Shown here: one piece after another, positions 1 to 64,000 of the stretch
Numbering within the stretch: position 1 is the stretch's first letter
How the letters are laid out: every line of letters begins with the position of its first letter
Assembly (NCBI RefSeq): GCF_026210795.1
Contig: NC_089430.1
Coordinates: forward strand, 5,456,001-5,520,000
Direction of reading: 5' to 3'
Length of the DNA stretch: 64,000 nt
DNA from: Rhizophagus irregularis
Lineage: Eukaryota > Glomeromycota > Glomeromycetes > Glomerales > Glomeraceae
Notes under the pieces: model-generated
Seen by the model: only the letters and a program-made list of their open reading frames with translations
The model's database searches: none
What the model was told of the DNA's origin: nothing
Program-made: the position numbers and the translations under genes

Positions 1-481
1 TAATGACATTTTCAAAAGTCAGCGACATATATAATGCATGATGTACTGAGCCTAAAAACTCCTTATTGGCTAAACCAAATATTAATTTACGTAGAAATAA
101 CAATTTAAATCTTTATGAATTTTATAGTAATGATATTAATTATATACAATGAAAATAAAAAGAAAGAAATTTTTTTAAGGTATTGAAAATTTGAATTATG
201 ATCAAAGAGTATTATTGAAATAAAATACTGAGTTTATTTATTTTTAATTTATGAAAATTTATTCTATTTTTAAACAAATGATATGACTTCGATCAATTTA
301 TTATTTTACATGATCGAAGAATATCACAATTTCGCCTCAGTATCGACCTTATCGAACTGATTTTACCACTTTGAGAAACGAAACGCCTCAAAGATCAGTA
401 AACAATTTCCTACATGATCCAATAATGAACACACGTTAAGGATGGTTACAGTCTACTGAAATTTTTTTGATATTGCATATA
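1..481. other. AT-rich intergenic DNA left of the first MITE
   Basis: No open frame, RNA gene or repeat that I can support. The stretch ends with the TA dinucleotide (480-481) that forms the left target site of the neighbouring MITE. Confidence 0.5.
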
Positions 482-1066
482 CACTACTTGGACAAAAGTA
501 ACGGGAATTCGTATTTATTAATTACTTGAAAATGTACATAATAATAATACCTGAAATTTTTATATGTGATGACGTAGACAATGCAGAATATATATTCAAA
601 ATTTCATTATTCTAGCATTCATACAACTACATTAATTAAAGAAAACTCAGAAAGAAATTTTAATAATTATCTATATATTATATAATAAAAATAAACAAAT
701 AGTCTGATACTGTCAGTTTATTTGGAATTATACATAATAATGATACCAGAAATTTTAATATGTGGCAGTACAGGTTCTTAATTAATATATATACATCAAA
801 TTACTTTTTTCTAGTTTTTGTTTTTATATGGATTGTATAAAAAATTGAAAGAAAATTAAATTTTAAAAACAATAATACTGTTGCTAATTACTAAATTTCT
901 TTTTTTAATTAACATAGTTGTATGAAGGCTAGAACTATGAAATTTTGAATATATATTCTTTATTATCTATGTTATTACATATTAAAATTTCAAGTATTAT
1001 TAATATGTATGTTTTTGAGTAATTAATAAAATATGATGAATTCCCGCTACTTTTGTCCAAGTAGTG
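482..1066. mobile_element. 585-bp MITE with Tc1/mariner-like ends
   Basis: The left end begins CACTACTTGGACAAAAGTAA and the right end is its near-perfect reverse complement; the match covers about 48 bases with a few differences. Both ends are bounded by TA (480-481 and 1067-1068), the target duplication typical of Tc1/mariner elements. The interior is AT-rich and holds no transposase frame, so the element is non-autonomous. The family that would mobilise it is not in this window: the Tc1 element at 38.8 kb has different ends. Confidence 0.85.
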
Positions 1067-1068
1067 TA

Positions 1069-2138
1069 TTTCTTATTTCTGGAAGGACTGAGGACGAATA
1101 TATATTGTAAACTGTGTATGTGATAAGCAAAGGAAACTGTTTGATTAATGATGACAGTTCTTTAAATCAAGATATTTCTTTAAGTGTTTTCCATTTTTTT
1201 ACGTAATACAGAAAGATATTCAATGTATGAGTTTAACAAGCAAATTATATTCATTGTACTTTTATCACGCTCTATATTTTAAACTTTTTAATCATTATTT
1301 ATTTAATCAAATAATTATGACATAAAATTCTACCTAACGTCATTCCTATCACTTTTATCATAAAAAAAAATGCCATTCAAATAAATAAATAAAGCAAAAA
1401 AAAAAACAATTCAATCCACCTTGTTTTAAGAAATCTAATGCTGAAAAGAATTTTTTTTAAAATTATAATGACCATTTTTCTTCTGTAAAAAAAAAATTGT
1501 CAACCGATCGGGTACTCATTCATACAAATATTTTTATTTTTTAAGATTTATACAGAAAAAAATAAATAAATAATTCATTTTTCGAAGAAACTACTTTATT
1601 CCATTCTATTTATGATAAGTTTACAAAGTAAAAAGAATTTTTTTTTTTGTTAATACTTTAAAAAGGCGTTAAATTATATTGAGTTGTGGGTCTTTTAAAT
1701 GTTTTTTTTTTTGTGTTTTGTTTTTATTAATTCATCTTTAGAAATTTTAACTAGAGACTCGAGTTAATAATAAGTTTTATACGGAATAGTTTTTTCTTTG
1801 TGTTTCTTTGTTATTATTAATGTAACTTTCTTATTTTTTTTTTAAGAACGTATCAACTTGTAAGTCAAACGAATAATTCGAGTCGACGTATTGACTTATG
1901 ATTCGTTACATATGTTGATCGAATCCCGACTCTTTGATTTTGTTGATGCATTAATATTTTGTCAATAGCAATAAAGACTTTATCAAACAATTGCCTTCTT
2001 TTAATAAAAAATGTTTACCTGAACCGGATAGATACCGACTGAATCGATCCGTTCAGAGCTTTATTTAAGTCGCATATTTTTACACGCGAATAAAATGCAA
2101 GAGTCGATCTGCAAATCGCTACGCTTTTTTAGTGCTAA
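1069..2138. other. AT-rich upstream region of the glucosidase gene
   Basis: Long A and T runs and no coding frame. From about 1860 to 2110 the base composition becomes more mixed, which fits the promoter and 5' leader of the gene starting at 2139, but no specific element could be identified. Confidence 0.4.
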
Positions 2139-3389
2139 ATGATATACATCCTCTATATCCACAGTACAAAAAAAAATGATCGACGGAAATTTTTTCTTCC
2201 TCGAATTAATTTCATATTAATCATGTTCATATTTAATTTAATTTATATCTTATTATTTATTCGAATTTCATTAACTGAATACGTTGATTATCAAAAAACA
2301 AGTATATTGGCGGCTTCAAATGATTCATTATTATGGGGAACCTATCGACCAAATTTATATTTTGGTACAAGACCACGTTTACCCGAATCATTATTAACAG
2401 GGTTAATATGGTTTGGAATCGAGAATGCGTCGAGTTTTAGTCGTATCCAATAAAATAATTAGGAATATTTCATTTTGATTTTTTTTTTGGTTTTTTTTTG
2501 ATTTTATTATTCCTTAAAACAGGTTGTTTTTTCCGTTAAGAAATTAGACATGCATGTGATCAGGGAGATGGATTAGATGAATATAGTTTTAAAAAACATG
2601 ATGGTCGTAATTTTGCTATACAAACATTATCTGATAGTAAAAATAATATTAAATTAAAAACTGAATTATTAAAAAATTCTGGAGGAGGTCACGGTATGAA
2701 TTATTAAAAAAAAGACCTTTTTTGTTTTTAAAATAATAAATTATTAACTTTATTTATAAATTTTAGGCGGAGATTGGGCAGTTCGTATATCTGGAACACC
2801 AATAAATAATAATAGTAAAGAAAAATTATTTTTTATTAAGGAAAGAAAGAATCTGTGAACGTGAAATTAATATTTTTTCGTGAATCTTAGAACCTTCTGG
2901 AATTTCATTTCTTTATTATTTTGGACTTGAAGGAGATGGTTCAATTGAATTGACTAATCCGTTGGATGAAATGGTGAATATTATTTATATTTATATTATA
3001 ATTATATACAGCATATATATTGTTAGTTTACATAAATTTTTTTTGTATAGGGTTTAGATACTCAAGTCGAACTTAAAGGAGAAACTCCAGATTTAGGACA
3101 ATTCTCAATTATATTAAAAGAAGGTAAAATTATTTTGTTAAATTTATTTCAATAATCTCTTACTTAATATCAAGATTTTAAATTTATAGATCCAAATAAT
3201 AGGATGCCATCAAATGTTCATTCAAAAGCATCAGAATTAGCCGATTTATCAAAAATTCATTATTGGGGACGTTTAGTTCCTGATGGAGATATTTGGCGAG
3301 CTAAAGGTAAATGAATAACAAGAAAAAAAAATATTTATTTTACAAATATCAAAAAATATTCATACGATTTTTTTTTTAAAAAAAAAAAG

Positions 3390-3441
<52 letters not shown>

Positions 3442-6099
3442 ATTACAGGGTCATTTGATTTCAAAATATCAGAATATAATAAAAAATCCGGAAACAAAAT
3501 CTATTCCTCCACCAAAATATTTATTTGCATTGAAAAATGAAGTCAAAGAAAATTCAAATTTTTTTATTTTTCAAAAGATGATTGAAGGACCTTTTCAAGT
3601 AAGATTTGTTATTTGAAAAAGTGTTTGATATAATAGTGTGTACGTGTTAACATGTGAAACTTTTTTATATTATTATTGTTATTATTTTAGTTTGATATAA
3701 TTTTTCAATCTAATTCATCACCTATTCATCTTGATTGTGAGTAAAGAATAATATATAGGAGAATTATTGTTATGTTTTCAACATATATACTTTTTCGAAT
3801 AACTTAAAACTTTTTTCATCATCTTCCATTATTGGTTTATTAGCCGAAAGTCTTACGTCTGGTCTTAAATCCAAATCTCAAGAATTTGATCAAAGATTTG
3901 AAAAAACATTTGGATTGAGGGAAAAAGGATTTAATGATAGTCAAATTTATTTCGCACAAACTATTATGAGCAATCTGATTGGAGGGATCGGGTATTCATT
4001 CATTTTATTGATATTTTTATTCATCGAGAATTACCGTTATTAATTGATCTTTTTTTTTTAATAGATATTTTTATGGGTCAAGCATTGTTGACAGATCATT
4101 TACAGATAGCGATGAAGATGAAGAAGAATTTTGGACAAAATATCGAGAAGCAGATCCAAGATTAACACCACCTTTAGCTTTATTTACAGCAACGCCATCT
4201 CGACCTTTTTTTCCACGTGGATTTTATTGGTAATTTCGTTTGTTATGTTTATATCCACAATGAAATCACTATTTATGAAGAAAAATTCCATTTTATATAT
4301 TATTAGGGATGAAGGATTTCATCAATTATTAATTGGTAAATGGGACAATGATTTAAGGTGAGGTTTGATGAGTTTTAATGATCTTTTTTTTTTATAAATT
4401 ATAGTTTAATATAATTTTTTCCTTTTGTTAGTTTGGATATTATTAAACATTGGGTTTCTTTAATTGATAATGATGGATGGGTTGCTAGGGAACAAATTTT
4501 AGGAGAGGAAGCTCGAAGCAAGGTTTGGAATTTTTTATCATTTATTACTTTTTATTTAATATAAAATATTTGAATTTTTTTTTATTTAGGTTCCAGAAGA
4601 GTTTCAAATACAGTATCCACATTATGCAAACCCTCCAACATTATTAATGGCAATAAAATCTTTTATGTTAAGAGTTGATAATTTAGAGAACAAAAATACT
4701 ATCAATATAGATGGTGAGTTTTTTTTCTTTAAAAATTTTTATAATTTATTATAAATTATTAGTTCAAAATTTTTAACTGAACAAAAAAATTTTTTTTTTT
4801 CTAATCTTTGAATTAGATATTGGAGAACAAATATTTAGTGATCATATTTTAAGTACGACAGATCCAACAATTATTTCGTCAAGATTTATGTTAGATAAAA
4901 AATTGGCAAATGATTTCTTGAAAGAAATTTATCCAAAATTAAAGTTAAATTATAAATGGTTTAGAAGAACTCAATGGGGTGAAGTTAAAGAATGGGGTAG
5001 AAGAGCAAGAAGCAGAGAAGCTTATAGATGGCGTGGTCGAACTCCTGGACATACCTTAACTTCTGGTATACAAATTTTTTTTTTTTATGCTAAAAATTAA
5101 AAAAAAAAACTATATAAATAAAAAAAATCTATTTATTTACCCGATAGGACTTGATGATTACCCTAGACCAACACCACCACATCCCGCTGAATTACATGTT
5201 GATCTTATGTGTTGGGTTGGATTTATGGCAAGATCACTTAAAGAAATTGCAGAAAGGTTAGAAGAGGAAGATGATGCTGATGATTACACGAAAGAATACA
5301 AAAATATTGTTGCTAATTTAAATGGTAAATTAAAACCACCTTTTTTAGTTATTAAATTGTTTGATAAATTTATTTATATATAAATATATTTATACTAGAT
5401 CTACATTGGAGCGAAGAACATGATGCTTTTTGCGATTTATCAGTTGATGAAGATGGTAAGATTTATATGAAGATATTTGTTAGTTTCAAGCGACTATCCT
5501 GCAACGTCGTTATTTATATTCTAATTATCTTCTTTTTTTCTTAGAGGACTCAATATTTGTTTGTCATAAGGGATATTTATCATTATTTCCAATGGTATTA
5601 GAATTACTACCTAATGATTCGCCAAAATTAGGAGCAATATTAGATATGATTTATAATCCGAGCGAATTATGGTCAAAGTAAGATAACATCTTATTATTAT
5701 AATAATCCTTAAATAATTCCTTATTATATATTTCTTATTCATATCATTCATATTTTATTAGATATGGGTTAAGATCATTATCAAAATCTGATAGATTTTT
5801 CCATACAGGAGAAGACTATTGGAGAGGAAATGTATGGATGAATATCAATTATTTAGTGTTATCTTCATTGTACAAAGTAAGAATGTTTAAAAATAACTTA
5901 ATTACATGAGTTTCAAAATTGTCCAATATTTTAAAACGTGATTTATTTTTTTTTATAGAACTACGCAGCTATTGAGGGTCCCTATAAAGAGAAAGCAAAA
6001 ACTATATATAAAGAGTTGAGAATTAATATAATTGAAAATGTTTATAAGGTAAAGTGATTTAAAATTTTAATATTGATTTCGGATTTAGCTTGATTTAAC

Positions 6100-6138
<39 letters not shown>

Positions 6139-6361
6139 TCAGGAATTTGAGAGAACCGGCTATGTATGGGAACAATATTCAGAAGATACAGGTGTAGGTT
6201 TAAGGAGGTAAGTTAAAGATTATTAAACGAATTGAAAAATAATGTTTTGATACGTAATAATATAATATTAATTTTTTCTTTTTTTTTTTTAATTACATAA
6301 TAGTCATCCATTTACAGGTTGGACGTCCTTAGTAACATTAATTATGGCGGAGGAGTATTAA
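2139..6361 (+). CDS. CWH41: Glucosidase I (mannosyl-oligosaccharide glucosidase, GH63)
   Basis: Processing glucosidase I removes the outermost alpha-1,2-linked glucose from the N-glycan precursor in the ER lumen. Exons I place: 2139-2442, 2541-2693, 2767-2814, 2891-2973, 3051-3123, 3190-3306, 3449-3598, 3691-3736, 3844-3991, 4065-4229, 4307-4357, 4432-4522, 4590-4713, 4817-5065, 5148-5324, 5399-5455, 5545-5677, 5762-5876, 5959-6048, 6143-6207, 6304-6361; about 830 aa, normal for the family. Exon 1 encodes a type II membrane anchor (about residues 25-45), then the family signature [17 protein letters not shown]. Exon 15 carries [12 protein letters not shown], whose E and D correspond to the acidic pair proposed as catalytic in yeast Cwh41. 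[18 protein letters not shown] and the end [11 protein letters not shown]-like block (read here [15 protein letters not shown]) are also family hallmarks. All junctions keep frame except exon 6 to 7, which is off by one base (see findings). The 5' end could begin in a further upstream exon. Confidence 0.93.
3370..3439 (+). repeat. Poly-A tract inside a glucosidase intron
   Basis: A nearly pure A run of about 55-70 bases lies in the intron between exons 6 and 7, just before the acceptor at 3446-3448. Long homopolymers are prone to length error in assembly and to slippage. It abuts the only junction of this gene that does not keep frame. Confidence 0.9.
6102..6131. repeat. TA microsatellite in the penultimate glucosidase intron
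   Basis: About fifteen TA units, lying between exon 19 and exon 20. No function implied. Confidence 0.9.
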
Positions 6362-6947
6362 ATTATTTTAATATAGAAAAAATTAATGTTTTTTTTTCTT
6401 AAAAAGGAATTTTTTTTTTTAATTATTAATTAATTTTCTTTATTAATTAATTTTCTTTATAATTTATTTTTTTTCTCTTTATTTGATTGATTATCATCTT
6501 TTTATTTATTCAATTTTGAAAAAGTTATTTAATAAAAAATCAATAAAAAATAGAATTTTTTATTCTTTAAAAATTTTATAAAATCAAAGTAAATAATTTT
6601 ATAATTTTATATTGATAGAATTTATTGATTAACAATACAACTTTTAAAAACGACATTTAAAGAAAATGAACTAAATCTTATTAAAATAACTTGTATAAAA
6701 TGAATATTGCAATTAACAGTCTTTTTTCATCGTTACTATAATATTCTTATAAAAAAAAAGATACTTTCAGGAATTACATTATTATTTCTTAAGTTCTTAC
6801 ATATATATTTCTTCAAATTAATTTATTTATGATAAAAAGATTATAGAAGAATCTATAAAGCTTTAATCTTTATTAAATTTTTTGAAAAAACACAGTATAA
6901 TATTAAACAAACCTAATAATTTATTATCATAAACAACAATTAATCAA
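6362..6947. other. AT-rich 3' flank of the glucosidase gene
   Basis: Contains the probable 3' UTR of the gene ending at 6361 (several AATAAA-like words just downstream) and then featureless AT-rich sequence. Confidence 0.4.
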
Positions 6948-6949
6948 AT

Positions 6950-7339
6950 GTTTTTTATTGGCCGGAGGAAGAATTTTACGATCTTCAAAAAAAGGATTGG
7001 TACAAAAATATTAAAGAAGCAACCACTGGAATAGTTAAAGTACAAAATGCTAAAGATTAGTTGGCTCAAAAAAAGATTTTGGATGAAGATCTATACGCTT
7101 ATAATCAAATTAACGCGTCATCTAGCCGAAAAAAAACAGCAACGAAATCTACGGACGGCACAAAAGAAGGGAAGAAACGCGTTATGGAAAGTGAAGAAGA
7201 AGAGGAATGGCAAGCTGTGCAGAGAAAAGACAAGATCAAAATAAAAATAAAAAAACAAAATAGTTTAGTTTTATATTGGTTTAATTATTGGTTTTTGTTT
7301 CTTTCTTGTACACTTTATTTTAGGATAGTTCTAGTGTAG
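6950..7339 (+). pseudogene. Fragment of an unknown charged-protein ORF with a premature TAG
   Basis: One frame reads YWPEEEFYDLQKKDWYKN, continues to a TAG at 7058-7060, and resumes in the same frame with LAQKKILDEDLYAYNQINAS, then a Lys/Glu-rich stretch. The hydrophilic, highly charged composition on both sides of the single stop suggests one former coding region broken by a nonsense change. I do not recognise the family. It could also be an exon with an unrecognised intron at the stop. Confidence 0.4.
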
Positions 7340-7388
7340 ATTACGTAAAATATTTTAGGATAGTTCTAGTGTAGATTACGTAAAATAT
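7319..7388 (+). repeat. Two tandem copies of a 35-bp unit
   Basis: The unit beginning TTTTAGGATAGTTCTAGTGT and ending in TACGTAAAATAT occurs twice in immediate succession without visible difference. It overlaps the end of the fragment ORF. Confidence 0.85.
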
Positions 7389-9011
7389 ATAGATAGTAAT
7401 TTAGTTATAAAGGTGCGGCTATTCTTGATACGTACTTTTAGGTATTTTCTCAATTGTAATCTATGATTATAATTAATAAAGGAATGCGTTACTGATGTAA
7501 AAAAAAAACGATATTGGCCGGATTAATTCGGACTGCCCTAACGTAACCCCGGCGGTGATGAAACGTCATGTGAATTTCGGGACATTTTTTTCAAGGGTAA
7601 CCGTCGGAAAAATCCCCGATTTTTGCAGTTGCGCTATTTACGCGGAAAAAAAATGATCAAATGATTTTTAACACTAATCTATGAATTCAATATTCAAGTT
7701 ATGCAACGATAGGATTATCTTAGGATACCCTAAGATTTTATCAGATTGTACAAATTCTTATATAAATTTATGTAAATATTATAAAAGAACGGCATAATTA
7801 AAAATTTTTTCTATTTATTACAGTTGTGATATATTATTTAATTTTTTAATACAATAGAACAAAACCATATAAAATAAAAACAATAAAAAAAATATAATAA
7901 TAGTATGCTTAAAAAGAAATAAAATTCCATATATGACTGATCCTATTAATAAATCTCAATTATTCGATTACAGACTTTTCAGTCTTAATATGCTTAACTA
8001 TAAAGTAAAAATTATGGATTAGTTGACATCCAGTCTGGATGTCAACTAAATATCCAGTGTTATTAATAATGTGATATAAAAGTAATAAATTTTACTTACT
8101 GTGATCTTGAGTTTCAGTTTGTAATACTTTAGTGATATCACGTTTTTTTGGTCTATATTTTAGATTGTATTTGATGAAAAAGTACTAACTATATTAATTA
8201 TATTAAGATAAAATTTATAAAACATAATTTAAATATTATTGCTTTATGTCTAAATCAAGACTCCATTCGGGTTTGTGATAAACTTTACTAGGTAATACTA
8301 TATTATTCAATTTCAGAATAATAAATCGCGCTATTACATGTAAGTCTGTAGATTGAAATGGTGAAACTCTCTTATTTTTAGTTCTTCAAATATGGTAAAT
8401 ATTTTTTTAGAAGCCAGCTTAAATTCAAATTTTAATCAATTTATGTTATCATTTCACATTACAGCATTATATATTATTTTAAGAGCAGCAGTTTCCAAAG
8501 AACTTTTTTAAACTAATGTAATAGTATTAGTTCTATTGTCACATAAAACATTTAAGTTAATAAGCACTGGATGTTAATAAATATTACAATTGTAAAATAT
8601 CGGCAAGTTAATTTTTAAATTTTACAATAATAAATTCTTTTTGCATTAAAATCTGAATTATATTCATTCCAATTAATTTTATTCTTTTATTATGTTTTAT
8701 ATTTTAAAAATTTAAATCGTTATTTATTTAAATCAATGAATACAAACATAAATATAATTAAATATGAAGTCATTATGATTTAAAATTCTACCTAACATAA
8801 TTTATATATAAAAAAAAAAAAAATTTTGCAATTCAAATAATTATAGAAAAGCAAAAAAAAAAAAATTCTATCTCCCTGGATTTTAAGAAAGCCGATGTTA
8901 AGCAGAATTTTAGATTATAATGGCAAATTTTTTGAAAAAAAAAATAATAATTTTATAATTAAACTCGGTATAGCAGCAAAAAACTAAATAAGGATATATA
9001 TAATTATAATT
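7389..9011. other. Intergenic region with a GC-richer island at 7510-7650
   Basis: Most of the stretch is AT-rich without coding frames. About 140 bp from 7510 are clearly richer in G and C (CGTAACCCCGGCGGTGATGA within it), unlike anything nearby, which suggests the end of an inserted element or a fragment of a former gene. No terminal repeats were found for it. A direct pair of short repeats flanks 8029-8047 (CATCCAGTCTGGATG is self-complementary). Confidence 0.4.
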
Positions 9012-12000
9012 TTATTCTATTCCATCTTTTTTTCTTTCACTCTCAGATTCGTTATTTTGACTTAAGAAAAAATTTTTTCCTTTACTCCCCGATTCGCTAT
9101 TTTGACCTAAGAAAAAAAAAGATTATATTAATTACGAATTGAAAAAAACGTGATTATTATGCAGAAAATAATATTTACTATCTTCATTATCATTCAATCG
9201 AGAAATATTGATTTGTGAAGATTCTATTTAATAAATTAAGACTTATTGTTAGTATTTATAAACTAAATATTCTTAAAATTATAAGTGGAATATTACCATT
9301 TTTGTTAATATTCAACTGAGAAATATTGATTTGACAAGATTCTATTTAATAAATTGATACTTTATTATTAGTATTTTATACATTAAATATTTTTAATGTT
9401 GTAAGTAGAATATTTACCATTCTCGTTAATATTCAATTGAGAAATATTGATTTGTAAAGATTCTATTTAATAAATTAAGACTTATCATTAATATTTATAA
9501 ACTGAATATTCTTAAAATTATAAGTGGAATATTTACCATTTTCGTTAATATTCAATTGAGAAATATTGATTTGCAAAGATTCTATTTAATAAATTGATAC
9601 TATTAGTATTTTATAAACTAGGTACTTATAAAGTCATTACATAAGTATGCTATTTACCACTAGTATTAATATTCATTTGAGAAAAGTTAAGTTGTAAAGA
9701 TTCTATTTAATAAATTAAAAGATTGTTATTAGTTGAATATTGACTAATATATTTAAAAAGTAACAATTAACAAAACATTTAATTAATACCTGAATATTCT
9801 TTGCTTATTATATTATCATTTTGTTCATAATAATCATCGGAATTTTTTGGTTCAGGAAGATTACTAAAATCAAGTAATCTACTTGTATAACTAGCTTCTG
9901 AATGTGTGTTATATATCCCTAAATTAGATGTAATGTTATTTAATGAATTGCTGTTTATTTCATCTGCTTCCTTAATTTGTGCTTGTAACTCTTCGTTTGA
10001 TCCATTATGCCATCTTCGTAAAATATTGTTTATTTCTTTTGTTATTGGCCGTTCTGATGGATTGGCATCTAAGCATCTTTTAATTAAATGTACAATTAAT
10101 TGTGGTACTTTAATGTTAAACCTCGGTCTAAATCCTTTACAAATTTTTATTGCTAGATTATTATCATGTTTTAAATCATGATATGGGGATAATCCAGAAA
10201 TTACTTCATACATTATTATACCAAAACTATAAATATCAGTAGCTTTGGTATAATTTTGTCCTCTTAAAATTTCAGGGGCTATATAAGGTAAAACACCATA
10301 TATGTTGTTTTTTGCATTCTCTAATTCATTATAATTTGCAGGTTTACATAATCCCATATCAGTTATAGCAGTTTTATATTTAAACTTTAATATATTCCCA
10401 ATATGCAAATCTCGATGAATTAATTCCTTTTCATGAATACATTCAAGTCCATTTACAATATGTCGTAAATAATCAAACTTTTTATTCCAATTAAGCTTAC
10501 TATATTCTTTATCTAAATAATTTCGTAAACTTCCATCTTCTGCATAATCTAAAATCATTATATAATTTTTCGTTTCTGGATCCTGTGTTATCCCATAAAA
10601 TCCAACAATCACAAAATTATCCATTCCTACTTTATTATGCAATATAAACTATGTGAATGCAATATTACAAAATATTTTAGTAACACTAATAATTTAAATT
10701 TTATTAACATAATAATAAATTAAATTAATCAGATAATACCTCATTAATAAATTCTGGTGTAATATTTTTTGAATTATTCAAACTTTTCAGAGCTACCAAT
10801 ATATCATTGCTATTTCTTTTCCATTTTTGATTTTTACTATCCCAATCAGTTATAAATCCATTAGTTAAATATGCTCTGTATACTTTTCCGAACCCACCTT
10901 TTGCAATATATTTAATATCATAAAATCTATTATAAGGTATCCATTCCAATGCTTCCTTTACATCTTTATGAGCTGATAATTGAGTATCTTGAATAAATTT
11001 ATCAATATCATCATTACCACTAGTCCAATTTTCAAAATTTCGTTGAAAGTATATTGAATTACAGTATATTTTATTACACTCTTTACATTTATTATTCAAA
11101 ACTATCATCATATAATTTTTTGTTTCTGGATCCTGAGTTATTCCATAAAATGTATGTTCAATTTTAATCTACAAATGTAATAATATGTTAGAAAAATAAA
11201 ATTTTAAAATTTTGTTGAGTAATAAGCTTATTAGTATACTACCTTATTTGCAAGTTCAAATGTAAGATCATTGGGAGTATTTAAACTTTTCAAATTCACA
11301 AACATATTAAGATTGTTTCTTCTCCAATTTTGATTTACATTATCCCAACTTTTATCATTTTCATCATAACTTATATATCCATCAATCCAATTTGCTCTAT
11401 ATACTTTACCAAAATCATCTTCTGCAATATATTTAATATCATGAAATCTATCATAAGGTATCCATTCTAATGCTTCTCTTGCAACTTTATGTACTGATAA
11501 CTGAGTATTTTGAATAAATTTATCAATATCATCATTGCCACTAGTCCAATTTTCAAAATTTTGTTGAAAGTAAATTGAATTACATATTTTATTACACTCT
11601 TTACATTTATTATTCAAAACCATCATATAATTTTTTGTTTCTGGATCCCAAGTTATTCCATAAAATTCATGTTCAATTTTAATCTACAAATGTAATAATT
11701 TATTAGAAATAAAGTATTTATAATTTTGTTAATAATTAACTGAAGCTTATACCTCATTTACAAATTCTAATGTAAGAATGTTTGAAGTATTTAAACTCTT
11801 CAAATTAACAAACATATTGCATCCTTCTCTTATCCAATTTTGATTTTCATTATCCCAACTTCCACTATTTTTACAATCACTTATATGTCCATCAATCCAA
11901 TTTGCTCTATATACTTCACAAAACTCATCTTTTGCAATATATTTAATATCATGAAATCTATCATGAGGCATCCATTCTAATGCATGTGATATTTCATTAT

Positions 12001-13709
12001 CATTATGAACTGATAGCTGGCTATCTTGAATAAATTTGTCAATATCATCATTACCACTAGTCCAATCTATGAATTTATATTGAAAGTGTATTGTGTTACA
12101 TATTTTGTTGCACATTTTACATTTATTACTCAAAACCATCATATAATTTTTTGTTTCTGGATCCTGAGTTATTCCATAAAATTCATGTTCAAATTTAATC
12201 TACAAATGTAATAATTTATTAGAAATAAAGTATTTATAATTTTGTTAATAATTAACTGAAGCTTATACCTCATTTACAAATTCTAATGTAAGAATGTTTG
12301 AAGTATTTAAACTCTTCAAATTAACAAACATATTGCATCCTTCTCTTATCCAATTTTGATTTTCATTATCCCAACTTCCACTATTTTTACAATAACTTAT
12401 ATGTCCATCAATCCAATTTGCTCTATATACTTCACAAAACTCATCTTTTGCAATATATTTAATATCATGAAATCTATCATAAGGCATCCATTCTAATGCA
12501 TGTGATATTTCATTATCATTATGAACTGATAGCTGGCTATCTTGAATAAATTTGTCAATGTCATCATTACCACTAGTCCAATCTATGAATTTATATTGAA
12601 AGTGTGTTGTGTTACATATTTTGTTGCACATTTTACATTTATTACTCAAAACCATCATATAATTTTTTGTTTCTGGATCCTGAGTTATTCCATAAAATTC
12701 ATGTTCAAATTTAATCTACAAATGTTATAATATATTAGAAATAAAATATTTATAATTTTGTTAATAATTAACTGAAGCTTATACCTCATTTACAAATTCT
12801 AATGTAAGAATGTTTGAAGTATTTAAACTCTTCAAATTAACAAACATATTGCATCCTTCTCTTATCCAATTTTGATTTTCATTATCCCAACTTCCACTAT
12901 TTTTACAATAACTTATATGTCCATCAATCCAATTTGCTCTATATACTTCACAAAACTCATCTTTTGCAATATGATATTTAATATCATGAAATCTATCATG
13001 AGGTATCCATTCTAATACTTCACTTACATCTTCATGAGCTGATAACTGAGTATTTTTAATAAATTTATCAATATCATTATTGCCACTAGTCCAATCTATG
13101 AATTTCCGTTGAAAGTGAATTGAATTACATATTTTATTGCACCTTTCACATATATTATTCAAAACCATCATATAATTTTTTGTTTCTGGATCCTGAGTTA
13201 TTCCATAAAATATACGTTCAAATTTAATCTACAAATGTAATGATATATTAGAAATAAAATATTTATAATTTTGTTATGTAATTAACTGAAGCTTATACCT
13301 TATTTACAAATTCTAATGTAAAAATGTTTGGAGTATTTAAACTCTTCAAATTCACAAACATATTGTATTCATTTCTTATCCAATTTTGATTTTCATTATC
13401 CCAACTTTTATCATTTTCATCATAACTTATATATTCATCAATCCAATTTGCTCTATATACTTTACCAAACTCATCATCTTTTGTAATATTATACAATTTA
13501 TCATAAGGTATCCATTCTAATACTTCTAATACTTTACTTACATCTTCATGAACTGATAACTGAGTATTTTGAATAATTTTATCAATATTATCATTACCAC
13601 TAGTCCAATTTTTAAAATTATGTTGAAATTGTATTGAATAACAGATGCAATTACATTTTTTACATATCTCGCTAGCATCTGATAGCTTAATTAGCCCAAA
13701 AGAATCCAT
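9012..13709 (-). CDS. TKL-type protein kinase with six N-lobe exons and five 15-residue C-terminal repeats (gene 1)
   Basis: Exons in transcript order: 13709-13299, 13228-12785, 12715-12269, 12199-11753, 11683-11243, 11168-10740, 10648-9790, then mini-exons 9702-9658, 9581-9537, 9462-9418, 9341-9297, 9223-9179, and terminal exon 9106-9012. Every junction is GT-AG and keeps frame, giving 1265 aa. The first six exons each encode WTSGNDDIDKFIQ, LEWIPYDRF and a kinase N-lobe; only the sixth has an intact loop AKGGFGKVYRA and VALKSL. The 9790-10648 exon is the C-lobe: HRDLHIGNIL catalytic loop, DMGL in place of DFG, YIAPEIL, and DIYSFGIIMYEV. The mini-exons each add ESLQINISQLNINEN-like residues, and the last exon a Ser/Lys-rich tail. 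The ATG at 13709 is preferred because the upstream codons in this frame lack another ATG. Divergent from gene 2. Confidence 0.85.
9179..9702 (-). repeat. Array of five 45-nt phase 1-1 mini-exons
   Basis: Five exons of exactly 45 nt (9658-9702, 9537-9581, 9418-9462, 9297-9341, 9179-9223) repeat at 118-121 bp spacing. Each is preceded by ATTTATTAAATAG and starts AATCTT; each ends before a GTAA donor. Spliced, each adds 15 residues of the pattern ESLQINISQLNINEN. The introns are also homologous, so the unit duplicated is intron plus exon. Confidence 0.9.
10740..13709 (-). repeat. Six tandem N-lobe exon units in kinase gene 1
   Basis: Units of about 485-520 bp, each an exon of 411-447 nt plus a short intron. 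The units at 11753-12199 and 12269-12715 differ at only a handful of bases over 516 bp including the intron, so that duplication is recent. The first unit lacks the YGITQDPETKNYMMVL header found in the other five. Confidence 0.9.
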
Positions 13710-16700
13710 GAGCAGGATTTTCACAATTTATAAACAAATTCAAATTGAGAGGATAAAAAAAAGCTAAAAAATTTGTGCGGGTTGAAAAGTGGAAAAAATA
13801 TTTATTTCGGACCGAGGTCATATAAATAGAAAATATAATCATCACGTGCTATGCATGTCATGTGACTTACATTATTCATTGTGGATTTGTTGAATACGAT
13901 TGAATTATGCATCCGGCGTGAAAATAAGATGTATAGAACTGGTCCTCCACAAATTTTGAGCTCTTCCCATAACAAAAAAAAATCAAAGAAAAAATTTTTA
14001 ATTTAGCATTTCAACGCACCGAGCGCAGTAACAGTAAGTTATATTACACAGGATTCTTGGCAAACGGTGATTTGTTACTTCAATGCATAAATAATTACCA
14101 TTTTTAGAAAGTAACACTGTCATACATTTAAAAACAAATTTCACGTCACAAATCTTCGTCAAAAGACACTAACTAAAAAAATTCCGAAATATTATATGAG
14201 TGGATTATGAGTTATGACACTTTTTTTAAGTGATACATATTGTAAATATTTTAATGCCTAGAACCTCTTTTTCATTATTTGTTTCTAGATAGATAAATAA
14301 ATAATATATTCATTTTTATTAATCCAATATCATTGTTTTATTTGCATGTTTATCATTTTCATTTTTTATTTGAAAAAATTTCTATCATTTTCTTAATAAA
14401 AATTCGAAGAAAAAGCCTGGTTCGTATGGATTGTGTTTATGTTTTCCATTTATGTTTAATCCACTTTTCACAATAATCACTTTTTTTTATTTTTTGTTTA
14501 TTCTTTTATTAACCTCTTAAGCTTGAATTTTTTTTTTATTATCAAATTTCATCGTCGTTATTAAAATAAAACGTGGATTATGTAAAAAAAAAATTTTTCA
14601 AAATATAAAATATTCGCAGTTCCGCACAAGAAATTAAAATGAATCATAATTGCAAAGAAATTTTTAGTCACCCAAAAATGAGAATTACTCACGCAAAAAA
14701 AAAAATAATAGCGTATAACCAAAATTGTCTAATAAAAAAAATAATAATAAATAATAAAAATTTACATTTTTTTTAAAAAAAAAATTCAGATTCAGAGTCA
14801 GCTTGATAATCAAACGGTTAAACTGTTGATCAGAAATAATTTTGTTAAAATTTTTTTTTTAAAAAAAAAATCCGCAGTCAAGCTTTGAAAGAGTTTAAGA
14901 AGATTATAGAAACTTTGAAAAGCGATGATAGTAATAATAATCCACCCGCTAAGAAAGAAAAATAATTTCGTTTGTTGCACAAAGTTACCATAAGTTAATA
15001 GTAAAGGACTCATCAATTGTAAATTGGAAAATAATAAGCATAAAATAGATATTTCATAAAATCTTACTTGTAGTCTTGTACGATACAAATAAAAAACTTG
15101 CGCATGCAAAACTATATATAATAAACAAAGCACAAAGTTACGATCCTAGGCTATTTAGTGCTTTTACAGCTAATTTGTTTAAATTTTCACTAACTAAATA
15201 TAAATTTGATTATATGGGATAAATCATTCATTTTCTTTTAAATCTGCCAATAGTAATTATTCAGAATGTGAAATTACTGGTTGAATCTGTGGAGAAAAGT
15301 AAGTTTATAAGTGCAATTTCGTTAATAATAATATTACTATTAATATTAAACATTCTTTATGGATTTCAATCAAAGATGATTAAAAGTTTGGAGAGTATAC
15401 GTATTTTTGTTTAACACTAATTATAGAATACATAGAATAGAAATGTAAACATAGTCGTTCAAATGTAACTGTCGTTTTTTCAAAATTAGTATTAGTGAAA
15501 TTGATACAATGACGATCATTAAAAATCACATAAAAAAATACGTAGAATTAAAATAAAGCGTCAAAAATATTTATATTGAGTTTCGTTATAATACAAAAAA
15601 AAAACTCATTTTATCCAATTATGGTTTTCCGTAGTAATTAATTATCATTAAAAACTAAAAAAAAAAATAAGAATGAAAAAATAATATTTTAGTTTCATAA
15701 TAAAAGTTTGTGATTTCAAAAATTAAAGAACATATCATACATAGGACTTAATTTAGTACTGTACTTATAAAATATGCTTAATACGTGTGATAAAAAGATT
15801 TCATATCCTTGTTTATAATATATAGTGAAAATATTATTAATAACTAATGGTTTATATCGTAATAATCTACTGATTTCACTCTTTTTTTTTTGTTTAAGAA
15901 TCAGATAAATTATTCAAGGAAATAATGATTGCCAAATTAAAGTTTTTACATTTTTTATAAATTTTTCCGTTAATTGGATTTTCTCGCTTGCAACCAAGGA
16001 CCAGTTTAAAATTCTTTACTTTAATATTCGTTAATGAGCTACTATCTAAATTAATAAAATTATTACTCATAACCCTATTTTACTTTTAATTTCAATAGAT
16101 TAATTTTAAATTTATTGTGATGCTTTTTCTTTTTAAAAAAAAAATGATCACGTGACTGGACATGTCGATCATTACATAATTAATACGAACTCCAAAACGC
16201 CAAATTTTTTTTTTGTTATCCAAATTTAGTTAACATCAGCGTGTTGAGGAAATCATATTATTCAATCGTAAATCTACAATGTGCATAACTAATTTTGATG
16301 ATACCAGTTAGTGATAAATGAGTTGACTAACAATGCAAAAAGTTAGAACTCCTTTCTTGAACGAATTTATACGTCTCTTTAGAATGAGAAGTTATTGATT
16401 TGATAATTTTCCCTGATCAGTTATTCGGTCATCCTGAATTTTTAAGAAATTTTTTTACAAAAAAAAAAATCTTTAGTCAGGAATAACTACTTTATTTTAT
16501 TTACTTTTCTTAACAATTTGCTTATTCTTGTTTTTTTCGGAAACGTTTCTATGATTCTATTTAGATGAAGTAGACTTCCCGCTTTTTTTTAATTTAGCTC
16601 TTTCTTAGCTAATTTGTGAGTTAAAAATTTACCCAATGTTTGTTATTGGCACATTAATATCTTAGTTTCAACTTTAAGTATTATGATGTAATGATTACCA

Positions 16701-16856
16701 AATAAATGATCGACGATTAAACCTTCCCATATATACAATAGCCTCAAGTCAGGCTGAAATTATATATTTTCCCTAAATCAATATAAAATTTTTTATTTAT
16801 TCTTTCTATTTTTTTTAACTTTCTTCAGATTAATTTAAATTTTAATTAAAAACCAA
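13710..16856. promoter_or_regulatory. Divergent intergenic region between kinase genes 1 and 2
   Basis: About 3.1 kb between two head-to-head kinase genes. It must hold both promoters. CACGTG words occur at about 13856 and 16148, and TTGTTATCCAAATTTAG at 16213; the latter box also lies upstream of the AIG1-like GTPase copies further right. Long A and T runs fill the middle. No coding frame there looks real. Confidence 0.45.
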
Positions 16857-19251
16857 ATGTACTGTATAAAGAAATTAATCAAGTCATCAAACACTGACGA
16901 AGAATTGAATGATATATGTGAAAATTGTAAACGTGTATGTTATGGAATAAATTTTCAAAGAAATTTTAAAAATTGGACTAGTGGCAATAATTATATTGAT
17001 ATTTTTATTCAAGTTACTCAATTATCCGTTCATTATCAATGTGAAATATCAAATGCATTAGAATGGATACCTTATGATAAATTTTATAATATTAAATATA
17101 TTTTAGAAGATACTTTTGGTAAAGAATATAAAGCAAATTGGATTGATGGATATATTTATAAATGGAATAATTATTTTAAAAATTGGAAAAGACGTAATAA
17201 AAATATGTTTGTAATTTTAAAAAGTTTAAATGATCCAAAATATATTACATTAAATTTTATGAATGAGGTATAATTTTATATGAAAAATAATTTTTTTTTT
17301 TTTTACAAAATTTTAATCTTTACAATACTTTTAGATTGAAAAGAAACATGAAACTTATGGAATAACTCAAAATCCGAAAACGAAAAATTATATGATTGTA
17401 TTAGATGATAAATGCAAGTGTAATATCATATGTAATGCGAAAATTTTTCAACAAAACTTCAAAAATTGGACTAGTGGTAACAAAGATATCGACAAATTCA
17501 TTCAAGGTACACAATTATTGGCTCATAATAATGTAGAAAACACATTAGAATGGATACCATATGATAGATTCTATGATATCAATTATATTGCAGAAGATAA
17601 TATCTACAAAGCAAATTGGATTGATGGATGTATAGATGAATGGGATATTGAAAATCATAATTGGAAAAGATATAATCAAAATATGTTTGTAAATTTAAAA
17701 AGTTTAGATAATTCTAAAAATATTACATCAGAATTAATAAATAAGGTATAGTTCATTTTTGAATGAAAGTTTAAATATTTTTGTAAATTCACTATAATTT
17801 TAAAAAGCATTATTTAAATATTTTTACTAATATATTATATTTATAGGCCAATCAGACCAATCATAGGCTTTATGGAATAACTCAGGATCCAGAATCAAAA
17901 AATTATATGATGGTCTTAAATGATGAATGTAAAAAATGTTATCATGCATGTAATGCAACTATTTTTCAAAATAATTTTAAAAATTGGACCAGTGGTAATA
18001 ATGATATTGATAAACTTATTCAAGATACTCAGCTATCAGCTCATAAAAATGCAGGAAATGCATTAGAATGGATACCTTATGATAAATTTCACAATATCAA
18101 ACATATTGCAAAAGATGAATTTGGCGAAATATATGAGGCAAATTGGATTGATGGACTTATAGATAAATGGGATGATGAAAATCAAAATTGGAAAAGATAT
18201 AATCAAAATATGTTTGTAAATTTGAAGGGTTTAAATACCCCAGAAAATCTTACATTAGAATTTATAAATAAGGTATGATAAGCTTATTAACAAGATTATA
18301 AGTATTTTTTTTTTCTAACATATTATTATTACATTTGTAGATTAAAAGAGACCATGAATTGTATGGAATGACTCAGGATCCCAAAAAAAATTATATGATC
18401 GTTTTAAATAATAAATGTGCGAAATGTAATTATATATGTAATTCAATATATTTTCAAAGAAATTTTAAAAGTTGGACTAGTGGTAATAATGATATTGATA
18501 AGCTTATTCAAGATGCACAACTATCAACTCATGAAAATGCAGGAAATGCACTAGAATGGATACCTTATGATAGATTTTATAATATAAAATATATTTTAGA
18601 AGATAGTTTTGGTAAAGAATATAAAGCAAATTGGATTGATGGATATGTTTATAAATGGAATAATAATTTTAGAAATTGGAGAAGACGTAATAAAAATATG
18701 TTTGTAACTTTAAAAAGTTTAAATAATCCAAAAAATGTTAAATCAGTAATTATGAACGAGGTATTGTTTTAACGAAATTTTAAATTTTGATTCTTCCTAT
18801 TTTTACTATACTAATATATTATATTTATATTTAATAGATTCATAGTAGTTATGGAATAACTCAAGATCCACAGACAAAAAATTATATGATGGTTTTGAGT
18901 GATAAATGTAAAAAATGTAATAAAATATGTAATACAATATACTTTCAACGAAATTTTAAAAGTTGGACTAGTGGTAATAATGATATTGATAAGATTATTC
19001 AAGATGCACAATTATCAGCTCATAAAAATGCAAGAAATGTATTAGAATGGATACCTTATGATAAATTCTATAATATTAAATATATTGCAAAAGGTGGATT
19101 TGGCAAAGTATATAAAGCGAATTGGATTGATGGACGTATATGGGATTGGAATGATAAAAATCAAAATTGGGAAAGATATGGTAAAAATATGGTTGTGGCG
19201 TTGAAAAGTTTAAATAATTCGAAAAATGTTACATTTGAATTCATGAATGAG
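16857..19251 (+). repeat. Five tandem N-lobe exon units in kinase gene 2
   Basis: Units of about 480-510 bp, all with phase 0 at both ends. The exon order is a header-less first unit, three divergent units with worn glycine loops and one unit with an intact loop. Introns are 67-101 bp and more divergent than in gene 3, so this array is older. Confidence 0.88.
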
Positions 19252-20291
19252 GTATAATTTATTTTTATTTGATCAATTATTAATGAAAATTCTAAAATTT
19301 TAATCGTATTAATTTTTATATTTAGATAACATCTCATCATAAAGTAAGTAATGATATTATTATTGGATTTTATGGAATAACTCAAGATCCGGAAACAAAA
19401 GATTATATGATGGTTTTAGAATATGCAATAAATGGAAGTTTACGAAATTATTTAGACACAAATTATAATAAATTAAGTTGGGAAAGAAAAATTAGAGATT
19501 TATGTGATGTTGCAAAGGGACTTGAATCCATCCATAATAATAACTTAATTCATCGAGATTTACATATTGGTAATATACTAATGGGTAATGATACAGTTTA
19601 TATAACTGATATGGGATTATGTAAACCTGCGGATTATAATGAATCAGAAAATGCAAAAAACAACACGTATGGTGTATTACCATATATAGCTCCTGAAATT
19701 TTAAGAGGAGAAAATTATACCGAAGCTTCAGATATTTATAGTTTTGGTATAATTATGTATGAAGTGATTTCTGGATTACCTCCATATCATGATCTCAACC
19801 ATGATCAATATTTAGCAATAAAAATTTGTCAAGGACTTAGACCAAGATTTAATATTAAAGTACCACAATTTATCGTTGATCTAGTTAAAAGTTGTTTAGA
19901 TGCAAACCCATTAAATCGACCAACAGCAAAAGAAATTTATGAAATTTTTAACCCATGGAGTTTATCAACAGAATTACGAAAACAAATTAGTAAAACGGTC
20001 GAAATAAACAACAATTCATCAAATAATAAAATACCTTCAACTAATTTAGGATTATCATATAAAACACATTCGGAAACTTTTTATGCAAGTAGATTGCTTA
20101 ATTTTGATAATCTACCTGAACCGAAAAATTCTGATGATTATTATGAACGAAATGATAATATAATTGGCATGGAAATTTCAGGTATTAATTAATTAATAAT
20201 AATTCAAATCACTTTTTAATATTATAATAATAATACTAATAATTGATTTTTAATTTATTAAATAGAATCTTTACAAATTGATATTTCTTAA
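16857..20291 (+). CDS. TKL-type protein kinase with five N-lobe exons (gene 2)
   Basis: Exons: 16857-17267, 17335-17745, 17847-18272, 18341-18760, 18838-19251 (N-lobe units), 19326-20181 (C-lobe) and 20266-20291 (terminal mini-exon). All junctions are GT-AG and in frame; 987 aa. Units 1-4 have damaged glycine loops (for example ILEDTFGKEYKA, IAKDEFGEIYEA, IAEDNIYKA), while unit 5 reads IAKGGFGKVYKA with VVALKSL. The C-lobe exon carries NLIHRDLHIGNIL, ITDMGLCKPA, YIAPEILRGE and the aspartate of DIYSFG. The last exon adds ESLQIDIS and then stops: a truncated form of the 45-nt mini-exon. The ATG at 16857 fits a short divergent leader followed by a CxxC pair. If the last intron were retained the protein would end GIN at 20192. 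Substrate unknown; a soluble Ser/Thr or Tyr kinase is inferred. Confidence 0.87.
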
Positions 20292-21526
20292 TCGAATGAA
20301 AATGGTTATATACAGTTAATGTCTTTGAATAATTTTTTTTGATTCGTACTTAATATATTCTATAGTTTTTCCATGTTAAATAACAAACATAGGCAAAGAA
20401 AAATTTAGAATAAATTTAGGACCTTTTGTTCTATTCCTAAAAATCTTCTTATCAAAAATTTATGTTATGGTGTTTGAAATAGACAGTAGGATCTGCAGAA
20501 AAGGTCATAGGGAAAGGAAAAATTATCATTATATTTTATTGTAATATTTCTAAACATTTGCACAATAAAATAGTAATTTAAGTTAATAAATACTAATATC
20601 ATATGTAAAATGTGTCGAGATAATTTGTTATCTTTTCACGAATAAGCATTTCTTTTATTATTAATCTTACCATCAGACGTCAGTATATTGTCGAGTTACC
20701 AAGGCTGATAAATTCTTTTTTAAAGTAAAAAATCTGAAACTGAAAGTAATGATGTTTGTTTTATCTTATTTTATTTATTTTATTACTATTATTATTTTTT
20801 TCCTTTTTTTTATGAAGTGTATATCATGCGTTCTGTTTTTTTTATTAATCTAGTTTTTTTTTTGGTCAGCTTGTGAGTCATGTTATGCACACGACTCAAT
20901 CGACTCCTGATTTAAATTATTATGTCAGCATTTTTTATTGTATATTAATTCGTGATCCGTGAGTAGGGATGGAAAAAGTTCCAAATGGAGTGACTCAAAT
21001 TGGTTTTAAAACTGAACGTTGGAGCCATTTTTGAGCTGACCGAGCAGCTCAGTGAAACGAACGGTTTGACTCTGAAAATCAACTCTGGAAGCTAAACTGG
21101 TCACGTGGCATTACACAAATTCCAAAAAGAAAATTTGTGCTGATCATATAATTCCGGCCGGAATTATGAATATCAGAAGTGATTCAGGACCCAGAAATAT
21201 ATATCATATGGGCGAGTTTAGTTCATTTAAATTTAATTGATATAATTGCCTTATCTGTCCCATTACATAATACCAATGTGTTCGATATTCATGTGATATT
21301 ATGTCATGTGAATATACAGATTTTATTAAATAAAATTTTCCATCTAACTAATCGTTAAACAAAAATAACTTAACGAAAAAAATGCGTTCAACCCATCCGA
21401 CTAACCTTGGTATATATTTCAGGCTAAACCTGCTGATTTTTCTTTAAATTTATGAATTTGTTTTATTAGTTTTCTCTATTTTTTTTTTTTAGCTATTGTT
21501 TACTTACAGATTTCTCTTTTTTAGTC
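20292..21526. other. Intergenic region with dispersed repeat fragments
   Basis: AT-rich 3' flank of kinase gene 2. The segment near 20850-20930 (AGCTTGTGAGTCATGTTATG) resembles segments at 49600-49690 and 60230-60320 downstream of the GTPase copies, so it is a dispersed family. A short fragment at 21150-21215 (CCGGCCGGAATTATGA, then AGGACCCAGAAATATATAT) looks like the end of the MITE family seen at 27.3, 37.3 and 49.1 kb. Confidence 0.45.
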
Positions 21527-22141
21527 ATGTCTACTCAAGATTCAACTAAGTTATATTGCTCTATTTGCAAAAGGCGTGCAAAAGGGTTTAAAAATCGCTC
21601 AGGACTTCAACGACATGAAACACTAAAACATGTGTCCTACAATACACTTCCGTCACACGTTCGGTCAGTTCCAAACTCCGAACTTTCACATTTAAAAAAA
21701 GCTATAATCAAAGAGTTGCAAAAACGTCTTAAAAATCATCACACTGCTGTTGGGAAACAAGTATTTTCAATACATTGCAGTGAAGATGCTTTTGTTAGTA
21801 TTTTTAAAAATCATATAACTCGTTATTCTCCATGTGGGTCTTCTTATTTTTGTAGTTTTAAGGGGGAAAAAGCCTTTGAAGAAGTTGGAAAAATCTTGGA
21901 TGATGAAAATTGGGGAGAACGTAATTATGGAGGAGGGCAATTAAGCTTTGTCCGTTTGCATATGCCTGAGGTTGAAAATAGTAATTATGAACAAAGTGCA
22001 AAAAAATCTAAAACAAAATCATTAGTTAATGGAGAAATGACTGTTCAATGGAAGGTGACAGGGGGTAAAGATAAAGAGAACCATAAATTTGAAGCAGGTT
22101 CAGCTCAATTTCGTTTTTTTTTAGATCAATGTCAAATTTAA
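21527..22141 (+). CDS. Small C2H2 zinc-finger-like protein, 204 aa
   Basis: Single-exon frame starting at a clear ATG after a pyrimidine-rich leader. Residues about 9-35 hold CSIC followed 15 residues later by HETLKH, an atypical C2H2 finger (CX2CX15HX4H). The rest is hydrophilic, with a GGGQLSFVRLHMPE segment and a Lys-rich tail. It lies convergent to and 110 bp from the large minus-strand gene at 22252-24523, so both may belong to one mobile element. A DNA-binding role is inferred from the finger only; I do not recognise the family. Confidence 0.65.
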   Translation: MSTQDSTKLYCSICKRRAKGFKNRSGLQRHETLKHVSYNTLPSHVRSVPNSELSHLKKAIIKELQKRLKNHHTAVGKQVFSIHCSEDAFVSIFKNHITRYSPCGSSYFCSFKGEKAFEEVGKILDDENWGERNYGGGQLSFVRLHMPEVENSNYEQSAKKSKTKSLVNGEMTVQWKVTGGKDKENHKFEAGSAQFRFFLDQCQI

Positions 22142-22251
22142 AGAAAATCTTATAATGTAAATAGCAAATAATAAAAAAAATTATATAGATAAATTAGTTC
22201 AATTGAATACGTTTTTTCATTTTTTTTTATTTGATAACAAATAAAATCCTG

Positions 22252-24523
22252 TTATTCGAGTCTGTATTTTTTGGATTTTTTAAAAAAATTAGGAACTCTA
22301 TTTGATGCAAAGTACAATTGCCGATTTTCATGCTCTAACATTTCCAAAATTGCTGATTTTCGCGAATTTCTATTCCCTCCATCTTTCAATGTGTTTTGAA
22401 AATAAAGGCATATCTGCATATGATTTTTTTTTTCAACTGGAGAACATGAAAATGCTGCCAATCCAAACTTATGATGAATTTCAAGAAACTCCGCAACATG
22501 ATTGCATAACACATGAATATATGGTGTTATATCCTGAATACGATACATGCCTCTAACAAAATTACCTCTATTTGGATGTCCTGTAGAAGGAGCTGTAAAT
22601 TCATCTAACCAAGATTTGGCCTTATAACGAAAAAATTCACCAGTTGTTTTTTTATCTTGTATTAGATGATATAGTTCATTAAATTGATCCCATAAGGCAC
22701 GGATTTGTATGGCTTGTGTTATTGATTGAAATACAGCAAAAAGGTCAAATTCTTTTAGAACTTTTAATTTGTCTGGACCCATTAATGAAGTATAAGACAG
22801 ATTATTTGTATTTTTTTCATGCCAAAATTGAAACGAAATATTAAGTCTTTGCATTTCTGATAAAATTTTTCCTTTCCAAATTTCTTCATTTGCAGTCTCA
22901 CGGCGGAGATCAGAAATCATTAGTTCCCACAGTCTATCTGTTAATCGCAAAAAAATATGCAACTCGTCAACCACCCAATTTTGTAATGGTATCATATGAA
23001 ATAAAGGTTCTTTGATATGGCCATTTATTTGTTTATAATTGACTTTAATATTATCCATTGATTTGTTGATTTTTTTTGAAGTAGTATTAATGCTATTTTT
23101 ATTACAATCACACCATGGACAGAAATACTGTGCATTAGCAGCATTCATTCCTAAACAAATTGCTAAAAATTTCCAATCGGAACTGAAATATAGTTCTACG
23201 GGCCATTGGTTGCCACCTATTTGATTAAAACCTTTCTCTTTTAATATACATAAATCAGAAATTAAAGGAGTTAATACATTCTTAAGAGACTCATATGTTT
23301 CAGCTCCTGGATATAAAACCAAAGTATAGTGGTTATCTGGTTTTTGTAATCCATTTAAATCATTCAATAATGTCATTGTGACCATTACATGTTTCACTTT
23401 GCGTCCAACATTACGCCCATCTCCTGAAATTCGAATATGTAATGTTGATTGTCTAGGAATTAAAATTCCTTTTTCAATATATAATGGTATTATATAGTTT
23501 AAAATATCTGTTATACGACGTTGACCTCCTTTTCCAATTGATTCTAACATATTTGTAATAATTTCACTATCAGTAATATTTGGTTCTTCTCTAATTGGTT
23601 CAAATTTAGTCAGTTGCAATAAATCAACAAGAGTTAGTGGGACCTGTTTCTTCATTTCTGCATTAATTTTTTGCCATATATCACATACTGCCTTTTCACA
23701 TGGAAGATCTTCAATTCGTGCTAGAGATCGATAAGCTTCTCTTGATATATGACCTTTATCCAAAGATTTAACTACTGCTTCAATTTTTTTTATTTCCTCT
23801 ATTTTATTCACCTTTCCAAAATTAATATCATATACATCATCATCTATCTCAAATTTTATTTGTTTAAGTTTTATTTGATCATCTGGATGAAATGTATTGT
23901 CTCTTTCTCTTTCAACAATATCTAAAATACTCTGTGATAATCCAAGTATTCTGCGACGTTTTTGAGAATTACCAAGATCAATAAATGGCCGAATTTTAAG
24001 ATCTAGAGACATTGTTCTACGCACTCGTTCAACACTAAGTAACTTGAGACCAAAAAGTAAAGGACCAGATATTTTTCCTTTATTTTCTTTGTTTGACTGG
24101 TCCCTATTTCGATTTTTCTCCATTTCTTTCATTCCATTAAACTCCTAATAGAATAATTAGTTAATATTTATTTCAACAATAAAAAATATTTTTAAAAAAT
24201 AAATGTACCTGATAATACTTGCAGGCAGCATCTGTAGATGTCTCCCAGGAATGTACTTCTCTTGAAAAATTAACTCCAAAGCAAATTTTGTATAAAGGTT
24301 TTTTTTCCACATATTCAATTGAACATTCAACTGTATAAATTGCTTTTCCATATTGGGTCTTGACAACATAATTATGAGGAATTGGATGTTTCGGATTCCT
24401 GGTATAATGAAGTTGTTCTGTAAGAGGATATGTTCCCTCTTTTATTATCTCGTAAAAATAGGTTCTTTTATTATCAAAAAGTTTTATAAATGAACTTTTA
24501 GGATAAGTGCCTTCTTCTTTCAT
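22252..24523 (-). CDS. Putative transposase-like protein, two exons, about 735 aa
   Basis: Exon 1 (24523-24209) starts MKEEGTYPKSSFIKLFDNKR and splices at CAG/GTAC to exon 2 (24144-22252), which begins EFNGMKEMEKN; the junction keeps frame. Exon 2 contains RISGDGRNVG followed by a hydrophobic strand (HVMVTMTLLND), a CPWCDC zinc-type pair, VDELHIFLRL, and near the end SPVEKKNHMQ. Acidic residues on predicted strands in this order resemble an RNase-H-like DDE transposase core, but I cannot assign a superfamily. It may pair with the zinc-finger ORF at 21527-22141. No terminal inverted repeats were found by eye. Alternative: a lineage-specific host protein. Confidence 0.55.
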
Positions 24524-25003
24524 AATTTATGTTTTACGTAATTATACTAGATTTATAAAAATAAAAAATGAATATATTAAAAATGTGATAAGTAATAAAA
24601 AAAATTATTTGAAAAAATTTAATAAAAAAAAAAAAATATTTAAAAAAAAAGATGCGTCGAAAAATGACTATCAGATCAAAATTTGTTATGCTTTTAAATC
24701 AAGATTAAAACCTGTATTCAATCCAAATTTAGTTATAAGCCTGATGATCATTTCCCAAATTGAAAACTTAACCTTACTTATTTAATCTATTTATATACCT
24801 GACAATTGTAATCTGACAGACAAGAATCGATCTGAGGCACAACATGTACTGTACATGAATTTTTTTTGCGGGATTTTTTTTAAAACTATTTTTTTAGAAC
24901 AGATAACCTGAAAAGTGTATATTATATATATGCCTCAGTAAGTTTTTAGGGAAAGGTTTAATATTAATGTATTTTTATTAATAGTATTTCTTTTTCTTTA
25001 TAG
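24524..25003. other. AT-rich spacer
   Basis: No supported feature. Poly-A and poly-T runs are frequent; a pyrimidine tract ends in TTTATAG at 25003, which is used as an acceptor by the exon-like segment that follows. Confidence 0.35.
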
Positions 25004-26490
25004 GAAATAAACTTGGAGACCTTGTATTTGGCATCTCTTTAATAAATTACACGTCAGAGTTTGCCGAAGCAGTTCAAGAAAAGTTTAGCAAATTTAAAAA
25101 TATTGAAATTCCAAAAGCTATTAATTATGAGCTCCCAGTGTATTATTTATACGGTGATGTGCTCACCATATTGGGTTAGTTAGACAAGAGGGTTTTCTAG
25201 CATTTCGATTGTATATTTTTTTAGGTGGTTCTTCCAGTTTCCTTAGACGCAAAATTTTGGTAAGTTTTTTTTATTTTTATTTTTTTCTTAATTGTTTTTA
25301 TTTTAACAAACAATTTCTAACAGTTTGTTCTTTCCTTTATCTAGGCAGTTCTCTTTGGATATTGGATTCTAGTAAGGTTAATTTCTATTTTTTTTGTATT
25401 TTATTTTAGTGAACTTTACTAACAGTTCATTTTTTCCAATTTTTTCATTTCTTTTAGATTTTGCCAATTCTCTCTGAAAATAGAGGTGGTGTCCTTCTTT
25501 TTTGTTTTCTTCTGTCTTGTTTTCTTTTGCCTTTTTATTAACTTTTATTTTTCTTTTTTGTAGATTTTGTCTTTTTTTTTTCTTTTAGATTTTGGCGGCT
25601 TCTTTTTTTCAGATTTCTCTAGGTTTGCTTATTCTCTTCAGGTTATTTTTTTTCTTTTCATTTCATTACTAATTTTCACCTTGCTTTTTCATTTTATTAG
25701 GTTTTAATACTTTTTCTTAGGTTTCTGCAGCTTTCTTTACGGAATAGAGATTGGTATTCTTTTACTTTAATTTTATTTTTCCGTCATTTTCTTTACTAAT
25801 TTATCCTTTCTTTGGCTGGCTCTTCTTTTTTTTAGGTGCCAGCGATTTTTCTTTTTTAGGCTTGACAGTTCTCTTTGGAAATAAAGGTTAATGCCCAATT
25901 TTTTTCATTATTTTTTTTTGTTTCGTTTTCTTTTACTAATGTTCATTTTGTTCATTTATTTCTTTTCTTTAGGTTTCAGACAGCTTGTTCTTAGAATCTG
26001 TAAGTTCCAGTACTTTTTTCTTTATAATTTAACAAAACTTTAACTAACGATTTCTTTTTTTTTCCTTTTTTAGGCGGATTTCTTAGACGTGCGTAATGGT
26101 GTGTGGTATTTTTCTTTAACTTGTTTATTTATGAACTATTAACTAGCAGTTTTTTCCTTTTTTAGGTAATTTTTCAGGCTCTTGGACACACGGAAATTTG
26201 GTGAGAGGAACAAATGATTACTACATTTCGCTTTTTTGGACTATTTAAAAATGATTTTTTTAACTTTTTTTATATTTGTAGGAATGGTATCACATCGGAA
26301 CCCTAGGTAAGTTTTTCGAGAAGCTTTTGAAAGCATCATCAAAGAAAATAATATATTAAAGTATTTTTTTATTTGTAGGCTCCGCACTTCTTTTCTTTGA
26401 ATGACTTTTTTTTAATGAAACTCTCACTAACGTTTCATTCATTCTTTTTTTTTAGATGGTTCTGAAGTGTGGAATTTCAGTTGAAATTTG
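25004..26490 (+). CDS. Chain of short exon-like segments in T-rich DNA (unknown gene)
   Basis: 25004-25177 reads NKLGDLVFGISLINYTSEFA and continues to YLYGDVLTILG before a GT donor. After it come at least ten segments of about 25-40 nt, each preceded by a strong pyrimidine tract plus AG and followed by GT: for example GGSSSFLRRKIL (25225-25260), AVLFGYWIL (25346-25372), a segment near 25861-25888 (LTVLFGNK), GNFSGSWTHGNL (26165-26200), EWYHIGTLG (26281-26306) and DGSEVWNFS before a TGA (26455-26484). Several resemble each other (TTCTCTTTGGA or TTTCTTAGA cores), so they look like tandem copies. Exact structure, start and function are unknown. Confidence 0.35.
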
Positions 26491-27261
26491 TCAATGACGA
26501 ATTTAGAGATCTTGGGATGTTATAATGGGTCATCATAAAGATGTGATCCAAATCATCAAGATTAACTGGATTATCTGTCAGAACCTCCCTTGAAAGGTAT
26601 TTTAAAGATAAAGATGGCAGATTTTTTTTTTAATTAGGGATGTTAGTAAAGTTACTAACACCTCTTTATTTATTTATTTTTTATAGAAAGGAACCACTTC
26701 AGTATTAATGGAACAGCTTTTGAAGGCATTTAAAGGAGAAGGGAATTTTTTAGTCTGGGATTATCTAGCTAATGGATTGATCAGATTCATCCAGATCGTA
26801 CCTCAGGGTGAAGGATATATTTCACTGCTTTCTTATTGTAGCAAGTTTACTATTAGCGTGAAAACATTTTGAGTAAAAAAATTTAGTTTAACAAAGTACC
26901 TCATAATTAGCCACATGTTAACACTTTTAATTATTATCTTTTATCTAATAATAATTTACGTCATGAATGCATTATTTATTAAAAGCGTATGTAAAGTTAA
27001 ACTAGTCATATATATGGTTAAAGTAGCTATTACATTTCAACGATTCTAGTAAAGTAGCTGCTAGAAATTTGTTTTTTATTTAGAATCTTCGTATTTTAAT
27101 ATAATGTTAATTTTAGCCAAAATTACGCTAATTCTGGCCAAATTTTAAATCGCACTAAACTGTATTTTTTAAAAGTCGAATATACTTATCGGATTATTGT
27201 ATTACATATTCTATTTTTGCTGCATCTTTGTTGCTATAAAATTCAACGTATTTGGATGATG
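26491..27261. other. 3' flank of the micro-exon chain
   Basis: Contains a less AT-rich part (26490-26820, with MEQLLKAFKGEGNFLVWDYL-like wording in one frame around 26700-26780) that may be a decayed exon, then featureless AT-rich sequence. Confidence 0.3.
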
Positions 27262-27515
27262 AATCAAATTCGCCGATATGTATAAGGGTCAGGTTTGAGT
27301 TTGCGTATTTTAAACTAAAAAAATCATGAAAATCTTTCCTTTTTTAGATAATTTTTGATAATGCCGGTCATAATATTATTTCCTATTATAGTAACGGGCT
27401 AACATTATCATAATTCCGGCCCTGAAAAAATGCGTACAGCTTATAGTAAAAAAATTTTTTCATCACCTGACCCCTATATATATATTTCTGGGTCCTAGTG
27501 ATTCGGTTCTAAACT
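27262..27515. mobile_element. Degenerate MITE, GGGTCAGGT/ACCTGACCCC ends
   Basis: The right end (27473-27515, ACCTGACCCCTATATATATA then TTTCTGGGTCCTAG) is mirrored by a worn left end near 27285-27300 (ATAAGGGTCAGGT). The same terminal words occur in the better preserved copy at 49045-49224. The interior shares CATAATTCCGGCC with 37345-37365 in inverse orientation. Confidence 0.5.
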
Positions 27516-27529
27516 CTGCTCTGATGGAG

Positions 27530-28490
27530 TCAGTTCCACAAATGTAATAGGCGAAAAATAGATAGTGAATTTTATATAGAGTTTATTATATATAGAAAAG
27601 TTCCTAGAAAATAATGAAATAGATATAATAGACTGCTGCAACGAAAAAGAATACAAAAACATAAAAGAGATGAAGAAAAAAGCGAGAGAGATATTAAATG
27701 GAAAGGAGTTACGTGGACGATAAATCATCAAATTGAGATAATAGATGAAGCGCTATTAGTTAATGAATATAATTTAATTTGGAAGAAAAAAATTATAACT
27801 GGAGGATTTCGAAAATGAAGAAAGAAAGTTACTGACGTGATATGGAAAAACAAAATTCTCAATAGCGAAAAATTAGATGATTTATTTATGTATAATTTTA
27901 GAAAAGAATTCGACTGGCAATCGACTTTTGAATTTGTCAGTAACCGCATAAATTTTACTCAAAGACAATGCAATCAAAAAGATACGAAGGATAGATCTTA
28001 TTGAATAAAAAATCTATTAAAAGAATTACCAACTTAGGATACTCTTTTTAAAAGAAACACTGACAAAATAGAAAATGATATATGTAAAAGATGTGGGAAA
28101 AATGAGAAAGAAACTTGGGAACATATTTGGCTATGTGAAGATAATGTGTTCACAATAGATGAAATTGTACAAGAATCAATATATAGGTTTGAAAAACGGT
28201 TAGAAGACGATAACAAAAATGATGAAATTAAAATTTTAAGGAATTATAATTTTAATCTTAGAACACCCTTCGATAATATTGAGAGGAAAAAGTCGAATAT
28301 GGGAGATACTTAGAGAAGTGTACAATGAAAATTTCAACAAATTGACGAATAAAAAAGAAGAAAAAGCAGTAATTAAATTATGGAATTGGCTCTTTTACGA
28401 AATGATCGCCAAAAGTGACACTATTACACTGCATTTCTTTTGTTATCCGGATTTAGTCTTGTTTTACACAACACAAATCACCTGATTATT
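27530..28490 (+). pseudogene. Remnant of a non-LTR retrotransposon ORF2 C-terminus
   Basis: Interrupted frames on the plus strand. At about 28079-28147 one frame reads DICKRCGKNEKETWEHIWLC, a CCHC zinc knuckle of the kind found at the C-terminus of fungal LINE reverse transcriptases; downstream in the same frame are IDEIVQESIYRFEKRLEDDN and, after a frame change, IWEILREVYNENFNKLTNKK. Upstream frames (KEFDWQSTFEFVSNRINFTQ near 27905-27965) fit the connecting region. Several stops and shifts make it inactive. It lies directly upstream of kinase gene 3. Confidence 0.6.
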
Positions 28491-28643
28491 GCATTATATA
28501 TAATTCGCTCTATGCAGAGATAAAATTTTTCTTTCTGTTTTTCCTGCAAAATATATTTCCCACAATCCTTACTCCACCTTTTTTTATTAGTATTTATTAT
28601 TAATTACTTATTTTACTTTTAATCAATTCTTATTGAATTGCAA

Positions 28644-31479
28644 ATGAGTCAAATTATAAGGAAATTATTATTGTCATTTCGTAATGATAAGTGTGAAAGT
28701 TGCGGAAATGATCATTGTTATGTAAAACATTTTCAGAAAAATTTTAAAAATTGGACCAGTGGCAATGATAATATTGATAAATCTATTCAAGATACTCAGC
28801 TATCAGCTCATAATGATGTGAAGAAAGCATTAGAATGGATACCTTATGATAAATTTCACAATATTAAATATATTGCAAAAGATGAATTTGGCGAAATATA
28901 TATAGCAAATTGGATTGATGGAAAAATACGTTATTGGGATGTTGCAAATCAAAATTGGAGAAGAAATAATCATAATATGTTTGTAAATTTGAAGAGTTTA
29001 AATATACCAAACATTCTTATATTATTAGAATCTGTAAGTGAGGTATTATAAGCTTGTTAACAAGATTATAATTAATTTTTTTCTAACATATTATTATTAT
29101 ATTTGTAGATTAAAAGAGATGAATTTTATGGAATAACTCAGAATCCAGAAACAAAAAATTACATGATAGTTTTTAATAATATATGTAAAAAATGCCATGA
29201 AAATTGTTATTCAATATATTTTCAACAAAATTTCAATTATTGGACTAGTGATAATAATGATATTGATAAATTTATTCAAGATACTCAGCTATCAGCTCAT
29301 AATGATGTGAAGAAAGCATTAGAATGGATACCTTATGATAAATTTCACAATATTAAACATATTGCAAAAGATGAATTTGGCGAAATATATATAGCAAATT
29401 GTATTGATGGAAATATACGTTATTGGGATGTTGCAAATAAAAATTTGAGAAGAAATAATCATAATATGTTTGTAAATTTGAAGAGTTTAAATATTCCAAA
29501 CATTCTTATATTATTAGAATCTGTAAGTGAGGTATGATAAGCTTGTTAACAAGATTATAATTAATTTTTTTCTAACATATTATTATTATATTTGTAGATT
29601 AAAAGAGATGAATTTTATGGAATAACTCAGAATCCAGAAACAAAAAATTACATGATAGTTTTTAATAATATATGTAAAAAATGCCATGAAAATTGTTATT
29701 CAATATATTTTCTACAAAATTTCAATTATTGGACTAGTGATAATAATGATATTGATAAATTTATTCAAGATACTCAGTTATCAACTCATTATAATGTGAA
29801 GAAAGCATTAGAATGGATACCTTATGATAAATTTCATAATATTAAATATATTGCAAAAGATGAATTTGGCGAAATATATATAGCAAATTGGATTGATGGA
29901 AATATACGTTATTGGGATGTTGCAAATCAAAATTGGATAAGAAATAATCATATGTTTGTAAATTTGAAAAGTTTAAATACTCCAAACATTCCTATATTAG
30001 AATCTGTAAATGAGGTATGATAAGCTTGTTGACAAGATTATAATTATTTTTTTTTTAACATATTATTATTATATTTGTAGATTAAAAGAGATGAATTTTA
30101 TGGAATAACTCAGAATCCAGAAACAAAAAATTACATGATGGTTTTGATTAATATATGTGAAGAGTGTGATAAAATATGTAATTCAATACATTTTCAACGA
30201 AATTTTAAAAGTTGGACTAGTGACAATGATGATATTGATAAATTTATTCAGGATACTCAGCTATCAGCTCATAATGATGTGAAGAAAGCATTAGAATGGA
30301 TACCTTATGATAAATTTCACAATATCAAATATATTGCAAAAGATGAATTTGGAGAAATATATAAGGCAAATTGGATTGATGGAAATATAAGTTATTGGAA
30401 TAATAAAAATGAAAATTGGATAAGAAGTCATCATGATATGTTTGTAAATTTGAAAAGTTTAAATATTCCAGAAAATTTTACATCAGAATTTATAAATAAG
30501 GTATGACAAGCTTATTAACAAGATTATAAGTATTTTTTTTCTAACATATTATTACATTTGTAGATTAAAGGATATGAAATTTATGGAATAACTCAGGATC
30601 CAAAAAAACAAAATTATGTGATGGTTTTGGGTGATATATGTAAAAAATGTAATGAAAAATGTAATTCAATATATTTTCAACGAAATTTCAATTATTGGAC
30701 TAGTGATAATGATGATATTGATAAATTTATTCAAGACACTCAGCTATCAGCTCATAATAATGTGAATAAAGCATTAGAATGGATACCTTATGATAAATTT
30801 TGCAATATCAAACATATTGCAAAAGGTGAATTTAACAAAATATACATAGCAAATTGGATTGATGGAAATATAAGTTATTGGAGTTATTGGGATGATGCAA
30901 ATCAAAATTTGGAAAGAACTAATCATAATATGTTTGTAAATTTGAAGAGTTTAAATACTCCAGAAAATCTTACATTAGAATTTATAAATAAGGTATGACA
31001 AGCTTATTAACAAGATTATAAGTATTTTTTATTCTAACATATTATTACATTGGTAGATTAAAAGAGAGCGTGAATTTTATGGAATAACTCAGAATCCAGA
31101 AACAAAAAATTACATGATGGTTTTAAATAATATATGTGAAAAGTGTAATTCAATATGCAATACAATATACTTTCAACGAAATTTTAAAAGTTGGACTAGT
31201 GGTAATAATGATATTGATAAGATTATTCAAGATGCACAACTATCAGCTCATGAAAATGCAGGAAATGTATTAGAATGGATACCTTATGATAAATTTTATA
31301 ATATTAAATATATTGCAAAAGGTGGATTTGGCAAAGTGTATAAAGCGAATTGGATTGATGGACGTATATGGGATTGGAATGATAAAAATCAAAATTGGGA
31401 AAGATATGGTAAAAATATGGTTGTGGCGTTGAAAAGTTTAAATAATTCGAAAAATGTTACATTTGAATTCATGAATGAG
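28644..31479 (+). repeat. Six tandem N-lobe exon units in kinase gene 3
   Basis: Units of 483-493 bp (exon plus a 63-66 bp intron). Introns begin GTATGATAAGCTT or close variants and end CATATTATTATTATATTTGT plus AG, showing that introns were copied with exons. The sixth unit is much closer to the last unit of gene 2 than to its own neighbours. Confidence 0.9.
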
Positions 31480-32525
31480 GTATAATTTATTTTTATTTGA
31501 TCGTTTAATGAAATTCTAAAATTTTAATCGTATTAATAGTTATTTCTGTATTTAGATAACATCTCATCACAAAGTAAGTAATGATATTATCATTGGATTT
31601 TATGGAATAACTCAAGATCCGGAAACAAAAAATTATATGATGGTTTTGGAATATGCAACAAATGGAAATTTACGAAATTATTTAGACACAAATTATAATA
31701 AATTAAGTTGGGAAAGAAAAATTAGAGATTTATGTGATGTTGCAAAGGGACTTGAATCCATTCATAATAATAATCTAATTCATCGAGATTTACATATTGG
31801 TAATATACTAATGGGTAATGATACAGTTTATATAACTGATATGGGATTATGTAAACCTGCGGATTATAATGCATCAGTAAATGCAAAAAACAACGCGTAT
31901 GGTGTATTACCATATATAGCTCCTGAAATTTTAAGAGGAGAAAATTATACCGAAGCTTCAGATATTTATAGTTCTGGAATAATTATGTATGAAGTAATTT
32001 CTGGGTTACCTCCATATCACGATATCAGCCATGATCAATATTTAGCAATAAAAATTTGTCAAGGACTTAGACCAAGATTTAATATTAAAGTACCCCAATT
32101 TATTATTGATTTAGTTAAAAATTGCTTAGATGCAAACCCATTAAATCGACCAACAGCAAAAGAAATTTATGAAATTTTTAACCCATGGAGTTTAACAGCA
32201 GAATTACGAGAACAAATTAGTAAAGCGGACGAAATAAACAACAATTCATCAAATAATAAAATACTTTCAACTAATTTAGGATTATCATATAAAACACATT
32301 CGGAAGCTTTTTATGCGAGTAGATTGCTTAATTTTGATAATCTTCCTGAACCAAAAAATTCCGACGATTATTATGAACATAATGATAATATAATAAGCAA
32401 GGAATTTTCAGGTATTATTTAATAATTTTGTTAATTAAAATGCAAGTTTTAAAGATACTACTAATAAACTTTTCATTTATTAAATAGAATCTTTACAAAT
32501 TGATATTGCTCAATTGAATATTTAG
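28644..32525 (+). CDS. TKL-type protein kinase with six N-lobe exons (gene 3)
   Basis: Exons: 28644-29042, 29109-29531, 29598-30014, 30081-30500, 30564-30992, 31057-31479 (N-lobe units), 31556-32411 (C-lobe), 32488-32525 (terminal mini-exon). All GT-AG and in frame; 1134 aa. Only unit 6 keeps IAKGGFGKVYKA and VVALKSL; the other five read AKDEFGEIY or AKGEFNKIY with MFVNLKSL. The C-lobe shows HRDLHIGNIL, ITDMGLCKPA, YIAPEILRGE, and is almost the same as in gene 2. DIYSSG replaces DIYSFG. The last exon adds ESLQIDIAQLNI and stops at TAG. Units 2 and 3 (offset 489 bp) are near-identical, including their introns. The ATG at 28644 follows a TTG codon and is the first usable start. Confidence 0.87.
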
Positions 32526-34150
32526 TTGTAAATTTTTAATTAATATAGTTAATGATTAATATTTCTTATTATTCATGTTCAATTTGTTGTTTTATTTTTT
32601 TTTTTTAGCTTTAAAATATCGAATTCAATAAGCACAGAAAAAGTTTTGAACAAAACTCTTTTAGTTTCTAGTTACCAATATTATAAGTATTATTGTATTT
32701 ATTATGATTAGTATACATTGATATTACTATTTTTTTTTTTATATAAATCATTAAATCATTACAATTTAAAACTCTGTTTAACGTTGGTTTTTTTAACTTC
32801 ATCATTAAAACATTTTGAAATATTTTTTTTTTACTTTTCTTTACTAATTGAAGAGCAAAAAAAAAAATTTTTTTTTATTATTAGTGCTAAATAGGGTTTT
32901 AAATTTTAAGGACAGTTATTTAAATTGTATATTCATTTGTATTATTTTATTGGTTAAATAAATTATTAAAATTCTAAGCAAATACGAGACGTGAAAAGAT
33001 TTTAAAAAAGTGAAGTAATTAATGCACAATTTGAACTTTTTAAATTATTTTACAGCAGATTTTGTACATGAATAGGCAAGGTTTTCAGATCTTATATGAA
33101 TTTATTTTATTAATCTTTATCATCAAACAATATAAAAAAGCATAAACCGCTTATCTTCCCATTTTAACAATAAACACTGACCAAAAGTGTGAATTCTTTT
33201 TTAATAATGAAGAGTCGAAAGTAAAGATATCGCTGAGAATTTATTCTTGCGCCATATAAAAACAACTTTACTAATTATTTCAATTAAAAACGTTAATTGA
33301 ACTTAATTTTAAGCGATCTAATAGAATAACTAAAAGATATCAACAACTTTATAATTTATACATATAAAATATTGTTTAACTCTAGAAATTTGAATTAGTA
33401 CCTTTAACCAATATAAAACTTCACATATGACATTTATGTATTTATAAAAGCAAAATGTTACAATCCTTCTCAAAAAACTAATCTAAATTAAATACTTGCT
33501 ATAAGATCATTGTTTCATAATTTAGAAAAAGCTATTAATAATATTAATATAAAAGTACAGACTTTCAAAAACTGTAATCTTCAATAAATGATTAAGTATT
33601 AATTATTTACTATGCTAGTAATAAATAAATGGGTTATCATCTAAAGGATAACAACCATTTGTTTATGGATAACATAGTAAATACTAACTCCTGGACACGG
33701 ACATCTAGGCATCTAATTGATCAATGATCACCATATTATCAGCTTGACGAAACTTTTTTTTGTTTCTTCTTTCCTTTAGTTTTTACAATTTCCTTAAAAA
33801 TGGCAAGCAAGAACGTCTTTTAAAGAAAAATTCATGTTACCTCTTATAGATTTAAATAGAAATACACTCAATATTTCATCTCAAAATGCGACTCTTTATT
33901 TGGAGGAATTGTAATACAACTATAAATTTTAGTTAATAAAAACTTAACACAAATTTAAGATGTATTATAATAATAACATCAATAAAAAATTGATAAATTA
34001 TATTCAATTAGACCATATATAACTATTACAAACTATAACTTAGTTATTATACTGAATACCTAATTTATAAAATGGCAAAAAAAATTCTAGATAATCATTA
34101 GTGAGCAGGGGATAAATTTTCTATGTATTTAATGCATGACCACTTTTATG
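32526..34150. other. AT-rich intergenic DNA
   Basis: 3' flank of kinase gene 3 and spacer. A small inverted repeat (GGTTATCATC ... GGATAACA and GTTTATGGATAAC) lies at 33631-33672. No coding sequence that I can support. Confidence 0.4.
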
Positions 34151-35647
34151 CCCTATAAGAAATATGTATACGGAAAGGATACGTTTTGTATACATTTTAT
34201 GTACGTTTCTATAGATTCCGTATACAAATTCCGTATATTTAATAAGCAATTCATTTTTGAACATTTTTTAAAAAAACTAATGTATAAGAAATGTATACGG
34301 AAAAAATTAATCATACGGAATGTATACGGAATTTTTAAACTTAATATTTTTAGAAAATAATTTTACAAAAATTCCGTATCATAACACGAGATCACATGAT
34401 TGTTTATTGTTTTGTTATGATACGTTTTTAGTTTTTTATATAAACCCTTACTTTGATGAGTTTGATCTTCCGATCTTCCTTTCTGTCTTTCCTTTCCTTT
34501 CTCTTTCTCTTGTCTTATTTTTGTTATTTTTTCTAAATTTTTCTTCTTTCTTCGTCACCTTTTAAAAATAATTTTTTTTTTTCGTACCCTCACTTTAAAA
34601 AAAATTTTTTTTCGCCACTCCTTTGAAAAAAAATTTTTTCTTTTATTCCCACTCTTCTTTTTTTTTAAAAAAAATTTCTTCTTTCTATTTCTATTTCCTC
34701 TTTATAAAAAAATTTTTATTTTTCTAACTTTGACGACCTCCCTTTAAAAAAAAAATTTTTTTTAACTTTCCTAACTTCGTTACCCCTCTTTTTAAAAAAA
34801 TTTTTTTTTTGGTTTATTCTTTATTCCCCTTTCTTCTTTATTTATATTTAATTTCATAGGCCAGTTTTTTTTGTGAGAATATTCAGTTTCTTTTTTGTAG
34901 ATCAGTTTGGGAGTCCTTTTTTTTTGTAGGATGATTCAGAATTTTTTTCTTTTTTTAGGTCAGTTCAAATTTTCTTGTTTTTTTGTAAGTTGTGTTCAGA
35001 TTCTTTTCTTTTTGTAGGTTGTTTCAGTTTTGTTGCTTCAGAGTCTTCTTTTTTTGTAGGTCAGTTTTGGATTTAATTTGTTGTTTTGGTTTCTTTTTCA
35101 TTAGACGCCTCATAATTCTTTTCTTTTATGTAGGTCAGACATTCTGGAGTTCTCTTTCTTTTTTTGTAGGAATGCTGACTTTTGGTGACTTGGACGATTG
35201 CAGATACTATATTAGGGGGGGTTTTGTTTCCAATCTTTTTTTTGTTCTTTTAGGTTGTTTGACTCCAAATGAACCTGAACTTATAGATAATTTTGGTTGC
35301 AATAGGTGGTTTTAATAAGGAGGGAATTTTCATAATGTATTTGTACTTTGTTTATTTTTTATTTTTTATTTAATTTAATAAAGTGAAATTAGATTTATGT
35401 AAATACAATTATAGTAAACTGTAATACAAATAGTAAATTCAGTGAGTAAATCGTATAAATTTCGTGATAAAATCAGTGATCAAATCATGTAAATTCCACA
35501 TAAATCCCGTGCAAATTCCGTATCCAAACCATATTTTTAGTGATATGGAATTGTGCATTTTTCCGTATCCTATTATGATACGTTATTTCTAAGGAAAAAA
35601 AATCGTATAAAAACTTTATAAAAAACGTATCCAATTTTTTTATAGGG
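34151..35647. mobile_element. 1.5-kb element with CCCTATAA ends and subterminal ATTCCGTAT repeats
   Basis: The left end CCCTATAAGAAATATGTATA and the right end, which reads CCCTATAAAAAAATTGGATA on the other strand, form imperfect inverted repeats that both continue into GATACGTTTT. ATG flanks both sides (34148-34150 and 35648-35650), a possible 3-bp target duplication. Copies of ATTCCGTAT or its complement ATACGGAA are clustered within 230 bp of each end, like transposase-binding subterminal repeats. The interior (34860-35310) is a T-rich array, listed separately. No transposase frame seen, so non-autonomous. Confidence 0.6.
34860..35310 (+). repeat. T-rich array with reiterated TTTTTGTAGGTCAG
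   Basis: About nine repeats of 35-60 bp, each with a pyrimidine tract, GTAG or TTAG, and then a segment like GTCAGTTTGGAGTC or GTTCAGATTC. Every repeat therefore looks like a 3' splice site followed by a few codons. One frame is open for about 107 codons (34992-35315), but its Phe-rich composition follows from the T bias. It sits inside the element at 34151-35647. Confidence 0.6.
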
Positions 35648-35935
35648 ATGTTGGATGGACCAATAACCGGTCGCAAGAGATTAGACTCGTTCTAATGATA
35701 GATTCAAAAACTGTCGCTACAGGTTATCTGGATCGGCTTTTTATCATGGAAGCACAATTCGAATTTACAAAATCAGTTGATATTCTCCTATTTAAATTTC
35801 AGTTATATAAATTTTTGATTAGTTTTTTTTTTAAAAGGATTTAAAATTAAAAACAATTTTGAGATACCATAAGATCCCATTTTATCGCATTTCCACAATC
35901 AGATTGATTCAAATTATTATCGCCTACACTGCTTA
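35648..35935. other. Short AT-rich spacer between two related elements
   Basis: No supported feature. Confidence 0.35.
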
Positions 35936-36119
35936 CCCTGTAAAAAAGTCGATCCGTTTATTATATTCCGTCCTTTTTCCGTAAAAGGCTCATATTTCCG
36001 GAATTAATAACCTTATATCACGGAATTTATCGAATTATTTATATTTTCTGTGAATTGATCCGTGAAAGGCACATTTTTACAGAGTTTTTACGGAAATGAC
36101 GGATAAAATTTTTTATAGG
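35936..36119. mobile_element. Small MITE related to the 34151-35647 element
   Basis: Ends CCCTGTAAAAAAGTCGATCC and, on the other strand, CCTATAAAAAATTTTATCCG are imperfect inverted repeats, continuing into matching TTTCCGTAAAA words. Copies of TTCCGTAA and ATTCCGTC inside resemble the subterminal repeats of the larger neighbour. The target duplication is not clear. Confidence 0.5.
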
Positions 36120-37600
36120 ACTATACAAAGATTAGATGCTTTATTCAGTCCTGTTAAGAAAAAAAAATAGAACCAACTTAAAAATTGTTCATTAATTAAA
36201 TAGGTGATTTATAATAAAGTTTAAAAAAATTTCATCGCCAAACATGAAGGATGATATTGTGTCCAATCAGCTGAATTTGACTGGATGTTGCATTTAACGA
36301 AATTGATGCTAAAATCTTTGATTATCGCTAGCAATTTTTTATTATATTTTTTTTTTTTTAATATTTTTAACATTAAAAGTATTAATAAATATGCTGGTAA
36401 CCATCGTCGTACCTGTATTAGAGGATATTAGTGGCCGGAGTTTCATGACGTTTTTAATTCTTCCAACAGGAATATTTAGCAAAACTCTTTAATAATCGGA
36501 ATTGATCGTAAAAATATAAAAATATTAAATATGCTATTAACTTGAAATTGAGAAAAACCAAATTTTTTAATAGGAGTTAACAAATTGTTTATTTACTAGT
36601 CATATACACAAAAAGAGATAAAGAAATTAACAGAACATAGCTCATCAAGAGTAGATAGATATCGAAAATAGCAAGTCACATGTATTTAAGGAGTTAGGTA
36701 AAACTGTCAAGAAATTCTATGATTCTAATTAATAATTTTATTTAATTTGCAATTATAGTTTATAAGGATCCTTTTGACAGATAACAAAGGATATGTTGAA
36801 GCAGCAACCAAAACGGTATCAACAGGAGCGAGTGAAGTACGATTTCTTCAAAAATGAAACCTATAAAAAAAATTATACTATCATCATTTATCAAAGACTA
36901 AATTTGCAAATAAATTTTTTAAGTCGTTTATCGCTTACTCAATCAATGATTCTACTTGTAAAGGAACGCTGATATTTATCTTTTTGAATCCAGGAATAAC
37001 AATTGGCCTTGCTGTAAGTGTGAACAAGAGATCTTCTGGCGGAAAGCCATATTGACAACATATTACACATTGAGTGTAAATATAAAAAATTTTCCAACAA
37101 TATAATTAATTTGTTTTGACAAGAAACCAAATAAGTTATTACATCAATTAAAAAAAATTTAAATAGTTATAAATTTTGAGTTTAAAAAACTATAAACACG
37201 AATATCATGAGCCCAAATTGGTAAACATCTATGCACTTTTTAAGAATATAATTATTTTGATAAAATATTAATAATTACCAATATAATTTCAGGACCCGAA
37301 ACATTTACTACTGTATTAACTGTACGTATTTTTTAAGGGCCGGAATTATGATAATTTCGGGCAGTATTCAAAAAAGGTAATGGATTTGCACAAGGCATTA
37401 TCTATAAAAGGAAAGATTTTTATGATTTTTTTTTTTTGGCGCTGAAACATCAGTATGGTGGTGGTTTTCTTGTATCAACCATATTTAAGCTGTTTTTTTT
37501 TAGATATGAGCTTTATATACTGTTACTAGAAGAAATTATTATGGACTACTTACAGTTCAGAATTCAATCTGAAAAATTCTGAAACAAATAATATTAATAA
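36120..37600. other. AT-rich intergenic DNA with a MITE-end fragment
   Basis: At 37290-37385 AGGACCCGAAA and GGGCCGGAATTATGATAA match words of the MITE family at 27.3 and 49.1 kb. Otherwise nothing that I can support; short frames here look accidental. Confidence 0.4.
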
Positions 37601-37604
37601 TTCA

Positions 37605-37765
37605 ATTTTGATTTATTAAACTGAATATTTACAAATTGATATTTCTTAAAAATTGAAAACGAAAATGGTAAACTTTTGTAGTAATAATTGTAAACTGTTT
37701 TTTATTCATACCTAATTTATATTTCTATCTTTTTATTAGATCAAAATAGCAATAAAATCTATTAT
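37605..37765 (+). pseudogene. Relic of a kinase-gene 3' end (mini-exon plus terminal exon)
   Basis: GATTTATTAAACTGAATATT then ACAAATTGATATTTCTTAA matches the acceptor and coding part of the mini-exons at the 3' ends of genes 1-3, with the acceptor AG lost. About 100 bp on, TTATTAG followed by ATCAAAATAGCAATAAA resembles the start of the terminal exon of gene 1. No kinase domain lies upstream, so it is an orphan fragment. Confidence 0.55.
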
Positions 37766-38035
37766 TCAATTTAACATAGTTGCAGTGAAATTATAAATTT
37801 TGATTTATTATTTTCGATCTAAACATTATCAGAGAAAATTTTACTATATAACTTATTCTGCTTAACAATAATTTTTCCGCAAGGAAGGTTTAAAAATTGT
37901 TTATAAATTTAAACTTAAAATGGAGTAGATATATATTTATGTATATTTTTGCTTTTAATAATTTATTGAATTTCAAATAATAATATTAAATCGAAAAAAT
38001 GGAAAAGGATGACCACCAACATTTTTTAATTATTA
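37695..38035 (+). repeat. Dispersed repeat, copy 1
   Basis: Shares an ordered set of segments with 56140-56395, including TATTTCTATCTTTTTATTAG or its variant, AAATTGTTTATAAATTTA, TATATTTTTGCTTT and AAAAGGATGACCACCAACAT. Copy 1 continues from the kinase 3' relic, so the repeat may derive from the 3' flank of a lost kinase gene. Confidence 0.65.
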
Positions 38036-38698
38036 TTCACGTGTAATGAGAAGTATTAATAAAAAAAAAATTTTTTTTTACTTATTAATTTAGAAATACC
38101 TCGTAAATATTTGAGATATATACTTTATTGAGAGGAGCTAATATTAGAATTTCTCAAAAATTTTACCCCACAGGATTATTAAATATTTTTTTTGCGATTT
38201 TTGCAGATTTTGGAGTCATTATTTCAATTTATAAAATATTCACTGTTTTTTAAATTACTATTTTTAAAAATTATAGTAATATATATTAAAAGTATTTATG
38301 AATAAATTTTTAGACTTAGTATTATTAAAAAAAAGTGGGGCTATTTTTCTCAAATTATGCTAAAATTATGTTAATTTGTGACTTTAAAAGATTATTTGTA
38401 ACATTTTAAATTTTATAAGAAACATATTAAACATTTGAATAATCTCAGTTTTTTTTAATAAAAATTTTAAGCTAATTTGGCTAATAATTTATAGACTTAT
38501 CTATAGGGGAATGATAGATTTTATATGACTTTCCATATTCTTTAATTTATAAGCAAATTTGTAAAATTATGTACTTTATAATAATTACATTAAGATATAC
38601 AGTAAAAATTTCAAGAAATTTGAATAAAAATAGATAAACTTGACTATGTCGTGATTATAGGCGGATCGGCAATTAATGAAATTTAAATTATAATAGGC
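38036..38698. other. AT-rich flank, start of the GTPase-copy upstream region
   Basis: The end of this stretch (38650-38698, GCGGATCGGCAATTAATGAA and following) matches 51500-51545 upstream of GTPase copy B, so it is the distal promoter side of copy A, separated from the gene by the insertion at 38718-40854. Confidence 0.5.
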
Positions 38699-38793
38699 TT
38701 TGTTATTTACTTTATATATATATATTTTTTTATTTTTTAAGCAACTGTAACGCATTTTTCTTTATTAAAGATAGTATATCCAATATCGAAATA

Positions 38794-40112
38794 CACATGC
38801 CGATCAAAAATATCCGGCCACTTTTCAAAATGAAATAAATTTATAAATTTAATATGACAAAAATAAAAATTTAAATAAAATATATTTATTTATGACTCAA
38901 TTTATTAAATTATAAAAAAAATTAATAATATTTAATAATTAATTCTATTGCCATTTGCGGCAATAACTGCTTCAATTCTTTGGGGCATACTATCGATTAA
39001 TTTCTTATAATATTCCGGCGGAATATCCTCCCATGCATCCTTAACATATTTTTCAAGGACTTTAATACTAGATGGTGGTGGAGTACGACGACGTACCATT
39101 ACTTTCATCTCCGACCAAAGATTCTCAATCGGATTTAGGTCAGGGCTTTGTGACGGCCAATTGAGAACCACAATTCCAGCATTTTCACGGGCGGTCATTG
39201 CAATTTTTGAACGGTGTGGTGGGGCATTATCCTCTTGGAAAATTCCGTTACCTTGTGGGAAAAAGTCATGCAAAGTAGGTATGACATAATCATTAATAAT
39301 TTTGGCATGGGTTTGTCCAGTAACTGAACCATTTATCGGAACAATTGGTCCAAGCCCATTCCAGGAAAAACACCCCCAAAACATTTTATTGGGACTATGT
39401 TTTACAGTAACTGCAACACAGTCAGGGTTTAATTCTTCCCCAGGTTCACGCCATACCCTTCCCTGACGGCCTTGTTGAAATTGTGTAAAAGTACTTTCGT
39501 CTGAAAAAAGTACTCTCCTCCACCGTCTTGTTCCCCAGTTTTCATGTGCATGGGCCCATTCGAGGCGAGCTTGACAGTGTGCCTCTGTCATTGCAGGTGT
39601 TTTACGTGGCATACAAGCAGTAAGCCCAACTTTCTTTAGGTTACGACGTATGGTAACAGCAGAAATAGGCTGTTTTGTATGAGCTGTCCAAACTGTTGCA
39701 AGCTTTTTTGTACAAAGCCGACGGTTTTCACCATTTTCTTGAACAAAACTCTTAAGTTCCTGCTGAGCTGTTGAATTTAAAAGTGGAGGACGGCCTGGTT
39801 GTTTTTTTGGTGTTAAGGAATGAGTTTCACGAAGGCGCTTAAGTATATCGTTAACAGTTGTTTTCCCACATCCCAACTGCTTAGCAATTGTGCGACTTGA
39901 TTGTCCACAATTATGACCATAAACAATAGCACCACGTGTTTTTGGGGTAAGTGGCTTCATATTTTTAGAAAGTTCTAGAAAACATAAGGTTTGGGGATAT
40001 GTTTATTATGATTATAAATACAAAATAACGTGTTGATTACGTCATATTAATATGTCATGATCTACATAATTTTGCCAAATCAAAGTGGCCGGATATTTTT
40101 GATCGGCATGTG
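38794..40112 (-). mobile_element. Complete 1319-bp Tc1/mariner transposon
   Basis: Terminal inverted repeats start CACATGCCGATCAAAAATAT at the left and are mirrored exactly at the right over about 31 bases (continuing to CCGGCCACTTT). TA dinucleotides flank both ends (38792-38793, 40113-40114). It holds one full-length transposase frame. The identical ends and unbroken frame suggest a recent, possibly still active insertion. Confidence 0.95.
38932..39960 (-). CDS. Tc1-family DDE transposase, 342 aa
   Basis: Catalyses cut-and-paste transposition of the surrounding element in the nucleus. Residues about 1-50 form a helix-turn-helix (TKTRGAIV-like start, then SSRTIAKQLGCGKTTVNDIL), followed by a GRPPLL AT-hook-like linker. 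The catalytic triad is visible: D in VLFSDESTF, D in FQEDNAPPH and E in NPIENLWSEM, with 34 residues between the last two (DD34E, the Tc1 class). HENWGTRRWRRVLFSDES and WPSQSPDLNPIENLW are family signatures. Length is standard, with no stop or shift. Single exon; the ATG lies 152 bp inside the end of the element. Codon use is more balanced than in host genes. Confidence 0.97.
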   Translation of the reverse strand: MKPLTPKTRGAIVYGHNCGQSSRTIAKQLGCGKTTVNDILKRLRETHSLTPKKQPGRPPLLNSTAQQELKSFVQENGENRRLCTKKLATVWTAHTKQPISAVTIRRNLKKVGLTACMPRKTPAMTEAHCQARLEWAHAHENWGTRRWRRVLFSDESTFTQFQQGRQGRVWREPGEELNPDCVAVTVKHSPNKMFWGCFSWNGLGPIVPINGSVTGQTHAKIINDYVIPTLHDFFPQGNGIFQEDNAPPHRSKIAMTARENAGIVVLNWPSQSPDLNPIENLWSEMKVMVRRRTPPPSSIKVLEKYVKDAWEDIPPEYYKKLIDSMPQRIEAVIAANGNRINY

Positions 40113-40520
40113 TACCTAGACCCGTTCCGTGTAAACACGAAACCAATCTATAACAGAGCGATCTATCCTAATACAATAAAAAACACAAAAGAAATAAATA
40201 AAAAAAAAACAAATCCGTATAAATCTAAACTAACAATGGACCTAACTAAAATAACAACTTAAAAAAAAAGAAAATAACTAATCTAAGAAACTAAAATTAA
40301 AAGAAGCTCTTGCTAATCTAGTAAAAAAAAACTATGTAACTAATGTTTAGGTCGAACGCTTCCCCACATTTAGTTCCTTATCTAAACCATAATTACTCCT
40401 AGCTAATTTATTACATCTTATCGCTCATTTGTTATTGGAATATATTTTTTACGTTAAATCACGTGGCTTCGATTATAAGATACAAAATTCTCAGCCGATA
40501 CTTCCTACCTAAATTCTTCT
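40113..40520. other. Remainder of the retro-inserted block between Tc1 and its ORF fragment
   Basis: Mixed, moderately AT-rich sequence that belongs to the inserted block of 38718-40854. No coding frame that I can support on its own. Confidence 0.4.
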
Positions 40521-40873
40521 TTATTCTTTTATTTTCTTCTTCCTCACTTCCTCAATTCTTTGGATTTCGTTTCGTGACGGCGACTCCACAATCGGTCGTT
40601 TCTCTCCAACTTCTATTTCATCCGTCTTACGATTTTCATCCTTCAGTCTGTTTTTAAATTCATCGTTGAGCGTTGGTGTATTCTTACAAAATTCCGCCAA
40701 ACTGATGATTTTGTGACCAAAAAGGAAGAAATTATTCGTTTTCATCAACCATGTTTTTAGCGTTTCCAGTTTCGAATCTAACCCATTCTCCATTCTCATC
40801 TCTTGTGTCGTATCTATATTGATTGTCTGCCATTCAATTCCATTAGATGTCTGGTTTGTTATTTACTTTATAT

Positions 40874-41081
40874 TTATTTATTCAAACATTTCGATTTATA
40901 TCTTATGATGTAGAAAATTAGCATGTGATCGACCATCGATCATTGCACCCTTGTTATCCAGATTTAGAAAGTAAGGATGCACAAATATATCATATGATCA
41001 TAAATAGGCAATCTCTTACCGAAATTATTTCTGTCCTTTGAGAAGGGAAACATTCGTTCATCTAGAGCTAGTGGAAGTGAA
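40874..41081 (+). promoter_or_regulatory. Upstream region of GTPase copy A with conserved boxes
   Basis: CTTGTTATCCAGATTTAG at about 40950 is shared, with one or two changes, by the orphan promoter (49910), copy B (51803) and copy C (56524). A further box CTATCCTCGAA found in the other three is missing here. The region also has GATCGA words, common to the copies. Confidence 0.55.
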
Positions 41082-42269
41082 ATGGAGAACGCTAATTTTG
41101 GTAGTAATATTATTATTACATTATTATTACGGCATTTTCTTTCTTTTTTTTTCTTTTGATAAAGATTCATAATGTTCAAACTTACTTTTAATAAATAAAT
41201 TGACTAGCATTAAGAAATAGACGACGTCAACCTCCTGTACAACCTCAACCTATTGTTAATAATACTATTTATGATATTGCTTGTGACCAGTTTACTAGAT
41301 TTATTAGACAAATTAGTCAACATAAACAAAAAATTGTTTATGGGTCGATTTTAATTGGTTTAATTTTTATATATGTAAGAAATTATTCTTAAGAAAAATT
41401 TTAATAATAATTTACATTAATTTTCATTAACAACTTTATATATTTGAATTTACTTCAAAGAAATATTACAGTTTCAACATCCCGAAACCGACTCAATTAC
41501 CATTATCGGATATTAACGCACCAGCTATACTCTTAATTGGAAAAACGGGTATGCCTTGATATCATACCTTTCTTTTTAATTAATTAACTTTTTTTCATTA
41601 AGAATATAATTATACATTTACTTGAAAGGCTCTGGCAAAAGTACGCTAGGAAATTTATTGTTGGGAACCTATGAAGATGAAAAACCGACTTTCAAATTCT
41701 CTGATAGCTTTGTAAGTAAAAAAAATGAATGTACTCGAGTTTAAATAATTTCGTTTATATTAGTTTCTAATTCCCAAAATTATTAGTCAGCCGTTACTCA
41801 GAACTCTAGTATTGCGAGGATTCAAATTGGTAATGAAATTTATAACATTATCGATACGCCAGGAATTTTTGACACTGATAACCCCAACGAAGTTGTCCTA
41901 GAAAAAATTGCTCGAACCATCCAAAAATGTGCTTATGGGATTAAGGCCATATTATTCGTAATTGGTGAGTGAGAATAGAGATTATATTCATGATAGAGAG
42001 GTGTATATATTAAAATATTTAAAATGTTTATAGAAGCAAAACGGTTCACGATAGAACAAAAGGAAATGGTCGACAGAATAAAATTATTTCTAGGAGATGG
42101 GTCTCTTCAATACATGATTTCTGTCTTTTCGCATTGTAGCCGTAAGCAGACCGAAGATCCTGAATATTTTAGAAAGTTTTCTTGGAATCCAGAAATGAAG
42201 GCTTTCGTCAATTCCATGGGTAATCGGTGGGCTATTTCTCCGAATCCAGAAAATTACCCTCCTAATAAT

Positions 42270-43490
42270 CCTGTACGTAAACAACGTCTTGGAGATTTAC
42301 AAAATCATATCGTCTCTATAGATGGAAAGTATACGAATGAACTATTCGAAAAGGTCCAGAAAGAACAGGAAGAAAATGAAAGAAAAACGAGAGAAGAGGA
42401 AGTGAAGCGACAAAAAGAATACGATGAAAATAAAAGGAGAGAAGGCGAAGCCATTGCAAGGAAGATTTATGATAAGAATAGAGCAGAAGACGAGAGAAAA
42501 GCAGAAGAAAGACGAATAATGGAAATTAAATATATTAAGGATGCTTTACTTGGACAAATAAATATATTAGTTGAGAAAGTAGCCAATCTTACCAAGGATA
42601 ATGAGAACCTTAAAGAGAAAGTAGCCAATCTTACCAAGGAACACGAAAAGGCTGAACGCGAAAAGGCTGAACGCGAAAAGCCTGAACGCGAAAAGACTGA
42701 ACGTGAAAAGGCTGAACGCGAAAAGGCTGAACACGAGAAGAATCAGAGTTGTTTCGGGCTTGAGACACAAGTCGAACTTGAATCAGGAAAGATTGTTCAA
42801 ATGTCAGAACTTAAAACAGGAGATCGGGTGTTATCAAACATAAGAAATGGTATTGCTGAATACTCTGAAATTTATCTTATTAACCTGTACGTAAACAACG
42901 TCTTGGAGATTTACAAAATCATATCGTCTCTATAGATGGAAAGTATACGAATGAACTGCTCGAAAAGGTCTGGAAAGAACAGGAAGAAAATGAAAGAAAA
43001 ACGAGAGAAGAGGAATTGAAGCGACAGAAAGAATACGACGAAAATAAAAGGAGAGAAGGCAAAGCCATTGCAAGGAAGATTTATGATAAGAATAGAGCAG
43101 AAGACGAGAGAAAAGCAGAAAAAAGACGAAAAATGGAAATTAAATATATTAAGGATGCTTTACTTAGACAAATAAATATATTAGGTGAGAAAGTAGCCAA
43201 TCTTACCAAGGATAATGAGAACCTTAAAGAGAAAGTAGCCAATCTTACCAAGGATAATGAGAACCTTAAAGAGAAAGTGGCCAATCTTACCAAGGAACAC
43301 GAAAAGGCTGAATGCGAAAAGGCTGAACACAAGAAGAATCAGAGTTGTTTCGGGCTTGAGATACAAGTCGAGCTTGAATCAGGAAAGATTATTCAAATGT
43401 CAGAACTTAAAACAGGAGATCGGGTGTTATCAAACATAAGAAATGGTATTGCTGAATACTCTGAAATTTATCTTATTGCTCACATTGAAA
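42270..43490 (+). repeat. 614-bp tandem duplication in GTPase copy A
   Basis: CCTGTACGTAAACAACGTCT starts at 42270 and again at 42884, and the following sequence is repeated with small changes up to the Hint start. 614 is not a multiple of three, so the first copy runs into a stop at 42935 while the second stays open to 43810. Within each copy shorter coding repeats occur (EKVANLTKDNENL and AEREK units). Confidence 0.9.
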
Positions 43491-43999
43491 AACTCGAGTA
43501 TGAAGAAAAGTTTGCTAAAGTCAGCTTTATTAGATCAGATGGATCTAAAGGCATTTTATTTATTAGATTTTATTGTGATTTACTAAAGTTAAATTATTTA
43601 TTTATATCATATTTTTACTTTTTTTTAGGTCAATTACGGCTTACAACTACTCATTATGTCTTTGATGAAAATTTATCAATTATATTCGCCAAAGATCTAC
43701 GTCCCGGAGAAACAAAGATATTGGTATCAGATGATAACAATAAACTAGTTTCGGTCTTTGTAGATGATGTGACAATCGTAAGTTTTAATCTATACTCAAT
43801 CTTTTATTAGTATAATAAAATTACTTTTCTTGATAATTAATTACATTTATATTTTAAACAGGAGATGTATGATAAGTGCATTAGTTTCTACACACGAGCT
43901 GGGTCAGTTATCGCTGATGGTGTACAAACGCTCATGGATTTGGTTTTTTTACCAGTTCGTTTGTGGACTTATATTATACCAAGAGAAGAACGGCTTCGT

Positions 44000-44185
44000 C
44001 CATATGTTCAGTTCTTAGAAACTATATACCTTTTATTTATAAATACTATGGAAAAAGGCAAACGACTTATTGAAAACTTAATATCTTCGGTTCCATATGT
44101 TCAGTTCTTAGAAACTATATACCTTTTATTTATAAATACTATGGAAAAAGGCAAACGACTTATTGAAAACTTAATATCTTCGGTA
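44000..44185 (+). repeat. Two tandem 93-bp coding repeats
   Basis: CCATATGTTCAGTTCTTAGA starts at 44000 and 44093, each followed by the same 31-codon segment ending GKRLIENLISSV. The duplication keeps frame and extends the hydrophobic C-terminal helix of copy A; copy C has a single unit. Confidence 0.92.
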
Positions 44186-44483
44186 CAAAATTGTAAATAA
44201 ATTTGGTTTAGATGATAATATTTTCTTTATTAAAGTAAAGTAATCTAAATAATGATATTTTGTTAATAAATTAATTTATTCGAAAATTTTATGTACGAAC
44301 AATTTTTGGTGTGACTTGAAGAAATTATAAGTAATTAGAAATAAAACTACAAAATGATTAATGTCATATCTATATAATTAAAAAAATGGTGCGGTAATTT
44401 GGTTTGTTATTAATAATAAGAGACTAATCTAACATTTTATAATAAAAACTTTATTGAGTACGTCATAAAATGCAGTAGATGTA

Positions 44484-45051
44484 CAGTGGGTTGCCAAAAG
44501 TGACCGACCGCCTAAAAATTAATAAAATCAGTTATTTTCATTAACAATTTTATGCTTATTTTAAAATTAGAAATATAACAACTATTTTAAAGTATTTTTA
44601 TACTTAATTAATAATAAAATTGTGTATAAATAATTAATTTTAATGTGATGCCAAAAATCGATTTTTCAACTAAAAATTAGCTTATTTTCAAAAAATCAGA
44701 AAAATTCGATAAAATTTCACCAAAATTCATGATTTAAAAGCAGATTTTTCCAAGAATTGCTGATTAAAATTTTCTGATTTTTTGAAAATAAGCTAATTTT
44801 TAGTTGAAAAATCAATTTTTGGCATCTATTCTACTCTAGCTACTCTGGTTAAAAAGTCATTTTTTTTTCATATTAAAATTAAATATTTATGCACAATTTT
44901 ATTATTAATTAAATTAATTAAGTATAAAAATACTTCAAAATAGGCCAATAGGGTTTTTATATTTCTAATTTTAAAATAAGTATAAAATTGTTAATGAAAA
45001 TAACTGATTTTATTAATTTTTAGGCGGTCGGTCACTTTTGGCAACCCACTG
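44484..45051. mobile_element. 568-bp foldback MITE
   Basis: Starts CAGTGGGTTGCCAAAAGTGA; the right end is the reverse complement, and complementarity continues inwards through most of the element (for example CTAAAAATTAGCTTATTTTC near 44680 against its complement near 44790). TA flanks both ends (44482-44483, 45052-45053). It has no gene. The matching flank of copy C (59335-59400) lacks it, which shows the empty site. Confidence 0.9.
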
Positions 45052-46161
45052 TATTATAAACTCTATCACATTTATCATATTCCAAATTAACCAAACGAAT
45101 CTGATTAGGTTTGTTTGATATCAGTTCTTTACGCTTAAATTTATTAAGCAATTTATGTGGTTAGGTAGCAGAAGGTTTATTAGTGTATAATTAAACAATA
45201 TATTAAACAATGTATCAAAATTATCCGATCAGACGTGTTGTATAGCGCTGTACGTCGGCATATACTTCCAAACACGAATAAAGGATTTCACTTGATAAAA
45301 AACTATCAATTTATAACTTAAATAAAAACTTTATTTATTCCCTTACTTTACTACAAGAAAATTGACCTATATTTATAATAAATTATACATATACTAATAA
45401 ATTTAACATATCTACTATGTATAATATGACTAACATGTTCAATACGTTGATCATAACCAACATGTTAATTAGGTTCGACATGTTAATCATGTTCGGCATA
45501 TTAATTATGTCTGACATGTTAATCATGTTAAACATTTGCAACATCGATAAATTTCGGAGTGGCACATGATGATCACATGACAATAGGCTATGTATAATAA
45601 ATACATTGTTAATTATTGATAATTATAGGCATGCCTAACATTCCGAGCCTTGGTATAATTTATAAAAAAAAAAATAGAGTATAACTCTAATATTGACATT
45701 ATCAAATTTTGAGTGTGTATTTAATGAATAAATATTATAATCAAAACCTCTACTTATAAATTACCATATAAAACTTGATGAATTAAATAATGTATTAAAT
45801 ATTTATTCTGTTGCATGTTCAAAATTGGCAAAAATTGGTAAAGTTATTGTTAACTAGGAACCTCCCTCAATGATTCATCAAACGATTTGATTGGCTAAAA
45901 AAGCTATATTTCCTAATTTGTGGCATGTTTTCTCATGTTGATGCCATTTTTATTTATTTTTGCTTCAATTGATTGAAATTCTTAGGCATTATCTCAATCA
46001 CTTACCGATCTCATTGAGAGAAGTGCTTGAGAACGGCCTTAATCGACTGCAATCAAGGAATCGAAGATGTGTGGATCAAAAATTGATTAACCTTTGATTA
46101 ATCACGTGAAATCAATTTTTTTACTCAATTTAAACGTTGGACGTTTATATCACCATTAGAG
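45052..46161. other. 3' flank of copy A, duplicated at 59390-59770
   Basis: Ordered matches to the flank of copy C: CATATTCCAAATTAACCA (45077 and 59388), GAGCCTTGGTAT (45647 and 59484), AACCTTTGATTAATCACGTG (46089) against ACCTTTGATTGATCACGTGC (59709). No coding sequence supported. Confidence 0.6.
45425..45545 (+). repeat. Imperfect short tandem repeat of ACATGTTAATCATGTT
   Basis: About six degenerate units of 15-24 bp built on ACATGTTAAT/CATGTTCG. Absent from the matching flank of copy C, so it expanded after the duplication or was lost there. Confidence 0.7.
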
Positions 46162-46358
46162 GCTCTTTTCAAAAACTCTTTCCCTTTCCATTTTTTTTAT
46201 TAAAATCTGCAGTAAACAAATTTTCTTACCTTAAAAAAAGGAAAAAATTTTTTTGAGAGGCGAGGACCCTGGGACGGCCTCTACGGAAAGGTTCCCTCTC
46301 ACTTTACCTGTCCCTTGAAAGAGTCAGAGATGGAATATAAAACTATCTCTATAGTAAT

Positions 46359-47522
46359 ATGCCTATAGAGGCTATTTCTTTACGTTCTTTTCAAAAAAAT
46401 GTCCAAAAAATTCCTTCTCCTAATGAATATAGTTTTAGTATTTCAGTAAAAAAATTTCACGTGAAAAATAATAACCGTACCGGTTATAACAAGATTTATG
46501 AATTCAGGCGTTCAAAAAGTTACTTTTTTGAGCTGGCCAATCAATTTTCAGGCACCAATGATATTCACCTTACTATTCACACAAACATGAATACTACCCC
46601 TATTCGGTATACATCATCAAGTCCTTTTCCAAACACAAAATTTAAAATTATTAAAATGCTCACGCACTTTTTTTCTCTACAACGAGTCATTCCACGTAGA
46701 ATACAACAGAAATATTTCAACCTTATTTGCCAAAAATTATTAGAGCGCTTAAACATTATCCGGTCACGTGCCAGCAATATTTTTCTACCTGATAATGAAG
46801 AGCATTATCGCTTTAGAAGTCTAATTCACAACAAAACTTCTAAAACTTTCTTCAACTTCTCGTACAAAAGATATCGTTTTCACTTCGGCCTTTATGTACC
46901 TTGTCAATCTCTAATGAGCTTGAAAAAGTCTAACGACATACACCTTTGTTGTACCCCTAGTCCTTTTGTGATGACTAATGATCAACATGCATGCATCGAC
47001 CATCAAAAAGTTTTTTTTAGAAATCGCCTTTATCATTTTATTAAACAAAATAATCGCGAAGATTCACCTTTGGTGAATTTTAAATCTTCACACGCCAACA
47101 AAATCTTCAACGAATGGAACGAGGGCACAGAAAAATGAATTTTTTCACGATGCTTCAGTATTGAATACTCTATGAAATATATGGCTACTAGTAACAAAAA
47201 TGTCATACACAAACAATACCGTTATATGTACTCTAAACGGATGTTTGATCTCAAATTCATACCTTCTCCTAATCCGTGCACCAAAAAGAAACAGATGAAT
47301 CATTTTAATCGCAAATGCAATAGAGTTTTTAATACACGCTACGACTCGGCCTGTGTTAGTTTCAGAGAGAAACTTAAAGCCACTAGAAATAATCATTTTC
47401 TTTTTCACAAATCTCAAACTGTTCATAAACTTATTTCACACCTTAAATACTTATCCACATCAGATATTCCTAATATTACTGATCACCCCTTCAAAGTTCC
47501 GTTCTACGTACCTCTAGGTTAA
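46359..47522 (+). pseudogene. Unknown basic ORF of the retro-inserted element, one in-frame stop
   Basis: 46359-47138 begins MPIEAISLRSFQKNVQKIPS and ends EWNEGTEK at a TGA (47136-47138); the same frame continues with SIEYSMKYMATSNKNV and is open to 47522 (ending VPFYVPLG). Rich in Lys, Arg, Asn, Phe and His, with few acidic residues; no domain recognised. Codons ending in C are more frequent than in host genes nearby. Either a protein of 259 aa with a separate downstream frame, or one longer protein broken by a nonsense change. Confidence 0.5.
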
Positions 47523-47721
47523 CCCTCAGTTCCTAAAGAACATCTTTTATTAGACGAACCTAAACTAGTGTTCCCAAGCGAGTTTAAATTCACAGTACCT
47601 TTAAACGCACCCCAATTTAGGGCGAATTCATCAGAAATTTCGATGAACAACTACAATTTTAATAACCTTACTGACATCTAAAGGTAATATTACCTTTTCA
47701 CCACACCCAGCTCATACCATA

Positions 47722-48411
47722 GTGGCTACTGTGGAAAATTACAACCCAATACCTGCGACATTAGAGTGGACTTTGAGTCTAAGGAAATTACCAGAGAGAT
47801 ACGAACCTTTCGTTCCCAGATCACCTATTTATGATGCACATCAAAATTATTTACCTCCAGGTTCAGCAGAATGGTCAGGTGCTGTTCACAGGTTCTATGC
47901 ATTACGAGACATAGAACCAGGCTCAGATGCCGATTACCGTAGATTAAGGTTATCCCAAGATCATGGTACCAGCCTTAAACACATTCAACGTCGACTAGAC
48001 ACTACGACTTACCTTACAACTGTTCAAACTCGTTATCATCGGTATATGACACATGCTACCGGCAATTGTTCGGATAAAGCCTATAATCATGAACTTCGAT
48101 GTTACACGCAATACATCAACTCCTTACCAAAGGATTATATGATCCCACATCTTGAGGATATTGCTTACAATGACACTTCCGACGATACTAAAGAACTGGA
48201 AGTTCATCCCAAGAAATGGGACAGTTTTATTAACTTTAACGATCATCACCTTTATAAAGATCAACTTAAACGTGATGGGTTACCCTACCGACTCCCCCGC
48301 CTCTGGATCGAACAAATTTTAACTTTTTTTCTTTTTATTAAAGATTTATATTACACATTTTTTTGTAATGAGTCACTCACTTTTAGCCCTTTTTCCTTCA
48401 TTTTATTCTAA
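47722..48411 (+). CDS. Unknown 229-aa ORF of the retro-inserted element
   Basis: Starts MATVENYNPIPATLEWTLSL. Hydrophilic with Pro, Tyr and His-rich parts (DIAYNDTSDDTKELEVHPKK) and a hydrophobic C-terminal tail of about 25 residues that may be a membrane helix or read-through into the 3' UTR. No family recognised. It ends 340 bp before the A-rich tail, the intervening part looking like a 3' UTR. Confidence 0.45.
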   Translation: MATVENYNPIPATLEWTLSLRKLPERYEPFVPRSPIYDAHQNYLPPGSAEWSGAVHRFYALRDIEPGSDADYRRLRLSQDHGTSLKHIQRRLDTTTYLTTVQTRYHRYMTHATGNCSDKAYNHELRCYTQYINSLPKDYMIPHLEDIAYNDTSDDTKELEVHPKKWDSFINFNDHHLYKDQLKRDGLPYRLPRLWIEQILTFFLFIKDLYYTFFCNESLTFSPFSFILF

Positions 48412-48766
48412 TCATTTTACTTTTTATTAGTTTATCACGAAGTTTATCTACTTAATAACAATTAAGAATAGTGTGAATCATTCCACCTCTGACAGTATTT
48501 ACAGGTGGTCGCCCACATGGGTGAAAAGAAAAATAGGGCTGTTCCTTTTTTTTTGGTTTCGGTCATTTCATGACTTAGGTTATGTCTAGGTTGTTTTTTT
48601 AAATAACAAGGCAGGACAACTTCTTTGGGCTTCTCCCAAGAGGTTGGGCTTCATCATTAGCTTAGAATTTAGTAGACTTATAGTTTATAACTATTCTTAT
48701 GTAACGTTACGCTCCAGTCATGTCTATATCTTAAAAATAAAAATAAAAAAAATATCACCATTAGAG

Positions 48767-49044
48767 ATATTAATTAAAGTGGTTAAGCTGCGCCTATTAT
48801 TACATATGGCTCGCTCGCTCGATGATTAAACCAATCGGAAATGGTCCCGGATTTTTGAATAACTGTATATTTCTGAAAATAGCTATGGAACAAAGATCAC
48901 AAGACCCATTACATTGCAACGAATGCAACGTTGGAAAAAAAGTTCACGTGACGAAGCCCCTTAGAACTTTAAAAATTCACATTTCATTTTTAATTAAGGT
49001 ATGATTTATTTACTATATTCTTATTAATTTATTGTTATAATACA
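48767..49044. other. Flank of the copy A block right of the retro-insertion
   Basis: A short segment (48800-48990) includes CATTACATTGCAACGAATGC; no match to the copy C block was seen for it, so it may be a further small insertion. The end (48995-49040, TTACTATATTCTTATTAATT) matches copy C at 59800-59830. Confidence 0.35.
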
Positions 49045-49224
49045 AGGACCCGAAATATATATAAAGAGGTAAGGTGACTTTCAAATTTTTTATTAATAGG
49101 TTTAGTACATAAAATTTTCTAATCAGAAAAAATACTTTAACCTCTGATCATCATGTGATTTGCCATTGATGTAAAATTTTATGCAATAATGCACCTTACC
49201 CCTACATATATATTTCGGGGTCCT
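49045..49224. mobile_element. 180-bp MITE with AGGACCC ends, empty site visible in copy C
   Basis: Left AGGACCCGAAATATATATAA plus GAGGTAAGGTG; right, on the other strand, AGGACCCCGAAATATATATG plus TAGGGGTAAGGTG. In the duplicated block of copy C the same place reads TTATTGTTCTATTACAATCA (59825-59845) without the element. Related worn ends lie at 21.2, 27.3 and 37.3 kb. Confidence 0.8.
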
Positions 49225-50017
49225 ATATTACAATCAAAGTATCATTTATGCAGAAATTAAATATTTATTTCATGAGGACATTGTTTCAAACAGTTAATGA
49301 ACTTTTCGGATTTTATTCTTAAATTACAAATTAAATCAATGTATTATTCACATTATTACTTTTTTTAACGATTAATAACTGAAAAATACTTAACAAGTAT
49401 TCAGGCCAGATTGTTCGAGTTGATTTTAGTTAATAAAATCTAAAAAAGATTAAATTCTTTTAAAATTCTGAACTAGGTGACAGGTTTTTTTAAACAAATA
49501 AAACAGTTTACCTTTTCTCGTTTTCTCCCAGAACGATTCCAATAGTGATATTTTTTTCGTACGGTTGGATTTGTTATGGGGTTTTGTTTTTATTAATTTT
49601 ATTAATTTAACTTTTTTTTTTTGACCAGTTCGTGAGTCATGTGAGTCAAATTGCGTACTATTTATTGATATATTAAGTGCCGACATTATTAAATTATTAG
49701 AATCAAAAATGGACGAGTGAAGGAAATATTATTAGAATGTTGAATTATAATGGGCTTGTTATTATATGAATTTATTCATTTATTTATATTTACTTATTGA
49801 TCAAATAAAAAAAAACAAAATTTGTGAAATTAATGCAATGTTTCGATTTATATGTAAATTGAAATCGCACTAAACTTATGTAAAATCATATAGATCATTA
49901 TATAATACGCCTTGTTATCCATATTTAGGAAGTTATGCATTTTGTTTATATGCATTGGAATGGTAATATACAAAATTTCTATCCTCGAAAGTTTACAAAA
50001 TCTAATGAGAAAAAACG
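49225..50017. promoter_or_regulatory. Copy A block tail and upstream region of an orphan GTPase first exon
   Basis: 49225-49450 matches 59835-60080 of the copy C block (AAGTATTCAGGCCA and flanks). 49840-50017 matches the promoter region of the GTPase copies: CTTGTTATCCATATTTAG at 49911 and CTATCCTCGAA at 49980, both in the usual order and spacing before the start codon. Confidence 0.55.
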
Positions 50018-50093
50018 ATGAGGGATTATACAGCCACAAATCTTCGTTCATCTAGAGCTAGTGGAAGTGGAATGTCAGACACCACTTATTCAG
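50018..50093 (+). pseudogene. Orphan first exon of an AIG1-like GTPase gene
   Basis: Reads MRDYTATNLRSSRASGSGMS then DTTYSG before a GT donor in phase 1, as in copies B and C. The rest of the gene is missing: 80 bp further on the sequence changes to the segment that carries the relic kinase exon. A deletion or a recombination joined the two. Confidence 0.7.
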
Positions 50094-50251
50094 GTATTAT
50101 TATATTATCACATTATTATTACGGTATTTTTCTTTTTCTTTTTTTTTTGTTAAAGATGTACTATCCTATTAATTTTAATTTAAAGATTTCAATGGATTCT
50201 TATACGATTCTTATACTTAAAGTATTAAGCTAATTCAGTCATAATTATACA

Positions 50252-50368
50252 TGTAACGCAATGCATTTTCAGCGAAATCTTGAAAATTGGACTAGTGGAA
50301 ATAATGATATTGATGAATTTAAAAGTTTAAATAATTCAAAGAGTGTTACATTGGAATTTACGAATGAG
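50252..50368 (+). pseudogene. Relic kinase N-lobe exon, internally deleted
   Basis: CNAMHFQRNLENWTSGNNDI is followed after two residues directly by KSLNNSKSVTLEFTNE and a GT donor, so the middle of the N-lobe exon (glycine loop, WIPYDRF) is gone. Part of a segment duplicated at 60850-62310, where the exon is longer but damaged. Confidence 0.75.
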
Positions 50369-50814
50369 GTATAATAAATTTAATTAGTATTAAATAAAAT
50401 TCCAAAGTTCATTTATTATTTCTTTTTCTTCTTATCACCAAGTTAATTTATAAATTTGCAATTATAAATCGTCATTGTACTAATTTTCCCATGGTATTGG
50501 AAAGACAACATTTATGAAATTTAAAACAAGCAGGCTATGTACAGAGTCTAACTGTCAAACGTCACTATAAATATATAACCATTGGAGCTAAGATCCGCCT
50601 TACCAAAGTTTTAGAAATAATATACAGGAGCGGTTAATATAACAAGAAAAGGACAGTATTTCTTTAGGATGTTTGATGCGATGAAATTAGAAGTTGATAT
50701 AGTTGGCAGGCGGTAAAGAGGAGAAAGATAAATTAGACGAAAGAAAATATAAAAATCTATAGTGGACACTTCGCCAAAATAATTAACATAACAGATAAAC
50801 AATATCAGATATAT

Positions 50815-51185
50815 ATTAATATACTTTAATGACGAAAAGGATATGATGAAGGCCGTTCATAATTCTGCAATGCAAGAGAAAATTGGCGCAGGACTGCAGA
50901 TTAAAGGGCAAGATGAACTAATAGATAAAGAAAGATTCTTCAGCAAACCGGAAATTTGAAAGACGGCAAATAACGTCGCTAATTCTCATTCAGAGGATGA
51001 ACAATATCTTGAAGCGACAGATAGTCTAACGGGTTCAATGATTCCAAGTAACTTTTTGTTGATAGAATTAAAGATATCAAAAGGTAAAGGAGAAGTTGTC
51101 GAATCGGAAAAGAAGAATTAAATAGGAACAAAAAACGTATTGTGGAAACCTATGGTAGTTAGGAAGATAGCGATAGTGATTAACC
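50815..51185 (+). pseudogene. Broken copy of the unknown ORF at 61523-62008
   Basis: Reads YFNDEKDMMKAVHNSAMQEK in the same arrangement as the right copy but has an in-frame TGA in place of the Arg after KPEI, and later frame changes. Family unknown. Confidence 0.65.
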
Positions 51186-51499
51186 ATTCAATAGAATAAA
51201 AAAATGTGGGAAAGTAGGGTTAGGTTTTGTTTCTTTTTCTCGTCGGAAAAGAGTATGGGATAACCTAGTCAAGTGAAATGGGAATCTTTGCCTAGTATCG
51301 ATTACATTTCCGTTGAACGAATGAAGTTTAATTTGACTATACTTTTCTGATATTTCATTTCACTTTTTCTGATTTTTTTAGAAATTATATATTTAATATT
51401 TTTATGTTCACCTTAATGGGAATGTAGAATTACACTATTAATGGAAATACACAAATTTCTGGGATTACGTTAATATAGCAAAATCAGTGGTTGGGTATG

Positions 51500-51890
51500 T
51501 CTCATTATAGCGGATCGGCAATTGATAGAATTTGAATTATAATTTACTTTATATGTAACCGTGTTAAGTGCTGGTTATACCCGGCTTGTAAACCGGGTCC
51601 GATTGATTAACATCTGGAATTTTTTGATTTGTAATCATTTGTAATCATCCGGACCCATGACTTCTGCCGCCATTACATGGAATCCGAGCTAATTACACAT
51701 CGGATCCAATGGGAACCTGGACGAAAACTGCGCTAACTTATGATATAGAAAATTTATCACGTGAACGATTATATAAGGATAAGTCTATCATTTATAATGC
51801 GCCTTGTTATCCAAATTTAGCATAATTCGCTTACGAATTTTTTTCTATCCTCGAAAATTTATTTGTCTTTGAAATAAATTGAGAAAAACA
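51500..51890 (+). promoter_or_regulatory. Upstream region of GTPase copy B
   Basis: Contains CTTGTTATCCAAATTTAG (51803) and CTATCCTCGAAAATT (51845), the boxes shared with the other copies, 88 and 46 bp before the start. A CACGTG word lies at about 51758. 51545-51740 contains a GC-richer piece (CCGGCTTGTAAACCGGGTCC and TCCGAGCTAATTACACATCG) without match elsewhere in the window. Confidence 0.5.
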
Positions 51891-53658
51891 ATGGAAAATC
51901 TTCGTTCATCTAGAACTAGAATATCAGACACCAATATAGGTATTATTATTGTTATTATTAAATATTACATTATTATTACGGTATTTTTCTTTTTTCTTTT
52001 TTCTTTTTTTTTTAATATATTTCTCAATATTATTTCAATAAATTGACTAGAATTAAGAAATAGTCAACGTCGACGTTCTATACCTCAATCTACTTCAAAT
52101 AACCGATTTTCTAGACGAAATGGCCAAAATAACATTTTTACTTATGTAACATCCCTAATTGCAATTTTTGTGTTTTATAATCTTGTAATTAATGTATTTA
52201 AATTTACTACAAATTTATTTTACGGATCCGACATTTCAGGTATATCGCATAATACTATAATTTTAATTACTCTTGCATATTTATTTATATGTATTGTGTT
52301 ATTAGGTAACTTCTACTTCTGAACTTTTAATTAAGCCCCGCCTCTCTTTAGTTAATCGATTATTTCTATGATCTGAATAATTATGACAGATAATATGTAA
52401 GGAACATAAAATCCGTTTTCAAATTTCATATTTTTTTAATACTTATCGATTTTCACACTTTAGACCTAAATTGAAATCGCATTTATCGGATATCGATTCA
52501 CCAGTCATACTCTTAATTGGGAAAACAGGTATACCTTGATATTGCGTTTTTATTTTGGTCGTTTATATTATTTCCATTGAAGACATGTAATTCATCCTTT
52601 TGTAAAGGTGCTGGTAAAAGCACTCTGGGAAACTCATTGTTAAAAACCTCCGAAAATGAAAACCCGACTTTTCTTGTTTCTGATAGCTTTGTAAGTATAA
52701 AAAATAAATGTACTCTATTTAAATAATTTCATTTATACCAGTTTTTCTAACTTTTAAAAAATGATTAGTCATCCGTTACTAAAAAATCAGGTTTTGCGAA
52801 TATACAAATCGGTAACGAAATTTATAACATTGTCGACACGCCAGGGATTTTTGACACTGATGATCCCAACGATGTTGTCCTAGAAGAAATTGCTCGAACT
52901 ATCCAAAAATGTTCTTATGGGATTAAGGCCATATTATTCGTAATTGGTAAGTGAGGATAATAATGATAACATTCACAATAGAGAGGTATATGTTTAAAAA
53001 GTTATTTATAGAAGCAAAACGGTTCACAGAAGAGCAAAAGGAAATAATCAACAGAGTAAAATTATTTTTCGGTGAAGAGGCCCTCCAATACATGATTTCT
53101 GTCTTTTCGCATTGTAACCGTAAGCAGACAAACGATCCTGAATATTTTAAAAATGTTTCTTGGAATCGGGAAATGAAGGCTTTAGTCAATTCCATGGGTA
53201 ATCGGTGGGCTATTTCTCCGAGCCCAGATATTTTCACGCTTAATAATCTTGTACATAACCAACGCCTCGAAGAATTACAAAATCACATTGTCTCTATAGA
53301 TGGAGTGTATACAAATGAATTACTCGAGAAAGCTCGGAAAAGACAAGATGAAAATGCAAGAATTGCGAGAGAAGCAGAAGAGAAACGACAAAAAGAATAC
53401 GATGAAAATAAAAGGAGAGAAGGTGAAGCCATTGCAAGGAAGAATTATGAGAAGCAGAAAGAAATAGATGAGAGAAAAACAAATGAAAGACGAAAAAAGG
53501 AAATCGAGGATATAATGGAATTTCTACTTAAACAAATAAATAGCCTAAAAAAGACAGTGGATAATAAGGGCTGGCCATCAGGATTTTTTTTCTTTGGTAT
53601 CAAGCATGTCTTCTTTATTTTTTCTTTCTTATTTGTTTATTCAATGTTATATTTCTAA
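51891..53658 (+). CDS. AIG1-like GTPase, copy B, without Hint domain
   Basis: Exons: 51891-51939 (MENLRSSRTRISDTNIG), 52051-52239 (basic stretch then membrane helix VTSLIAIFVFYNLVINVF), a linker that I cannot resolve, 52464-52528 (ILLIGKTG), 52608-52690 (AGKSTLGNSLLKTSE), 52769-52946 (IVDTPGIFDTDDPNDVV) and 53012 to a stop at 53658. G1 and G3 are intact, and RFTEEQKEI and NRWAISP blocks match copies A and C. The coiled coil is followed by KKTVDNKGWPSGFFFFG instead of the Hint domain, so the fusion partner has been replaced by T-rich sequence. The linker after exon 2 meets a TGA where copy C is open, so the N-terminal anchor may not join the G domain. Likely a truncated paralogue. Confidence 0.6.
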
Positions 53659-53684
53659 TTTCTTTCCTTTTTTTTCTTTCTTTT

Positions 53685-53935
53685 AAGTCTTTAGGTTTTT
53701 TGATTTGGTGTTTAAAGGTATGTTTTCTCTTTTTTTGTTTTCGTTCCTTACTTTTCGTTTTTTAATTCCTTTCTTTTTTTTTAGGTCTTCGGATTTTTCG
53801 GCTCTATGGTTAAAGGTAAGTTTTCATTCTTTTTCTTTTTCTTTGTTTTTTGTTCTTGCTTTTTATTTCTAATATTTTTTTTTCTTTCTTTAGTAGGTTT
53901 TTTTCTTCGAGTTTGCAGTCAAAGGTGTGTTTTTG
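53685..53935 (+). repeat. Three tandem 31-nt exon-like segments
   Basis: At about 53686-53716, 53786-53816 and 53895-53925 lie segments of 31 nt (for example GTCTTCGGATTTTTCGGCTC plus TATGGTTAAAG), each after a long pyrimidine tract with AG and before a GT donor. They replace the Hint domain downstream of copy B. 31 nt is not a multiple of three, so inclusion of each would shift frame. Confidence 0.6.
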
Positions 53936-54505
53936 CTTTTCTTTTTATTTTTGTTTTTTATATTTTGTTTCATACTAAATACTAATTATATTCTATTCTT
54001 TATTTTATGGATTTTTCATTTACGCCTTTTTCTGGTTCTTTTCCGTTCTTCTTCCCCTTTTTTTTGCTCTTTTTCGTTCCTCCTTCCCTTTTTTTCTTTC
54101 GTCCCCTTCTTTTTCTTATTATTTCTCATTCCTTCTCTTTTTCCCGTTCTTTTTCCTCCTTATTATTTTCGTTTCTTCTCCTCTTTATTACTCTTTTTCG
54201 TTCCCCTTCTCTTTTCTTGTTTCTTTCATCCTCTTTCTTTACTCTTATTCTTTTTCACCCCTCTTTTTTTATTTTACTTTTTCGCTCTTTCTTCCTTTTT
54301 CTTGTCCTTTTTTGTTCCTTTTTTTGCTCCCTCATTCTGTTATTTTCATTTTCATCTATTTTTTCATCATTTTTCGTTCCCTATTATTCATCATTTTTCA
54401 TTTCTTATCATTTTGTTAATCACCTTTTCATCTTTCATCATTTTGTTAATCAATTCCGTCTTTTTCATCCCTTATGATTTTTTCGTTACCTTGTTTGTTC
54501 GTTGT
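53936..54505 (+). repeat. Long pure-pyrimidine-like tract
   Basis: About 570 bp in which T and C make up nearly all bases on the plus strand (purines are mostly isolated). The open frames over it are Phe/Ser/Leu repeats caused by composition. Such a strand-biased tract can form a triplex and is prone to expansion. Confidence 0.85.
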
Positions 54506-56139
54506 TAAAATATAATGTATATTTCTTGATTTGGTCGGTGTTTCTTAAAATACTTATAAAATAAGTCTTTATTGTTAAAAATCTTAAAATAAATAAATAA
54601 TTTATTTATGAAAGAAAAAATTGGTTTTGATCATTCATTAAGTTTTTTTTTTATAATTAAAATGGGAAAATAAACATAAATTTCTCGTGTAGTGTTAATT
54701 AGCTAATCAAAATTTAGGGATGAAAAATAGCATTACAGTACTCACCCAGGGTGAGGAATAAATTTACTCTTATGCAAATGTTTATACTAATAATATATGA
54801 TTTTATAATGCTATGTTTAGGCTTGTGTCTTAAATAGGGAAAATTAAGACTTTTCAGATGAAATAAAGTATATTTATTATATCTAGCTTAATAATTATTA
54901 TATTATAAAAATTTTTTCAAGTAAATACGTCGGTATAATTACCACTTTCGTTATTAGATATTTTACTTTTTGAACGTATATTAGATTGATGTTTGATTCA
55001 GTCATTTCATTATTATTAGCTATTTGAAATGTTCCAAATTTTTTTTGAAATATTTTGAATTTAACTTAAATTACCTATAATTTTTTTCTTATTTGCTTTA
55101 CTTGCATTTGACTTCTTTCCACCTCTTCCACTTCTTTTACCTTTTCCATCTCGCATTTTTAAAATTTAATAATTAGTCATTGAAAAAAGGTCGTTAAAGT
55201 TCATTTATTAATTATTTTAGAAATTTATCAATAATGATGAATTAATAACAGTTAATTACTAATATTTATTTGAAAGCTTACTTAAGCATAGTCTAATAAG
55301 GGAAACGTCTAAAAACCGTGTGATTTTATACTATTCGAATTTTTTCTTTAGTTAATATGAGATCGAACCTGGCTTTAGATCTTACCATTGTAAAGGCTAG
55401 TTGAAATTATTAATTTTGGGGCGCAGTATTTTAAGTGTATAAAAATTTGAAGTGTTTTAAATGTACTGCGTCCGTAATGACGTAAAACTATTTTTTTTCG
55501 TAAAACTATTCTTTGAAGGAGTTAGATTTTTAAATTGTTTTTATAACTTTATTATACAGTTCGACACTATAGTGTAATACTTAATATAAGAATATTAGCG
55601 ACAGGTGTTTTGGTGTTTTGATTATTGTTTCTTTATTAGAAGTAAGAGTAACGTCGAAAGGTATAAATACACCTTAAAGTCATGGGCTTAAATACCATTT
55701 TTTTCATTGGAATTTCGTTTATATTTTACCTGATTATTTTGGATTCATTTTTCCTTTTTTTTTATGATGAAAAAGAGCCACCTTAGATATTATATTTAAG
55801 GGTTTATTGAGGTTATTAATAAGGGGGAAAACTATCGCAGTTTAATTTTAGGATTTGAAATACAGGGGAATGGTTTTAAAATAAAGTTATTTTAGGATTT
55901 ATTATTTTTGTTATTTTATTTTATTATGAAACTCAGAATATATTAATATTTTATTGCATTAAATAAAGGATTATTTTTGTAGCTTGTGATGGCAAACGTC
56001 TTTATGATGGGTACAAGTTCTACACCATCAAAAAAAATTCGGACATGTGATTTTGAGCATGTGATTTTACTATATACAGCGGCAGTTGTGGTAACAATTC
56101 TTACATCCAAGATAATTTCCTGATGTAATTACCTATAAG
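54506..56139. other. AT-rich intergenic DNA between copies B and C
   Basis: No coding sequence that I can support. 55430-55640 is slightly GC-richer. 55980-56120 holds ACATGTGATTTTGAGCATGT, a short direct repeat. Confidence 0.35.
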
Positions 56140-56395
56140 AACTGCTTTTATTTATGCCTAATTGTATTTCTATTTTTATGAGATCAAAATAGTTATCTAA
56201 AGAAATAAATTCTAATATTCAATTTCATTTTAGTTGCGGAGGCTCTAAAATTGTTTATAAATTTACATAATTACACTTAAAATGAAGTTAGATAATATAT
56301 ATTATGTATATTTTTGCTTTCAATAATTATTGAATCACAAATAATAAAATTAAATCAAAAAAAAAAATGAAAAGGATGACTACCAACATTTTTAA
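56140..56395 (+). repeat. Dispersed repeat, copy 2
   Basis: Partner of 37695-38035: TTTATTTATGCCTAATTGTA, AAATTGTTTATAAATTTACA, TATATTTTTGCTTTCAATAA and GAAAAGGATGACTACCAACA appear in the same order. Confidence 0.65.
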
Positions 56396-56479
56396 TTATT
56401 AGAAATCAAATTGAGAAACATTAAGAATTTTCATGGGCCTATTATTTATATGTATTTGATTGTACCACGCTAAAAATTA

Positions 56480-56629
56480 TGAAATTGGACACGTGATCGA
56501 TCATATAAGAGTATGTCGATCATCTTGTTATCCAGATTTAGAAAAAGGATGCATTTTGTTCACATGCTAATCACATATACAAAAATTTTCTATCCTCGAA
56601 CAGTCGAACTTTAACTTTGAGAAAAAACG
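56480..56629 (+). promoter_or_regulatory. Upstream region of GTPase copy C
   Basis: CACGTGATCGATCATATAAG (56491), CTTGTTATCCAGATTTAG (56524) and CTATCCTCGAA (56590) precede the start codon at 56630. The same three words in the same order, less well kept, precede copy B and the orphan first exon; the first two also occur 5' of kinase gene 2 (16146-16230). Confidence 0.55.
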
Positions 56630-59250
56630 ATGAAGGATGATACAATCACACCGGATGAAGAAAATCTTCGCTCACCGAAAATTTCAACACCTGGAACTAG
56701 TCGAAGTGTAACGTTAGACACCAATAAACCAGGTATTATTATTATTTTTTTATTATTATTACATTATTATTATAGTATTTTCTCTTTTTTTTTGATATAT
56801 TTTAATATTTTTTCCAATTTTATTTCAATGAAATGACTAGTATTAAGAAATAGACAACGCCAACGTTCACAATCTCAACCGCCTACTATTAATTACCAAT
56901 CTACTAGGCAAATTGAACAAAATAAGCCATTTACTAATCTAATTTTAATTATTTTAGTTATTTTAATTTTATTTATTGCGTCATATGTGTTTGTAAGAAA
57001 TTATTCTTAATGCTCGAAAATTTTAGTAAGAGTTCGTTCGCATTAATTTTCATTGATATATTTTAATTTACCTCAAAGATATTTTACGGACCCAACATTC
57101 TAGGTATATCGCATAAATGTATAATACTATAATTTACCTACTTTTACTTTACATATTAAATATATTAATATATTTATACTTTATTAGGTAACTTCTACTT
57201 TCGAACTTCTGATTTAAACATCATTTCTCTTTAGTAAACCAATTATTCCTTTGGACTGGATAATTATAGCATATAATAAGTAAGGACTGAGAATATAAAA
57301 TCGTTTTTCACGAAATTTATACTTTTTAATACAGTATTTATCAATTTGCACTCTTTAGACCTGAACCGATTCCGACTTTATTGGATATTGACATTATTGA
57401 CGCACCAGCCATACTCTTAATTGGAAAAACGGGTATGCCTTGATATTGTGTCTTTCTTTTTAACAATTTGAATTTTTTTTTATTGAAAATATGTTATACA
57501 TTTGTTTGAAAGGCGCGGGTAAAAGCACATTAGGGAATTTATTGTTGAAAACTTCCGAATATGAAAACCCGACTTTTCCTGTCTCTGATAGCTTTGTGAG
57601 TATAAAAAATAATGTACTCTATTTTAGATAATTTTATTTACTATTATTTCTAACTCGTAAAATGATTAGTCATCCTTCACTAAAAAATCTGGTTTCGCGA
57701 CAATAAAAATTGATAATAAAACTTATAACGTTATCGACACGCCAGGAATTTTTGACACTGATAACCCCAACGAAGTTACTCTAGAAGAAATTGCTCGAAC
57801 TATCCGAAAATGTTCTTATGGGATTAAGGCCATATTGTTCGTAATTGGTAAGTGAAAATACTAATTATATTATTCACAATAGAGAGATATATATTTAAAA
57901 AATTGTTTATAGAAGCCAAACGGTTCACGATAGAACAAAAAGAAATGGTTAACAAAATAAAATTATTTCTCGGAGATGAAGCGCTCCGATATATGATAAC
58001 TGTCTTTTCGTTTTGTGACAAAAAGCAAACCGAAAATCTTGATAATTTTAAAAAGTCATCTTGGAATAAAGAATTTAAGGATTTCATCAATTCCATGGGT
58101 AATCGATGGGCTATTTCTCCGAACTCAGATATTTTCCCGCCTGATAATCGTGTGCATCAACAACGCCTCAGAGAATTATGGAATCATATTATTTCTATAG
58201 ATGGAGTGTACACAAATGAATTACTCAAAAAAGCTCGGAAAAAACAAGAAGAAAATGCAAGAATTGCGAAAGAAGCGGAAGAGAAACGAAAAAGAAAATA
58301 CGATGAAAGTAGGAGAAGAGAAGGTGAAATAAATGCATTGGCGAAATATGAGATGTGGAGGGCAGAAGATGAGAAACAAGCAAAAGAAAGACAAAAAAAG
58401 GAAATAAAGGAGATAGTGGGATCTCTACTCAAAAAAATAGAAGCCCTAGAAAAAAGAGTGGATGAACTTTCCGGTGGTTGTTTCGAGCTTGAAACACAAG
58501 TCAAGCTTGAATCGGGAAGAATTATTAAAATGTCAGAACTTCAAACAGGGGATCGAGTGCTATCAAACGTAAGAAATGATATTGATGAATATTCAGAAGT
58601 TTATCTTATTGCTCACATTGGAAAACTCGAGCATGAAGAAAAGTTTGCTAAAGTCAACTTTACTAGACCGGATGGATCTAAAGGTATTTTTGGGGGATAA
58701 TTTGCTTGTAATTTGACAAATAAATAAATTATTCATTCTTATGATCTATTTTCATTTTTTTAGGACAATTGCGGCTCACAACTACTCATTATGTCTTTGA
58801 TGAAAATTTATCAATAATATTCGCTAAAGATCTGCGTCCTGGAGAAACAAAGATTTTGGTATCAGATGATAACAATAAGCTAGTTTCAGTCTTTGTGGAT
58901 GATGTAACAATAGTGAGTTTTCAAACTTTTATTAATACTGTAAAAGTTAATACTTTTCTTGACAATTAATACCCTGATATTTTAAACAGGAATTACATGA
59001 TGAGTACATTAGTTTCTACACACGAGCTGGGTCAGTTATCGCCAATGGTGTGCTTTGTTCCTGTTACGATCAATGCCCACCGTCTCAAATGCTTATGGAT
59101 CTGGTTTTTTTACCAGTTCGTTTGTGGACTTATATTATACCAAGTACACATCGTGAAGAACGACTTCATCCATATGTTCAGTTCTTTGAAACTGTATATC
59201 TTTTATTTATAAATTTTATGGGAAAAGGCAAACGACTTATTGGAAACTAA
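56630..59250 (+). CDS. AIG1/IMAP-like GTPase fused to a Hedgehog-type Hint domain, copy C
   Basis: Exons: 56630-56732, 56841-56992, 57079-57103, 57188-57233, 57335-57432, 57513-57595, 57670-57847, 57913-58683, 58764-58912, 58990-59250; all in frame, 621 aa (the two exons at 57188-57432 are the least certain). Residues 1-60 are polar, about 66-85 a membrane helix, about 125-310 an AIG1-type G domain (GKTGAGKST at 139-147, DTPG at 192-195, RFTIEQKEMV after the G3 region), about 315-410 a charged coiled coil, and from C418 a Hint domain: GCFELETQVKLESGRIIKMS, TTTH with H494, and LCSCY at 557-561, which correspond to the nucleophile, block B and C-terminal Cys of Hedgehog Hog domains. The tail has hydrophobic helices. 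Inference: after autocleavage before C418 the GTPase part could be released or receive an adduct. Known AIG1 proteins are membrane GTPases; activity here is unproven. Confidence 0.82.
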
Positions 59251-60844
59251 ATCGTTAGTACAAAAATGTAAATTAATTTGGTTTAGATGATAATATTTCA
59301 TGATATTTTGTTAATAAATATTTTATTTGAAAATTTGATAGCGGTAATTTGATTTGTGATTGATAATAAGAGACTAATTTACAAACCATATTCCAAATTA
59401 ACCAGACGAATCTGACTGATGTGCAGAGGTCAAGTTTAATGTAGGCTACAATAAATGGTTCGTTAATCATGATAATACATAGCCTCTGAGCCTTGGTATC
59501 ATTTATAAAAAAAAACCTAGTACTTTAATATTGATATTATCAAGATCGGGATTAATTTTGAATTAATAAATATGATAATCAAAAATCTATAAATTATATA
59601 AAACTCATTCAAATGATCAAAAATTGGTAAATCTATTGTTATCTAGGGAATTTAATCGACTTAAAAAGTTATAAATGATGCGAGATCAATTAAAATCCAA
59701 AAATCGATTGACCTTTGATTGATCACGTGCAATCGATTTTTTACTTAATTTAAACGATTGAAACTTGCACATTTTTACAATAATTCATTTTTATTATAAT
59801 TATTTTACTATATTCCTTATTAATTTATTGTTCTATTACAATCAAAGTATCTTTTATGTTTGAATTAAAAAAAAATTAGTATTATTAATTTCATGGGAAG
59901 TTGGGAAATCTATATCAACGACATTGTTTAAATCAGTTTATGAACTTTTCTGATTCTATCTTCATCCTTAAATCACAAATTAAATAAATGAATTAATCGC
60001 ATTACTTCTTTTAACGGTTAATAGCTGAAAAATACTTAATAAGTATTCAGGCCAAATTGTTCGAATTGACTTAAGTTAATAAAATCTTTTTACAATTAAA
60101 AGGATTAAACTTTTTTAAAAAATATAAACCAGGATAACAAGGTTTTTTAAACGAAATAAAATAGTTTACCTTTTTCTCCAATTAGATGAAAACAAAGTGT
60201 TTTCGTGCGGTTAGTTTGTTGAGGTTTTTGTTTTTATTAATTTAACATTTTTTTTGCCCAGCTCGTGAGTTAAAGTGAATAATGTGAGTTAAATTTCGTA
60301 CTATTATTGATATATTAATATATTATATTTTCTAGTTTTAGATGATGGTATTATTATCCAAAAAAAAATCGTAATTTAAGTCGCAAACTTTGCTATAAGA
60401 TTATTAAATTAAAGACTGTTTGTCAAGGAAATTACAATTCTAATATTTGGAAAAATTTTTGAAAATTATAATTAGTTAAAAATATAACAATGATTAATTA
60501 TTTCTTTCCTTTAAAGGGTGATCTAAATTTTTTTAACTAAGCAAAGCAAAATCGTATTGTACCATGTACATGATTATAATTTATATTGTGTGATGCATTA
60601 ACCGAAAAAGCCTATGCAACAGAGTGACCAAAAAATTTAGGAAATTAAAAAAATTTTGTTAAGGCATAATTTAAGATACCGCCATTTGACCATTTAAGGG
60701 TATAACTCTTAAATCTGAACTCACAAAACTTACAAAAAAAAGTATTTTTGTATGATTTTGATCGACATCCGCATATTTTCTAGGTTAACATATTTTTTTC
60801 AGACGCCTTTTTATAGGTTATTCTATTATTAAATCTGAATTCAT
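59251..60844. other. 3' flank of copy C, uninterrupted version of the copy A flank
   Basis: 59251-60110 is collinear with 44200-44480, 45055-46145 and 48995-49470, showing the state before the three insertions in the copy A block. 60225-60320 repeats the AGCTCGTGAGT family. 60320-60840 has no supported feature. Confidence 0.65.
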
Positions 60845-60913
60845 TTTTAATTTGAAGATTTCAATGGATTCTTATACTAAAAAGTATTAAGCTAATTCAG
60901 TCATAATTATACA

Positions 60914-61220
60914 TGTAACGCAATGCATTTTCAGCGAAATCTTTGAAAATTGGACTAGTGGGAATAATGATATTGATGAATTTATTCAAAAAACTCAGCT
61001 ATTAGCTCATCATGATGTAAAAGAATCGGCATTAGAATGGATAACTTATGATAGATTTTATATTGCAAATTGCAAGTATGAAGTAATTTGGATTGATGGG
61101 ATATGATATTATTTATTGGAATAGAGTACATCAAAATTGGAAAGGAAAGATTGTAATATGTTTGTTAATTTGAAATGTTTAAATAATTCAAAGAGTGTTA
61201 CATTAGAATTTACGGATGAG
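60914..61220 (+). pseudogene. Relic kinase N-lobe exon
   Basis: CNAMHFQRN, then after a one-base change ENWTSGNNDIDEFIQ-like wording (now in another frame), SALEWITYDRF and, after further shifts, MFVNLKCLNNSKSVTLEFTD before a GT donor. The glycine loop is missing and at least three shifts are present. No C-lobe exon follows. Confidence 0.75.
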
Positions 61221-61522
61221 GTATAATAATTTATAAATTTGCAATAATAAATCTTCTTTGTACTAATTTTCCTATGATATTGGAAAGACGACATTTATGA
61301 AATTTAAAATAAGCAGGCTACGTAGAGAGTCTAACTGTCAAACGTTGCTATAAATATAAAACCGTTGGAGCTGAGATCCGCCTAATTAAAGTTTTAGAAA
61401 TAGTATACAGGAGCGGTGAATATAAAATGAAAAGGACGGAGTATTTCTTTAGGATGTTTGATGCGAAGCTTACCTCACGTGAAATTAGAAATTGATATAC
61501 TGTAGAGTGTAGTAATTAGCAG

Positions 61523-62008
61523 GTGGTAAAGAAATTAAAAGAAGAGAAAGATAAATCAGACGAAAGAAATAATGGACACTTCGCCAAAATAATTAACATA
61601 AACAATATCAGATATATATTAATAATATACTTTAACGACGAAAAGGATATGATGAAGGCCGTTCATAATTCTGCAATGCAAGAGGAAATTGACGCAGGAC
61701 TGCAGATTAAAGGGCAAGATGAACTAATAGGTAAAGAAGGATTCTTCAAGAAACCGGGAATTCGAAAAATGGCAAATAACGTAGTTAATTCTCATAGTCT
61801 AACGGGTTCAATGATTCCGAGTAACGTTTTAGTTAACGATTTTAGCAAATTTGAATGCAGAACTGAATTTAACGATAGAATTAAAGATATCAATGTTAGT
61901 GTGGAAGGATCAAAAGGTAAAGGAGAAGTTGTCGAATCGGAAAATGATGAAGAATTGAATGGGAACAAAAAACGTGTTGTAAAAACCCATGGCAGTAAGG
62001 AAGATTAA
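61523..62008 (+). CDS. Unknown ORF, about 160 aa
   Basis: Open frame with a GTG at its listed beginning and no good ATG before MDT-like positions, so the true start may lie in an upstream exon. It contains IRYILIIYFNDEKDMMKAVH (a beta-alpha pattern like an RRM-type or gag-type fold), GLQIKGQDELIGKEGFFKKP, and a Lys/Glu-rich C-terminus. A broken copy lies at 50815-51185. It may be part of a mobile element ORF1; I do not recognise it. Confidence 0.45.
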   Translation: MVKKLKEEKDKSDERNNGHFAKIININNIRYILIIYFNDEKDMMKAVHNSAMQEEIDAGLQIKGQDELIGKEGFFKKPGIRKMANNVVNSHSLTGSMIPSNVLVNDFSKFECRTEFNDRIKDINVSVEGSKGKGEVVESENDEELNGNKKRVVKTHGSKED

Positions 62009-62310
62009 CCATTCAATAGAATAAACAAATGTGGGAAAGTAGGGTTAGGTTTTGTTTCTTTTTCTCGCCGGAAAAGAGTATGGGATAACCTAGTCAAGTG
62101 AAATGGGAAATCTTTGCCTAGTATCGATTACATTTCCATCGAACGAACGAAGTTTAATTTGACTATACTTTTCTGATATTTCACTTTTTTTGATTGAATT
62201 TATATATTTAATATTTTTGTGTTCACCTTAATGGGATTGTAATAATAGGAAAATAGTTAGTAATTGCATTATTAATGGAAATACACAAATTTCTGGGATT
62301 ACGTTAATAT

Positions 62311-62568
62311 AGCAAATAAATTTTTAGAAAAAATGTAGTCCATAGTATAAAATTAATAAGTAGTAGGCGTAGGCCGTAGGCGCCCTACTTCCGTTAATAG
62401 ATAGAATAACCTGGTGTATATTAGTGTTATGCTTACTGTATTTTTTTTTCTTTATAAATGTATTCTCATTCTTGAATTCCATTATAATAAAAGGGAAATG
62501 CGCGTTACTAACAAAAAAAATCGTCTTTGTATTAATATCTGAGTTATGCTTACGCTATATGGATATGT
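62311..62568. other. Spacer
   Basis: A short GC-richer piece (GTAGTAGGCGTAGGCCGTAG at 62360-62380) stands out; otherwise AT-rich and without feature. Confidence 0.35.
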
Positions 62569-63017
62569 GTGAAAAATAATGGTGTCACTGAAATGGCTTT
62601 ATTAAAAGAAAGTATCAATAAAGTGTTGTCCGATGATTTGAATGTCAACGAAGCGGCGAATCAACGTCCTGAATTTGAAGAACCAATTTTGGATGAAGCA
62701 TCAACTAAATCTAACATAATGACCACGGCGGAAGGTTTAGTTAGAGAATTGACGAGAGGACTAATCAACGAAAATGGCTCAGAATATGTAAGACTGGTAG
62801 TGAAAAATCATTGCTGAGATTGGTTCTGGACGAATACTTGACAAATATTCAAAAATTGATATGGATGGAACGATGCAACGAAACAATAGAATTAGAAAAA
62901 CAAATGGGAATTTTTAAATATCTAGAGAGAAAAAAGAAGGGAGTTAAAGGTAGTAGTGACGAAGGAGAGAGAGATTTAGATAATATTGAAAATATTGAAA
63001 AACAAAAAAAAGAATAA
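62569..63017 (+). pseudogene. Fragment with LINE-like C-terminal tail
   Basis: 62569-62817 reads NNGVTEMALLKESINKVLSD and further acidic sequence to a TGA; after a frame change 62811-63017 gives LVLDEYLTNIQKLIWMERCN and ETIELEKQMGIFKYLERKKK. The W-x-E-R-C-x-E pattern followed by a basic tail is typical of the extreme C-terminus of fungal LINE ORF2, but without the reverse transcriptase core this remains weak. It ends in an A-rich stretch (63005-63035). Confidence 0.4.
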
Positions 63018-63389
63018 AAAAAAAACATTTTAAAAATAGATTTAGCAGGAAAAACAAAGGAAGACGTATTTAGATTAGGCAATTCAGATCGATTTAAAAT
63101 AGCAAATCAGGTACATGTAATAGGTATTTAGTAAATACTTAGATTTATTTAGTTTATACTATATTAAAATCCAGGTGGATGTGTCTAAATTTTTTTAAAT
63201 ACTTTCTAATATGTAAATATATATATGAAGTTCAATGTATTAATTATAGTGACAAAATTTTCTTTTTGAAAAAAAAAGAATAATTTTATAATTAAACTTT
63301 GATATGATATACTATCAGCAAAAAATTAAATAAAGATATATAATTTAAAAAACAATACATTAATTACGGATGAAAACTGAAACGTTAAG
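63018..63389. other. 3' flank of kinase gene 4
   Basis: AT-rich. 63260-63330 (TTTTATAATTAAACTTTGAT and following) resembles 8945-9000 downstream of kinase gene 1, so the two 3' flanks are related. Confidence 0.5.
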
Positions 63390-64000
63390 TTAACTATTTT
63401 CATTAACGTTAATATTCAATTGAGAAATATTGATTTGTAAGGATTCTATTTAATAAATTAAGGCTTATTGTTAGTAATTGTGAACTAAGAGTATTTTAAA
63501 AATCGTTATATTTACCATTTTCATTAATATTCAATTGAGAAATGTTGATTTGTAAAGACTCTATTTAATAAATAATACTTTATATTATTAGTATTTTATA
63601 AACTAAGTGTTTTAAAGTCATTATATTTACCATTCTCATTAGTACTCAATTGAGAAAGATTACGCCGTAAAGATTCTATTTAATAAATTAATATTTTATT
63701 ATCAGTATTTATAAACTATGTATTTTTAAAGTTATACCACAGGTAAAATATTTACCATTCTTATCAATATTCAATTGAGAAAACCTAAGTTGTAAAGATT
63801 CTATTTAATAAATTGAAGTTATTATTAGTATAATATTAACTAAATATATCTACAAAGTAACAATTAATAAATTGCTTTATTAATACCTGAAAATTCCTCG
63901 CTTATTATATTATCATTTTTCTCATAATAATCATCAGAATTTTTTGGTTCGGGAAGATTATTGAAATCAAGCGATCTACTTGTATAAATAGCTTCCGAAT
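63390..64000 (-). CDS. 3' end of a fourth kinase gene of the same family (cut by window edge)
   Basis: Exons from the edge: 64000-63887 (partial C-lobe exon: SRSLDFNNLPEPKNSDDYYE, ending EEFSG in phase 1), mini-exons 63800-63756, 63675-63631, 63560-63516 (45 nt each) and a terminal exon 63445-63390 that runs ESLQINISQLNINVNENS to a TAA. All keep frame. The mini-exons are more divergent than in gene 1 (ESLQLRFSQLNIDKN, ESLRRNLSQLSTNEN, ESLQINISQLNINEN). The kinase domain itself lies beyond the window. Confidence 0.85.

Follow-up and report, generated by a model that had tools for sequence, protein, structure and literature searches.

What can a kinase gene do with five or six exons derived from the N-lobe of the kinase domain and only one for the catalytic C-lobe? 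The question is raised by three genes in the window, that is, the whole 64,000-nt stretch of Rhizophagus irregularis DNA analyzed here, whose first letter is position 1. A sequence-only reading of this DNA had found 6, 5, and 6 tandem N-lobe exons before a single C-lobe exon in genes A, B, and C, respectively, and had left two interpretations side by side: degenerate N-lobes lined up in one protein as binding or inhibitory modules, or a set of cassettes from which one exon is chosen by splicing.

Three genes with repeated N-lobe exons

Re-splicing agreed exactly with these exon counts and reproduced, at GT-AG sites, the models of 1265 (gene A, - strand), 987 (gene B, + strand), and 1134 (gene C, + strand) amino acids, which stay in frame to the end. 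The spliced frames are free of stops, have GT..AG junctions throughout, and end at positions 9012, 20291, and 32525, respectively. In genes B and C the C-lobe exon is followed by one last exon, and in gene A by five tail exons of 45 nt and a final exon. All exons had been described as phase 0-0; this holds for the N-lobe exons and the N-lobe/C-lobe junctions of the three genes and fails for the five tandem 45-nt exons near the 3' end of gene A, which are phase 1-1. Their tandem arrangement indicates that duplication of exon plus intron has been active there too. The features are given below; start exons come from the spliced models, hybrid exons from the spliced models together with the unit alignment, C-lobe exons from their motifs (HRD, DMG, and APE in gene A) and, in genes B and C, also from the Pfam match, and the 3' ends from splicing and, in gene A, the tandem repeat.

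13299..13709, - strand, gene A unit 1 (start exon; degenerate N-lobe without the hinge piece)
12785..13228, - strand, gene A unit 2, hybrid exon
12269..12715, - strand, gene A unit 3, hybrid exon
11753..12199, - strand, gene A unit 4, hybrid exon
11243..11683, - strand, gene A unit 5, hybrid exon
10740..11168, - strand, gene A unit 6, hybrid exon with intact GGFGKVY, VALKSL, and NE
9790..10648, - strand, gene A catalytic C-lobe exon
9012..9702, - strand, gene A tail, five 45-nt exons (phase 1-1) and final exon with stop
16857..17267, + strand, gene B unit 1 (start exon)
17335..17745, + strand, gene B unit 2, hybrid exon
17847..18272, + strand, gene B unit 3, hybrid exon
18341..18760, + strand, gene B unit 4, hybrid exon
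18838..19251, + strand, gene B unit 5, hybrid exon with intact ATP-site residues
19326..20181, + strand, gene B catalytic C-lobe exon
20266..20291, + strand, gene B last exon with stop
28644..29042, + strand, gene C unit 1 (start exon)
29109..29531, + strand, gene C unit 2, hybrid exon
29598..30014, + strand, gene C unit 3, hybrid exon
30081..30500, + strand, gene C unit 4, hybrid exon
30564..30992, + strand, gene C unit 5, hybrid exon
31057..31479, + strand, gene C unit 6, hybrid exon with intact ATP-site residues
31556..32411, + strand, gene C catalytic C-lobe exon
32488..32525, + strand, gene C last exon with stop

The C-lobes of all three genes bear the HRD, D(M)G, and APE motifs of protein kinases. 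Against Pfam PF07714, the C-lobe exon of gene C scored 2e-40 and spliced gene B scored 5.2e-50 (profile positions 5-256), the latter match covering only the last N-lobe and the C-lobe. In isolation, neither one internal unit nor the last unit gave a Pfam match, and a PDB profile search returned two matches, both weak and unrelated. A database comparison returned a TYK2 chain and a tyrosine kinase of 1173 residues with two matched stretches.

The composition of the exons rules out that all units are plain N-lobes. An internal exon opens with YGITQDPETKNYMMVL (beta4, beta5, and hinge), the same piece with which the C-lobe exon starts, and continues with C-x2-C-x3-C, F..NF..WTSGN.DID..IQ.TQLS.H, ALEWIPYD, beta1 to beta3, and the first half of helix C, ending 3' at the codon for the helix-C Glu or Lys. 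These strand and helix names are assumed from the family's last unit with its C-lobe and from general knowledge of kinases. The start units of the window genes are without the beta4-beta5 hinge piece. Thus, the earlier statement that each exon encodes an N-lobe has to be amended for every unit after the first, these being hybrids of hinge piece, Cys motif, linker, and N-lobe segment. The hybrid exon and its Cys/His motif, both absent from that description, change what the module is: with such exons spliced in sequence, an N-lobe begun in one exon would be completed in the next.

The completed internal N-lobe would be a shortened one. The Gly of YGIT is residue 8 in 103 and residue 5 in 37 of the 154 internal exons in which it could be measured (out of 171), and residue 16-18 in the C-lobe exons of the window, which implies that internal units have a shorter helix C and a shorter loop from it to beta4. 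The junction between internal units falls 8-13 residues short of that between last unit and C-lobe, and this puts in doubt the stability of the putative internal N-lobe fold. An AlphaFold model of a lone internal unit, made with the 17 window units as input, was set aside (pLDDT 46). The other 16 window units, including the last ones, are 53-87% identical to gene A unit 2.

Arrays across the genome and a putative metal site

A unit query was searched against the R. irregularis genome, taken as DAOM197198 (146,748,485 bases, 32 contigs). It gave at least 150 matches, that is, all of the 150 best scored of 4753 candidates, and 149 of them were free of stops; the number is a lower bound, and the list favors intact copies. 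Among the matches listed, joining within 3 kb produced 56 clusters on 12 contigs, 29 of them with at least two matches. All 20 further regions examined carry arrays, of 5-16 units each, and 18 of the 20 pieces include a C-lobe (those of L015 and L019 end before it). Together with the three window genes they make a data set of 23 arrays and 220 units, in which unit counts may be low for L008, L012, L016, L018, and L019, where no start unit was seen. Within the pieces, each of the 21 arrays that reach a C-lobe has one only, that of L005 appearing as two matches.

An array-blind sample was drawn by taking every sixth row, from 6 to 126 (21 rows), of the best-scored C-lobe kinase matches. At least two N-lobe units were found before 5 of 20 C-lobes (L021, L024, L030, L031, and L040), and the other 15 had one N-lobe within 2.6 kb upstream; row 84 was the already known array L004, and counting it makes the figure 6/21. 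As a rough figure for best-scored matches only, arrays accompany about a quarter of the C-lobes. Family members with a single unit share the body plan, a Cys-rich N-lobe exon followed by the C-lobe exon. A search of viral contigs found no relative.

Covariation of Cys and His was scored on 36 N-lobe matches of the sampled loci. Units with three Cys have a His about 30 residues past the third in 14 of 15 cases, and in the fifteenth a His lies beside a gap. In units with four Cys, His is absent at that column in 17 of 17, L027 having one adjacent to it. The remaining four rows follow neither pattern, and one of them has lost three Cys and the His. This pattern suggests that the main array family has a putative zinc site of the C3H type and others a C4 ribbon; it is a lead only, because the units share descent. 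The split is not one of arrays versus single units, as the array L021 is C4 and the single-unit L025 is C3H.

The ATP site and position along the array

The sequence-only reading had noted that GGFGKVY and VALKSL are retained only in the unit next to the C-lobe, which is true in genes A, B, and C. The beta3 Lys is present in all 17 window units, and the losses concern the VAxK Ala and the second Gly and, in many units, the helix-C Glu. Over the data set, residues were counted in 210 of the 220 units (21 last, 171 internal, and 18 first, gene B unit 1 being classed as first); 10 were omitted because no usable donor lay near the expected place or because the piece cut them. The second Gly of the glycine loop was found in 21/21 last, 9/171 internal, and 1/18 first units (Fisher p 2.6e-21), the VAxK Ala in 20/21, 0/171, and 0/18 (p 3.1e-26), and the helix-C Glu in 21/21, 64/171, and 6/18 (p 7.8e-9), while differences were not significant for the beta3 Lys (21/21, 153/171, and 15/18; p 0.23) and for Gly3 (19/21, 124/171, and 15/18; p 0.11), all these p-values overstating independence, since the units are related by descent. 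The second Gly, Gly3, Lys, and Glu occur together in 19/21 last versus 3/171 internal units. The N-lobes adjoining the C-lobe therefore have the glycine loop, beta3 Lys, and helix-C Glu of a kinase. The internal units, which descend from a kinase N-lobe and have lost the ATP site, belong with pseudokinases, and the missing residues predict that they would no longer hold ATP in the usual manner.

The five arrays of the array-blind sample follow the same position rule by eye. Among them, L021 represents a divergent subfamily that, also by eye, has another linker, a four-Cys motif, and internal units without the beta3 Lys.

On a tree built from 96 rows, with all 21 last units, 69 of the 171 internal ones, and 6 single units, the internal label requires at least 13 changes, when shuffled labels averaged 23.7 and 0/500 shuffles were as low; well-supported branches force only one change of role. 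Last and internal units cluster together in L005, L006/L012, L017, L020, and gene B (unit 4 with the last), in groupings whose support, 87-94, is below the well-supported mark. Their ATP sites still differ, which implies repeated loss or a maintained difference.

The position effect bears directly on cassette choice, in which transcripts would connect unit 1 to the C-lobe through one variable unit, and a single gene would yield many kinases differing in their N-lobes. Because all units are phase 0-0, any one of them would preserve the frame, and the C-lobe exon would bring a full helix C-beta4 segment to whichever unit joins it. The arrangement found here, a row of like exons in one phase with introns between them, is also that of mutually exclusive sets such as Dscam. 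Tandem exon duplications with exclusive choice are well known in animals, going by the available text of PMC9013439 and PMC9741552, and provide a precedent. However, free choice predicts no dependence on position, and the four residues of the ATP site are intact according to position; the internal units chosen would mostly be without the usual ATP site. The intact exon adjoins the constant one, as exclusive choice does not predict, and at the level of sequence the position effect means that the units are not interchangeable. The introns, about 70 nt long and with ordinary splice sites, also look constitutive, and we consider cassette choice quite unlikely. Of the two interpretations first offered, the row of degenerate N-lobes is thus the one favored by the position effect over 23 arrays.

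The residues that the internal units do keep could indicate a multi-site sensor, each unit binding ATP or another nucleotide in a different way, and the frequent beta3 Lys and Gly3 would suit this. But the VAxK Ala, part of the lining of the adenine pocket in kinases, is missing from 171/171 internal units, gaps fall at the glycine-loop Phe in 28/171 and at Gly3 in 23/171, and in L021 the Lys has gone as well. A sensor of this kind is extremely improbable.

Open frames, introns, and selection

One open frame runs over the profile in 191 of the 200 units that are not first, and two more run off their piece. With an in-phase acceptor and donor at the expected places added, 187/200 are regular and 13/200 irregular. 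That all 187 exon lengths are multiples of three was forced by the choice of in-phase sites and was dropped as evidence. Drift would on average be expected to leave stops in 75-98% of units, for neutral rates set from a quarter of the intron divergence up to half of the exon dS. The introns between units are GT-AG in 175/175 cases, with a median length of 70 nt; their lengths modulo 3 are spread 60/58/57, and 164 of the 175 contain an in-frame stop.

Internal units have splice sites broadly similar to those of last units. This resemblance, and the phase 0-0 exons that make every skip silent in frame, would suit a variant in which the last unit is always used and any number of upstream units is dropped, so that the length of the array varies. 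Yet in fungi short introns are usually recognized by intron definition and exons are seldom skipped, and we regard variable skipping as unlikely.

Selection was estimated by the NG86 method, which a neutral simulation with intron base composition (omega 1.03) indicated not to be badly biased. Omega was 0.64 for 141 neighboring internal pairs; it was lower between penultimate and last units (0.56, 21 pairs) and lowest among last units (0.44, 210 pairs). Measured by exon dS, constraint on the internal units is moderate (omega 0.63-0.64). By segment, it was 0.80 between neighboring internal units versus 0.40 between last units from beta1 to helix C, 0.52 versus 0.43 in the Cys-linker part, and 0.62 versus 0.58 in the hinge. 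Pooled dN of neighboring internal units (0.139) equals the median divergence of neighboring introns (0.137), which is below the median exon dS (0.24). If introns are a neutral yardstick, the amino acids of internal units are hardly constrained overall; in short gapped introns, changes may be under-counted.

Particular sites are kept, nonetheless. With a pooled synonymous rate, purifying selection was detected at 54/141 sites (80 disjoint neighboring pairs, Bonferroni 0.05), including the three Cys, WTS, LEW, the YGIT of beta4, and the V-LK of beta3. The three Cys, WTS Trp, LEW Trp, WTS Ser, and hinge Gly are each retained in about 165-170 of the 171 internal units (165-169 for Cys, Trp, and Gly); 166 of these units keep the linker His, 162 the DID Asp, and 159 the WIP Pro. 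What is clearly held in internal units is the frame and a set of scaffold sites, not the whole amino-acid sequence. Identity declines from 74.2% between neighbors to 67.1% between units ten apart (n=12), as expected from tandem duplication. Diversifying selection passed Bonferroni at 7/141 sites in the 80 pairs and was rejected, as it failed an indel-free control of 26 disjoint pairs, where all seven were above expectation, one reached p < 0.01, and none passed Bonferroni; six of the seven also exceed expectation in 10 last-unit pairs.

These data can be set against the view that the upstream units are leftovers of tandem duplication that are not transcribed or serve no function. The agreement of dN with intron divergence, the omega of 0.80 in the kinase part of internal units, and the 13 irregular units are what decaying debris might show. 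Against it are the open frames in 191/200 units when drift expects stops in most, the 149 stop-free matches of the best 150 in the genome (though that list favors intact copies), introns that vary freely modulo 3, the retention of Cys, Trp, and hinge Gly, and introns so short that little promoter space is left ahead of the last unit. We judge debris to be very improbable.

The proposed protein and its relation to known systems

The probable explanation is, in our view, one long protein, in which a row of ATP-dead pseudo-N-lobes serves binding or control before one working kinase. It is favored because integrity that depends on position fits it and is not predicted by exon choice, and because decay does not fit the open frames. 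The exons would be joined in order as start unit, several internal units, last unit, and catalytic C-lobe. The last unit would supply a working N-lobe, and its pairing with the C-lobe would form the sole active kinase. Each internal unit, with the next exon, would make a probable zinc module and a pseudo-N-lobe, with beta1-beta3 and a short helix C from one exon and beta4-beta5 from the next. The pseudo-N-lobes would no longer hold ATP in the usual manner, and the row may act as a repeated binding or regulatory array, with ligands, partners, or even the kinase of the same protein docking on it. The array would grow and shrink as exons are duplicated in tandem along with their introns.

The pseudokinase-kinase proteins JAK/TYK2 and GCN2 likewise have a dead or partial kinase on the N-terminal side of an active kinase, which it may regulate. 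They contain a single pseudokinase domain, whereas the arrays have up to 15 half domains, mixed with Cys/His motifs and split over exon junctions. Plant tandem kinase proteins have been proposed to act as decoys or sensors. They comprise few domains, whole ones, and no array of half-domain exons. According to the available text on the tandem kinase-pseudokinase proteins Yr15, Pm24, Sr62, and Lr9, they resemble the arrays in having duplicated kinase parts, some of them dead; the arrays, with one C-lobe each, do not have the two or more whole kinase or pseudokinase domains of that class. Fungal NLR-like receptors with WD40, ANK, or TPR repeats also place tandem units of high identity next to an effector domain, as the arrays do (74% between neighbors), but here the repeat is half an enzyme domain plus a Cys/His motif.

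The kinase expansion of R. irregularis concerns the same genome and the same kinase family (PF07714) as the arrays, with 2,533 kinase genes in the available text of PMC10234402. Gene counts and tandem arrays of duplicate genes are the subject of the available portions of PMC10234402, PMC8647823, and PMC6123716, which contain no mention of N-lobe exon repeats inside genes. No description of N-lobe exon arrays was found in the open-licence literature as far as its text was available, and such gene models may sit unremarked in public annotations.

A broader idea, which we put forward tentatively and think possible rather than probable, is that the arrays represent a class of modular receptor kinases, whose recognition array is made from the kinase's own front half as repeats of a zinc module and an ATP-dead N-lobe. 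If true, the copy number and sequence of the array would change by exon duplication with the catalytic unit untouched, and a symbiont with thousands of kinase genes would have a self-made, fast-diversifying repertoire of sensors. The array design recurs in a part of its more than 2000 kinase genes (PMC10234402, in the text available). A row of dead half-kinases before one live kinase would thus give a concrete handle on part of the kinase expansion, with half an enzyme domain serving as a protein repeat.

Tail exons of the kinase genes

The end of gene A (minus strand, window 9179-9702) carries five tandem 45-nt exons of the ESLQINISQLNINEN type, all in phase 1-1; the spliced models of genes B and C each contain a single exon of this type.

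Long, divergent and irregular arrays

The longest row of N-lobe units among the arrays examined (16 units, three of them irregular) lies at and beyond the end of the window, at L013 (G000:C2:5519800-5529500), and may represent two fused arrays. Two further loci came from the C-lobe sample, which was chosen regardless of arrays. L021 (G000:C25:1640550-1643860) belongs to a divergent kinase subfamily that carries an array of its own; as read by eye, its internal units lack the glycine loop and the beta3 Lys, and its last unit, next to the C-lobe, retains GGFSKVY and VVLK. At L031 (G000:C2:1202490-1205780), two upstream units were read as beginning at the Cys motif, with no in-frame hinge piece (the beta4-beta5 segment) and with one of them divided over two frames, an arrangement that may reflect either a different exon layout or decay.

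Other reading frames in the window

Open reading frames (ORFs) of the window and their Pfam matches
22255-24144, minus strand: ORF of 630 aa flanked by genes B and C; no Pfam match at 0.01
38935-40002, minus strand: Tc1/mariner-type transposase with an open reading frame; DDE_3 and Tc3-type helix-turn-helix
41997-43807 and 57852-58697, plus strand: ORFs with AIG1-type and Hint-module matches

Among the AIG1/Hint ORFs, AIG1 exceeded the Pfam cut-off in the third and Hint in the second, the remaining matches falling slightly under it. The ORFs possibly form an AIG1-Hint fusion family.
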